NCBI RefSeq assembly: GCF_037975245.1
Contig: NC_092570.1
Coordinates: 19,603,418 to 19,667,417 of the forward strand
Source: Apostichopus japonicus
Taxonomy: Eukaryota > Echinodermata > Holothuroidea > Aspidochirotida > Stichopodidae
DNA: 64,000 bases
Reading direction: 5' to 3'
Part shown: positions 1-64,000 of the stretch, piece after piece
How the letters are laid out: every line of letters begins with the position of its first letter
Position numbering within the stretch: position 1 is the first letter of the stretch
Made by a program: the position numbers and the translations under genes
Notes under the pieces: model-generated
Database searches by the model: none
What the model was told of the DNA's origin: nothing
What the model saw: the letters and a program-made list of their open reading frames with translations, nothing else

Positions 1-111
1 TGCAAACTAGCCTATATGCATGCAGATATGCTGGAAAGATTAGGCTGGTTCATGGCCCCACCTGTGCAGTTTGGTGGAATGAAAGAAATTGCTATTGGAC
101 GCACAAGTTAA
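1..111 (+). CDS. possible 3' end of an upstream gene (last exon, partial)
   Basis: The frame starting at base 1 is open for 36 codons and ends with TAA at 109-111. The peptide (it contains LERLGWFMAPPVQFGGMKEI) has a protein-like composition. No family was recognised and no splice acceptor is visible because the window starts inside it. A chance open frame of this length is quite possible, so this is only a candidate terminal exon. Confidence 0.22.
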   Translation, partial: CKLAYMHADMLERLGWFMAPPVQFGGMKEIAIGRTS

Positions 112-249
112 GATCCATTAAACAATTATTCTGACTTAATAACAAACACAATTGTCTATATAGCAAAGAGTATTAAATTCACAGTACAATTATCATCTGC
201 AGTCCTGGGGCTGCAACAATATAAAGTTTTGTGGAATTAGATAGTTTTA

Positions 250-740
250 CTTCGCTCCTCCCTTACCTGTCTCCTCACAACCTCAGCACCACGTTCTACC
301 GTCCGATACGACAGCGTCCTTTGCTAATTTAAGGAGTGGCTGGAGAGCCTCATTGATCGTTACATTAATTTTTGGGAAAAGCGGGGACAAATTTTGACCA
401 CATATTTGACCATGTTACATAATTTAGTCCTAATAATCTATCTCTTGATTAACCGTCCTGCAGTGCGGCCGGGGTGACCCCTGTCCATTGGTGACACTGT
501 CTTCTAGATAGATAACTTTTATCTGTTATATTCCAGCTCCCACAGTGCAGATCTGTAAGATTTAGCAGTGTAGTTGTGTTCTAAATTTGCATGCATCCAA
601 AATTTAAGCCTTCCCTTTAATTATAGGCATGTGAGATTGTAACTGATCAAATCATAACATTAATTATAACATGAGTTTTCTTTGCTCCTCACTTACTTGT
701 CTCCTCACAACCTCAGCACTCTTGTTCTACTGTGTCCATC
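250..740. repeat. two copies of a short dispersed repeat
   Basis: About 50 bp at 253-299 recur with few changes at 675-730; the shared core is TGTCTCCTCACAACCTCAGC. A segment just after the first copy (GACAGCG... to GGCTGGAGAGC, about 310-348) is also recognisable at 12499-12535 inside the GPCR gene, so this is a fragment of an interspersed family. No coding potential was seen. Confidence 0.4.
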
Positions 741-819
741 TATGAACTGGTAACCTTTTAACACTGTGCCCTATATGACCCCTTTCATCATTTTGTCATC
801 CAGACAATTTTCCTTATCA

Positions 820-1320
820 GTATTTTAGTTTTGCTGAATTGAAGTGGCTAAATGTCCTTCAACGTGCATTTTATTTCAGGAATATTCTAATGTATAGATG
901 TGTCCACGGCTTGGCTCCAGATTACCTTACTGATAATACTATTCTACTGAGAGATAGCCATTGGCACAGAACTAGATCTAGCTGCTTTAATAATGTTTTA
1001 CTTGCTCCTGTTAGATCTGGTAAGAGGTCCTTTAAATTTTCTGGGACGCAGGTCGTGGAACAGACTTCCCCCGAATTTGAAATGCTTGCCAAATGTTAAT
1101 ATTTTTAAACGCAATATGAAAACTTATATATTTTGTTTAGTTGTCTGATATTTGTTGTCTATCTTTTTGCCGTCCTTTTTGTGCTTTCGAATGTTTACCG
1201 TTTTTCTACTGCATAATATTGTATATGTATTTTGCATTGAGGGCTCCTCTGGAAAGCAGTGCTTCTGCACTGAGCAGGACTACCCTCATTAAAGATGACA
1301 ATAATAATAAAAAAATATGT
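820..1320 (+). mobile_element. 5'-truncated LINE (CR1/L2-like non-LTR retrotransposon) 3' end
   Basis: The frame at 839-1099 encodes the extreme C-terminus of a LINE reverse transcriptase: a stretch with HGLAPDYLTDN, then RSFKFSGTQV. A one-base shift near 1050 moves the typical WNRLPPNLK motif and the FKRNMKTYIF tail into another frame, so the ORF is broken. The non-coding tail has a small hairpin (CAGTGC at 1257-1262 pairing with GCACTG at 1267-1272) and ends in an ATAATAATAAAA-type tail near 1300-1316, as expected for a LINE 3' UTR. Everything upstream of the C-terminus is missing. The exact clade (CR1, L2 or Rex-like) cannot be fixed by eye. Confidence 0.7.
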
Positions 1321-1341
1321 ATCACTTACAAAATGCCAATT

Positions 1342-3520
1342 TGAAACACTTAACAAATAATTGTGACTTTGACCTCATAATTTGAAATGAAACTTCATAG
1401 AGTCAAGCTTACAAGCTTTACTTTATTAATGGCCGACTGTCAGTATCAAGTAACGAGATGTAGCATCAAGAATTTCATCAAAGAGAACTCCCGAACTAAA
1501 AGAGAAATCATTAATCACATCGATAGCAAATATTGCTCTCTCGGCTTAAAGTAGTTTTAATCCTCACCGCTGAAAATTGCTTCACACTCAGCTTGCCCAG
1601 ATAGTGTCTGCTAAATGTCAGCTTGTGTTTAATGGATTCAGATCATTTCAGATAGTAAGGTTAATGATTATATAGACAGTTGCTTCAAGATGTATTAATG
1701 TACACATTCCAATGTCTGCATTTATAATCAATCTGACCCATAATCACAGCCAACTTTAATTGAGATTAACTGTCTGAGGGTTGGCCTTAGATACATATAT
1801 GTCATGAGATATTGTAACATCTAGGATGGAAGGAATTGGTAAGGTATCAAGAGAGGTTAGAGAAATCTGCTTCTTGGAAGAACGTTTAACGCCGTTCACA
1901 CGGAGAAGCACGCTAACCATCATCTTGAATTTGTAAGATATAAAAGATACAAAACCTCCCAGTATTTGTATGTGTCTGCATGTGAAATGTAGGTAAAGCA
2001 GGAAATGTGTGTTACATATGGAAATGAAAACATGATGTATATTGTATTTAGACAACTTAACAGCTCTGTTTGATATGAAAGTAAAAGTGATCAACATCAT
2101 TAGTAAGTTCTAGTTAAATACACATGATCTTCTGCACGTACAACAATGTGAGGAACGTTGAACCTTTGACATAGAGTTAGAGAAGGATTTAAAGTAAAAC
2201 TCGATATGGAATATGTGTTGTCAAAATGTAGGCTGCAGGTTTAAGGGACAGTTTGGCTGGGTGGGGATAGGATAGAGGGGGGAGGAGGGTGGGGGAAGGG
2301 AGGATAGAAAAGCATCAATATGTGGACAGTGATTTATCAAGGAATATTAATGAAATACATTCAGAATCAAGGAATTCAAATGCTCAGATATTTTTCCTCT
2401 ATATTTACTCTTAATTTTCCATGCAGTTCTATATTTTGTTTGTTTATATAACATAGCTGGTTGTTTAAAATGATGTTATCATTATTTAGTTGGTTTTGGG
2501 ATACTTTCAGTAACTGTGCTGTATCTATGTCTGATGGCCATCTTTAACACTTACGGTCTGCTTTTTTTTCATCTTCATACACGATGATTGACTGTTTCCA
2601 TTTTTTTTAAATTAAAAACTCAACACTAGTACAGTCATTTTTCTTGAATGTTTGCTTTCTAGTACAAAACTGAATGCTTTAGTATGTATATCCGAGATAT
2701 AAAGAACGAGTTCACTTTCCTCAAAGGATTTCTAATTTTGACTCAGCTGTAATCAACTGATCATTCACTTTGAAATATTCTTTGACTTTTTCTTTCAAAT
2801 TAGATCCCAAATGGAATGTAAAATATTTCCCTCTTTTAGGAATCCTCTTTAATCCTCCATAGTGAGAGAGAGCACTGTCACATTAATCCAGATCAATGCA
2901 CATTCCGTTTAAGCTACATTAAAGCCGAAGCCTGGGGAGATTTATGGTTGTTAGGTTATTGTTTGAGATTATAAAAAAACTGGAGGACATTTCCTTAAGT
3001 GGGAAGATTCAACCTTTTTTTGAAGGCTGGATAAAATCCAATTATGTTGACAAACAGGGAGAAAGTGAACAGACTTTAAAAGTGAAATGTTCATTGGACC
3101 ATAGAATCTTTGAACAAATGTAATAGTTCTTGAATTTTTTGAGGTAACCGCTAGTTCTCCTTATTTTTTTTTCAAGCCTCTTCACAACTATTGTATATGC
3201 TCCATGCTTTTCTTACTGTGCACAGAGCTCTAAGTGGTTGTAAACTGTTAAATAACTTTTATTTCCCTCTAGAGGCATAAAGGTATGCTGTATTGGCCCC
3301 AAATATGCTAGATATTCAAATATGGTCACCTGTGGTCAAAATTCTTAAACTGTTTTTATTATAACCTTTGAAGAAAATTTTCCTCACTGGGACATTCAGT
3401 CATGTTGTGTGTTCCTTAAAAATGTCTGAGAACAATTTGGAGAGTAAAGACCTCGAGTAAAATACTTTTGGAAAACTTCTAGCCATTATAGCATGCTATA
3501 ATTTGAGACCTATACTGACT
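1342..3520. other. non-coding stretch, no gene seen
   Basis: AT-rich DNA without a convincing ORF; a minus-strand open frame at 1756-2100 has no recognisable motif. A G-rich purine tract (2253-2308) interrupts it. Missing 5' exons of the GPCR could lie here, but no exon matching the first lobe of its ligand-binding domain was recognised. Confidence 0.5.
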
Positions 3521-3599
3521 ACCTTTAATCGTAGCTAGTAGCTCACCTCACCCATTTAGCTGAACATAAATAGCAACAAGGTTGAATGCTTTATAATTA

Positions 3600-3835
3600 C
3601 CATTGACCCACTTAATATAGCACACTATACTGGACCCTAAATATAAAATATCAGACTGGACCTTAATTTAAAGTACACTAGATTGAACCTTAAAAATGAT
3701 CCACTCAGACTGGACCCTAAATATGACACACTAGATTACCCTCACCTTTGATATGATGCACTACACTGTACCTTTAAAACTAAACACCACCCGTGAACTT
3801 AAATATGACCCTTTAGACATGGCCGGATCTTAAAT
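3600..3835. repeat. degenerate tandem repeat, about 37-40 bp period
   Basis: Successive variants of a unit containing AGACTGGACCCTAAATATGA and CACTAGATT recur about six times with much divergence. It lies upstream of the first detected GPCR exon, possibly in an intron. Confidence 0.5.
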
Positions 3836-4410
3836 ATGATTGCTGCCATTGCACTTATTCGGTAGCGTCATAAAAAAATATTGTGTACTATATTCTGCCT
3901 CTAGCATTTTTTTATTTCCCATTGAAAGGCCAATCCAATATTAGAGACAGTCTTTGCTATATGCAAGGAGTGTTACTAACATACGCAACTGGCAGCTTAG
4001 GAAATGAAAGTAATTTCAGATATAAATATTGTTATTCATTTTGATATTAATAAATTTTATACTGTAGATATTAAATGATAACAGGTTTTAATCCATCCTA
4101 ACAGGGAGGGAGCACTTACCATTTTTAATTTTTTTACATATTTTTTTAAATTTTTTAAATTTTTTAAATTTATTATTTTGTTGTTGTTGTATACTCTTGC
4201 TATTAAGGAGTCATTACAAATATGGAGAAGTTTTAAAAGCTTACATCATGATTAAATCAAGCATGGTAATCTTAATGGAACTTACCACAAGTAATGTAGT
4301 CACCAGAACTGTTTTATCTTTCAAAATTTTCATCAGCTAAATGAGTAATTTCTTGGAATACCTATATCATTGGTTTCTTTTTGAGCAAGATTCTCTCTCC
4401 TCTTTTTTAG

Positions 4411-4607
4411 GTTATTTTCACATTCACCTCGAAAAGTGTAATACTGAGGGTGTTACAAGCAGCTAAGAGAGCTGGCCTGAAGGATCGTACGTGGATAGCT
4501 ACAGATTCGTGGAGCGACTCCTTGTCGACCATCCAGGAATACACCGACGTGGTGATCGGCATGCTGGGAGTATCACCCAGAGCTACTGTGGACCAAGGCT
4601 TCAAAAC
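4411..4607 (+). CDS. class C GPCR exon A: Venus-flytrap lobe 2
   Basis: The acceptor is a pyrimidine-rich CTCCTCTTTTTTAG at 4397-4410 and the exon opens in phase 0. It encodes VIFTFTS..., VLQAAKRAGL and TWIATDSWSDS, matching the mGluR segment in which a helix leads to the SDGW ligand-contact loop. The donor GTTAGT at 4608 leaves phase 2, which matches the next exon. A stop in the intron frame ends the raw ORF at 4644. Confidence 0.85.
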
Positions 4608-7600
4608 GTTAGTCAATTGGAAAGAGAAAGAGGAATTTACATGAAAATGAAAATACAAAAATTATTCAAAATCAAAACCAGTCTGTATAATGAAAGACTA
4701 CCCTGGCCTAGATTTTCACAAGTTTAACCACTAAAAAAAATATGTCAATGCTGATAAAACTACTGGCTGAAATCTAGTTCTCACATGCATTGTTCTGAAT
4801 CACAATGCATATCATGGTTTACTGTAACAGCTTCTCAGAGCAGTCCAAGTATAATTGCAGATAATATGGCCAGGATAAATATGGGGCTTAAAACAGGTAA
4901 GGAGATCATGCCGATCCTCTGACTGACAGGTCTACCCTGTGTCTAAGTTCTCAATGTCTACTGACAGATAATTGGCAGTGCCCGGCCTTTTTGTTCTACT
5001 GGCAAACAGCAAACTCCAAGGGCATTGAACCAGTATATAGCTCAAATTCTAAGGCCTGTTGTCTTTGAATTGTTAACACATATGTGTCAAATTAAATAGA
5101 TCTATTTGTTTCTTAAATTTCATTTATTATTAAAGTAGTTTTAGTGTTAATGGAAGTTTGCAACTTTTAACGCAGTAAAAGAAGATTGTGAAGGATGGAC
5201 ACATACTAGCACTTTGTTCTATTCATGTTTCAGTCACTTTTTCTTTGGCTTGCTTTCATTGGTGCAGATACTTGCAAGAGATAGATCCCTTGACATACAC
5301 GAATAATCCTTGGTACAAAGAATCGCTGGATGCCTACCCAGAATGCATCATGGGAGAAGCAGGAAATTATTCCTGCTCTAATAGCGAACCATTCCTGGAT
5401 CTATTGGATTCACCTAATGAAGGACCAGTCACCTCATTGATAATCGATGCCGTCTATGCGCTGGCGCACGGACTAAATGATATGATAGGAAATTGTACCG
5501 GTAAGAAAAAAGACAAAAGATTTACAGATGGTTTCTTTTTTATATTGAATTTCTTCTTGATTTTATAGCCAAACCAATAATAAGGGCTTACATAGGCTGG
5601 GATAGTGATTACGCAGGAATTAATTTTTAATTCTAGAAGATTGGAATTATAGCATGCTTATAGTATCATGAAGGCTGCTGGTCACTCATCTCTTTAAGAG
5701 GACCATCTTCTTTCAGAACCTTTTAATAATACTATATTGTAGACTCATGAAATCATTTTAATTTTCAAATCATTTTGTGCTTGTAAATATCCAAGCATGG
5801 TAAGTTTTGTGATATTAGACATTATTAGTCATACCCTTGACCCATTTAGCATTGTCTGGTCCTACATAGCATTCCGTATTTAGTGTACTTGGAGCGTTTA
5901 TTCTGCTGCTGGCCCTTATTCTGGCTAAATTTTACCATCCAATATCCCACTCCTTATGTTAGACACAGCCCTCTCTTAAATTCATATTATCTTCCATGTG
6001 ATACTGTTAACCTGTGTTTCCAGCAGTTAGTATTCCAGAAGCACTTTTAACACCATAATTAACGGTCCTTTGATGCAGCAGTAGTACCAAAACAATGAAT
6101 GTCTGATTTGATACATCTAATAATAAAAGCCATTTAGAACAGTCTTTTAAGAAACCTATGCATATATGGAATGTACCTCCGAGTGAATTTATGGTTCTTG
6201 TATACCTTTAGTCTGTACCACCTATGCATACCCCTTAAAAGGCTTGTTTTTTCCCCATTGCATTTTGGGCAAGGAGAAGCTAGGGTGTAGGACAGGTTGG
6301 TGGAATAAGGTAAGAAGGCATGAATGATAAATGATTAATGCCATAGGGGATTTTATGTTTTAGTATACTTTCTCAGCCTGTATCCTTCCTTTATGAGGGA
6401 TGGGATCGGGGAAGGGGTTTGTATTGCCTACGGGTTGACCGTGTTGATATGCTTCTGTACTAACCACTTTTCGTCTTTTCTTGTTATTGTTGGTTTTGTC
6501 TTTCAGGAGAAGAATGTGCTGATATATCAGATTACCTGGAATATGTTCAGAACGTCTCATTCAGTGGTTTTACCAACGACCCGTTTCTATTCGATGGCAA
6601 TGGAGACCCATACACACAATATTCTCTGTTCAATCTGCAGGTAAGAACCACAATACTGCTGTCGTACGTGACGAGTCAGGGGAATAGCTGCTGTAACACT
6701 TAGAATTTGCAGCTAGATAAAAGCCTTTTGGTGCGGGCATAGATGCCGACTGTATTATTATTATTATATTGCTGATACTATCAGTAGTTTAGTCGTTTAC
6801 AATGCAGCTTAGTAGTCTGTTGGTGTAGCATTGAATAATTAATTGCTCGGTACTTGATAATTGTATAATTAAGTATTGTTGCTCTCATCACTGTCGTCAT
6901 TGTTCACCAGAGTGACTAATTAAAATTTGCCCAGACTGTGATCATATGTAATAATTAAAGTTGGGCTCTGAAGGATTTGATCTTTAATGCAAGTGAAAAG
7001 ATGATGACCAGTCAACAGGTTTTTATTTTTTAGGAAGTTTAAATTTAATGTGTATGATAAGAGGAATCAATTTGGGGCAAAGCTAACGATTTAAAAGGGC
7101 GGGGGGGGGGGGATCGGATTAGGGATGGAAGGAGAGACAAATAATTTTTTGGGACAGGGTTTTGGAGAGGGGAAAGACCACTTTCTCCACATTGTGAAAA
7201 TGATCTTGTGGGTGGGGCTGGGTAGGAGGGAACCCTTTGGCATTGTTTCCCTATATATCAAGTTTCTCATTCTGTCATTTGCTCATTTTGGTCTTTACTG
7301 ACAGTAGTGGACAAGTTTGCATTATTCCAGATGGCAGTTAGAGGAAGACCATTTTTCCTGTTATTAATGACTTGATGACCCTTATTACCTTCTGCTTCCG
7401 ACATGTTCCCGACTTCTCAGTAATTGGGACAGAGTCAGGATATCTTATTACTTTATTTTGCAAATGGCCTTGATTTCCTACAGTTGGGTCACCCTTGTCA
7501 TTGTTGTGTGTGTCTTTCAACATTTAATCTCACTCATTGATAATGGCCAGCTGTCAGTATTTTTAAAGGTTTGTCCCCTAAACATTCTTAAAACGACTCT

Positions 7601-10600
7601 AATCGGTGCTGTGGCTGAGTGGATAAAGGCAGTGGCATTTGAAGCAATGAGGCTTAGCAATCGGGAGGTTCCGGGTTCGAGCTCGGTCATAGTCAAGAGG
7701 GTTTTATCATTCAAGAGCAATCTATGGTTTTCCCATCTGAAATGACTTTCTAAATGATAAAGATTCCAAATTTGAGTTAAAATGTTGAACTGGAAGCCAC
7801 CCGACATGTTAGTAATCCATAAGCCCTTGCGGGTTTCTCCCACATTTGTGGTCGCTTAAGCATGGTTAAAATAACTGCTGATTATTATTATTATAACCAT
7901 AATATAGTAAACAAGACACTGAGTGTGTTTTCTGTATCCACAATTTCTTTCTCCACAAACACACATATACTAGTTTGTTTGTTTCAATTGCTGTCAGATT
8001 GTAAGTGTTGGAATTCAAATTGGACTGTACCAAACAATATGTCCAAACTTCCTGATTAAAGTGAGATTCTGTGACCAAATCATTTTACTTTCAGGAATTA
8101 ATTTTTGTCTCCATGACAACAGGACTGATATTACTTTAAGGCCTCAATTCATACTTGCTATGTACTGAGATGTTGTCATACTAGATGGCGCTGTGCAGTT
8201 TTATTTTCTTCCGACAAGACCTCTCTGTCAATACTTGTCATAAATGTAGGAGGCAAGAATAAAGTTACTGTTTTTGCAATATTTTTAAGCCAAAACGGTT
8301 TTTGTTGTCTTTGTAACCTTCTTTATGCCCAATTTTTAGCAGCTGATTTTTCAGGTTGTCTTTGTAAAGTGACATTCCACAGTAAACAGAAACACTGCAT
8401 TTAGAATCACTGTAAGTACTGTCGCTGAAGTCTATTGGTATGGCGCACTATGGATTTGCTTTTAAGTTCTTGTGACAAACAGTTTACTCTAAACCACACT
8501 CACAGTCAGCCTGTACATTTGTTTCTTAATGAAGATGAACAAATGAGGTGATCAACTTGGGTCACATTTGTAGTTAACTAGTTTCTTTTTCCTCAAAGTT
8601 TCGAGATGGCTTTGAACTAATGTGGAATTTAACCTGTATCACGCATTAACTTAATAATAGTGCCACAGTATTGCACACCGCGCTAGTTAGTCACAGGTAT
8701 ACAACACAGGCTGGATAGCAAGCACTTGAGAACGTTAACTTCAAAGATTTAAATATATTCATTGCCCAATAACCAATCTATTAGCACTGCGTTCAGGAAG
8801 ATTTGCCCGCGTAACCAGGTACACACAATGAGGCATTGATTGGGACAAGTACGTGTGGGTAACGAAAGTGCAAATTGTAGTGCATGCATGTTGGAGGAAG
8901 TGCATAGTAAATCCAATAATTGAAGCTGATGTATCTGGGCTTCAATTAATAATATATGATGTGGAATTAGAACAGTTGGCACAAGAAAGCCATGATGGTC
9001 ATGAAGACCTGAAGGTCATGACAGTCATGAAGGTCAAGCAGACCCCTTTGGTCAAATCATTTGATCACTGGAAAATTATTAGGCAAGGAATTTCTGTTCC
9101 TTAACATAAAGTTTGCATGAATCTTATAATGCTGCAGTGTTGTTGTGTAAATCTTAGGTTTTTTATAACCAGTTTCGATATCCTTTTATAATAAATTCTT
9201 ATATTAATTTTAATTATAATAATATCAATTGATCTAATAATTGTCTTTTATTGATTGATGTCAGTGAATGTTGCAGACTCTAGGGCAAAGTCTTAAAAAT
9301 TAACCAAGATTCTGCAGCATTACTGCTGTAGCCTATAGATAACGGATAACTTGATTCTTTATTCAGTGAATGTAAAGTATCGATCAAAGCTTTGTTCTTT
9401 CCTATTTGCCAGAATGTCAGTGGGAAGGTATTGTTCCAAGAGGTCGGGTTCTGGAAGCATGATTGTGGGCTGAACGTGACAAAACCGGTGGTATGGCCCC
9501 GTGGGGAAACCGCACCTGTATCGCGATGTTCGGAGGATTGCCAACCGGGTTATCACGTGGTTACTCAACCACCTGTAACCTGCTGTTGGAAGTGTGTACT
9601 CTGCAGTGGTAAGATACGTCAGTGTGTACACCTGATTATGCACATCATTGGCTTGCGAATATCCACGTTTATAAATGATGTATGCCAAGAAAGTGCAGGG
9701 TTTTTGTTCGTGGAAATGCTCTCTTCATAGTGTATACCCTTACATCATTTATGCTGTAGTTAAGCAAAGGTGATGTATAATGTGTAGTTATTTGAATATG
9801 TAAGACATTTGCATAAATATTCAACAAAGGAATATTATCACAGTTTGGCTTAATTGTAAGGATATATCTGATTGAAAGTGAATTTCTATTGACAAGAAAT
9901 GCACTCCCTCTTGCATATATCCTTCACAAATATGTCCATTTCCTATGGATATTTCCTAGAGAGCATGTGGATAATTGGTGCTCACAGTACTGCCAACAAG
10001 GTCATTATCTCAGCCACCTGTAACCTGCTGAGGGAAGTGTATACCTTTCAGTGGTAAGAACATGACATGAATATGTAGTGCGTAGTTGTAAATCAGTCTA
10101 TATGTACATTTAGTCCTATCTCTAACCAGCAATATTTTAATCATAACTGAATACGGTTTTCTCTATCTTGTAAACATTGAGGGAATATGAATGCTTTGAA
10201 ATCTAGGGTTGATATATGGTAGTAATGTGAAATGACTGTTAAGTCATCGTAACCACTTTGAAACATATTAGTCACAGAGTAAACCAGCACATCATGTCTG
10301 GTCGAGCCAAAAGATGAGTGTTGAGATTTAACAGCCCGCCTCAAGTTTAGGAAAATTTATTACAAGTTTAAATATCTGTGTAGTTACTAGCTGAATTGCT
10401 AGGTCTCTACTAAAAGCTGTACAAGCTGGATGTTTGGAAGGCTATTTGGAAACATTGAAAATGAAATCTTTCCCATTTATCATTTCCTTTTTTTCCTTAT
10501 TCATCTTTTTCTTCAGATCACGAAATTAGTAAACTGACCAATTCTGTTCAATGCACACCTTGTAGCCAGAGTGAATTTGTGAACAGCGACAAGACGGAAT

Positions 10601-13600
10601 GCATTCCAAAGGAGGTTATGGTCCTTGGATGGTCGCAGCCGAGTAACGCCCTGGTCTTAGCATTCTCGTTGGTCGGCATTCTCAGCTCAGCGTTTTGTTT
10701 TTGCATCTACATCATTTATCAAGACACGCCGGTGGTGAAAGCCACGAGTATGGAGCTGAGTCTGACCTGTCTGGTGGGGATAGTCATCATCTTCATCGTG
10801 GCGCCCTTGTTCGTCTCCGAGGCGACCGACGCCGTCTGCCAGACTCGTTACTTCCTGGTCGGCGTTGGATTCTCCGTCTTGATGGGAGCTCTCCTGATGA
10901 AGACCAACCGCATCTCGCGCATTTTCAACAGAAAGTTGTCAGACGGGAGACCGTCGATGCTTTTACAGATCAAGGTAGATATGTCTGGACTTTCAATTCT
11001 CTTCCTACCAACTTGGATATATTTATCGATAATTAACTCCGCTAATTTCAACCTTTGCTTTTCTTTGGCAAAATTGGCAAAAATTGAATCAATAATAGCA
11101 TCCCATAATAATTCAGCTGATCAAGTTTTGTTTCAAGTAATGATGGCAAAGAATAATATATTGAGAACAATATGATTGGCTCTCTCAGCCCTACCAACCT
11201 GCCTTTCACAAAATAAGAGAGATTTACTTTTGATTCCCTGACTGGCAAAGTAAGGTGGCTTTTTCATACAGAAGATATCCATGGTTTCCTATCTACAATT
11301 GTCTTCCAATTTGTAAAAAAGTCCAAAAAGAGATAAAAACGGTAAAAACTTACTTCCAGTGCTGTGTTCTGTGACAAATTTCAGAAGTGTTTATTTATCA
11401 AATATTAATAAAAAGAAATGATTCATTATAGAACTCTCATTTCTCTCCTTCTTTATATCTGTTTTCTCATTTTTAGTACCAGATCCTTTTCCTAATTTCG
11501 TTAGTCCTGGCACAGATTTCTCTAGGACTCATTAACTTGATGTTATACCCGACACAAGCACACTACAATTATTCCGGGAATACAGTTTTCAAAGAATGCC
11601 AAGTCGGGAGTGTGAATGGGATATGGTTTTCCCTCGTTGTCACCATTGGTAGGTCTCTTGTCTTTCTGTGTATTCTCAAGGTGTTTGTGGGGGTCTTGTG
11701 TATGTTTGCATGGGGGGGGTATGCAAATAATATAAAGACAGGGGAATGAAAATGGATATGATTTACCCATTTGGCAACAATGTTTCATGTCATCTTTACA
11801 TTTCATATCATTTGAAGTAAGAGTTGGAGGAGAGGGATGGGTGGGAGGGGGGATGAAGAAGAGGGATGGGGGTGAAGGACAATGGTGGATGTTCCTGTTG
11901 GTCATATCATCTTCTTTTAATATCCATCACAAGTGTACATTTTTCCTTGTTGTTATAATATTGGTATGTACAGTTGTTTCTCAGCAGGGAGTGGGAGAAG
12001 GGAGGCTGGGTCTATAAACACAGCCCAGGTTAGGTTGGGATCGGTCCACTTGCATTTAGAAATTTAGCAAGTGGAGAGAAATGGTAGCATTGATGGTGCT
12101 ATCATTTCCTTCCTTCGTATTTGATCATTTTGATAGTCGGTTTATGTTTGCGACACATCTCTAGATCTGTAAATAATATCTATAGTTGATCCTGGCCCCA
12201 TTTACATTAGACCTTGAGTATGGTGTTGAAGCCTGGGTTCGAGGTCCGATTTGTATCGTATACCTGGACCAGGCCCCATGATTTGAACCCAGCGATAGAC
12301 TAGGATCCAGGGAGGATCAGACCCTGACCTCAGCGTTAAATTTTGTATTGACAACACAGCACCAATGGGGTTGGGATCAGCTGTGACCTCTTACTCTCAT
12401 TGATGTTTTCTTGTGTAATCTGACTCGAGAGCCCCATTGTCTACATCGTAGACTGCACTTTTTGTCATGTTTTGCGGAACTAGATAGGACCAATATGACA
12501 GCGCCCTCTATTAATTTGTGCATGGCTGGAGAGCACCATTTTCTACTTCAAATAGGATATGTACCATTAACAAGGATACACCACAATTATTGATGTTATC
12601 CGACTCCACCCCACCATTAACTAAAATTTGAATGCTACCAAATCCAAGGTCAATACAAGAGGGAATTATATTATTCTTATGTTTTGGTGTCTCACTAGGA
12701 AACTGTGACATATCACCTGTTTGCTACAAGTTCACTTTTCTTTCAAATGTGACAAGTTTCACCAATGATTGTGTGCAAATCTACACAGTGGATTTGGATG
12801 CAAGGTCCACCAGGATGCTTTAGATTAATTTGCTCTTTACAGCTAGGTCAAATATTATAAATTACATGTTGATTATTACATTCATAATTACCTTATTTTC
12901 TTCTCTTTCCCCTTTTTTTCATGTGATTTGTTTTTCTTGCTAGGATATAACCTAATTCTCGGCATGATCTGCAACTACCAAGCATTCTGCATCCGGAAAC
13001 TACCGGGACAGTTTAACGACTCCAAGAGTATCTTCTTTACGATCTTCACTTTAATCATCATCTGTTTCATCATTGTCGTGATCGCCCTGTCAACAAATGG
13101 TGTAGTTACAGCCATCGGAATGGGTGTGATAATGCTGTTTGGAGGTTATTCCAGTAAGTTGGTGCTGCTATTTAAAAATAAACTTTATTTCAAAAAACTC
13201 AGCCAATAATTCTATGAGACAGCACAATTGACTTATTTTACCTCAAGGTGAAATTTTGTTAGTCAAAGCTGATTTCCTTTGCATAATTTTAAATTGAAAA
13301 GAATGCAATATCTGACAGCTGTCATATGAAAAAATATGGATTATCTGGAAAGGCTAATTTTGGTTGCTTTTTGTAAAAATCAAATTTGACTTGTGATGTT
13401 TCAACAAAATTTTGTTAATGGAACATTGCTTTTAAACTAATTGAAAATCTCTTATAAATGACTAAATAAAGATTTTGTCACAATCTTCTCAGGTTTATGC
13501 TTTTTATTTGGACATAAGATATGGGTAGTGTTATTCAGGCCGAAACACAATGTCCCTCAGTCAACTTTCGATGCAGTGCTTAAAAAGACGTCGTTGTCAC

Positions 13601-16600
13601 CAGTGCCCACTACCGTCGATTCTCATTTGGTAAGTAAGCAGGTTTATGTGATTTGTAGCTTATAAGGTCTTTATTCGGTTTACATATTTCATATAAGTAT
13701 CATCCTCATTCATGTACAGTTTGGAGCCTTGGTCGAAAGAGTGATGGATATGACAACAGATCTACCAACCTGTCTTTCACAAAAATAAGATGTACAAGTT
13801 TCCATCCCCGCCCAAAAAATTGTTTTGTAACCAAACATTTGAAAAGTGGAAATTTGGAGAAGGTACTAACTTTAGGGTGAAGGCATGCTGCAGTAGGGAG
13901 AGAATCAGCCTGAAAGTCAGTTTGGTTTCATATATAATAATGCCTCTAGTTAGCCAGATTATCTTGAAAATGTGCAAAGTAACTCCTGATTTTGTGAAAT
14001 AGAAAAGTGAGTGATTTGGTTCTGCTCTAGCTCTCCTTAATATCAGAACAAGGTCATCTGCCATAACGGCACTTCCGTGATGGTGAAGTTGGCAAGATGC
14101 CAACGACTCATCAGCAGAGGAAGTGGTCAGATACTGTACAGGGGGCAAACTCTCATAATGTTGGGTTTAGGGGGTTAAAGGTCTGCCTTTGGTTCTGAAC
14201 GATCCTCAAACTGAGACTGTGAGCTTGATTTGAACTGGTACTCATTGTGGATCCTCCTGCATGTATGAGATCAGTTAGAGTAATACCAGTGGGGTTCACT
14301 TAGGGTTACCATATTTCTTTGGTTGAAAAGTGCAATACCGTGTCCTAGGGGAGGAGGGAGGGGTATCCACTCCCCCTTTGAAGGAAAAGTTTGAATCTTA
14401 ATGGGATGTATGCCAAATGGTGGCATATTTACAGCTTTATACAGGAGTTAAATACAGCCAGATATTTCATAAACTTTTCATTTTTACTAGAATTTTCCTA
14501 AGTGAAAGGTTATTAATTAGTATGGTTTAGCCAAAAAGGATGAACCATTAAGCTTAACTCACACCTCTCATATAGTATAGTGTGTTTTTGTGCCAGTGTT
14601 TGTTTGCATATCGAAAACCAGTGATACTTTTGAATATCTCATATATACATATTAGTTGGTCGGCGAAAAAATATATTTTCGTTGCCAAGGCGGGACAAAC
14701 CTGATTAATTGGGAAGTAAGGTAACCTTTTGGTTTGCTGCAATTAAATGTACCTGTTGTGAAGCTTCCAATATTGGAAATTATTTACTTTTCTCTTTTAC
14801 TTTTTATTGTGTGGGTAATTTGTACTGTCTCGCTCAACAGGAAATAAATGGAAATATGTGTAATGGCCTCGAAGCTAACAAGGAAGCAACTGATGACGAA
14901 GACGACAATATTTTTGACTCTGGGAATTACAGCGAGGTTTCTACCCTCGGGGAGGATGACGACGATCTGGACCACTTCCTGGAAGAGGTCGCACAGCTGG
15001 AGGAAGAAGTGCAGTCTGCTAAGAGGGAGAGGCACGCCTCCATCCAAGAACTGCACCAAATGAAGGAAGACCTCAAAGAATTAGAAGAATCGTGAGTTTG
15101 CTTTTCTTTGTCGTTGTGAAGATGAGTCTGTGTGTTAAAAGGTATTCATTCATGTAAGTTTGCAAGGTTTCGTAATACTAAAAACCGGTTTGTCCCTAGC
15201 AAAAACAAACGAATATGGCTCAAAAACCTTTGTTTTTTCCAGTATTTGCAATTTTTTTTTTTTTTTTTTTTCGGTTTTTTTAAAATAAAATATAGTACCG
15301 AAATTCGGTCGGCAAACAAACAGTTTCGGTACTAAAACCGGTTTCCCGTGCAAGCTTGAACTTCAATATTGGTATATATTGAAGAAGTATGTTAAGAAGT
15401 CCTTGTTAAGAAATAGTCCATCTCTGGTGCAGATGAAAGGGTGGAGAGGCTACGGTTAGGATGATGTTATCAAGAAAATGTGTAGACATGGTTCTATCCT
15501 CCAACAGATGAAAATAATATATAAAGTATAGATAACAGTATTGGGTAGGCCGGGGGGGGGGGGGGGTGGAGGAGGGTTGTAGGTGGGGATCAAGATAAAG
15601 TGTACAGACAGCTAAACTGTAAATGTTAATTGCAATATAAATATATGTACGTTTGATTTTATCAGCATTCAAATCCGAGAAATTTCTGTAATATGTCTTC
15701 TTCTTTAGGCATGGCAAGGACCTGCAAAGAATACGAGATTTGTGCCAAAGAGAAAGACAATCGGTAATAGCAATTCTGGAAGAGGCAGGCTACTCCCCTG
15801 AAGAAATACAGGCTAAGATTGAAGAAGTGGCAATGCAGAAGAGTCGGAGTAACTCATCTGACCAGGTTAGGAAAGTAGTAAATGTTAGGAAAGTAGTAAA
15901 TGTTAGGAAAGTAGTTAATGTTAGGAAAGTAGTTAATGTTAGGATAGTAGTTAATGTTAGGAAGTAGTTAATGTTAGGAAAGTAGTTAATGTTAGGAAAG
16001 TAGTTAATGTTAGGATAGTAGTTACTGTTAGGAAGTAGTTAATGTTAGGAAAGTAGTTAATGTTAGGAAAGTAGTTAATGTTAGGATAGTAGTTAATGTT
16101 AGGAAAGTAGTTAATGTTAGGAAAGTAGTTAATGTTAGGAAAGTAGTTAATGTTAGGATAGTAGTTAATGTTAGGAAGTAGTTAATGTTAGGAAAGTAGT
16201 TAATGTTAGGAAAGTAGTTAATGTTAGGATAGTAGTTAATGTTAGGAAAGTAGTTAATGTTAGGAAAGTAGTTAATGTTAGGAAGTAGTTAATGTTAGGA
16301 AAGTAGTTAATGTTAGGAAAGTAGTTAATGTAAGGAAATTAGTTAATGTTAGGAAAGTAGTTAATGTTAGGAAAGTAGTTAATGTTAGGAAAGTAGTTAA
16401 TGTATGGAAAGTAGTTAATGTATGGAAAGTAGTTAATGTTAGGAAAGTAGTTAATGTTAGGAAAGTAGTTAATGTGAAATCTGAAGGGAGGAAAAAACTA
16501 TGATGGTTAAACACTCCATGATCAAAGCAACTCACTTTTTCTTTAGTATCCGAGTCATTAAGAAGGACAGAAATAGTTAGAAATGAGCTGTCATGCACTC

Positions 16601-18544
16601 TTGATATGACCTTTTAAATACCTACAAACCAAGTAGCCATGGCAACATATAACTTGAACGTGGCATGATAAACTAGTCCTGTTTAGCTACTGCAGTTTGC
16701 AGTCTTGATAGTTGCCACAATCTGATAGTATCATAAACTAATTTTTAAAGAATAGTTTATTGAAAATACCTGAAAATGATAGCTGTTCCTACCAATCAGT
16801 CCACTAAACAATGCATAAAGATCTTAAACCATTTAAAGTTCATTTCCTTGACTTGTGCTTGATTATATATTTGTTTCTATTGTATTGAATCAGTTAAATA
16901 AGATTAGTTAGAGGAGTAATCAATTGTAGGCACATAAATCACTAGGTTTGATGTATAGATGTTTTCAGTATGTGTACATTCTCATCCACAGAGTAGGATA
17001 ACCAGTCAAAGTAGTAAAAGCTTGTAAATTAGGAGAATGTATCACATGGCTTGGGTCAGAACGATGGAAAGTTTAATCAATTTTAGCAAGCCATCTCTCT
17101 GCCCGCGTGACAACGAAATTCATCGCCAAGTGGATTTCAAAACTGACGATTTACCTAGAAACTTGTATGTTTGCATCTTCCAATTGCATTAGTCAACAAT
17201 ATTTTCTTGTAGATACTTTCTCAAGGTTGCTTTCTCAATCTAGTATGAACCATTAAATTGTTAATGTTGTGTATGTATTATTTTTGATATTGACTAGTCT
17301 TGAATAGAAGTTGTACTTTAATGGTTTTTTCTCTCTCCACAGAGTGACCAGTCACCGCAGGAAAAGTTTGAGGCTTTTGAAAGTGAATGGAAAAAACTGA
17401 ATGGAGAATCCGAGAATTGTCTTACTGGTTATCAGAAAATGCAAGAGGTTTTGTAAGTTAGCAACCTTTGATTTTAATGTTGTATTATTTAGGGATGTGG
17501 GAGGAGGTGGGAGGGGGGCAGGGGAGGGGGGAGGTGGACAGTGACTGAGAAAGTAGAATGTGAAATTATTACCAATTTGTTTTCAGGGACAATTTTTACA
17601 GATATTTCATGTCTAACCATTTTGCCAATAAACTAAACAGCAAATTTTGTTGTCCGAAGAAATGTACCCAAATAAACAGAGAGACCATTATTACACTGTC
17701 ATAGAGATGTGTAGGTTTGGTGAATGGAACAGCAATATGTACACTGTAGGGGAGATGTGCAGGTTTGGTAAATGGAACAGCAATATGTACACTGGAGAAG
17801 AGATGTGTAGGTTTAGTTAATGAAAAAGCAATATGTAGACTGTAGGAGAGATGGGTAGGTTTAGTAAATAGAACAGCAACAGGTACTTTGTAGGAGAGAT
17901 GTGTAGGAATGGTGAATAGAATACCAGCTTTGCAGTGGGCCAGTAAAGCTCCCCCCCGACCTTTCAGGTGGATCATAGGCCTATACCACTATTTCTGTTT
18001 TATTTCAGTATCTCTACGGTAATGGAGGATGGTACCAATATATCATTTGACCTATTTGGGGGTATTTAGTTACACTGCAATCTGAATTTGATGTAAACAA
18101 CTAGTTATTTGCATATAGAGGGCGACCTCCAAAGCTGAATTTGGAGGTCTCAAACCAATTAAAAATTGTTTCCCTGGTTGTGATAAAGTATTCTTTGCTG
18201 AAACTTAAAAAACCAACAAAAAGTTCACAGTGTGTCAGACTGTTTCGTAGAGCTTCACAGCTTGTTGCTATTTATTATTTTGAAAAGAGCAGAGAAACTG
18301 TTTGCTAGAATGGAATTGGAACCAGAGACCTGTAGTCCTGAGCTCTGTTGTTGAGACTCACACATTTTTAATATTAATTATGTTTTTAAAAGATGAATGG
18401 GTTAATCATTCATTTAATTGTATTATTTACCTGACCGGCAGATTTCCAAACAGTTTTGATGATTTGAAGGAAAATGGAACCTCTGAACGGAAAGAGAAAG
18501 TTATGGAACCAGAGACATTAGATAGTACTACGAATATCAGCTGA
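4411..18544 (+). CDS. class C GPCR, metabotropic-glutamate-receptor-like (5' partial, 12 exons)
   Basis: Twelve exons joined by GT/AG sites with matching phases give 2358 nt, 785 residues plus TGA: 4411-4607, 5268-5500, 6507-6640, 9413-9608, 10517-10974, 11477-11648, 12944-13153, 13493-13629, 14841-15091, 15709-15865, 17343-17452, 18442-18544. Residues 1-190 are lobe 2 of the Venus-flytrap ligand-binding domain (TWIATDSW; TYTNNPWYKESLDAYPECIM). Residues about 190-283 form the cysteine-rich domain with the SRCSEDC, CCWKCVLC, QCTPC, EC pattern. Residues about 290-545 carry seven membrane segments with class C signatures: DTPVVKA, KTNRISRIF and RKLPGQFND in loop 3, then GHKIWVVLFRPKHN after TM7. 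The tail (580-785) is acidic, then coiled-coil. The start codon and lobe 1 are missing. The family senses amino acids or ions at the plasma membrane; the ligand here is unknown. The likely glutamate-contact Asp (TDSW) is kept, but the following Arg of vertebrate mGluRs is Ser, so a non-glutamate ligand is possible. Confidence 0.88.
5268..5500 (+). CDS. class C GPCR exon B: Venus-flytrap lobe 2, continued
   Basis: The acceptor is CATTGGTGCAG; the first base completes a Thr codon from exon A. The exon encodes YLQEIDPLTYTNNPWYKES, the counterpart of the mGluR NPW segment, then a Cys-containing region and the helix TSLIIDAVYALAHGLNDM. Likely N-glycosylation sites are NYS and NCT. The donor GTAAGA at 5501 gives phase 1. 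Confidence 0.87.
6507..6640 (+). CDS. class C GPCR exon C: end of the ligand-binding domain
   Basis: Exon flanked by TTTGTCTTTCAG and GTAAGA. It encodes EECADISDYLEYVQNVSFSG, then FDGNGDPYTQYSLFNLQ. This is the usual F..F(D/N)..GDP..Y.I.N strand that closes the ANF-receptor fold in mGluRs. Phase 1 in, phase 0 out. Confidence 0.87.
6641..9412 (+). other. GPCR intron C-D (2.8 kb)
   Basis: No exon was recognised inside. It contains a poly-G run near 7098-7112, further G-rich sequence at 7160-7230, the SINE at 7603-7895, and a short GGTCATGA-rich direct repeat at about 8995-9045. Confidence 0.6.
7603..7895 (+). mobile_element. tRNA-derived SINE (Ser/Leu-like head) in a GPCR intron
   Basis: The head contains an A box (TGGCTGAGTGGATAAAGGC, 7612-7630) and a B box (GGTTCCGGGTTCGAGC, 7667-7682). 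A variable-arm-sized insertion precedes the B box, as in class II tRNAs such as tRNA-Ser. About 190 bp of tRNA-unrelated body follows, ending in an (ATT)n tail near 7880-7895. The missing 3' acceptor strand and the long body mark it as a SINE rather than a working tRNA gene. It lies in sense orientation in the intron between exons C and D. Confidence 0.7.
9413..9608 (+). CDS. class C GPCR exon D: first half of the cysteine-rich domain
   Basis: The acceptor TTTCCTATTTGCCAG gives phase 0. The exon encodes NVSGKVLFQEVGFW, then VTKPVVWPRGETAPVSRCSE and TCCWKCVLCSG. This matches the NCD3G/cysteine-rich domain that links the ligand-binding and membrane domains. The donor GTAAGA at 9609 gives phase 1. 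A decayed copy of the 3' part of this exon lies 400 bp downstream. Confidence 0.9.
9988..10060 (+). pseudogene. decayed duplicate of the 3' part of GPCR exon D
   Basis: The segment runs from TGCCAAC through CCACCTGTAACCTGCTG to CAGTGGTAAGA and aligns with the end of exon D (about 9539-9615), including the splice donor. A short deletion shifts the frame, and the TGT codon of the Cys-Cys-Trp motif has become TGA. It cannot therefore be an alternative coding exon in this reading. It lies inside the intron before exon E. Confidence 0.7.
10517..10974 (+). CDS. class C GPCR exon E: end of cysteine-rich domain and TM1-TM3
   Basis: The acceptor CTTTTTCTTCAG is in phase 1. The last three domain cysteines come first (QCTPC, TEC). 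TM1 (ALVLAFSLVGILSS) is followed by DTPVVKATSMELS, TM2 (CLVGIVIIFIVAPLFV), the conserved Cys of loop 2 (AVCQTRYFLVGVG) and TM3, which ends in ALLMKTNRISRIFNRK, a class C hallmark. The donor GTAGAT at 10975 is in phase 0. Confidence 0.92.
11477..11648 (+). CDS. class C GPCR exon F: TM4 and extracellular loop 2
   Basis: The acceptor CTCATTTTTAG is in phase 0. TM4 is YQILFLISLVLAQISLGLIN. The second extracellular loop holds the Cys expected to pair with TM3 (FKECQVG) and a potential glycosylation site (NYSG). TM5 begins with WFSLVVTIG. The donor GTAGGT at 11649 is in phase 1. The following intron carries a G-rich tract (11823-11882). Confidence 0.88.
12944..13153 (+). CDS. class C GPCR exon G: TM5-TM7
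   Basis: The acceptor TTTTTCTTGCTAG is in phase 1. It encodes the end of TM5, loop 3 with CIRKLPGQFNDSKSIFFTIF (the RKLP..FN..K motif shared by mGluRs and taste or calcium receptors of class C), TM6 (TLIIICFIIVVIALS) and TM7 (GVVTAIGMGVIMLFGGY). The donor GTAAGT at 13154 gives phase 1. Confidence 0.9.
13493..13629 (+). CDS. class C GPCR exon H: end of TM7 and start of tail
   Basis: The acceptor CACAATCTTCTCAG leads into FGHKIWVVLFRPKHN, the conserved K.YIILF.P..N motif that follows TM7 in class C receptors, then QSTFDAVLKKTSLSPVP. The donor GTAAGT at 13630 is in phase 0. Confidence 0.88.
14841..15091 (+). CDS. class C GPCR exon I: acidic tail and coiled-coil start
   Basis: The acceptor TCTCGCTCAACAG is in phase 0. 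The first half is acidic (ATDDEDDNIFDSG; GEDDDDLDHFLEE). From about LEEVAQLEEEVQSAK onward the heptad pattern predicts a coiled coil that continues into exon J. The donor GTGAGT at 15092 gives phase 2. A coiled-coil tail recalls GABA-B receptors, whereas the rest is mGluR-like. Confidence 0.82.
15709..15865 (+). CDS. class C GPCR exon J: coiled-coil tail
   Basis: The acceptor CTTCTTCTTTAG completes a Ser codon. It encodes KDLQRIRDLCQRERQSVIAI, then GYSPEEIQAKIEEV, a helical, charged continuation. The exon ends at 15865 in phase 0. The donor GTTAGG is itself the first hexamer of an 18-bp minisatellite that fills the next 610 bp. Confidence 0.82.
15866..16474 (+). repeat. 18-bp minisatellite starting at the splice donor of exon J
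   Basis: About 34 units of GTTAGGAAAGTAGTTAAT run head to tail. Unit variants include GATAGT in place of GAAAGT and a 17-bp unit lacking one A. They recur in a partly regular order (two standard units, one GATAGT unit, one 17-bp unit), giving a higher-order period of about 71 bp through the first half. The read-through frame would encode repeated VRKVVN hexapeptides. The minus-strand ORF here (TTFLTL repeats) is only its antisense. Confidence 0.9.
17343..17452 (+). CDS. class C GPCR exon K: cytoplasmic tail
   Basis: The acceptor TTTTCTCTCTCCACAG is in phase 0. It encodes SDQSPQEKFEAFESEWKKLN, then GYQKMQEVL. A GTAAGT donor follows at 17453 (phase 2) and matches the next exon. If unspliced, the frame meets TAA immediately (17454-17456), so intron retention would give a shorter tail. 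Confidence 0.75.
17704..17925. repeat. 48-bp minisatellite in the last GPCR intron
   Basis: Units begin with GAGATG at 17704, 17752, 17800, 17848 and 17896, exactly 48 bp apart, with about 4.5 copies. The unit length is a multiple of three, so the antisense frame (17596-17976) reads as a 16-residue repeat (KPTHLSYS.HIAVPFT type). That ORF is judged a by-product of the repeat. Confidence 0.85.
18442..18544 (+). CDS. class C GPCR exon L: last coding exon
   Basis: The acceptor ATTTACCTGACCGGCAG is in phase 2. The exon encodes FPNSFDDLKENGTSER, then the C-terminus ETLDSTTNIS and TGA at 18542-18544. This is the weakest link of the model, because short tail exons have no family motif; phase agreement and the stop support it. 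An AATAAA at 19221-19226 could end the 3' UTR. Confidence 0.68.
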
Positions 18545-21500
18545 TAGTTCATCAAAGAACCATCAAACCATGTGTGCTGTTAACCTAGCTGAAGATTGCT
18601 CACCTCATCAAAAGCAGTTAAGCAGAAATCTTAGTAATATTATGATATTTTTTTAGCTTGTCTAAATATTACTCCATATGTTATTCTAATCTGTAATGTA
18701 TTTTTTTAATCATATAGGGAAGATTATTTCCTTGTTTGGGTCTTAGGGATATCTCGAGATCAGGGATGCAACCACCATTTTAGTAGGGGGCTAGGATGAT
18801 AAGGACCCTCCATTTTGTCAAAATGGAGTACATGTGCTATGATCACAAAGGTGTTACATTTTGAAATGTTTGTAACAACGTTGTAGAATATTCAACAGTT
18901 TATGCTCTAACGTATACACATGTTGTATATTGTTGTACAGAATTCTACTTGGTTGCATCCCTGAGATCTACAGAATGTAAGAACAGCAGCTTGGTGGAAA
19001 TTCTGGAAAAACATATTACAGATACTCCTTAAATATTTCATCAACAGCAATTGCTGGAAAATTATCTTTTATCTTTTGACGTAAAAGAGTTTTAAGTAAC
19101 ATGCTTTCCAAACAAGTGCCAAAAGTTTGTAGCCTAATCCTGAACCAAAGTTTGTTTATTCAGAAAAGATTTTATGTAATAATTAAAGTTTTGGAGACAC
19201 AGAAATTATTAGTTTGTGAAAATAAATATGTTTTTATTGCAGAATTTGTCACAACACAATAACCGTTTTCAGAAATAATTATTTGAGGTTTGGTTTGAAA
19301 GGAAAGTAATATCATAGTATTAAACTGGAATATATATTTTTGTTATAAATGTATGAGCATGAGATTAAAACTTATGCTAAGAGAATAAGTAATTGCATTC
19401 CCAAAGAGGAGAAACATAACAAGGTTTATAGATTTTGTAATTACAACTGAAATAGAGTTGCTTGCCACAAAGCTTTAGTTTGCAATATTGCTCCTAGAGA
19501 AACCAGTTTAATCTAACCATTATATAAAACGTTTTTTCTAAGTCTTTAGGATGTTGAAGTGCAGTGGTACATTTCTTGCTTTAATTCCCTCTTTCATAGA
19601 ATGAAAGTATTTAGCACAAAACTATGAAAGGGAGAGACCAGGGGGACGGAAAAGAAGGACAAAGAAAAAAGGGGTTTACTGCCATATTAGAGTTGGTAGC
19701 AAACGATAGTAAGAATGGTAGTAGGAAGCAACTTCATACCTTTATCTCTAACAACAAGTACTGCTTCTGTTTCATCTATAGGCAGCTTTCTGGTGGGTTG
19801 GGGGTGGGGCAGGGGAGGTGTTATAGATATGTATTGAAGAGTGTTAGGGAAGCACAACATTAGCCCTTAGTTAAACACATAGTTATGTACAGGTCAAACT
19901 ATATCTCTTGACGAGCTACATGTCCCTTGATTTCTGCGAGCTACATGTAGACATATTTATTTCAGTATACATGTCCACACGAATGAGCTGTACTGTGTAA
20001 ATTATTGTCAGGACTAACACAAACTGAACAATACAATGACCATAGCTAATTCATTGGAGATTTTGAAACTGTTGCCAGCAGTTATATAAAAAAAATGAAA
20101 TTCTAACCTCCCAAGTCTGTACTTTGCTATACATTTGAAATTTTTCCACCAATAAGTGATTCAAAAAGTTTGACCATTTTTCTAATTTTAATTGTTTTGA
20201 ACCTTTCTCATACTCTCTTATCTTGCGATTCTATGGAAACGTTTTTGTTTTTTGGTAGTTTGCTACAAGAATTACTGAAAACATTCCTAACAAGCTATTT
20301 TCTTTCACAATTACATGATATGACTTCTCTATAAATGGCCTTTGGGGTGCACTTTGTATCACAAGGGTTATATCTTATTGTCATTTTAGACAATTCGTCG
20401 TGTTTTCATAAGAAAATTTTGTGTTATAGATATGTTGCAATGGTCGCTGTTATTTCCCTTGATACTGTTGTGTGGTAAATGATCACACAATCATGATGAT
20501 GTACTTCTTTGCCATAATTTTAGCTAATTAGCATAGTTGGAGGAAATGTCAGGAGGCATGCTCCTAATTCATATTTTGAATTGACAGTCTGAAATATGAA
20601 TTATCATATTCTGCAAAATGGCTAAAATTTTGGCAGAAAAGTACATCATGAGTTTTAAACTACAAGACTGTACCAACAAAGAGTGTAAAGCTAGGGATCA
20701 GTACTGTCGTGTTTGTAATATACTGCATATTGAGACATTAAGAATTCTTGAATGATCTATAGATGGCAAATAGTGACAAGAATTTTTTGTTGTTGAAACA
20801 TAAAAATATGCAGTGGTCCTTCTGTATGTCTATTTAGTCTTTATTTTTATTAACATATGTGATGATAGATATATGTAATATATAAATATGTAGATGTTAA
20901 GTATTAAAATCCATGCAGTGCCTTATGAGAAATGACTGATATATATATTTCTTTCACTCGTTCGTATACGTGTGATACAATCGTGAATTGAGACTTCACG
21001 CATTGATTTATGTTCCATTGTTTGGAATGTAAATAATAACTGTTATTTCCATTAATGAATACAATATGTTTGTAAATGAACCAATTTCAAAGTCATTTGT
21101 AAGCAGAATGGATGGTTCCAGCTCTCCTGTGTTGACAAGCGGAGTGAAGTTCTAGTACAATGATAAGTATTAGATTGTTACAACTTAAAGGAGAAGAAGA
21201 CCGAAGAATCAATCTTTCTCTGATGTGATTGAGGTCATTGTGAGGACCAACTCACTCATATAGCTAAGGATAAATTGTGCTCAGTATGGGAAATTTGGGG
21301 GTTTAAAGGTTGTGTCATGTCGCTGTCACTTTGTCAATGTATGATGTCGTTGTGTGATGTCACACTGACGTCACAGTGACACTAGAAGTGCCTTATTGTG
21401 ATCCACTTGTGTAGATTGTCTTTCCATTATCAAGGGTCGAGCAAAAACATTCCATGTTATTTAAGAGATAAGAAATTTGTTTTAAAATGTTTAACAAAGT

Positions 21501-21686
21501 CGTCAAATAACTGAACAATGTCTTAAAAGAATCACTTGAATTTAATGAATTAATATTATAACATTATTTTGAAGAAAAGTGTTCTACTGTATCTCTACAA
21601 ATGGTTTTGATATTTAGCCATGTCACAAAGTTTGTTTGCTTATTACCATTCTTGTTGCAACAGTAGTGAATATCCAAAAGTTGTCA
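18545..21686 (+). other. 3' UTR and downstream non-coding DNA of the GPCR gene
   Basis: AT-rich DNA with no convincing gene. AATAAA occurs at 19221-19226, about 680 nt after the stop. It also holds a G-rich stretch (19793-19818), a fold-back element (20492-20650) and a TGACGTCA CRE-like octamer (21366-21373) within a TGA/TCA-rich imperfect palindrome. The 79-codon ORF at 19624-19863 has no recognisable motif. Confidence 0.5.
20492..20650. repeat. fold-back (inverted repeat) element, about 160 bp
   Basis: The left arm 20492-20524 (CATGATGATGTACTTCTTTG onward) and the right arm 20621-20650 are near-complements over about 30 bp. Nested inside, a second pair of arms (AATTCATATTTTGAA / GAAATATGAATT, about 20567-20602) pairs as well. 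A transcript would form a long hairpin. It may be a MITE; no clear target duplication was found. Confidence 0.55.
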
Positions 21687-21694
21687 GTTCTTGG

Positions 21695-22043
21695 CAAGGG
21701 CGTAGGAACCGGGGGAGGGGGGCTGAAAATTGTGGAGGGCGGAAGTATCATTCCGCCCCCCCGGTTCGCAAGTCAGAAAACCCCTTTTTCATTTCCAAAT
21801 GAGAAAAAAAATCTCATTTGGAGCACCAAATTGCATCTAAGGCCAGGTGAAAATACAAAATTAAGTTTACAAAATGGAGTGGGTGTTGAAGTGTGCTATA
21901 TTGCACCAAATTGCATCTGAGGCCACCTGGAAATGCAAAAGATTCCAAAGGGGAGGGGGACACCCCCTCCCCTTAGACCCCTCCCCCAGGCCGGCCATCA
22001 GTCTTCAGCCCCCCCCACTCAAAAGTACCTTCCTACGCCACTG
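21695..22043 (+). mobile_element. 349-bp hAT-like MITE with 8-bp target duplication (copy 1)
   Basis: The ends are CAAGGGCGTAGGAAC... and ...TTCCTACGCCACTG, near-perfect terminal inverted repeats of the form CA(G/A)(T/G)GGCGTAGGAA. They are flanked by identical 8-bp direct repeats GTTCTTGG (21687-21694 and 22044-22051), as made by hAT transposases. The inside is G/C-run-rich near both ends and has no coding capacity; ORFs read through it are spurious. A second copy in opposite orientation lies at 60363-60694. Confidence 0.85.
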
Positions 22044-22051
22044 GTTCTTGG

Positions 22052-22940
22052 CCATATAGTTTGAAGTAGCAGTTCGGTAAATGAGCGGGAATGCAAATAC
22101 TAATAAAGCAGTTATATTACCTTTTGTACTTGTAATTAAATATTCCCCCCACCCCCCCAATTTTTTTTTTTTAAAGTTGTGTCTAGTGTGTCACTGTACC
22201 TTTAAGATTGCTATAGCTGAGGCAGGTCTGCCAAATAAATCTGATGAGAAAGGCATTACCAATTGTTGCAAGCCATGTGCTAATAGTTTACAAAAAGTTG
22301 GTAAAATGATTTACAGGGTTAATATTGCTGGCATTTGTTAAGGTCAAAGATTTGAGAATATCCCTATTTTAGTTTGAAATTTAAATTTAATCAGTAATAG
22401 TTAACTAACTTGTCATGTGCAATACTTCCTTGAAGAGGAGGAATGATACCGACCTTAAACAAGAACTTTTCAACCATTTTAATTTGTAATTTTTTTCAAA
22501 TAAGTATTATGCTGGTTATGAGAATGTTGTGGTTATTTGAAATTTGATTCATTTTTTTTGTCCCTGTTTTGTTTGTAACATATCAAAATTTGAATGAGTG
22601 GAAACAAAATTGACAGAAAGGATGTATTTATTCATTAAAAAGGTTTTTCATAAATATGATGTCAAAGAAACATAGCGATATCTCATAATAGATTTGTTGA
22701 ATCTATTCTCACGTTTTTGTTCTTACTCTTATTTTTTCATGAAGGCTTCATAATGTAAATCCTAATACATGTATCAGTTTTAATATTGATATACTCTATG
22801 GGTATAATCCCCCAGATGCAACAACTCTAATATGTGAAAACTGGATATTATGAATTGTCATAACCATGCTTCCTTTCTCATCATTACTTCCAACCAGAAG
22901 TTACTTTCTAAACAAATCAATTCACATATACCATACATAG
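22052..22940. other. non-coding stretch
   Basis: AT-rich, with a C-run followed by a T-run near 22145-22172. No supported gene. Confidence 0.4.
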
Positions 22941-23350
22941 CTCAGACATACACACCACATGTATCAAGACAATTCACAGATACCACATACATGGGAAGGC
23001 AGTTCACACAGACACATATATCAGTACCCTATTCATGGACACCACATAGGCCAATATCAGAGCACAGTTTCACATACACCACTATATCAGAACCATTCAC
23101 GGACACCACATATATCAAAGAAATTCACAGATACCACATAGATGGGAAAGCAATTCACACAGACACCACATATATCAGTACCTAATTCATGGACACCACA
23201 TAGGCTTTATATCAGAAAACTGTTTCACATATGCCACATATATCAGAACCCAGTTCACATACACCACTCAGATCAGAACAATTCATGTACACCACTTATA
23301 ATGGAAAGGAATTCACACAGACACCACATATATCACTCAGAACAAATTTC
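22941..23350. repeat. degenerate CACATA/CACCACATATATCAG minisatellite with higher-order repeat
   Basis: Short units of about 25-35 bp containing TTCACA(T/G)ACACCACATA and TATATCAG recur at least twelve times. A higher-order period of about 150 bp is visible: TTCACAGATACCACATA at about 22973 and 23124, and ATTCACACAGACACCACATA nearby and again near 23310. The ORFs crossing it are repeat by-products. Confidence 0.7.
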
Positions 23351-23379
23351 ACATAAGATCGTCTCACACTGCTAATTTT

Positions 23380-26300
23380 TTTTCACTACATGTTCATCTC
23401 GTTGCAGTGGAGAAAGTACCTTGAACCTTCTATTGCAGCGGTTCTCGGTATAGGCGGTCCGCGAAAGATTGCAATGCGGCACGTGACAAAAATGAAACAT
23501 TTCACAATTTTTGTGAGCGAGTATTCTCGAGCCTAGCTGTGGGTCTCACCTCTGGAGGGGACAAAATTCCACGTCGTTTCGTTTACCTGTACATATGTCA
23601 CCATGTCGAATTTACAGAATCCAAAAAAGCGGTGTCAAAATATGAAGTTTAATAACATATAAAATTCATTTTTACGTATATATTATACTCCAGATAATAA
23701 TTATTTGTCATAATTGGATCTAAATGTAAAGAAAATGACTGCAGTTTGCAGAGTTTTTTTGCTCTACGAGTTGTAGGAAGTGATGACGACAAACAAAAAA
23801 GTTTGGTACGGAGCCATGGCCACACAAAACGTCACGTATTCGCCGAGTTGACTTTGTTGTGTACGTAATGACGTATGTCATACGAACCATCAACAGAGAG
23901 CAGCTATAATACTACCAATGATATTTCACCTAGCTTTGGATATATTTGATTCTACTGCATCAAACGATACTATACATACTATACCTTTCGAGATTCGGTA
24001 AGTTGATGTAAACTGTCACTAATATTTCTTAAAAATTCCTGAATTTCGCATGACTGTTAGGCGAAGGTTAAGAAAAGAAGTGGCTCTGCGGGACGAAAGC
24101 AGTTTGCTTAAATCACGATATCTTGGTCTTTCGGGGTCTGGAATTTAGGCATAAGTTGTTCGCAATACCGTGCGAGATTAGCGAAAGTAGCCTAGCAGTA
24201 GCGTTACGTAGTAAGACATAACGTTAACCTTACATTGCAATGTGACATTGGCTAAGCTACATGGCAACCAGTTCGTCAACTAAAATGTTTTGGGCGGCAC
24301 TGAGACAATTGCTCTGACCAGAATCTCCTAAGAGAAATTTCGTGGTATTGCTTTGTTACCCCATTTGAGAAAATTGGGTAATGAATGAATATAAATGGAC
24401 CACTGCCACAAATTATGCTAGGCACCTGGTAACTAATTCTAAGTGAGTCACAGGCCTGCCCAGCATGTTACTTGTACCTGTTACTGCCTAGGCTATGTAC
24501 AGTAAGTTCTAAAATTAAGAGTAATAATTAGCTCAGCCTCAGTTAGGCCTTACCTAGCTAAGACTGGTTTGTGGTGCATGGTGTACACCTAGCAAAGTAG
24601 CCTAACGTTAGGTAGCCTAGCCTATAAATTGTATAACCTTTTTTGAGTTGCATGATTTGAATCTTCATTATGGCAGTGGTAAACCTGATGTAGACTAGCT
24701 AGGTTTAATAATATGTTAGGCTTAATAAAATTGAGGTGGCAATGAAGAAGTCATAAAGTTAGGAAGGGACTTTCTCTAGTGCTTTCCCAGATTATTTTTA
24801 TCATCTTGGATTTGGTTTCTTAAAATTGAAGAAGAACATACAATGTACATGTTTACAAGTGAAAAATAAAAGTTATTTCTGCACCAGATATTTGTGTGCG
24901 GAAAGTGATCAGTGGAAAGTATGGGGTGCCGAGAGTACAGAAACTGCCTAAAGTCTACCGTGTAGATTCTCATCGTAGTAAACATACTACTAAAGACTTA
25001 AATTGAAGGGTAATAGCGTATGAAATCAGTCTCACAAGTAAACTTCTGCAGCAGCTTTACTTCCCAAACATAATGACGCATTACAGGATTAGCCTAATGA
25101 GTAATGGATGTTGCATCTTTTGAAAGTTAGACCAATGAATTATTTATGAGCAGCAAAACAATTTCTCTCTCTGGGATAAGAAATTTGTGAAAATAAAGGT
25201 AGCCACCTACAACATTTTCCATATTCTGTCCTGTATACATTGGTTAATTGAGGTAAATCATTATAGTAGCACCGTAGTGGAACTCATATGATGATACGAA
25301 CGAGTGGGAGGACGTAGTCTTCTCTCTCACTTATTGGCTATGCGGGCTCTTAAGGTCTTAGGCAGGAGCACCACACAGGCATACAACACACTTTGCTCTA
25401 TCAAGCTACATTTTCATTTTCATTTTCCCTTTGCTCTATCCAACTGGCGATATTTCTCGCTGAACATTAACTGAGAACCTGCTACTGCTTATTGATGTAG
25501 TTCTTGCCTCTCGTGTCTTTCCCAAGTATTCAGAGGTCCTCGAAAACTCAGAAAACTGAAATGCAATATAAAAACAAACTCTTTCAGCCTTATGAAATTG
25601 TCCAGACTCTCAAGCACTACGGCCCCGCGGTTGGCCATCTTGGGTATTTCGCAAAACGGGTATACGATGCAGATGCCGAAATGAGCACACACACTGCTGC
25701 AAACCGGCATTACAATGACTGTGTATGTCATATTGCTCGCACTCATGAATGGTATACTTTTTTATAATCCAAAATGCTTCACCACTAGTTAATACATTGC
25801 CTGGCACTGTACATCACGACCTACCTAATCGCTCACAAATTGTACACAATGAAAAACAGAAAAACCCCTCAACTGTAACTATATGAATCGTTTATTTCAT
25901 AATTGTCATTTGTCTTTGACCTACACTTGAAGTGATATGAACCACACCAAACGTCTAAATGAAAAACGTCCTTAGACGTTTAGCATTTTTACGGTGCTAG
26001 ACTCGTATTTACATAATGCAAAGCCATTAAAGAGATTCTATGAATCTATAAACATATGATTCTATAAACATTAAGTTATGATCTGCCAAAATGTTAATGT
26101 AAAATGTTAATGAACATGAAAGTGTATCATTCTTGATGGTTACTGGCACTTTAACTTCAATTCTTGATCAATTCTCGGATTTTATTGCTTTAATAGTGGT
26201 AGCACCTTCATCAGGTTCCTTTCCAGTTCTTTTCAATCCTTTATACAGTAAAATAAACAATGGTATTACCAGTTATACATATAAAAAGTACCCAGTACAT

Positions 26301-26600
26301 AGGTAGAAATGTAAATAGCAAATTCGTTAATGAATGAAAGAGGTCGAGAACAAAAGTTAATGTTTGTGATTGATCGGTTATGAGAAATGCACTTGTATGG
26401 ATTGAAAGGGATAAAAAACTTTCTCTAATATTTGTGGTTCAACAAGTATTTCATCAATTCGTCCAAACTAGGAGCGAAGGGCTAAACCTACCTATACAAG
26501 CTCTAAGCCATGAAATCAAAGGCATACACAAATTGAACGCAAGGTCTGCCGCCTGCATCTTTTCTCAACCCCAACACGAACAAGGAAGCAAATAAGTTGT
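23380..26600. other. intergenic stretch; possible non-coding promoter/exon near 23.8-24.0 kb
   Basis: No recognisable protein. At 23850-23890 there are clustered CRE-like motifs (AATGACGTATGTCATACG), followed by a strong donor-like CG|GTAAGT at about 23999. This could be a promoter with a 5' non-coding exon, but no partner exon was found. At 23436 a CAGCGGTTCTC motif resembles a hAT end without a matching partner. Overlapping ORFs near 25489-25807 lack any motif. A plus-strand TTTATT at 26605-26610 could be the poly(A) signal of the minus-strand gene that follows. Confidence 0.35.
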
Positions 26601-26978
26601 ATATTTATTCCAGTTAATTTCATCAATACGATCACGTTATTATTTGTAAACAATAATGTAACTTGACCGACGTGTACGTCTTGTCATGCACAAATTTTTC
26701 AATAAAATATTCAGATTTTTTCATTATTCCAAATAGGTATTTTTATAATCAATGTAATATGTTTTAACTTCGATAATTTAAAACATTCAAATTTCGTTTA
26801 TCTTCTGTTTTTCATCCACTAGCAATATTTGGAGGGCAATATTATACATTGCAACCAGTTTTAAACGTCCAGGGGACCACTTACCCACCCCCCCCCATCT
26901 GCCACCTGGATTAACGACACAGTTATATTAGGCTTTTATGTGCGTCTTGTGTTAATTCACAATGACATTGTTTTAATG

Positions 26979-28453
26979 TTACAAGGTATCATAAGGAATA
27001 ACTTTTCCATCAGAAAGGCATATCAAACCATGGTTCTTCACAAAACTGATCCCAACCGCCTCGCTCCTCATAGAACATGTGCCTTGATCCTGTTCACAGC
27101 TGATTCTGACTAAATCGCCTTTTGAACGATAGACCATTACCTTGTAAGGTTTTCTATGTTCCCCGGCTGTACCTTCACCCCTCCACAAGATACTGAAAGC
27201 TGCAGCATCGTGAAACATACTCACAGGGTAGAAGGTTTCTTTTCCTGAGGGACTTTCTAGAGTACGTACTGCCTGTTTAGGTGAGCTACCATTGATAAGT
27301 TTTACCACTTTGCCATCAGAAAAAGCGTATGTAAACTTTTGATCGAAAAACCCTGATGCAACGTGAGGTTTTTCCTCTAACTCTAGGGTTTCCACAGGCA
27401 TCAGATCTCTGTCAAGCCTGGTTATTGAGTTGGAAACCGAGTCGGTAACAAGGACACCTGCCGGCAATTGAGGACTTAAAATCACATTTATATACGTTAT
27501 TTCAGACCCATCTGTCAAATCGATATCCTTAGCTGTGCACGAACAATAATAACATGTATCTTTTGGTTCCCTAACTTCAACTTGAAATATTTTGGTACCA
27601 CATCCGACTAAAATGAAAATTTTCGATGGCAGCACTAGTAAGTTATTGCATACTGCAACTCTGGGTAACTTCTTACCATACCCCAGGAAATATGCAGATT
27701 CAATGACATGTGACCAATTAACATGAGATGTGTTATCACATGAAACACATGATAAGCGAATGGCGGGCTTATCTTGATGACGTTGATCAGTTACAATAAC
27801 AACCTGATCTTTATTTACTCGAACCGATCCAACCACCGGTCCAACTGTTATGGAAATGTATCTTGCAGAGAGGGACTTAGGACGGAAGTGCACATTGATT
27901 TCTACGTCTTGCATGGTTTCATTGATAATTTTTGCCTTCTTAATCCCATCTGAAATTTGATCGTTGAAACTATTTATCTTTTGTAAAACTACCAAGTCAG
28001 CTTTGTTGGTTTTTGACTCGATTTTGGCTGAAATTTTCTTACTAAGTGATGAAAGATGACGTAGTTCTCTGTCAGTTTCTTTCAGGGCATTTTCCCGCGC
28101 TTTTTTCAGTTTTGACAGCTCTTTCTCAGCAGTGTCAAGTTGATGATCCATGCTTTCTCGAAACTTTTTAGTAATGGTTGTAATCTCGTTTCGGATCTCT
28201 TCACTAACCATACTTTCTTCCCTCACATATACATTTTGTTCAAACAAATCAATCATTCTATTCACTTCGTTGAGCTCATCTTCAATAAGCCGTCGATATA
28301 TTTCTATCTCGTCACCAAAGTCGTCCTCGGAAAATACTTGGTGATCGTTGTGATCGAAATACGTACACTCGTAACAAACATACATGCAACAAGTGACACA
28401 GAGCAGCATATTTTTACCTTCCTTGTGTTTACAGTGTTCGAATGATGGAATGT
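26979..28453 (-). CDS. DED-B1 exon 4: B-box, coiled coil, C-terminal domain
   Basis: The minus-strand acceptor ends in AATCTTCAACAG at 28454 and opens in phase 1. The B-box (HCKHKEG, LLCVTCC, VCYECTYFDHNDH) is followed by charged heptads and the conserved core VGPVVGSVRVNKDQVVIVTD. The frame is uninterrupted to the stop at 26979-26981. Upstream in the intron is an (AT)n run at 28488-28534. Confidence 0.9.
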
Positions 28454-28491
28454 CTGTTGAAGATTGAAATATAATGGAGATAAAATAATAT

Positions 28492-28536
<45 letters not shown>

Positions 28537-31519
28537 AATAAATTCTATCAACATAATCCCCTAACAGTTATGAAAAATCGTATTCCATTTGGAAGATATC
28601 ACAGATTTAATGATTCTTCACACAAAGACACACAAGGCTGAAGAATAATTGATGGAGTCCAAATATGAAATCATCGAGCCATAGTGTCTTTCCATGTTCT
28701 TATGTTTTTCTTAGTTTATTACATCGTTTTATTTTCTGGAATGGAAGGTGAGTTTTGCAAATACTGCCATCTAAAATATGGAAACTGTTTACATGAACTA
28801 ATGATAGCAGGTGTCAAAGTCAACACTTTTCCTTGAAAATATGAAAGGAAAAACTAAGAGAAAGTAAAAAGGTTTCATATTCAAAAGGCGCTATGGCATC
28901 AAAGATTTACAAACTGACAGCTCCCAGACACGACTTTTAAGAAAGGATATCACTGAGTCAAAACGGAGGAACATGTTTTAGCTGTTTTGTGGAATGATTC
29001 AACATAAAGATCTTTCTCATGTTAGTTACAAATGATGGTTGGTTTATGTCCTTAAGAAAAGCACACATATCGATACGTTTGTACATATCATAGAGTTAAT
29101 GATTTAATGAAACTGGAACTATTGTACGAACTACAGGGGCGTCGGATCCAGGCTGTAAAAATAGAGGGGGTTGGCCTAAATTGTGTATTAAGACTGTAAT
29201 GAAAGTGAGGGGAACTTAATATAATCCTTGCATGTTATTTTGGTTAAAAAATACGCAGAACCAGCCTGGATTTCTGAATAGTTTATTACGGGTTGCTGAC
29301 ACAAACATCATATTCATGTCCATCACCGGCGATCACAATAACCCACTGGCCATATGGCCTACTTGCATATGAGTTAAAAGTGAAATTTTAGACATGATAT
29401 ATAATGCATTTACATAGTAGTTAGGCTATAAATTAGGTCTACAATTAGGTTTAATGCTAAACACTATACAGTTAATATGTGCACCATATCGGCGCACGTT
29501 CTACAAAAAGTTTTAATACCGTATACGTTTACTAACGTATCGTACGGCATACTGTATATATGTTCGTGGCAATTTACTATAGATGATGTCTACCTATTGT
29601 AAGTAATTGTCTACTAATTTGTGCTCATTCCTTTTCATATATTTAAAGCCAGTCACACGCCAGTCGCCAAACAGAGATGTAACAGGGTTGATTTATCCCC
29701 CCCCCCCCCATTATAAAAATTAACTATAAAGTTAGTATAGGGCGCGCGACATAAATTTGTGACTGTATAACGCCTAAAGACGAATCTCTACGTTATCGCT
29801 CTCTCCTAATTTACAGGGTATAGGATCCTGACCACCCTGTTACAGAAACAACATAAGAAGTAATACCTTCATTGTCTTCTTCTTCTGCACTTTGTTTAGC
29901 AGGTTCTGTAACAAAACAAAGAAGTGAAACTTAAAATCTTGGCTTGATTACGTTCGTCTTACATCAGAGGAAAAGAAGGCTAACGAATAAATGCAATTCG
30001 AAAAGCAAAGAATAACTTAAAATATCTATATATTCTATGCATTCTTAAATTCAAGATTCTTAAATTGATATTATTGAGCTGATTCTCCTTGATAAAGTTA
30101 AAAGGTTCACTAGTTTTAATTAACTTAATTAATAACTGTTTCTGCTGTGATGTAGGCTAAATTACGTTTGTAGCTAATTGTAGGCCTAAGTGAACATAAT
30201 TTGAATAAAACTCGGCGGAACATCGCCATTGTTAGTTCACAACACAATTTGTAATGTTTCGCTCATCTTCAACGGTCTCCAGCTTGCAGAGAGAATAAAT
30301 ACCATGGCCGTACACGCCACCGTGCCACTCATTAGGAGTGTAAAATATTTCTAAGCGTACATTTTGGATTAGCTTGCACCAATAATTTGTGTACCTTTCA
30401 TCGGACCAAATGCGGACTATATCAGACCACCATTCTCACGAAACTAGCTCTCCGAGATATTTTCGGAATGGTTAGGTCATATACAGTAGGCCTATATCCA
30501 TTTATCGTACACAATACACATTTTAGAGAGCACTGGCCAATTCACTCACCTTTCGTTATCGTCGTTTGGTAAGTTGTCACTATTTCAGCCAATTTCTTCA
30601 TTTTGAGCTTCCCTAAGCAATTCAGCAACGGTTCAACGTTAGATTCAGAGATGATGTTTTTCTCCTCTAGCTTCAAAATGAATTTTACGTCATCTTTAAC
30701 GTTTTCACTTTCAATGAAACTTCGCTCCACTTGAAAGTAAAGTAGTATTTTTCTTCTGACATCTATAGTAGCATGGTTATACAGCTTGAAAAGGAGTCCC
30801 TTGTATTCTGAGGTTGACTGTTGGTCAAAGCAATAAACAACAGCACTAATGATTAAATGGAGTGATAAGCACTGTGTCAACGTGAAAATTGGTTCATATG
30901 TCGTTAAAATGGCTCGAAACTTTCGAGCCAAACATAGGCTATGTGGGGCATACAGAACCTTACATGGGGCTCGATAATTTTATTATTGTTACAAGTAACC
31001 GACATTTTAGAAATCTTCAGGTGACATGGTTATAACATACATGATTCTGATCGGTTTCCAGTTACGGTCCTTTCAAACGATGACCAACAACTGGTTGTAA
31101 AACCTCTAGATCTTCCCCTCCCTTCCCCTACCCCCAACTAAAAAACAACTAATGTGCACGAATGCGGCATTCATATGTGCTTAAAACATGCTTAACACAA
31201 GTTTCGGTGCAAACTGTTTGGATTTGTAACTCTAACGTGCTGTAACCTGGACTACATTTGTTATAAGTTGGCTTAGAAAAGGTTCGGTGAAATGTTTTCT
31301 CGTACTCTCATATGTGTCTATCGTGCATTTCCCTTCAAAGAATATGTTGGTGCGTCTATAAACTTAGTCCAAAACCCTTGTCAACTTCAAGTAAATAATG
31401 CAGAAAAGCTGTTTCATATGATACATATATATACTGAGTGTAACACATTAGCCTATTAAACAGAACGTTCTTACAACGGTACGGTACCTTACCGTTAATT
31501 CGTGTGGCAAAGCCGCCAT
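26979..31519 (-). CDS. DED-B1: DED - B-box - coiled-coil - conserved C-terminal domain protein
   Basis: Four exons on the minus strand: 31493-31519, 30550-30817, 29867-29905 and 26979-28453 (27, 268, 39, 1475 nt; 602 residues). Residues 1-9 are MAALPHELT. Residues 10-98 form a DED-like six-helix death fold (FILKLEEKNIISESNV.PLL). Residues 99-112 are an acidic linker. A B-box zinc finger spans about 119-149 with C-x-H, CVTC, CYEC and H-x2-H ligands. A coiled coil runs from about 155 to 285, then an approximately 310-residue domain ends in PYDTL. No RING, SPRY or clear NHL repeats are visible. Death folds and B-boxes both mediate homotypic assembly, so a cytosolic signalling or innate-immune scaffold is likely but inferred. 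It lies head-to-head with DED-B2, with 524 bp between start codons. Confidence 0.85.
28488..28534. repeat. (AT)n microsatellite in a DED-B1 intron
   Basis: Interrupted TA dinucleotide run 35 bp upstream (transcription sense) of the acceptor of DED-B1 exon 4. Confidence 0.9.
29867..29905 (-). CDS. DED-B1 exon 3: 39-nt acidic linker exon
   Basis: A symmetric phase-1 exon of 39 nt between a GTTTTGTTACAG acceptor and a GTATTA donor on the minus strand. It adds PAKQSAEEEDNE between the DED and the B-box. Its length is a multiple of three, so skipping it keeps the frame. The position matches the 30-nt exon of DED-B2. Confidence 0.7.
30550..30817 (-). CDS. DED-B1 exon 2: death effector domain
   Basis: The acceptor TTGACCAACAG (minus strand) is in phase 0 and the donor GTGAGT at 30549 gives phase 1. 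The 268-nt length equals DED-B2 exon 2 exactly. It encodes STSEYKGLLFKLYNHATIDV, then DDVKFILKLEEKNIISESNV and LKMKKLAEIVTTYQTTI. The L..LE......N...L pattern is typical of DEDs such as those in FADD and caspase-8. Confidence 0.85.
31493..31519 (-). CDS. DED-B1 exon 1: nine-codon start exon
   Basis: ATG at 31519-31517 in a CATCATGGC context opens nine codons (MAALPHELT) ending in ACG before a GTAAGG donor at 31492. Phase 0 matches exon 2. It was chosen because DED-B2 has a start exon of the same length, phase and last codon. Confidence 0.7.
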
Positions 31520-32043
31520 GATGATCAGTGAACGTCATTCCACCAACTTGGTTTCATTCACTCTGTGGATTTCTGTCCATCTGCGACAGTTTTGTTACTT
31601 CCAATAAGACGAAAAAGTTATGCTTTCTTCACTGTATGTACTCTGTGTTGCTGTTTACCCTTAAAATAAATAACAAAACATTTTTTCTTGGCAAACGGCT
31701 TTCAAACAAGCAAATTAAGACTACACGATTTCTATACAGCAATCAGAACCGAGACTAGGGGTGGGTGGCGCTCTATCAACTCAATGTGGTGACTGCTTCC
31801 TTGTTGACGCATGCATGCTTGTCGTGGTTAAAGAATTTCTATGGCAGTTCATCATTGGTAGTTCACCAATGCAGACGGTCACGAAGACTAACCGAATGTA
31901 GTGTACACGGAAAATAACAGCTAGTACGAAGTATGTCATATGAAGAAATTTTCTGGAACCGATTGTAATCCACTGGCCAGGAAGAAGCTTGAAGTAGCCT
32001 AAAAGAGAACAATTTGGAACAAGAAGCTCGGTACACGCACACG
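31520..32043. promoter_or_regulatory. putative bidirectional promoter of DED-B1 / DED-B2
   Basis: A 524-bp interval separates the divergent start codons at 31519 (-) and 32044 (+). It must contain both 5' UTRs and core promoters if the first exons are correct. No clear TATA box, NF-kB or interferon-type element was identified by eye. ORFs in it have no motif. Confidence 0.5.
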
Positions 32044-32070
32044 ATGGAAGAAGGGGCAGACAAAAGAACG
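32044..32070 (+). CDS. DED-B2 exon 1: nine-codon start exon
   Basis: ATG in CACACGATGGA opens MEEGADKRT and ends in ACG before a GTATGG donor at 32071, phase 0. Length and phase equal those of DED-B1 exon 1. An in-frame ATG at 32864 just before exon 2 is an alternative start, but CCAACAG there looks like the acceptor shared with DED-B1. Confidence 0.7.
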
Positions 32071-35000
32071 GTATGGAACCCTTTTTTTTTATATAATTAG
32101 TACTACATTTTCCCACTGTATCGGTCTTTCGTCTATTACATTGCTCGTCTATTAAATATCAAGTCGGGCAGAGCATCCGGTTATGAATACGTTATACGCT
32201 ACAGTCAGAACTTTGGTCAAAATTTTCGAAAATCTGCATTACAGAGTCGTGGAGTTGGCATTTCAAAACAGGAATGTGGGTAGTGAATTATAACTAATTG
32301 ATTTGGGAATTAGTTTATTAGTATTTCCAATGATTCCGACGTAGGATCTGTTTGATACTTTTCAACGACTTAATATACTCTTTTTAGCGAAAATGTGTTT
32401 TAAACTGTCTTTATTTCTTTACTGGGTAGAATCAAGTCTTCCTATATGTTAATTGAGCCTAGGTCATAATGCGTAGAAATGAGATATAGGTCTACTGTGC
32501 TACATTCAGCAATTATAGAAGAAGGAGCTAGCAGCACATTATAACCGAGACCCATGCATTAATGCCGCTCCTGTGCGAGGTTAATAATATATTCATTATT
32601 TTTATTTACCGGAAAACTTTCAGTTTAAAGGATATATCAGGAGACATTAGTTACATTGTTTTTCTTAAACATTGTTTATGAAATACCTTTCCCTAATTAT
32701 GCAACTTTTCTTCGTAAATAAATTAATTAAGGATACGTGTTAATTTCCTCACTCAATGAACCATTAAATTGTTCCTCAATTTTAATGCTTCCTCTGCCGT
32801 TTTGCGTAAAGACAAGTATTTATTTTGCAGCATTATGTGAAACATCCACATTCATGTAATTAAATGTGTATCAATTGCATTGCTGTTTTCCAACAGGCGA
32901 ATGACGAATACAATGCTTTCACCGTGATGCTTTACAAGGAAGTCACAATAGACGAGAGAAAGAAAATTTTAATGACTTGTGAGGTGGAGCGAAAATTTAT
33001 TGAAAGCAACGACATTGCTGATGACACCAAATTTATTTTGAAGTTGGAAGAAAAGAACATTATCTCTGAATCTAACGTGGGACCTTTATTGAAATGCGTA
33101 GAGGCACTTGACCTGAACAGATTGGCCGGCATAGTCAGATCTTACCAATCGAAAATCACAACCGGTGAGTAGTGTGCCATTATTTTTAAAAGTATTCCGA
33201 TATTGTAATATGATCAATTACTCCTCATAGAATATACCACAGACGAAAACTCACTGCAAGTAAAAGGACACGTCAGTGTTTCGTTTATTTCGTTTCGTTT
33301 ATTTATTTGTTTTTCCCCACAACATAGACATTATTTGTAGCGAATACAGAGAGTTATGGAATGTGGAAGGAAGTGTATCAAGAAACACCCTTTGGGCTTA
33401 TCTAGTGATACACTCCCTGTACATAGAGTACAAAAATAACTTACAAAAAAGAATTAAGAAAAGAACTAAAAAAGAAAGAAAAGAAGAACAGGAAGAAAAA
33501 GAAACAGTAAAGAAAGTGTTAAAGTAAATCAATCATTCTAGGGCGACGAAGGCAAACCAGTGTGGCATATCGCATGTTGTTCACTCTTATAGAAATATGC
33601 TGTAACCTACGCTATCCGTAGTCCGAATTTTGTATCGTAAAGTAAAATTTAAATCTAGCAGCTATTGTCATTGGTGTAGGTGGAAACATTGATGAAAAAT
33701 AGACCTTTAGGCTATTGCTATAGTTTTCGAGTCACTGAATATCGAGCCGAGTCGTGTCACAAGGCTGTCGAGTATCGAAACAAGCTTAACGTTCATGTCT
33801 AGTCGTTCGAGCCTTTTAGTTGCATTGTTCGAGTCAAGTAAAGTCTGTCTGAGCCTGTCTAATATTAAACCTATCAATATTACTAACCAATCGATATAAC
33901 CATATTACTTATAGTAGTAACTGTTATGGTTTGCATGGAACAATATGGAACAATAAGACGATAAGAGTATGATGTTATGTAATTCAACGGATATATTGAT
34001 GGATCAACGGTAACGGTAAGTAACAACTAAAACAATAAACCTACACCAACCCAAGCGTTTTATTCCTGGTTCAGGCCCGTCCAACATGTAACATTAATAA
34101 CATCAGGCTCGTACGTAAACACTAACATAACAGTAACCTACTTGTTCATTGCGACGTCATCACTAACTAAGGTAGGCTATGTGGAACTGTCGGACATAAT
34201 TTCCGTATAAATATATATGCTCTCAGACTTAGAATTTTAGCCACATGCTGAAAGATGGGAGTACATAAAAGAAAAAAAATTGTAAATTCAAATTCCTCTG
34301 TTACTTTCCTTGATCTGATTAATACTAAAGCAACATGTGTCTATACTGGCAGAAATGTGTCATTGCTTTTCCTGCTAGTAAATGGCGAAATCCACTCGCA
34401 TTTAGCCTGTAAACAGTTTAAAATTTTAGTATATATCTTCAGTCTATGTTTTAAACGTTTACATATTTTAAGAAGTAGTTGTAGTTTCATAATTTTAATT
34501 ACATTCCGGGGCATACTTTCTGTATACAATCATCAATTATTAGCGTATTGAACGAGACAATTTAGTCCGTGTTAATAAAAAAAATAATGCCTACTCGGAC
34601 TTAATGTGAAAATCTGCAAAGAGTTACTTGAGGTCTGGCGGAGACAGAAAGTTGACACTGAAGCAATGCTTGCTGCATATGCTGCCATTTCTAAGCGTTG
34701 AGTTTAAAATATAGAAACAGCAGACTGCAAGAACTTTGTTGAAAGGCAGTGTAAGAACGATTTATTAAGGTTAATATACCAGTCATTATTATAATATGTA
34801 CAACGTCTTCATAATTAGTTCGATCAAAATTTCTTAGAATTTCGATGTAATCATGCACTGACACGCAGTTGCTGATTTTTCTTTCAGAATCCACTAACGA
34901 AGTTGCGGAGGAAAAAGGTAATGGAGGTACTGTATTTCATATTTGGTTTCATTTTGTGTTACTTTATGGCTGTTCATATGAACCAAGGTTTTTTCAAGTA

Positions 35001-37857
35001 ACAATGAAATTGTCTAATACTTAAAAAGAAAATTAGTGATGTGGAATGAACGAAATTGAACCAAAAGATACTTTCAAATAAAAAAAGGGGAGAGGGGAAG
35101 TATGAAGGTAACAAGGTAATCGTTGGGTACGATTCATAAAGAGAAATTTTAATCATTAAGAACCACTGGAATAGTTCGATAACCTGTCACGTATTCGAAG
35201 CCTATCTTTCATATTTCTGTAAATGTTCAGTTATGGTTACACGGAATGGTAATGTGACGTCAGAGGGCCTACAGAATAATGCCCTAAAACCCACTACCCA
35301 CATATCGTGATACACAGCGACAATTGATATGCAACTGCTGTAAAGGACAGGCTATGTGCAAGCCATGTGACGGTGATAAGATAACCAACTAACGTTTTCT
35401 ACAAAATGAGCTTGGAATGAAAGACTAAAATAATCAAATTAAGGTACTGATACCAGGGAGTTGTTATGGAACATAACAACTCCCTGCTGATACTAGCTCA
35501 TATATGTCGTTACTAAGTCGGCACATGTACGCTTAAAAATGTATTTGCCTCCTATCACAATTCAGTATACTCTTCTAATGCTCTTTTTTTTTATAACTGT
35601 ATAACGTATTATGACAACATATAGAATCGTGTTTACAACTTGTTTCAACTTTGCAAACTTTATTGAACACGGTTTTAATAACCTCTTGAAACCGAATGTT
35701 TCCCTTTCCGATGTGAAAGCATCATGACGTAACGTTACCACCGCGTTTCAATGATACATATAATAACAGCATTTGTTCAATTAATTTCTTTCAATGTATT
35801 TACAATGACGTTTCAGAAACTTTTCATATCTCAGCTCGGCTTCTACGGGACTATCGCTGATTAATTGTTGAATCTTCTCCCAATTTAATGAGCTCTCCTT
35901 TAGTTCTTTAGCCACAGAGATTCCAATAATATAAATTCACCAAAAAATCTTCCTTATCTTCCCCTTACACCAGTCCACCATGAGTGATTTTCAAAGGGAT
36001 TTTAAGACAAAATGCCATTTTCCACCAGATTCAAATGAGTGAAATTACTAGCTTTTACGCGCTCTTTTTTACATTTTGTCGCAAACCGTAGTTCTTTTTA
36101 GATACAATTACAACGAATGGTATTCGGAATACAGTAACACCCTTTCGCATTTTCAAAATTACTTATTACGTTAATCACCAGTTGAATGTTATGGAATTTC
36201 CATGGAAGTCTGGCTAAAGAGATGCGCAATTTAACAATCTCTGTTAGCAAATTTAGGTTAGTTTATAGTGAGAGGTGTCTTTAAAATGAAAAATCAAACG
36301 GCTTCCCTCCAAAGTAAGAAACACAAAAACACCTAAATCAACTTCTGTATGTCTGTGTGTTCTTTGTGATTCAAACCCTGCACATCTTCAACAGAACGTC
36401 AAAGTTGTGGGCATCTGGATGAAGAGAGTCAACTACTCTGCGTCACTTGCTGCACGTATGTTTGCTACGAATGTGCATTTGTCAACCACAAGGACCACGA
36501 AGTTTTTTCAGAAGAAGAGTTTGGCAACGAGATAGAGATTTATCAACGGCTTGTTGAAGATGAGCTGCAAGAGGTTAATCGAATGATTGACTCACTCGAA
36601 CAAGACTTAAATACAGGAGAAGCAACTGTTAGTGATAAGGAAATACAAAGAGAAGTTGCCACAATTGTTCAAACGTTTAACACAGGAATGGAACGTCAAC
36701 TTGAACTGTCTGAAATGAAACTGTCTAAAATGAAAAATAACCGAAAAAGAACCGAGGAGAAAACCGAAAGAGAATTGAGTCAACTTCGGTTACTCAGTGA
36801 CAGCATTCTTAAACATACTGAGTCAAAAAGCGATAGCCCCGATTTAGTATTTCTGCAGAAAATAAATGGTTTCAAACATGATGTCTCTGAGGGCATTAAG
36901 AAAGCGGAACGCATCAGCGAAAATTTGAAGGATATTGAAATTTGCGTGCGTTTTTGCCCCTATTCTCTTTCTGCTAGATTTGTTTCCATAACAGTTGGTC
37001 CGGTGGTAGGATCGGTTCGAATAAATAAAGATCAGGTTGTGATTGTAACTGATCAACGTCATTTTGATCAGCCCGCCATTCGCTTATCATGTGTTTCATG
37101 TGATAACACATCTCATGTATATTGGTCACATGTCATTGAATCTGAATATTTCCTGGGGTATGGTAAGAAGTTACCCAGAGTTGCATTATGTAATACATTG
37201 TTCATATCTTCATCGCAGATTTCCATCTTAATAGGATGTGGGAACAAAATATTTCAAGTGAACATTTTGGAACCAAAAGATACATGCTACTTTCAGTCCT
37301 TTACAGTAAAAGATTTCTGTGTGCCAGAGGATTCGATAATTTCATGTATCAGTATTATAAGGTCTCAATCACCAGGCAATGTTGGCCTAATTGTAATCGA
37401 TTCTGTGTCACACTCAATTTATAAACTAGACAAAGATATGAAGCTTCTGGAAACCATGGAATTGAACGAGAAGCCTCACTTTGCAACAGGCTATTTTGAT
37501 AAGAAGTTTGTGTATGCTTACTCTGATGGCAAGTCGGTAAAGCTTGTCAATGGGAACTCACCGAAATATGTTATCCGAACTCTAGAAAATCCAACAAAGG
37601 GTGACAAATTGTTTTACCCCGCTGACATGCTTCACGATGCTGCTGCTTTCAGTATCTTGTGGAAGAGCAAAGGCATTGAAGGGCAAAATGAGAAATCCTG
37701 CAAAGTTATGGTTTATCGCTCGAACGGTGATTTAGTCAGAATAAGTCATGAAAACACATATTGCACGAGTAACGAAGCCATCGGCATAGGGTTTGTGAAG
37801 AATCATGGATTGCTCTGTCTTGCTAACGGGAAAGTCAAACTGTACGACACACTGTAA
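32044..37857 (+). CDS. DED-B2: DED - B-box - coiled-coil - conserved C-terminal domain protein
   Basis: Four exons: 32044-32070, 32897-33164, 34888-34917 and 36395-37857 (27, 268, 30, 1463 nt; 595 residues plus TAA). Residues 1-9 are MEEGADKRT and 10-98 the DED (MLYKEVTIDERKKILMTCEV; KFILKLEEKNIISESNV). Residues 99-109 are the linker. The B-box lies at about 113-143: C113, H115, C124, C127, C132, C135, H140, H143. A coiled coil spans about 150-285 and the conserved C-terminal domain about 291-595, ending LYDTL. Only one residue separates the first zinc Cys and His (usual B-box2 spacing is two). Poly(A) signals AATAAA lie at 37940 and 37952. It is a paralogue of DED-B1 in opposite orientation. 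The role is inferred as for DED-B1. Confidence 0.86.
32897..33164 (+). CDS. DED-B2 exon 2: death effector domain
   Basis: The acceptor GTTTTCCAACAG is in phase 0 and the donor GTGAGT at 33165 gives phase 1; 268 nt. It encodes ANDEYNAFTVMLYKEVTIDE and ALDLNRLAGIVRSYQSKITT. Helices 1-6 of a DED can be aligned with DED-B1 (the stretch KFILKLEEKNIISESNV is identical) and, more weakly, with DED-B4. Confidence 0.87.
33265..33520 (-). mobile_element. possible retroelement 3' remnant with (AAATAAACG)n-like tail
   Basis: On the minus strand the segment ends in repeated AAATAAACGAAACG, like the simple-repeat tail of a LINE or SINE. A purine-only stretch on the plus strand (33445-33515) borders it. No coding motif remains, so family assignment is not possible. 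Confidence 0.3.
33521..34887 (+). other. DED-B2 intron 2 (distal part)
   Basis: AT-rich intron sequence without a recognised exon. ORFs at 34255-34551 and 34341-34529 have no motif. Confidence 0.5.
34888..34917 (+). CDS. DED-B2 exon 3: 30-nt linker micro-exon
   Basis: The acceptor TTTTTCTTTCAG and the donor GTAATG at 34918 bound a symmetric phase-1 exon encoding STNEVAEEK plus split Glu/Gly codons. It corresponds in place, phase and acidic character to DED-B1 exon 3. Skipping would keep the frame. The donor is weak, so splicing may be optional. Confidence 0.6.
34918..36394 (+). other. DED-B2 intron 3
   Basis: No exon was recognised. It contains a 33-bp perfect palindrome flanked by a direct repeat (35454-35486; see separate entry). 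Confidence 0.5.
35454..35486. mobile_element. 33-bp palindromic mini-element with target duplication (copy 1)
   Basis: CAGGGAGTTGTTATG and its exact reverse complement are separated by GAA. The flanks are direct repeats CTGATAC (35447-35453 and 35487-35493). Both arms begin CAGGG as in hAT ends. It looks like a transposon reduced to its inverted repeats. A second copy lies at 49843-49870. Confidence 0.6.
36395..37857 (+). CDS. DED-B2 exon 4: B-box, coiled coil, C-terminal domain
   Basis: The acceptor CACATCTTCAACAG is in phase 1. It encodes SCGHLDEESQLLCVTCC, VCYECAFVNHKDHEVF, a coiled coil, and VGPVVGSVRINKDQVVIVTD. About 200 nt at 36987-37187 are close to 95 percent identical to DED-B1 while the coiled coil is only about half identical at protein level. 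TAA at 37855-37857. Confidence 0.92.
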
Positions 37858-39320
37858 CTTTGACATAAAGTCAACTTAAAAGGTACAAAGAAGAAGAAGA
37901 AGAAGAAGAAAAAATCCCGGCATCATAACAAAGCTAGTCAATAAAGGCAGAAATAAAAGAAAACATAAAAAGGAATTTACTCAAATTGCGGCAGAAAAGC
38001 CACGTTGCCAATTCTGACTTGGCACAGATTAAGAAGGTTACCATAAGCTAGGGTGCAGCAATGTAATGATTTAATATACGGTTTTAATTATCTAATTGTG
38101 GACAATCACACATGTCTGGAAAGGTATGTGAGGAAAAGGCTGCATTTCACAATCCCAGATTTTCATCTATGACGCACCAAAGATATTTACTGGTGTAATC
38201 ATATTGAAAAATGGAAGCTAGTAAAAACATGTAACTTTATCTATAATTTAGCAGACTGGTTGGAAAATATTCAGTGAACACAATGTGGTGTGCTAAACTA
38301 CCAGATACTTGTCTTTCGAAACCAATTTCATGATGCTTCAAATGCCCATCCTTTTGTTATATATATTTTTTTCAATTTAAGCAGTCGTATGTTACCACCC
38401 AACCCTCGCTTCCGTCGTTTCTAACGTCAAAGCTAAAAGTAATTGGATGTATACCTTTTAGCAGAATTCAATATAGTTAAAGCCAGATCGACAATGGTGT
38501 ATACACCAAAAATATCCCTTTTTTACTCAATCATTCGCAAAATCACACTTGCTGTGAACATCTGTATATAATGTGGAAAAGAAGCGAATCCTTGCTCACA
38601 TGCAAATCAATGATTTACTTAGACACAGACGATACCATATTACATCATATCAAAGTAATTTTTCTTTCTTACATTCTGAAACGCACGTATATTTTGAGAA
38701 GTACTGCCATGCAAAGTCCATCAATCTAAAATCGTTCTGTTGGACAACAAAAGTGGTTATAACCATGCACTCTGTCAATTAGAATGAAGTTTGGTACCAC
38801 ATGTGTGTCATTAGCAACAAGAATTTGAATCTTAGAGGGAGCATTTTTTGGGGGGATAAATAGCGTGATAGACTGTCACTTACGATGCCCTCATTGGAAA
38901 CTCTACATTCCTCTGCTATTGGATATACCCGTTTCCATTTTCAAAGATACATACGATGTAGAAATAGCAAGGGATCGAACACACCTACGACACTGATGTC
39001 ATTTTCTTCCCATACCTGAATATGGACCGGTATATTAAACTATAACTGGCTGACCTCTCTTGTGTACATTGTTGACATTTAAGTTCAAAGATAATATCGC
39101 GGACACGTTTGCAAATTATTCGAAACTATATTTCAATTGGGATGTAGCAGAATATGATGTGTTTCCTATCAGTAGTTTAATTGAAATTGTCAGTACACAT
39201 CGAAGAAGCTATGGATTTGAAAGAGAAAAGTAATACTGCATTTTAATGTTTAAAAGTAGGTTACTAATACGGTATGACTTAATTAAATTTGTGAATGAAA
39301 ACCCTGCAAATCTTCAACAG
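37858..39320 (+). other. interval between DED-B2 and the orphan B3 exon
   Basis: It contains the DED-B2 3' UTR with two AATAAA signals (37940, 37952) and about 1.4 kb without a recognisable DED, start exon or linker exon. The last 25 bp (AACCCTGCAAATCTTCAACAG) resemble the intron end before DED-B2 exon 4, so the duplication included the acceptor. Confidence 0.55.
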
Positions 39321-40786
39321 AAATTACACCACGAGAAGGTTGTGGGCACGCAGATGATGAGGGTAAGCTTCTCTGTGTCACATGCGGCATTTCTGTTTGC
39401 TACGAATGTGCCTTCACTGGCCATGAGGACCACGAAGTGCTTTCGGAAGAAGAGTTTGACGATAACATCAAGAAATCTCGGCTTCTTCTTGACGATGGCG
39501 TGAAAGAAGTATACCGAATGATTGAGTCATTTGAGCAAGAGTTGATTGAACGAGAGAAAAGAAGTAGTATTGACGAAATGAAAAGTGACATCGCTATCAT
39601 TGCAATGAAGTTTCAAGACTCCATTGAGAGTCAATTTGAAAATACAAAGGTAAAACTGTCAAATCTTAGGAAAGCTCGAGAAGAATCCTTAACAAAAACT
39701 AAAACTGATTTAAAACATCTTTCTTTACTCATCACTCAAATTGAAGAAAGCACTGAATCAAAAAGCAACATTCCTGATCTAAACTTTTTGCAAAAAATAA
39801 ACCAGTTTGAAGAGCAAATCTCAGGAGGCCTTAAAAGAGCGGAGAACATCTCGGAAAATTTGAAAGACGTAGACATTAATGTTCGGTTTTGCCCTTCATC
39901 CCTATCTGCAAGATTTGTTAATATAACAGTCGGTCCGATCATAGGGTCAATTCGCATAAATGAAAACCAAGCAGTGATTGTAACCGACCAACGTCATTTT
40001 GATCAGCCCGCCATACGTTTGTCATGTGTGTCATGTGATAACACAGCTCACGTGGATTGGTCACATGTCATAGAATCTGAATACTTCCTGGGATTTGGTA
40101 AGAAATTACCCCAAATTGCATTATGTAATATCATGCTCATTTTACCGTCGAAGATTTGCATTTTAATCGGATGCGGGAACCAGATTTTTCAAGTTGAAAT
40201 TTTGGAACCAAAAGATGCATGTTTTTATGATTCGTTTACAGTCAGAGATATAAAGTTGCCAGAGGGTTCTCAAATAGCATGTTTGAGTGTAATTTTGAGT
40301 CGCCTGCTGCCTGCAGGTGTCGTTGTAACCGATTCGATATCCCAATCAATTGCCAGATTTGACAGAGATCTGGTGCATGTTGAGACCATAGAGTTAGAGG
40401 AAAAACCTCACATTGCAACTGCGATTCACCATGATACGTTGACGTATGCCTACTCCAACGGTAGAGTTGTTAAGATTATCGATGGCACTTCACCAAATCA
40501 TATAATCCGAACTCTTGAAAATCCACAACACGACCAGTTACTGTATCCTGCCGATATGTTTCACGATTTCACCGATTTCATTATTTTATGGAAAAGTAAG
40601 GGTAGTGTCGAAGAAAAAGAAAAACTATATAAAATAATGGCATACAGAGAGAACGGTGCTTCGGCCAGACTAAGTTGTGAAGGTACCTATTCCACGCGTA
40701 ACGAGGCTATTGGGATTAGCTTCGTAAAGAATCATGGACTTTTGTGCCTTTCTAACGGGAAATTTGTACTTTACGATACCCTATAA
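39321..40786 (+). CDS. B3: orphan terminal exon (B-box, coiled coil, C-terminal domain) of the DED-B family
   Basis: Open from the acceptor TCTTCAACAG to TAA at 40784-40786: 487 codons after a phase-1 split codon. The B-box (GCGHADDEGKLLCVTCG; VCYECAFTGHEDHEVL) is complete, then a coiled coil and the conserved core (VGPIIGSIRINENQAVIVTD), ending LYDTL. An AATAAA lies at 40827. The exon has no stops or frameshifts, so it appears to be under selection, but no first exons or DED were found between it and DED-B2. It could be an alternative last exon of DED-B2 (phase 1 fits either the DED exon or the linker exon), a separate gene with unrecognised first exons, or a young truncated duplicate. Confidence 0.75.
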
Positions 40787-41726
40787 ATGCTCTTAATTAT
40801 CACCATGCATAGGTAGGGTAGAGTTTAATAAAAAAGAAAAGGCTCTGCATGCATAGTGTTTACAAACAACGATGCCATCTTATAGATTTGTTTTAATATC
40901 TTATCTAAGCAGTGTACATATTCACTTTAAAGAAAAGAAAGTATTGAACCAGGAATAGAGACGCAAGAATAAACATAACCGACGTTGCGCTTCTAAAAAA
41001 AAACAACAACTACTCTCTAGGCTTCTTTGCATCTCCGGATAGGATCACAAAATCGAAAGTGTATATAGGCTATTTCTTTGGGGAACTTAAAGGGATAGTA
41101 TTAATAGCCAGCGCCAATCGACACCACCCGACCCCCTCATCAGTCAACGTCCTCGGGTGTGAGAGGTATACTGTTTCATGCCCCAACACGGTGTCAACGA
41201 CAAGGGGGCAATTAACCTATATCATATACGCCTACGTTTCACTCAAAGAACTTTGCAGTCAAGATGTTTCCTCGTGTAATTCTCATTCTGTATAATTCTC
41301 TCCAATTGTTTGACAACCTTACTGTGAAAGAACACACTACATTCTTTTCGTTATCACATTTCCTTTTACTTTTGTAAGAATATTTCTTTTAAATATGTAC
41401 ATATGCGAATTAACATGAAGTGCGACATATTTTAAGAATCGATGAAGTAAAGTTACTATTATTTTGGTTCTGAAGGTTAAGCACTTCTATACTAAGATGC
41501 ACCTCAAATGATTCACTGGATACCGCAAAGTTAAGGAGTTTGAAGAAAGTGTAGACATATCAAAGGCTTCACTGTAAGATTCAATTATTAGAATGGTATC
41601 ACAATATGGATTTACAAATCCTTCATATAACAGTATGTGTACTCAATGTTAGTCATACGCTATGTTGGAAATCATGTGGAAGATATTCTTAACCTAGTTT
41701 GTACTGTAATTATTGTAAATATTCAT

Positions 41727-41731
<5 letters not shown>

Positions 41732-41809
<78 letters not shown>

Positions 41810-41812
41810 TAT
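41732..41812. repeat. (AT)n microsatellite
   Basis: About 70 bp of uninterrupted TA dinucleotides, then a short ACACATATATATG end. The IYIYIY reading frame across it is not a gene. Confidence 0.95.
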
Positions 41813-44800
41813 GAGTAGGTATGAGTGTCATACTGAGACAAGTAGATTTTATGTCAACTAGATTGTATATTGGTGACTTGTGATTTTTACAAATGTTTCT
41901 TCATTATGTTATCCATGTGAGTACTCATTATTATATCAGATATTGCTTAATTAAAATGTACATGACACTTTTTTTCCACCTCATGTACTACAGTATCTAC
42001 TGATTGTTATTCAACACTGTATGGTGTTCGGATGGCACTATGTAGGTAAATTTGTTAATTGATCACTAGACATTTCTTAATTTTATTTTAGAGACCATAA
42101 AATTAATTCCATACGTTGCGTTTTGTTTGTCGTTCTAATCTTCCATGTGGATATTTTTTATGTAGTAGGTTTGTTATTTACTCAAGACATTATTGTGTAA
42201 TCATGAGCTGCTATTGGAGCTCGCAACATGAATTTTGCTAAAGTGTATATATTCCTAAGTGAGCCAAACTATCAGTTAAAAATAGGGATCCGTCATTAAC
42301 AATACAATACCTGAATTACAACACTGAGATATTGCAAAAAATCATTACATAGACTCGTGTTACTGCTGATCCAAAAAGTTATCATATCTTACCCACTTAA
42401 TCATTAAGTTCCTCTATAAATGAAACGTCGGTTTTAGCATCCATATCATTTCTTTTACTGGATTGTGGTAAGATCTCTCTCTCTCTCTCTTCATTGGATA
42501 TTGTCGAAGTATGTTTTCTCAGTAAACAACCAATCTTATTGTGATATAAATGTGTAGAGGTGACAAACGTCTGTATTCTATTTTGATATGAGATGATATG
42601 GTTCATAGCTTTTATTTGAGTGTGAGATAATACAAGTTTATCAGTAAGAAAATTATGTGAGAGAGATGTAAAGAGTAGTTCAGTAGAAATTTATGTTGCA
42701 AACATTGGTGAAGAAAAAAAATCTCTGAATAATTTAGAACCAAACAAACTGTTCAAGAACTGTACAGAGATTATCACAACGAATCTAACTAATCATTGTG
42801 CGTTAACCGGAAGAGCTGGAAATTATGAAAGCAAAATTAGTGTCAACGTCGAGTTTTCTCAACATATTTTTGCCTCAGTTGAAACAACAGCCCATGTACA
42901 TGTCTTTATAGGTGTTCTTGATATATTTTTGCCCTTTTTCAGTTACATTTTCGTTTCCAATATTAGAGTAATTATCGTAATCATCAAACCGTTGGAAAAC
43001 TTGATCTGAAGTGAGAGGAACAGACATATGCGTGTTGTATTTAATTTGGCTTTATGAAATAGTATTACATGTTTTGATTGGAATTAATTGCAGTTAATAT
43101 ATTTGGCTAGAAAATGAACTCGACACAGTATTCATTCATGTTCGGTCGTTTTCGTGTCTCTTACCGGTATTTCTCAATTGATCTTTTGCTCAACTAAACA
43201 TAAACTTTTCCCCTTCCACACGCCCCCGCCCCCCCCCTCAGTGGGCCCCCAACCAGATGTGGTACTTATCGAAAGTATAGAGCTACGCAAATCGTTTGTA
43301 TTAGAAACAGCTTCCAATGCAATGCATTAATGTGAAAAATTGTCAAATGATAGCATTTTGAGTCTACGTCATTTTACTTGTAGAAAAATTCCCAAAGAGG
43401 AGAGGGCACACCCACCCTTATATACTACTCCCCCGTACTAGTGTTATATCCCACCAAACACATTTTTTTGACCCCTAGTTGCCCCCAGATTGCCACGGCT
43501 GGTGCCGCCACAGGTGTCAACTATTAAAGTACATTGACTATACACATTGACTAAAACTTTTGATTACAAAATAATATAGACTGGGGATGTGCAAAGTACA
43601 TATTGTAAATATTGTGACTTTTGACTTGTGCCTAGAAATTATGTTGTATTTCTTCAGTTCATGTATTTCAACAACAAAAAGGAATGAATTAAGTGTACCT
43701 CTAAAGAAATTGTTGGAGCTTTGGTCTTAAATTATCACGTGCATATCTCCAGGGTCTATACTCAGAATATACCTCCAAACACTTCTAGGTTGTTTTTCGA
43801 CCGTAACCTAGTTAAGTTGTTAAAAGTATGACGTCACAAAGTTCAATTTGGTCAGCACATCGATTGAAAACCAGTTGTATCTTTGTTTTAATAAAGCAAA
43901 TGTTACTACTGATCAGATTGGTAACACGAAGGCTGTGCAAAAAATAAAAACAATGGCTGACACAAACAATATCAAGTCGAACAATGCACAACACAAGTTC
44001 ATCCGTTCTCGGTATGCTGGCTACATTTTGTCAACGATGGTTCTGTCCGAATGAATATCCAGCTTCATAAAACTTAATAATGGATCATAATAGTTTGGTC
44101 AGAATTATTTCTCAATATACTTGTTTCTCCGCAAAGTGGCACGTATCAGGAAGTTTCTACTATCGTCGTCGTCAACACCACTACCACCATCATAATCATC
44201 ATCACCAACGACAGTAAAACTGGTTTAAGGAGTTAAAGCGATATCGTATCTGCGTTATATGAGTAACACAGACATTTAACATTTGAATATCCCTAAAACC
44301 AAAATTTGCTTTGTAGGACGACTATCGACAAATATTAAATACTCAATCAATAATCAATCAATAACATCATCAATAACAAGAAGCTAGCTATATTGCTAGT
44401 TCGTAATTTAATGTTATAATAGCTGCAACAAAAACGTTGTGACCGCATAGTCCTTTTCAAAGCAAATATTAACATTTAGCCTAGACCAACCATGTTCCAT
44501 ACAGCAGGTGTATGTTTTGCAGCATACTTGTTCAATATATCTATTAGCTACTTTCTGACATCTATCACTTCTCACTGATACAGATATTCTTATCGGGAGA
44601 CCGACGCTTTGGTAACGTGGATAGAAGCGAAGTACTGTCATGGAACGCAACCAGATATATGATAAATAACTAAAACAGATAAATGAAAAGCTAATGAAAT
44701 AAATAAACGAATAAATGAAAACAACTGTTATAGACTGGAAAATACGGAATGGGTGTGCATGTGAGCCAAAACATGGGTGCCATCCAAAGCTATGAATTAT

Positions 44801-44946
44801 GGAACATGAGCCTTCTCTGAGCATGATTACAGGTAGTTATATAGACAAAATGACGATTAGATTACGTTTATGGGCTCCAATTATATATAATATCTAGTCC
44901 GAGACACTCATATTAGTCTTTATGTGGACTCGAGTCCCACAGCCCT

Positions 44947-45051
44947 GACATACATACATACGTACATACATACATACACACATACATACACACATACATA
45001 CATACATACATACATACATACATACATACATACATACATACATACATACAT
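44947..45051. repeat. (CATA)n microsatellite
   Basis: About 25 tandem CATA units, with a CGTA and several CACA variants in the first half. The minus-strand YVCMYVC frame is a repeat artefact. Confidence 0.95.
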
Positions 45052-46278
45052 TTTTCTCTTTACTTGAATCTCTGGTAAGATCACGAAGCCTATGTAAAAC
45101 GTAAATGCTCGTTGAGAAATTCTAGTTCTATTACTATATAACACGGGCCATTAGTTAGATACTTACTATGACCTTGTCACGATATGTATTGTATCTACCG
45201 CGTATTTTTGGTTCAAGGAATTTCCCATGACAGCTACCTATTGCGAAATAAACCCTTATTTGGTAACGTAGTGAAGCCATACAAAAAGTGATTCTCAATG
45301 AATTATTGCTACACTTTATTGCCGTTACCCGACATTAAAGACTTTCTCATGACAAATGTAAATACCATGTGACGTGGATAGCGTGCAACGGCTAAAAAAG
45401 CGAACAAGTATATATGTAAGAAGTAAGCGGGAGTGGTAGGACTGACCTTGACCTTTTCTCACTTGTTCCTATTGTATTTCGGTCGTGAGAGAAACAGCGA
45501 TTGGTTGAAAACAATTTTCATCAATATACGGGGCAGGGAGTGGTTTTTTTATGTTGTTATGCTCGTGGCTGTGAAAGATGTACTAAAACCTACGAATCAA
45601 TTATTAACTTCAAAAGTCACCCATTAGAAGAAACTATCAATTCCTGTTGTAAGTGATATTACATTCTGTTTGTGCACACAGTAAAAGCAGTTCCATAGTC
45701 ATAGCCCCAATCATGTACGATGGACCTGAAGGTACATTGAGACATGATTGGGAGTTTCTGTCTTAAGTATGACATTTAAACAATATGAAAAGATTGGTCA
45801 TGGTGTGATGTTACTGTAACTTTGAGAACCAGTATTTTACATGGTTATGACGTTTCATCAACATGAGTATAGGCCTACCAAGGCATCTCAACAGTATGAA
45901 ATTTTTTGCCATTGAAGATGTCGTGTTAGTTTTACTTGCCAGGCCGAAAAATATCTTGTTAAGGATGCGTTGTCAACGATTTGGAGTATCTTGAAAACTG
46001 GACAATTGTTGTCAAGATGCCATAGGTTATGGCAATTCAGTTGGCAGTTCAACAAAATAGCAAATACCATGTAGGCTACGATGTAACACAGCAAATCACC
46101 AGCTTCATAAATTGTATTAAGATGTACAGTTTTTGAAAGTCGCGACAAAATATGCAAACTTTTTTACATAATACTTATACATCATATATGTTTCTTCAGG
46201 ACTACTGCCAAAGCAGCAAATTCGTTAGTAAATGTATGTTTGCCTTTACACAGATAAGACTCATAGTAGCGTGGTTTT

Positions 46279-46316
46279 GATTGGCTAGACATAGTCGATT
46301 CGGTCGCAGTATAAAG
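46279..46316 (+). promoter_or_regulatory. CCAAT/TATA-like core promoter candidate
   Basis: GATTGGCT (inverted CCAAT box, 46279-46286) precedes TATAAAG (46310-46316) by about 25 bp. Downstream, a potential first exon would end at the GTAAGT donor at 46479. A TTTTCAG acceptor at 47411-47416 sits 34 bp before an ATG at 47451. The combination suggests a transcription unit, but no transcript evidence exists. Confidence 0.35.
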
Positions 46317-47450
46317 TCAATGTAATAAACCACGTATAACGCATGCAATCAAACGAGCTATACGTGAACAGAGCTGTTTGTAGTACCATCTACATTACGG
46401 AAGTAAACCTAGGTAAAAGTCTAAGCGATCTTGTGCGTGTGCACGTACTACTCAACTCTACAAAAACTATCTAACTGGGTAAGTCATCGGTATTCTATTT
46501 TTATTTTATTCTTGATTGTACTTTCTGGCATTAAGACAAGCGTTTCCCCACTTTCCTTATCTGACCCATGACGGAAAAGAGCATATCATACAAGAAAAAT
46601 GATCGAATATGGGTATCAAACGGTTGGCAGATGTATCTCGTCTAGGTAAATAGGCCTTTTTTTGTAGGCTAAGGAAGAATACAAGATCATATGCTGTATT
46701 TAGAGTTTCGCTAGAAACGTGTAAATTATTTTCCCAATTCCATATCAAATCAACAAGTTTTGGAGACGTTAGTAGTTTAACTTACTACCACTCTCCTTGC
46801 ATGATTAGAGCACCGTGAAATAATCATAGATAAGGCCTACCCCATAATTATCAAGTTTTTACTATGTACCAAATTGTAGGGTTCTAGCGTTTGTCAACAT
46901 GCAGCATGCATGTTTGTGATTTTTCATTGCATAGTGTATTGCCTGGACCAATACTTAACTTGCGTCTAGTTAAATTCTCCATAGCACTTATGAATATATT
47001 TGTATTTCTTATTTTACTGTAGATATATGTGTAAAGTATGTGTGTTTAATGGGATAAGGTCGAGTGTTCTGTGTCAAAATAAATTCCTGAAAGGTCTTGA
47101 ATATTGAGAGTTCAGAGCAGTTCTAAGATATTGTGCAGTAATTTCTGATTAAACTGAAAACAAGGGACATCTTAAACCTGTACCAATTGAGTATGGGAGA
47201 GCATGAATGTATACCAAGGTAGTGAGAGCAATAAAACATTGCCCTGGCATGGTGAATTGCTACTTAGGTTCTTTAAAATACAAACCATTCTCAATTTTTA
47301 TTAACAACAACATCGATTAAGGTATGACCAATTAAGTGCTTTTCTGTACACCGATATGTCTTGCTAAAACCAAAAGCTTACTGACCACATCCCTAACTAG
47401 GCATAAATGTTTTCAGGGATTGAATTCTGTTAACCTTAACAACCATCGAC

Positions 47451-47678
47451 ATGGAGCAAATTAGAAGTCTCAACTTGAAAACAAAATTATCCAGCTACAG
47501 TGCTTTTAAGGTTTTAAACTTTCTCCTTGCTGCCCCACTGAGCTTTGACCTTCACAAAGAATTACTGGGTTCATGTACTCATTATGAGACAGCCATATGC
47601 CAATATAACAATGATGCCATGTTTAAGAGACTAGGTTCCGTGTACTCATTAAAGAAAAGCCATAGCCATATGTACTAG
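47451..47678 (+). CDS. hypothetical small ORF behind a plausible promoter and intron
   Basis: A 75-codon frame opens with MEQIRSLNLKTKLSSYSAF in an ACATGGA context and ends at TAG. No family was recognised. Support is only positional: a TATA/CCAAT pair about 1.1 kb upstream, a donor at 46479 and an acceptor at 47416. It may equally be chance. Confidence 0.22.
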   Translation: MEQIRSLNLKTKLSSYSAFKVLNFLLAAPLSFDLHKELLGSCTHYETAICQYNNDAMFKRLGSVYSLKKSHSHMY

Positions 47679-47699
47679 CTACTGCAGTTTTCTATTGAG

Positions 47700-48200
47700 T
47701 ATTTAGAGAGTGTTCAAGTTTTGACACCTACTGACCTTTAATGAACTCTGACCTCCATCAAATTGTGTACAAACTATACACGCAAGGCTATCATACCATG
47801 CAGATATGAGCTCCTTCACGTTCTGGTTCTGGAGATATAGCACTTATGACATATTCACATTTTGCCCACTGCTGACCCCAAATGACCTTTGACCTCTACC
47901 ACAATCAATTACGGCTCGCTGAAATAATTACAGGAAATCCACATGCCAAATATAAGAACCGCATAGGCGACCGTCCATAACAAGATTTTCACACATTTTC
48001 CCCTCTTTTGACCTTGGACTACTCACCAACGGCAAGCTACACAACAAGTTTGAAATTCCTGCAATTTCTGGTTCTTGAGATATTTGTGTGAACAATCAGA
48101 CTTTGTCCCGTGGTGACCTCAAATGACAGTTGACCAATACCAACAACAATCCCAAACCAGTTCTACCTAAGGAGAACCTATACAAACCAAATATGAATTT
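47700..48200. repeat. degenerate tandem repeat containing TGACCTTTGACCT motifs
   Basis: Three to four diverged units of about 125-160 bp share TGACCTTTGACCTC.ACCA, then a TTCTGGTTCTTGAGATAT segment (near 47820-47842, 48060-48082). The most intact unit contains a perfect direct repeat of TGACCT spaced by one base (47883-47895). Confidence 0.5.
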
Positions 48201-48304
48201 TACCCCAGTTATCGATCCTTCCGATGTTAGAGCGTTTACGATCAAGTGTCACATGCACACACTCGCACACAAGCGCCATCACCATGGCATATATTCCTTA
48301 TGTA

Positions 48305-48697
48305 CATTGGCGTAGGAGCCCAAGTTGATGGGGGGGGGGGGCTGTAACGACTCGGGCGAAATAATATAATATAATATAACCAAAAGTTTTCGCGAGCTCT
48401 GCGCGCGTTCAAAATGTCACTGTACATATCATATAAGCATGCATCGGTTATTACATCGCATCCCAATTACATACAATCATTTGCCGTGTTATTACCCTTC
48501 CATATTGGTTATAATTTTTGGGGAAGTCGTTACAATAATAATGATAATAATAATATCAGTTTAACCCTTGAAAACACGTTGCAATTTATTCTTTCAGTAC
48601 GTGACCAAAAAAGTTTCAGCATATTGCCCGAATTTCACGAAAAATATTTGGTTGGGGGGCTGCAGCCCCGCCCCCCCCCCCGCCTCCTACGCCTATG
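48305..48697 (+). mobile_element. 393-bp hAT-like MITE with near-perfect 8-bp target duplication
   Basis: The ends are CATTGGCGTAGGAG... and ...CTCCTACGCCTATG. The flanks CTTATGTA (48297-48304) and ATTATGTA (48698-48705) differ at one position. A G-run and a C-run lie inside the left and right ends. It is not the same internal sequence as the 21.7-kb MITE but shares the GGCGTAGGA end motif. It has no transposase. Confidence 0.75.
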
Positions 48698-48705
48698 ATT
48701 ATGTA

Positions 48706-50214
48706 CAGCTGATGAAACAGGGCATGAAACTAAAGGACGTTTGGCATGCATGAAAGCATGGTTCAATTGACAGTATAATAGTGCAGGCAGACAAGGGTGG
48801 GCTGGGGCATAAATTACTACAAGCTCAGTGATCCAACCAGCAGTGCTTGGAAGAAGTGGCATATTTGGTGCCTCTGACCGTACTTAACTCCATACTCAAA
48901 GATGCATATATTTCCTGAGAAGATCATAACGGTTTGATAGTGTCTTCTGCGCCTCTGCGCCAGCTGTTCCATGGATGCCTTTAAGACGGTGTGTCAATCC
49001 GCCCCTGCGTGTAGACAACAGTGGACTGACACAGAACATATTGATCATACCAAGCTGACTTAAAAAACTTATGAAATTAACTTGATTTGTGTTGCTATTG
49101 AACTTGGATGTGAAACACAGAATGGTTTATTTGGAAGGAAGAGGAAGTGGGTGTCGAACCAGTAGGAAAGTTAGATGAGAATAGCAAAAAATAGTCAGTC
49201 TTATGAGGTATAGCGCAGAAACTGACCCGAACAATGCCCTGTACAAGTGCCAACTTAAGGTGGCCAATACATAGCACTTAGATTTTTTTTTTAAAGTTTG
49301 GTCCCTTCCAAACAATTGAGCCCGACAAAGTTTGCGCGTAAATGGCACCAAAAATATTTGGTCCAGACAAAGTTGCTCAAACATATACTTGCCTCCCAAA
49401 ATTTATCCCCCAAATATGGGCGCAAATGGTCCCAAAACTATGTGTCCCAAATGCATTTGAGGCGAAAATAAAAATTTTGAATTTGTTTGGTCCCAGATCG
49501 CCTACATATAGCAGCTATTAACCAGCTACACTATACCAAGTTTGGGTACAATCCGACTTACGGTTTTTGCAATGTAAAGATATTGTCGGTCCAAATAGTC
49601 AAAAGATATTGGGCCTCACAAATTCAGGCCCAAAAAATGTGTCCCAAAAAGCACTTGCGGTGGAAACTAGAGCAATGCTGCAGTGGCTCAACCCATCATA
49701 TGTGAAAGGAAAACCAATGCAGTGGAGGGTTACCATGATTGTAAAGTACAGTGTTGAATATATGCACATTAACTAAACTATGCGTACAGCTGCATGGCCA
49801 ATGTGGTAAAACACTCAACAACGCAAGGGAAGCAGGTTACACCAGGGAGTTGTTATTGAACAACTCCCTGGTTATGCTGACTAGCAAATTCTGTCCTGAA
49901 AGTAGTTCTAGCAAATTACTCATGGTCACCAAGTTAGACCACTTCTCTGCTTAGACTGAGATAAACTGGCCACAAAATTAGGCCTTCGTCTGTCTGTTCA
50001 TCTTATATCAGATCTCTCCAATAAAGTAACATTCGGAATGATGTCATTGCCAATGATGTCAAAGTGTAGTAATTTCTTAATTTATAGCTCCACCACTGTT
50101 TACTAAAAATGTAAATATGCGGACAGGGTAACTTTCTGTCCCATCCTCTGTAATATATTCTCAAAGCATATATAATATGTAATTTTCACCAGTTGTATTC
50201 AGTATGATTCAACC
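48706..50214. other. non-coding stretch
   Basis: No supported gene. A segment at about 49290-49640 repeats TTTGGTCC/GTCCCAAA motifs loosely. ORFs here have no motif. Confidence 0.45.
49843..49870. mobile_element. 28-bp palindromic mini-element (copy 2)
   Basis: CAGGGAGTTGTT and its reverse complement are separated by ATTG. It has the same arm sequence as 35454-35486. The flanks GTTACAC and GTTATGC (both 7 bp) match at 5 of 7 positions, consistent with a decayed target duplication. Confidence 0.5.
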
Positions 50215-50373
50215 TGTGGGAGCCGTGCTTATCACGGTTCTCTCAATCAACTGACTTTCCCCCTGACACACTCACTGTACTCAGTAGATATTTAGCCAGT
50301 TGGAGGTCTAATATACCGTTTAATTAAACTACTTGTTCATGTCCTTATTTCTTGTTCACACACCGCTGTGACA
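50215..50373 (+). mobile_element. possible solo or truncated LTR, about 159 bp
   Basis: It starts TGTGGGAGCC and ends GCTGTGACA, followed by ATTTGGTGGAGCATCTGCG, which looks like a primer-binding region just after a 5' LTR of a Gypsy-type element. No second LTR and no gag/pol were seen. The call rests on end motifs only. Confidence 0.35.
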
Positions 50374-50900
50374 ATTTGGTGGAGCATCTGCGCTGTACGT
50401 GACACCTCTGCTGATTCCAAGAACTTCCCCGCGAAGCAGCCAGATTCTTTAGGATATACATGGGCCTTCCTCGAGTTTTCATACAAGGCGCGCACACCAT
50501 CACACACAAAAACGCTCTTATACGTTATAGCACTTATTTAGGATTCGAAAGTAACATGTAACTTGCTGTAAATACATATGTAAATATTCGTTGGTGATTT
50601 TGGTGGCTTGATGATCATCTAACATCTATTTAAATGGACATATACGTCTATTTCAACTTGTACGTCTGGTCTAGCTAGCAAAAAATGGTGGGCATATTCG
50701 CCAAAAGTTTCACAGCAGTGGGACGAATGTGAGCTTTCCTACCATTACGGAGCATTTCAGACGATTACTAACTTTGTCCTTGTGAAGTAATTGCTACTAA
50801 TTGACCCATGTTTGGGCGTGACTTGGGTTCGAAAGAATTTGCATCGTCTCTGGGTGTTAGTAATCAAAAATAATCTTTGACTTTACTAAAATAGATAAAG

Positions 50901-51183
50901 ATGTCGAGTACTGAAAAAGAAACGAAGAAAGCCTTGTACGATGCGTTGTTCAACCAACTACAAGGTACCTTGTCGCCTTCGCAAGATATAGAGAAACTTC
51001 TGAATTACTTGCAGTGTGATGATGAGAAAAAAGAAGACATTTCTTCTCCTCTGGATCTAATGATCTACTTGAGGCAAACGAAAGCACTTTCCCCAGACAA
51101 CGTGGACAATTGCTTGGAAGCTTTTGTACAATGTAGCCTTTTCAGAGCCGCAAACTTGGTGAAGGAGTACATAGAAAGTACAA
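50901..51183 (+). CDS. DED-B4 exon 1: start and death effector domain
   Basis: ATG in AAAGATGTC context; the exon ends at a GTAAGT donor (51184) in phase 1. It corresponds to exons 1 plus 2 of DED-B1/B2 fused. The ORF would otherwise run on into intron sequence to 51275. Confidence 0.85.
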
Positions 51184-53496
51184 GTAAGTCTTATTTGAAC
51201 ATGTTTCTTCGAGTGGGAAATCACAGGGAGCTGCTGTCGCAGTATATTCCTTTATCTTTTTTCTTTACCTGTTAATTGGCAATTGATATATTTCCATCGA
51301 CAAATGTCAAAGTTGATACCCTCATGAATTAAAATTAAGTAAAAAACCAAGGACCAGCGAACCCAGTTCTTAAAGTACAGTACAGGAAATTGCACATGTT
51401 CATTGAGAAAACCAACATCTATAATTCCGCATAACTGTACTGCTTTCATAGAGTTAATGCACCTCAGTTGCAAGTGATGCTTTATCACTGCAACTCTAAG
51501 TGATCAGGGATTCTTTGCGTTCTTCTCATATTCTAAACCTGTTAAAGGGTTGTAATTTGGCAAAGGCCTTATCAAATGTTATAGCTCATGTGGCATAGTT
51601 AAAACAGGTCTAAGTCACGGCAACGTCAACGTCTGTATATGTCACTGATTTAAGTTCCACAAGTTTTGTAACTTGGTTACCCACGCCTCGTATTGTACAC
51701 ATGAGTCAGTCAACTTGTGTCAGCCCTAGAAGGAGTCCATAGTCAATAAGTTTTCGTCTGAACTACCCACAAAAGAAGGAGACAACTGGAAGGTAGTGAT
51801 GTATTTATTCAAAGAATCTAATTGCTGAAGCTTCCTAACTCACCGTTGACATTGTATGAACAGCTCAATCTAGGCTGAATATCATACGCTTTGGTAAAGT
51901 TATACTACAAGCTATTTTCACGGTTTTATCTACATTTAAGCACGAGTCTCAAAGAAAAGCTGCTTCAGCTGCATTTTTGTCCCAACAGGTATAGAATCGA
52001 AGGTCGAGTACGAGAAGGTAGAAATCGAAGATGAAGGGAGCAACATGTGTGAGACACATAACAGGACATTGGAATTACTTTGTAATACTTGCAATAAAAG
52101 AATCTGTTATGGATGTGCTTTCCACAGTCATCGTGGTAAGGACCATGTACTCACTAGTGCGAAAGAAGCTGAAGAGAAAGTAATTGAGGCATTGGCAAGT
52201 CTTAAGCAACATATGGGCACCTTAGATGAAACTCTGAAGTCCATAGAGAGATCTGTCAAGACACCTGTAGACCCGTACACCGAAGCAAACGAAACCTTTT
52301 TGACAGCACAGTTTAGGTTGTGGGAAGAACTGGCTAAAGAACAAGAGCACAAAATTAAAGAGGAATTAGATTTTCAAATACACAAAGAAAGAAGTGAGAC
52401 TACTAAAATACTAGAAAATATTAAAGACTTAAAAGGTCAACTTGCCGCAATTGATTCTCGACTTCACCAACCACCTGACATTAAAAACAAAGGGCATCAA
52501 CTGCAGAGGCTTAAACAGTGGAAAGATTCCATAAAGTCAATTAAAGAAAAGTTGGAGGGAGAAAAGATGGCATTACAGGCTCATGGCCACATTTGCACTT
52601 CTTTTATACCTCTCTCAGATAATGGACGATTTGTAGATTTTCAGAGTGGTACTGTGGTTGGCGCTGTTTCTGTAACCAAACACGCAGCTGTGGTAGTGCG
52701 AGATGAGAGATCTTTTGGAGGAAGTGTCTCACTATCTTGCATTTCCTCTGAAAATGGAGGATTGTTTTGGAAAAATGAGACTGACGAATTGGGTGATAGT
52801 AGCTACCCTATAGTAATTTCGGGTAGTCTCTATTGTAGTGGGGGACACGCAAAAATTTTGATTGCATGCAATCAAACACTACTTGCGGTTTCAGTTGCCG
52901 ATCAGGGTACCATTTGCACAATCGAAGAAAAGGAAGCAAAATTAATAGCAATGCCACAGCATACTTTTATAACCGCCATAAGTACCATTACATCAGGCGA
53001 TAGAGATACTGGTGTTCTACTCGCAGTAAATGCCTCCACAGAATTGATTCGGCTGAATCGAAAGCTTGATCTGTTTGATAAGATAGATTGTAGCGAATTC
53101 GTTCACTCAATATCTTCACTAGCTTGTGTTGATAGTGATATGGCACTGATAGATTCTGCTAGGAACGAAGTTTTGCTAATTAATGATGACAACGTGAAGA
53201 GTTGTTCCTGCAAACTTAAAGCGCCAAGCACATTTCCAAAGCTCTGTAGACCAAAAGTGATTCAGTGGGACGGCACGTTTTGGGGACTTATTTGGGAGAG
53301 TACTGCGCATGAACAGCAAGGAGGTCCGAAATGGCAACATTCAATTTACCTAAAAAATGGCAAGGAATATCACTCGGGTAATTCCGATACTTGCCGTCCC
53401 AATACAGAAGTTGTGTCCATCAGTTTCCTTAAAGATCAAACACTCGTCTGTTTTACAAACGGTCAAGTAAAGCCATTCTCTACAAATGTTATATAA
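50901..53496 (+). CDS. DED-B4: divergent DED - B-box - coiled-coil - C-terminal domain protein
   Basis: Two exons, 50901-51183 and 51989-53496 (283 and 1508 nt), give 596 residues plus TAA. The start MSSTEKETKKALYDALFNQL is the only ATG before a DED-like death fold (residues about 8-92; DLMIYLRQTKALSPDNVDN). The linker KVEYEKVEIEDEGS precedes a classical B-box2: C115-x2-H118, C126, C129, C134, C137, H142, H147. A coiled coil runs from about 155 to 300. The C-terminal domain keeps the family pattern (GTVVGAVSVTKHAAVVVRDE) but is far from the other members and ends QVKPFSTNVI instead of YDTL. The compact structure (no separate start exon, no linker exon) suggests an older paralogue. Cytosolic signalling or immune role is inferred. 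Confidence 0.88.
51989..53496 (+). CDS. DED-B4 exon 2: B-box, coiled coil, C-terminal domain
   Basis: The acceptor TTTTTGTCCCAACAG is in phase 1, as in the other members. The frame stays open through linker, B-box, coiled coil (EELAKEQEHKIKEELDFQIH) and C-terminal domain to TAA at 53494-53496. An AATAAA lies at 54166. Confidence 0.9.
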
Positions 53497-54363
53497 ATTA
53501 ACACTTACAGGCGCACACACTAAATATGCACCTCTGAATCTGCATTAGTCATAGGCGGGGGGGGGGGGGGCTTGTTATTGAAAGCCTCAAGATGATAGTC
53601 CAGAGAAACTTCGAGTTTGACTAACGAAAATAGAACATATTCTACGCATCCTATTGAAATTCGCATCTAACTCCTATGTATGGTTTTCCAAGATAAAAAC
53701 ATTTCAAAGTTGACAAGTCTGTTTTATGTTTTTCTTTAAGATCTCCATCCAAGTTTCTTCAAAATGATGCCGAAATAACTCATGAATACCTTACAGCCAT
53801 TTGCGGTATTGAAAACTTCTAATTCTCTAAAGCAAAGTTGTAAATTAACAACACAATTAAGTGAAAAATATAAGAAACACAAACAAAACAGTTTGTTGTC
53901 AGTATGCAACTACGATGGCACCTGTTTGCTTCAAGTATACGTATGGTAAACACTGTGAAAAGAATCAATTTTCAATATCTATGTTTATGAACTTGCACAC
54001 AAATTTCACCCGACAAATTTGTGTAATGTTTTCCCTAAAACTGAACATGAAATTTCCTTCTTCAAAATGGAGATGCATTAAGGTTTGGAAGCACTTCATT
54101 GAGGTATTGATAACTTCACACACCCCTTAGCCATAGTTGGAATCCTACCAAACCAAGGTCAAAACAATAAAGATATAAAAATAAAGAAACAGGGCATTTT
54201 GCTGATAGTGTGCAACTATTACAACACACCTGTTGCTTTAAGTTATGGTAACTTATGTAATGCAAATATATTTTTATTAAACGCAGTACATGTATAACAT
54301 CTCAACGCGTCTTACAAGTACAAAAACAATCCAATAAACGATAAAATTATCAAGAAGACACTT

Positions 54364-54409
<46 letters not shown>

Positions 54410-54509
54410 AGCAACTCGGTAAAAGTATAAGATTTCTGAAAAGTTAAATGAATGTGTAAAAATCCAATAACAGAAAGTTATTGATGAAAAAGTTCTCTAA
54501 AGATGTGAT
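53497..54509. other. DED-B4 3' flank
   Basis: No gene. A CATAGGCGGGG... motif and G-run at 53550-53570 resemble one end of the GGCG-type MITEs without a partner end. AATAAA at 54166 may serve DED-B4. (AT)n lies at 54367-54402. Confidence 0.45.
54367..54402. repeat. (AT)n microsatellite
   Basis: TA dinucleotides next to the LINE remnant, possibly derived from or expanded near its tail. Confidence 0.9.
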
Positions 54510-54800
54510 TCATAAGTTTAGATTTAAAACAATTAAATTATCAATCAAGAGGAGTTCTCGTGGCAAACTGGTCCACAACTCCGGGGCACAAACCGAGAAA
54601 GCTCGCCTACCATAACAATTATTGCAAGTGATAGGTTGAGTTAGATATATTTCCCAGTTTGCGTTTGAATACGTATAACATTTCGAATTTCTTTGTCAAT
54701 AGTGACCAGGCGTGCAGCAGAATTTTGGATAAGCTGTAATTTCATACTTCATGTGCAGGTAATCCAAAAGTAAACCGTGACACTAATCTAGCCGAGAAGT
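54510..54800 (-). mobile_element. LINE (CR1/L2-like) reverse-transcriptase C-terminal remnant
   Basis: On the minus strand LQLIQNSAARLVTIDKEIRN (the classical L..IQN.AARLV motif of LINE ORF2) is followed, after an internal deletion and stops, by GRRAFSVCAPELWTSLPREL and a stop. The two motifs are normally much further apart, so the copy is deleted and dead. The AT microsatellite at 54367-54402 lies downstream of its 3' end. Confidence 0.75.
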
Positions 54801-57100
54801 GACAAACCTTATGTCATAAACTGTGAAATTTCAACTATTAATTTTGCACTATGAAACTATACGCAAATTTCACTGGGATGATTTTATAGTCAGATAGTGT
54901 GCCTCTGGACTATCCTTAAAACAGAGAACCTCAGTCAGCAATTGATTAACAAAATAATTGCGTGCATGGCGAAAATCTACGCGGAGAAAAAGGAGGGGAG
55001 ATGGATGTATAATATATTATGATAATAATAATATATATATAATAATATTCCAAAGTTCTGAAGCGGCTTATCCAATAAAATAGAATATGCCTTAAGGCGC
55101 TGTACGAATCAAAAGTAAAATACAAACGAAGAAGTGAACAAGTAGGGATAATACTTAAAAAATAGTACAGAGAAGTAGCGCACAGACGAGAAGGTAACAT
55201 TAATATAAGAGTTAAAACCGCAAACGCAACACAAGGAAGACCAAACAATGCCAACAAGTCGCAAAGGGAGCATAACAAAAGACAGTTTTTACATGTCTCT
55301 TTAAGTCACGCATGCTTTTGGCGCGTTTAGCTACCTCAGGCAATTTTTCCATTATGTTGCAGCACATCTAGCAGAACTTCGATTTTCATAAGTGGAAGTT
55401 GTAACCATGGGGTAACCAGTAGACATTTGGATTGAGAACGAAGACTCCTGGATGGCAGCTAATGTATTGATTTCTCAATGCATGACATTTACGTCAGGCC
55501 TTCATAGCAGAAATGTGATGGATTTTCCAATTTAATATTGTTTATTTACTACCTTTAATAATGTTTGTTCGATTATCTTTGTTTCTGAACCATATGTGTA
55601 TATTATTAGATATTAGCAAAAGGTCGAAGCGCCATGGTGAATGGTGTTCGTACGTTAATGCAGATAATGGGATATATGTTATACATTGTATAAATGTGTG
55701 GCGTAGGGGCTATAAACTCTTATGATCCTATGATAAGGGAACATATCAACTAAATATGCTAATCATTTACTTTTCTATCTTTTTTCTTTTTATCGATATT
55801 TGCAGATTATGTTGCTTTTTATGTACAATGTAAATTACTCATTTATCTGTATTGATATTACTAGTTGGTGTTATGCTTTGTCACATACGAGAATTCTTCG
55901 ATTGCCTAAACCTATATTTTATGTGTCTAGTTGATAAGCCGTTGATTGACTACGTTTACATGATGTTTTGTATTTTATTGTATTGATACTACATATTAAT
56001 ACAACATGGAACTGTCCAACTGTCGTGCTATCTATGTACAGTGGAGCAATGTCGAGGAGTTTCGTGCTTTGGTAGATCTATCAGTTTATCTATAGTGACA
56101 TCATTACGATTCTTAGTGCAGGTGTAAAGGGAAGTGAAGGTTGTGTGAATGTGTTGTACATATGTTGCATGTTGCCAAATGTTAATGTTTTTGTCAAATA
56201 ATCCTCTTTGTCCATTTGAGAGTTTTTAGCAGATGAGAATGGTATATTTTCTTAAACATGTTTTAAGCAAAATTTGAGATAACTTTATGGGATAAATTGA
56301 TTTATTATTATCACTTGATGAGCTTTTAATCAAACATAGTGAATACTCTTGTGTCTCCATTTGACTGAGTGTATAATCAACTCTTTAATTCTATACTGAA
56401 TAGAAGTTTTGAATGACTGTTACCTATAACAGGAAGGGATCTCGGTATTTTACAGAAAAGTATGGATACATTTATTAGGAAATGCCTTTGCTTTATGGCC
56501 TTATGCATGATACCTTTTACTGACTTATGAAATAATACTATGTCTTCATTTGAATAATCAAAATCTGTATATTTTCTTATTGAAATTAAATGTCCGAATG
56601 ATATGTTTTTGACAAATATTGTTTTAGTTAAAGATTGGGAAATTTATGTGACTTATAGGTTATTAATTATAGTGTCAAAGTAATGAGTGTCTGACTAAAT
56701 ATTAGCTGTATATTCTTATATGTCTCGACTTCGTTAGTTTCAATCATTAGTTTCTTACTTCACCTACTTCATCTTATTGAGAAGGTGAGGATGAAATTAT
56801 TTTGGTAAACTTTGTTTCAGTTCAAAATTGAGGTAATTTTGAATAAATTGAGCAACACGTTTCAATGTACAGCTGTTCCCCGATATATCTTGAATGTTAT
56901 GTCTCCATACGATAAGTTCCAATTATCCATAACCTATCTGCAGTCTGAACGACACATTTTGGTTAACTATAGCAGGTGATAGTAAAATGATAGTGAAATG
57001 ACTAACTGTTAAGCAGATGAGCATGATATTAATTTTAACAAATTTAGTCTATGAAGATGGTGAGACGTATTGTTGTTGGGTCAAACTAAACCAAATTTAA
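54801..57100. other. non-coding AT-rich stretch
   Basis: No supported gene, repeat or RNA gene was recognised apart from an ATAATAATATATATATAATAAT block at 55022-55050. Confidence 0.45.
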
Positions 57101-57124
57101 CATCAGTAATACATACCCCCAAAA

Positions 57125-57605
57125 AACAAAAACCCTGAACTGTGTTTTATGAATTTTTACAGTGGTTTATAAGGGGACCTTTTTTATCTGAAGGTATTTA
57201 TAAATAAATGATCAGCAACAGGATAAGCGGAACAAACAAACACTTGAACTGTGTTTTATGACTGATTACCTGGGTTTCAAGGGCAATAACAATTGGATAT
57301 CTGAAGGACTTCATAAGTAAATGACCAGCAACAGGATAAGCCGAGCAAAAAACACTTGAACTTTGTTTTACACTTATTTACGAGTTGTGTTGTCGCAGTG
57401 ACTTCTACAGGCAAGAGTCCAAGAACTGTTAACAGCTGTTCTGATTTATCATTCGCTCATACACTATTTTAGTGATAAGCCGAGCAAACAAACACTGGAA
57501 CTTTGCTTAGACTTATTTACGTGTCGTGTTCAAGTTGCAGTGACTCTTACAGGCAAGAGTCAAAGAACTGCTGTCAGCTGTTCTGTTTATCGTTCCCTAT
57601 ATACT
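57125..57605. repeat. nested tandem duplications, about 115 and 140 bp units
   Basis: Segments with CTTGAACTGTGTTTTATGA and ATGACCAGCAACAGGATAAG recur at about 57130 and 57243. A longer unit with AACTTTG.TT..ACTTATTTAC, GCAGTGACT and CAGGCAAGAGTC..AGAACTG recurs at about 57355 and 57495. Confidence 0.6.
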
Positions 57606-58159
57606 ATTTTGCAACGTGCATTTAGGAGAAACTCGATAAATGTATTGCCAGTTTGATCCTAACTGTGTCGTACCACAATGACTTTTTTTGCACAATAATG
57701 TGCACTTTCCAATGCCGCTAGAGCATAGGTAGAAGTTTTCAACGCACATGACCTCACCACCATATGATAGCTGATTGCTTGGGCTATAACAGCACATTCA
57801 GGTTTTACCAACATGACCGTTAAGTTTCTGAGCTAGAAGTGACCAAAGTATTGCATATTGATCCTCCAAGCCTCCAACCCACCTGCCAGCTCTCTATGCG
57901 GAAATTCCTTGTTCCACCCGCATTTTCTAAAATGCCTCAAGTTTTAGACTATTAGTCGTTTATTTCATCCTCGTCAACATCCATGCATAAAAACCAATGA
58001 TGATAGCTCAAAACATGCCAAAAAGCCACTTCAGTAGGTCAATTTAGGACTATTCCGTCAATGGTTAATTTTTTTGCAGGCCGGACAAAGTATGAAACCT
58101 TAATGGTTGCGCTTCGAAGAAACGTTCTGTAAACACTTGTTAGATATATTATGTTAAAG

Positions 58160-58515
58160 TAGTTAGATTTAACACAGTAGAGAAGACATGAAATAAGTGA
58201 TTGTTGGTATAGACTCGGTACTTAGTTTTTATACTGTAACTTCTACACTAGTTCATTGCACACACGACCTATATACATTACCATATTGGCATACTGTAAC
58301 CAGCTATACTCTAGTTCTTTGCATACTCGACCTTTACCCAATTAATGTGGCTTTGTCCTTTTTTTCCCCCTAATTACCTCGTCACGGATAGTTCTGTCAT
58401 TCTGTGTCATTTGAGCACTTATTATTATATATATAGATATGTTACATTAAATAGGTATATTGAAAACAGCAGAGAAGACATGAAATAAGTTACTATTGGT
58501 ATCAACTCTGTATTG
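58160..58515. repeat. direct repeat, about 50 bp, spaced 300 bp
   Basis: CAG(T/C)AGAGAAGACATGAAATAAGT followed by T.TTGGTAT occurs at about 58177 and 58466. Between them a second pair (ATACTGTAAC ... CTAGTTC.TTGCA..C.CGACCT) repeats at about 58233 and 58293. Confidence 0.5.
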
Positions 58516-59045
58516 AAAATGTATGAAATTTGTGGTTTTGGTAGCCCCCAGGTCACCGGAAATGGCACTTCTCGGGCTTGAAAATGACCAACCAGATGTA
58601 CACTTTTGCCTGAGAACCAAGTTTTTCCCAATAGCTTCTTTTTTTTCCATCTATAACCTTTTTTCAAGATTGTCACCAGTCACACATCATGTTCGACCTC
58701 ATCGCATCTCCTGTGGATCATTGCTTTTGTAGGTAATACTACGTAACGGCCCACAATACCCGTCAGCCCCACTTTTCGAGGTTTTAAGCCCATTATTTGT
58801 TCAGAATTTACAAATTCACTTCAAAACATGCCCATACTGTTGCACAAAATATCATCTATGGACAACTAATATAGAAAAAAAACCTTCAACCCCTAAGAGA
58901 CCGGTCAAAATTGCACGAGTAGAGGGAAGTATGATGAAGAATGTTGGTCAGGGAATTTTCGAAAATTCAGACAGTTCATTTATTGGTGAACAAATATTAA
59001 AACCTCTTATAATGGCTACTATAAAACTTCGATATCATAAAAAAA

Positions 59046-59100
59046 ATATGCTCGAGGGGGGGGGGTGGTCTCCCCCGTCGCCCCCCTGGCTACGCGCCTG
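59046..59100. mobile_element. one end of a hAT-like MITE (partner end not found)
   Basis: The right edge reads GCCCCCCTGGCTACGCGCCTG, i.e. CAGGCGCGTAGCCAGGGGGG on the other strand, a typical hAT-type terminus followed by G/C runs. No matching left end was seen within about 1 kb, so the copy is probably truncated. Confidence 0.4.
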
Positions 59101-60362
59101 CGGTTAGAAATCTTGTAGGAAACAGGCCAAATGAAAATACATTGAACTCATATCGATGTGGATCATATATATGATTGTACGTAATTACACTCAAGAGATG
59201 TACAGACATTATGATAATAATCATGAGTGGCAACATGCTATACGGCCACAGAAACGACCACGAAGAGTCATTTACCTCATGCAGCATGTGTTGGATGAAG
59301 TTTTAGCCACCGCCAAATATGATTTGGAAAAATAATCTCACGCATTATTTTCTATTTATAGCCACACGAAAAGACTATGCCACCAAATATTGGGGGGGGG
59401 GATATTAGATAATATATTCCCCCACCTAAAAATTAAAATATTGGGGGGGGGGACATGTCCCCCCCCCATGATCGCCGCCCATGCTCCAGCCAATTGGAAC
59501 AATTTCCTAATGCTAAGACCTCTCTAAACAGTCCACCCATATTGTGATTCAAAGCATTCGTAATGACAGTACAAAAAATATACAATTAATGTAAATATGC
59601 ATTTGAATTACGTATTCCATTCCCCTGTTATCCCCATCCCATTTCGTGTTAAATGCTACGCCAGCGACAATCGGTTGAAATTAGTAGGGCCTATATGTAG
59701 CCTACTACGGGTGCATGTTCATAAATTATATCAATCCAGATATGAGTTTGAGGTCATCTGCAAGGGAAAGATACCAAATACATTTTCTTCGAGGCAAAAA
59801 TATTGAACCTGCACCTTTAACGCGTTGCTACTATGTTTACTTCAAATCTTTCATCGCCATCTTTTATTCCTAGTGGAACGGTAAAACTACTGTAGACATC
59901 TCTCTATACATCTATTTGGATGCAAATATGTTTTGCCACGCTTTTCCAAGGTCGATATTGCGTTAAGTTTATATACATCTCAGGAATATGACTATGATAG
60001 GGGAAATGATTTTGTCGGTTACCAAAGTATGAGACCATATACTTCCTGCACGTCATACAACAATGAACGTCATTTGACCTTATCGGTAAACAAGGGAGGG
60101 TCGAAATAACACCTCCCTAGTAATACAAGGCTGCACTGAAGTAAATACAGCTCCATGTTTTTAAGGTACCTGGATAACCGCCGAGCATTTGTTCACTGCC
60201 CTAGTAAATTTTCGCTGTTACAGTCTGAAACAACTGCCATGTCTTTTCTGTCCGCACCGTTCCATTTTAAAACAAATCTGCATGTATAGCAACGGTTTCA
60301 CATGACACATTTGAACAGATAATAACCAACTAGATTGTTAATAGCTAAACAAATAGCAACAA
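59101..60362. other. non-coding stretch with G/C-run clusters
   Basis: G-runs at 59391-59400 and 59443-59452 and a C-run at 59459-59468 suggest another decayed DNA-transposon end (ACATGTCCCCCCC). No gene was seen. Confidence 0.4.
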
Positions 60363-60694
60363 CAGTGGCGTAGGGAGGTACTTTTGAGTGGGGGATGAAG
60401 ACTGATGGCCGGCCTGGGGGAGGGGTCTAAGGGGAGGGGTGCATTTCCAGGTAGCCTCAGATGCAATTTGGTGCAATATAGCACACTTCAACACCCACTC
60501 CATTTTGTAAACTTAATTTTTTATTTTCACCGGGCCTTAGATGCAATTTGGTGCTCCAAATGAGATTTTTTTTCTCATTTGGAAATGAAAAAGGGGTTTT
60601 TTGACTTGCAAAGCGGGGGGGGGGCGGAATGATACTTCCGCCCCTCCACATTTTTCACTGGGGGGCTGGCGCCCCCCCGGTTCCTACGCCCTTG
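60363..60694 (-). mobile_element. hAT-like MITE, copy 2 (inverted relative to the 21.7-kb copy)
   Basis: The ends are CAGTGGCGTAGGGAGG and GGTTCCTACGCCCTTG. The inside is the reverse complement of 21695-22043 with few differences (shared AAATGAGATTTTTTTTCTCAT block). The flanks AGCAACAA and GCAATCAA are an imperfect target duplication. The minus-strand ORF across it (60457-60651) mirrors a frame in copy 1 and is not a gene. Confidence 0.8.
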
Positions 60695-62045
60695 GCAATC
60701 AACACTTTCGGACATAAAAAAGAAGAAGAAAAGAAAGAATTTCGGCTGCTTATGAGAGAAGAACCAGTAGTCTCAGATCTTATGTTCCGTGCTCTACCGA
60801 CTATTCAACTCTATGTTTGTGGCTGTTTCTTGAATCATTTCTCTCTATCATATTTGACTGCACCATGACCACAAATTCTATATATTTCGGGTGGGTATCA
60901 CCTATCATTTTAATCTCCCAAGCCCCGTTTTACAAGCCCTGTTCAAAGCTGGTGCACTTTTACCTTTTCAGTTCCTTCTTTACAGTATAAGCCTAATACA
61001 TACATACAGGCCAGGTCATATCTGAAATATACAGCCTCACTTTAGCGAGAGCAGCCCCATGGATTTTGCGTAGGCGAAGAAGTTGCCATGTATACCAGGG
61101 TGCCCATTCAAAACATTTCGGTAACATTATTAAAGAGAACAATGATAAAGTTCTAACCGCGAAAAACCAAACTTACATCTATTCAGCCATGGAAGGACTA
61201 CTTTGCGTAGAAAAATATACCCGAACAAAGGTCGAGGTATTTCAAAATATTTTGGCAATAACACACACACACAAAAACCACTCAGAAAACGTTTAGTTGT
61301 TCCGATGCCCAAATCTATTCATAGCGTGGTAAGCCATACATGTTGATATTCATGAAATTGTGCACACCAAATTGAAGAGGGCTTATCTATGGACTAAAGT
61401 GGCAACATATATAGAAAGGTACCAGTAATCAAATATCATGTTGACGAAGTCTGTTTAGTGACATATTATAACCAATGAGAAACTCCTCCCAGCGGTTATT
61501 TGCCTTTATAAATACACTACATATGCAGCAAAATAGTAGTTTACAAGCTAACCCTGACTGAACTTCATACTGCATGTACTTAGGCCAACCTTTGACCTCC
61601 ACCTAAAAATTGCACGGTTGATTATGTGTGACAAACCTGTGGAACATTTGGTTCTTGTTTTGTGTTTAAAAGCCATTTCTTGCCATTTGATGAATATTAA
61701 TGACATAAAGTTTGAGACGGCATGAAAATGTGCTTATCATGTACCAACATCACCATCCAGTATGAACCAATTCTTACGTTAAGCCCCACTCCCACTTACT
61801 AGTATTCATGGCACGGAAACCAAAACAATCTACTCATTACGGGATACCTACCTACTAAGAACGACTTTGATTCAACTTGTGGTTGTTGAGATAACGTGTT
61901 TACAACCTAGCCGTAACATACACGAACACACGCCAGCAAGATCGCAAAGGTTACTGATCCTTCGGCATCGCAACCAAAAGATATCGGGTTTTCTCTATTG
62001 TCGTAGTAGAAATAAACTTCGAATATTGACGGACCAATATTGACT
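60695..62045. other. non-coding stretch
   Basis: No recognised gene or RNA. Several ORFs of 60-84 codons lack motifs. Confidence 0.4.
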
Positions 62046-63935
62046 CCCAGGAAAACATTTACCTCAAATTTACCGCGGTAACATACCACACTTTTACCCC
62101 GGTAAAACCGGGGTAAAAACGCGGTAAATTTGTTGTACATTACCGCGGTAACATACCACACTTTTACCCCGGTAAAACCGGGGTAAAAACGGGGTAAATT
62201 TGTTGTACATTACCGCGGTGTTTTGGCCCTATGGACGCGGTAAACCGCGGTTTACCGCAGTAAATTACCACAAATTTACCATGGTTTTACCTCACTTTTA
62301 CCGCAATTTACCACGGTGTTACCATACTTTTACCGCGCTTTTACTACACTTTTACTACGCTTTTACCCCAAATTTACCACAGTTTTACCGTTCTTTTACC
62401 CCAATTTTACCATATATTTACCACGCTTTTTCCTTAGTTTTACCTCAATTTACCATATTTTACCACGCTTTTACCACAGTTTACCGTTCTTTTACCCCAA
62501 TTTTACCCTAGATTGACCACGCATTTACTACACTTTTACCCTAAATTTACCACAGTTTTACCGTTCTTTTACCCCAATTTTACCGTAGATTTACCACGCT
62601 TTTACCTTACTTTTACCTCAATTTACCATACTTTTACCACGCTTTTACCCCAATTGTACCATATAATTACTACGCTTTTACCTCAGTTTTACCTCAATTT
62701 ACCATGATTTTACACTAATTGTAGGACAGTTTTACCTAACATTGAGCATGATTTTGTCCTAACTTCAATCAGCATGTATACCATATATTTCTTTGGATTT
62801 CACCCATCAGTGTACTGTATCATAATTTGGCTATATGCCTTTACCCTAAATGGTAATGGTTGTATGCCTGACATGTAAGTCCTCAGTTGTAGAATGCAAC
62901 AGTTTTTAATTCATCAAATCCATGGAGGATTCACACATGAGAAAGCTTTGTTGAATTTCAATTATCCTAGATGGTATGATTCCTGACTCTCTTCTTTTGA
63001 CTTAATTGGTAGTCCAGATTGGACTTTTGATCTCTTATTGTCCTCAAAGACTTGTTTAAAATGGAAAGAGTACTATGTTCATAGATACATTGACTTGTCA
63101 AGTCGTTTAATGGACCTGACAGAGAATACCCAAATCTGAGGACACTGATTGGTCAATTTTTGTGTGCCACAGTGTTGAGGCACAGAAGCTATGCCTTATG
63201 TGTGCTAGTTTATATAGTTCTTTTTTCAGGAAAAGAGATGCATACTATAACATATAAGAATAGCAGTTTGTCTCTCTTCTTTATTCAACTCATATCCACA
63301 GGTAATTTATATTGCCAACATTAAGATATGAATAGAACAAAAGGTTTGTCATATCAGTATTGCAAAAATATGGGACAAAAAATCATGGAAAATTGCTGTA
63401 AATGTACCATCATGTTTCATAGTGTGACCCATATATGTTCTACTGTGGTAAAATCATGGTACAATTATGGTAAATTTACCATAGTATAATTGCACCATAT
63501 AGTTTTACCCTATTTTTACTGTGGTTAATCATGGCACAATTGTAGGAATGTCACATATGTAGTTTATGTACCATATAAACTTACCCTACTTTAACTACAG
63601 TAATATCATGGTAAAACTATGGTAAATTTACTGTAGTAAATGTACCACGCTTTTACCCTACTTTTACCGCGGTAATACCATGGTAAAACTGTGGTTAATT
63701 TTCCGTAGTAAATGTACCGCACTTTTACCCTACTTATACCGCGGTAATATCATGGTAAAACTGAGGTAAATTTACCGCGGTAAACTTACCACACTTTTAC
63801 CATACTTTTACCGCGGTAATACCATGGTAAAACTGCGGTAAATGTACCGCGGTTGATGTTACCACACATTTACCCTATTTACCACACATTTACCATAGTT
63901 TACCGCGGTAAAATTAGGGTACATTTTTTGCTGGG
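62046..63935. mobile_element. 1.89-kb element with CCCAG ends and two GGTAAA/TTTACC arrays
   Basis: The left end CCCAGGAAAACATTTACC and the right end GGGTACATTTTTTGCTGGG are inverted repeats (CCCAGCAAAAAATGTACCC on the other strand). Just inside the left end two tandem copies of about 69 bp (62085-62220) carry palindromic TTACCGCGGTAA and TTTTACCCCGGTAAAACC. The left array (to about 62715) is dominated by TTTTACC. A unique core (about 62720-63390) follows, then a right array (63400-63925) of GGTAAA and TTTACC around CCGCGG and CCATGG palindromes. No transposase frame is present; the FYP/FTTLLP ORFs are repeat artefacts. No clear target duplication was found. Confidence 0.6.
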
Positions 63936-64000
63936 CTATATCGATGATAATCGTAACCTAAGTTGTCATGCAGGCGGATGAGTGTGTGTGTATGTGTGCG

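Follow-up and report, generated by a model that had tools for sequence, protein, structure and literature searches.

Gene models at the locus

The window (the whole stretch of DNA analysed, 64 kb, to which all positions refer) is animal-type DNA with introns, and contains a cluster of three predicted gene models, A, B and D, together with an orphan exon, C. Gene A lies on the minus strand (31519..26979; 602 aa), and genes B (32044..37857; 595 aa) and D (50901..53496; 596 aa) lie on the plus strand. Four long single-exon units, one each in A, B, C and D, encode a B-box followed by helices and by a C-terminal domain. These are located at 26979..28453 (-) in gene A (alignment A2), 36395..37857 (+) in gene B and 51989..53496 (+) in gene D, in each case up to the stop codon, and at 39321..40786 (+) in exon C. 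In the gene models, death effector domain (DED) exons are found upstream, at 30550..30817 (-) in gene A (phase 0 in, phase 1 out), 32897..33164 (+) in gene B (57% identity to the DED of A) and 50901..51183 (+) in gene D. The exons and coordinates of the cluster, as proposed in the first-pass annotation, were confirmed.

The seven main exons (four long, three DED) have no in-frame stops, whereas their two remaining frames contain 31-34 and 43-49 in the long exons and 7-10 and 5-9 in the DED exons. In A, B and D, the junction between the DED (or linker) exon and the B-box exon is GT-AG and phase 1, and the joined frames are open. Genes A and B each have a predicted acidic linker exon that is phase 1 in and out, of 13 codons at 29867..29905 (-) and 10 codons at 34888..34917 (+), respectively. 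The linker of A was assigned from its GT-AG flanks, open frame and counterpart in gene B, and its donor is weak (0.54).

The start codon of gene D is an ATG inside its DED exon, which has the donor CAA/GTAAGT (5.59), and those of genes A and B must sit in a further upstream exon. Candidate start exons, each of nine codons and ending in phase 0 at ACG/GT, are present at 31493..31519 (-) for A and 32044..32070 (+) for B. The former has a fair donor (5.2), the better of two candidates above 3 upstream of the DED exon of A. The latter was one of 19 phase-0 candidates, chosen by its length and by a last codon (ACG) that matches exon 1 of A, and its weak donor (2.4) does not score above the chance candidates that precede exon C (best 3.0). 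These two start exons are uncertain and form the weakest part of the gene models. The candidate start codons face each other across a 524 bp head-to-head interval (31520..32043), a possible shared promoter. Rfam at the gathering threshold returned no matches, ARAGORN found no tRNA, and the five families matched in NCBIfam (E 0.0042-0.079) were taken as chance.

Exon C has an intact and constrained frame, and its first in-frame methionine follows the B-box. By tblastn, no DED exon was found in the 1.46 kb upstream (37858-39320), and candidate ATG exons in that interval score 3.0 or less. A short start exon is nevertheless possible there, since the candidate start of B itself scores just 2.4. 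At the acceptor, exon C has approximately 32 bp of intron in common with the acceptor of B, beyond which no intron homology was detected at a blastn E of 0.05. Joined to the linker exon of gene B, exon C is in frame and gives an open product of 596 residues. The simplest reading is that exon C can serve gene B as its last exon in place of its own, although it may also be a separate gene with an undetected start exon or a dying copy.

The N-terminal death effector domain

Pfam PF01335 (DED) matches all three DED exons, with E values of 8.1e-6, 0.0012 and 2e-4 in A, B and D (26.4, 19.5 and 22.0 bits, all under the curated cut-off of 35.9 bits). A tblastn search with the DEDs across the window recovered these three exons, and the remaining matches had E values of at least 2. 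The first-pass annotation had placed a DED at the N-terminus and named the lack of such a fold in structure prediction as grounds for refutation. The AlphaFold2 (AF2) model instead bears the assignment out: it has a pLDDT of 93.0 and a six-helix death fold that is nearer to DEDs than to DD, CARD or PYD structures, with solved DEDs ranked first. The top DED Z score, 12.8, is just below 13, the level at which the tool gives a warning for helical bundles. The closest structure is PEA-15 solved bound to ERK2. Further PEA-15 rows (Z 12.1 to 10.9) are level with a caspase-8/cFLIP row (11.1), so that the structural ranking picks no function.

Identity to solved DEDs is 14-21% (rows 1-18 of the structure comparison), single-sequence PDB searches with the DEDs of B and D matched no DED, and a three-row DED profile matched caspase-8 weakly in the PDB (E 0.048; unrelated proteins began to appear at E 0.49). 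The canonical DED motif is the E/D-RxDL charge triad. By eye, in the alignment, the RxDL aspartate is missing from all three DEDs (KKLA in A, NRLA in B and FRAA in D), and their assembly surfaces may therefore differ; caspase-8 DED2 as aligned (KSLL) likewise has no RxDL aspartate. Helix and strand propensities were mixed for the DED (46% helix, 31% strand), and the 51% strand obtained in this way for the C-terminal domain was therefore not relied on.

B-box, helical region and C-terminal domain

The B-box reported earlier is supported in all four long exons. Pfam zf-B_box matches each of them, above the cut-off in D (E 8e-7) and below it in C (0.0011), B (0.0028) and A (0.025). Zinc ligands occur in B-box order in all four under a loosened pattern, and only D fits the strict pattern (52048-52146, +). 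The difference lies at the first histidine, which is Cys-x1-His in A, B and C and the canonical Cys-x2-His in D; the finger of gene B (36406..36498, +) reads C-x1-H-x8-C-x2-C-x4-C-x2-C-x4-H-x2-H. In the PDB, the four-row profile A4 matched the B-boxes of TRIM29 (E 9e-6), TRIM28, MID1 and MID2. As for the RING, which had been described as absent, no RING pattern was found in the six contiguous frames of the 64 kb window, where chance expectation is also zero and where the scan would miss a RING split by an intron. The exons that precede the B-box encode a DED, not a RING.

The coiled coil assigned earlier is likely, but not proven. The AF2 model of the gene B long exon covers the 486 residues encoded by 36397-37854 (B-box, helices and propeller), with an overall confidence of 60.9 and a pTM of 0.50. 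It places long helices of moderate to low confidence at residues 39-72, 80-143 and 149-177, the last mostly low-confidence, and these make the helical region (36511..36927, +) a probable TRIM-like coiled coil. The four-row profile also aligns to the B-box and coiled coil of TRIM28 over 134 positions (E 3.8e-4). Against this, the heptad bias of the helical region is weak and not convincing, and a PDB search with this region by itself returned no TRIM at E 1.

The C-terminal domain is 301-305 aa long, with identities to the copy of B of 66, 65 and 26%. It had been called novel, and it is indeed nameless by sequence, as Pfam and PDB sequence searches put no family name on it. A new fold is ruled out by the AF2 model, in which the domain of gene B (36937..37854, +; model residues 181-486) is a beta-propeller with 23 strands in six or seven blades. 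No NHL match was found with Pfam at E 10, a search in which HMMER filters can drop weak matches. No internal sequence repeat was detected by hhalign self-alignment or by profile self-comparison, in which 19 of 40 shuffles reached the observed score. Three other matches were taken as chance: Pfam CxC3 in three of the four members (E 0.0055, below the cut-off), a carrageenase propeller in A (E 0.044) and an anti-CRISPR protein (E 0.036), which was the sole PDB sequence match of the domain.

Divergence, selection and possible gene conversion

Long-exon protein identity is 56-60% among A, B and C, and 22-25% between D and each of these. For the three A/B/C pairs, Nei-Gojobori estimates gave dN of 0.27-0.29, dS of 1.13-1.39 (near saturation) and dN/dS of 0.21-0.24; dS was 3.4 for C-D and not computable for A-D and B-D. 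The long exons are under purifying selection.

In one segment of the propeller, 39 of 40 third codon positions are the same in A and B, compared to 56% overall, a value reached by none of 2000 shuffles. Codons for the same residue are 97% identical there, compared to 62% overall. The best A-C and B-C segments are weaker (31/40 each, reached by 78 and 147 of 2000 shuffles). The A-B pattern is consistent with recent gene conversion between these two genes, which are neighbours in inverted orientation. When alignments A2 and A3 were searched against viral contigs, and A3 also against prokaryote contigs, 92, 46 and 125 pattern matches yielded no confirmed relatives; as these collections are viral and prokaryotic, the result is uninformative on the spread of the family among animals.

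Proposed function and alternative explanations

Overall, the sequences and structural models show a DED at the N-terminus, then a B-box, a long stretch of helices and finally a beta-propeller, all in a single open, splice-compatible frame in which no RING was found. Our main reading, to which we give a probability of about one half, is that these are pyrin-like sensor or scaffold genes that use DED assembly for cell death or inflammatory signalling. The helical region would form an antiparallel dimer, as TRIM proteins do, with the B-box contributing higher-order contacts and the propeller presenting the surface that recognises a ligand or a host target. Clustering driven by the ligand would gather the DEDs and nucleate a DED assembly, which could then recruit FADD- or caspase-8-like partners and lead to cell death or inflammatory signalling. 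With the RING absent, the protein would be a scaffold and not a ubiquitin ligase, and exon C would provide gene B with another B-box/propeller sensor that could be exchanged for its own. The mechanism is drawn by analogy with pyrin, and its scaffold and DED steps follow from known families; the ligand, the partner and the outcome are what we infer, as is the innate-immune or cell-death role suggested earlier.

A more ambitious version, which we hold only tentatively, is that the pyrin design arose independently in an invertebrate lineage from other parts, with a DED and a propeller in the places of PYD and B30.2, to give a family of inflammasome- or DISC-like sensors. Gene B would pick tandem sensor exon B or C, and the head-to-head gene A would swap sensor sequence with B by gene conversion. 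If true, replacement of the TRIM RING by a death fold evolved more than once, and this would separate the essential elements of the pyrin design from the exchangeable ones, among its death fold, dimerising B-box/coiled coil and recognition domain. One DED exon with two candidate sensor exons would also be a compact system in which to ask whether TRIM-type clustering is enough for DED signalling.

Death signalling is not the only role of DEDs, which serve other functions as well, such as that of PEA-15 with ERK2. The proteins could be regulators or decoys that dampen death signalling, with a DED that binds FADD/caspase-8-like proteins or a kinase so as to cap or sequester them, while the rest anchors the complex. 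This is rather improbable: structural rows of PEA-15 are level with one of caspase-8/cFLIP and favour no function, and the attached scaffold and propeller would suit clustering better than plain capping. Similarly improbable is a TRIM-NHL-like protein that lacks the RING and acts in housekeeping or development, whose propeller binds RNA or protein and whose DED serves for assembly only and has no part in cell death. Proteins of the TRIM2/3/71 type have such a layout, with a propeller after the B-box/coiled coil, and purifying selection on the long exons would agree with such a role, but the filter-limited Pfam search matched no NHL, and clustered copies with gene-conversion-like exchange are commoner in immunity genes.

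It is also conceivable, although very unlikely, that separate mRNAs carry the DED exons and the B-box exons, which would then seem fused only because the genes lie side by side. Motif and phase are all that link the predicted exons across introns of 0.6-1.7 kb, and an ATG is present within the B-box in A and right before the first B-box cysteine in D, so that a later start is conceivable for D. However, order, strand and phase 1 are alike in A, B and D despite the low long-exon identity of D, and exons B and C have no in-frame methionine ahead of the B-box.

Comparison with known systems

The cluster DEDs are like those of FADD, caspase-8, cFLIP and PEA-15 in fold and size, and unlike them in their low identity and missing RxDL aspartate. 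In NHL-type TRIMs (TRIM2, TRIM3, TRIM56, TRIM71), the C-terminal domain is of the propeller type. The cluster proteins share with these a B-box and, after a probable coiled coil, a domain of this type, but have an added DED, no RING found and a propeller without an NHL sequence match. NHL repeats are assigned to TRIM subfamily C in the available text of PMC3503706.

Death-fold shuffling in marine invertebrates is already well described. Hybrids are reported from amphioxus (PMC2575513, in part), and the accessible part of PMC8195603 describes DED-TRADD-N proteins with propellers in amphioxus, oyster DED-TRADD-N proteins with a B-box or propellers among their variable parts, and fusions of TRIM ligase domains with DEDD2-type TRADD-N proteins, most of which have a DED; such proteins occur in lineage-specific expansions of marine invertebrates. 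There too, a DED shares a protein with TRIM ligase domains, a B-box or beta-propellers, which lowers the novelty of the cluster. In contrast, as far as the text descriptions in that part allow comparison, no TRADD-N was matched in the cluster, and the DED is followed without interruption by the B-box, the helices and the propeller. In the open-licence literature, no DED-B-box-propeller protein without TRADD-N was among the matches listed, and none of their titles or abstract openings mentions a DED-B-box protein.

The closest architectural parallel is vertebrate pyrin (TRIM20/MEFV), in which, according to the portion of PMC4455283 available, a PYD replaces the RING and is followed by a B-box, an antiparallel helical coiled-coil scaffold and a C-terminal B30.2 recognition domain. 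Pyrin recruits ASC through PYD-PYD contact (PMC6698799, in part). Of the TRIM-like architecture proposed earlier, the DED, the B-box and the missing RING are supported and the coiled coil is likely; the replacement of a RING by a death fold has this precedent. Unlike in pyrin, the death fold is a DED and not a PYD, the C-terminus is a propeller and not B30.2 (PRY/SPRY), and the linker from DED to B-box is short (13 codons in A, 10 in B) compared to 60 or 280 residues. With PYD and B30.2 absent and no RING found, the cluster proteins are neither members of the pyrin family nor full TRIMs, and their resemblance to pyrin is most likely convergent.

The neighbouring genes A (minus strand) and B (plus strand), each encoding a DED, B-box, helical region and beta-propeller, are arranged head-to-head, and their candidate start codons are separated by a 524 bp interval (31520-32043) in which a bidirectional promoter common to both genes is possible. 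Comparison of the long exons of these inverted neighbours shows near-identity at synonymous sites across aligned codons 224-263, within the propeller; this tract is gene-conversion-like.

Upstream of the DED/B-box cluster, plus-strand exons at 9350-13206 encode a class C GPCR, with two 7tm_3 matches above the cut-off and an NCD3G match below it. Judged by eye, the receptor seems mGluR-like, and there may be additional exons around 5.2 kb and 14.7 kb. Repeats are also present in the window. An array of approximately 34 copies of an 18-bp unit (15866-16475) falls partly within an open frame (15692-15967) whose predicted product is a repeated RKVVNV, and a 48-bp repeat at 17692-17921 is open on the minus strand, where it reads as a 16-residue repeat. 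TTACC-rich tandem repeats at 62070-62710 and 63581-63904, some with palindromes like TTACCGCGGTAA, are perhaps satellite or transposon ends.

The B-boxes of A, B and the orphan long exon C have their first zinc-ligand His in a C-x1-H spacing, a one-residue shift relative to both gene D and TRIM29.
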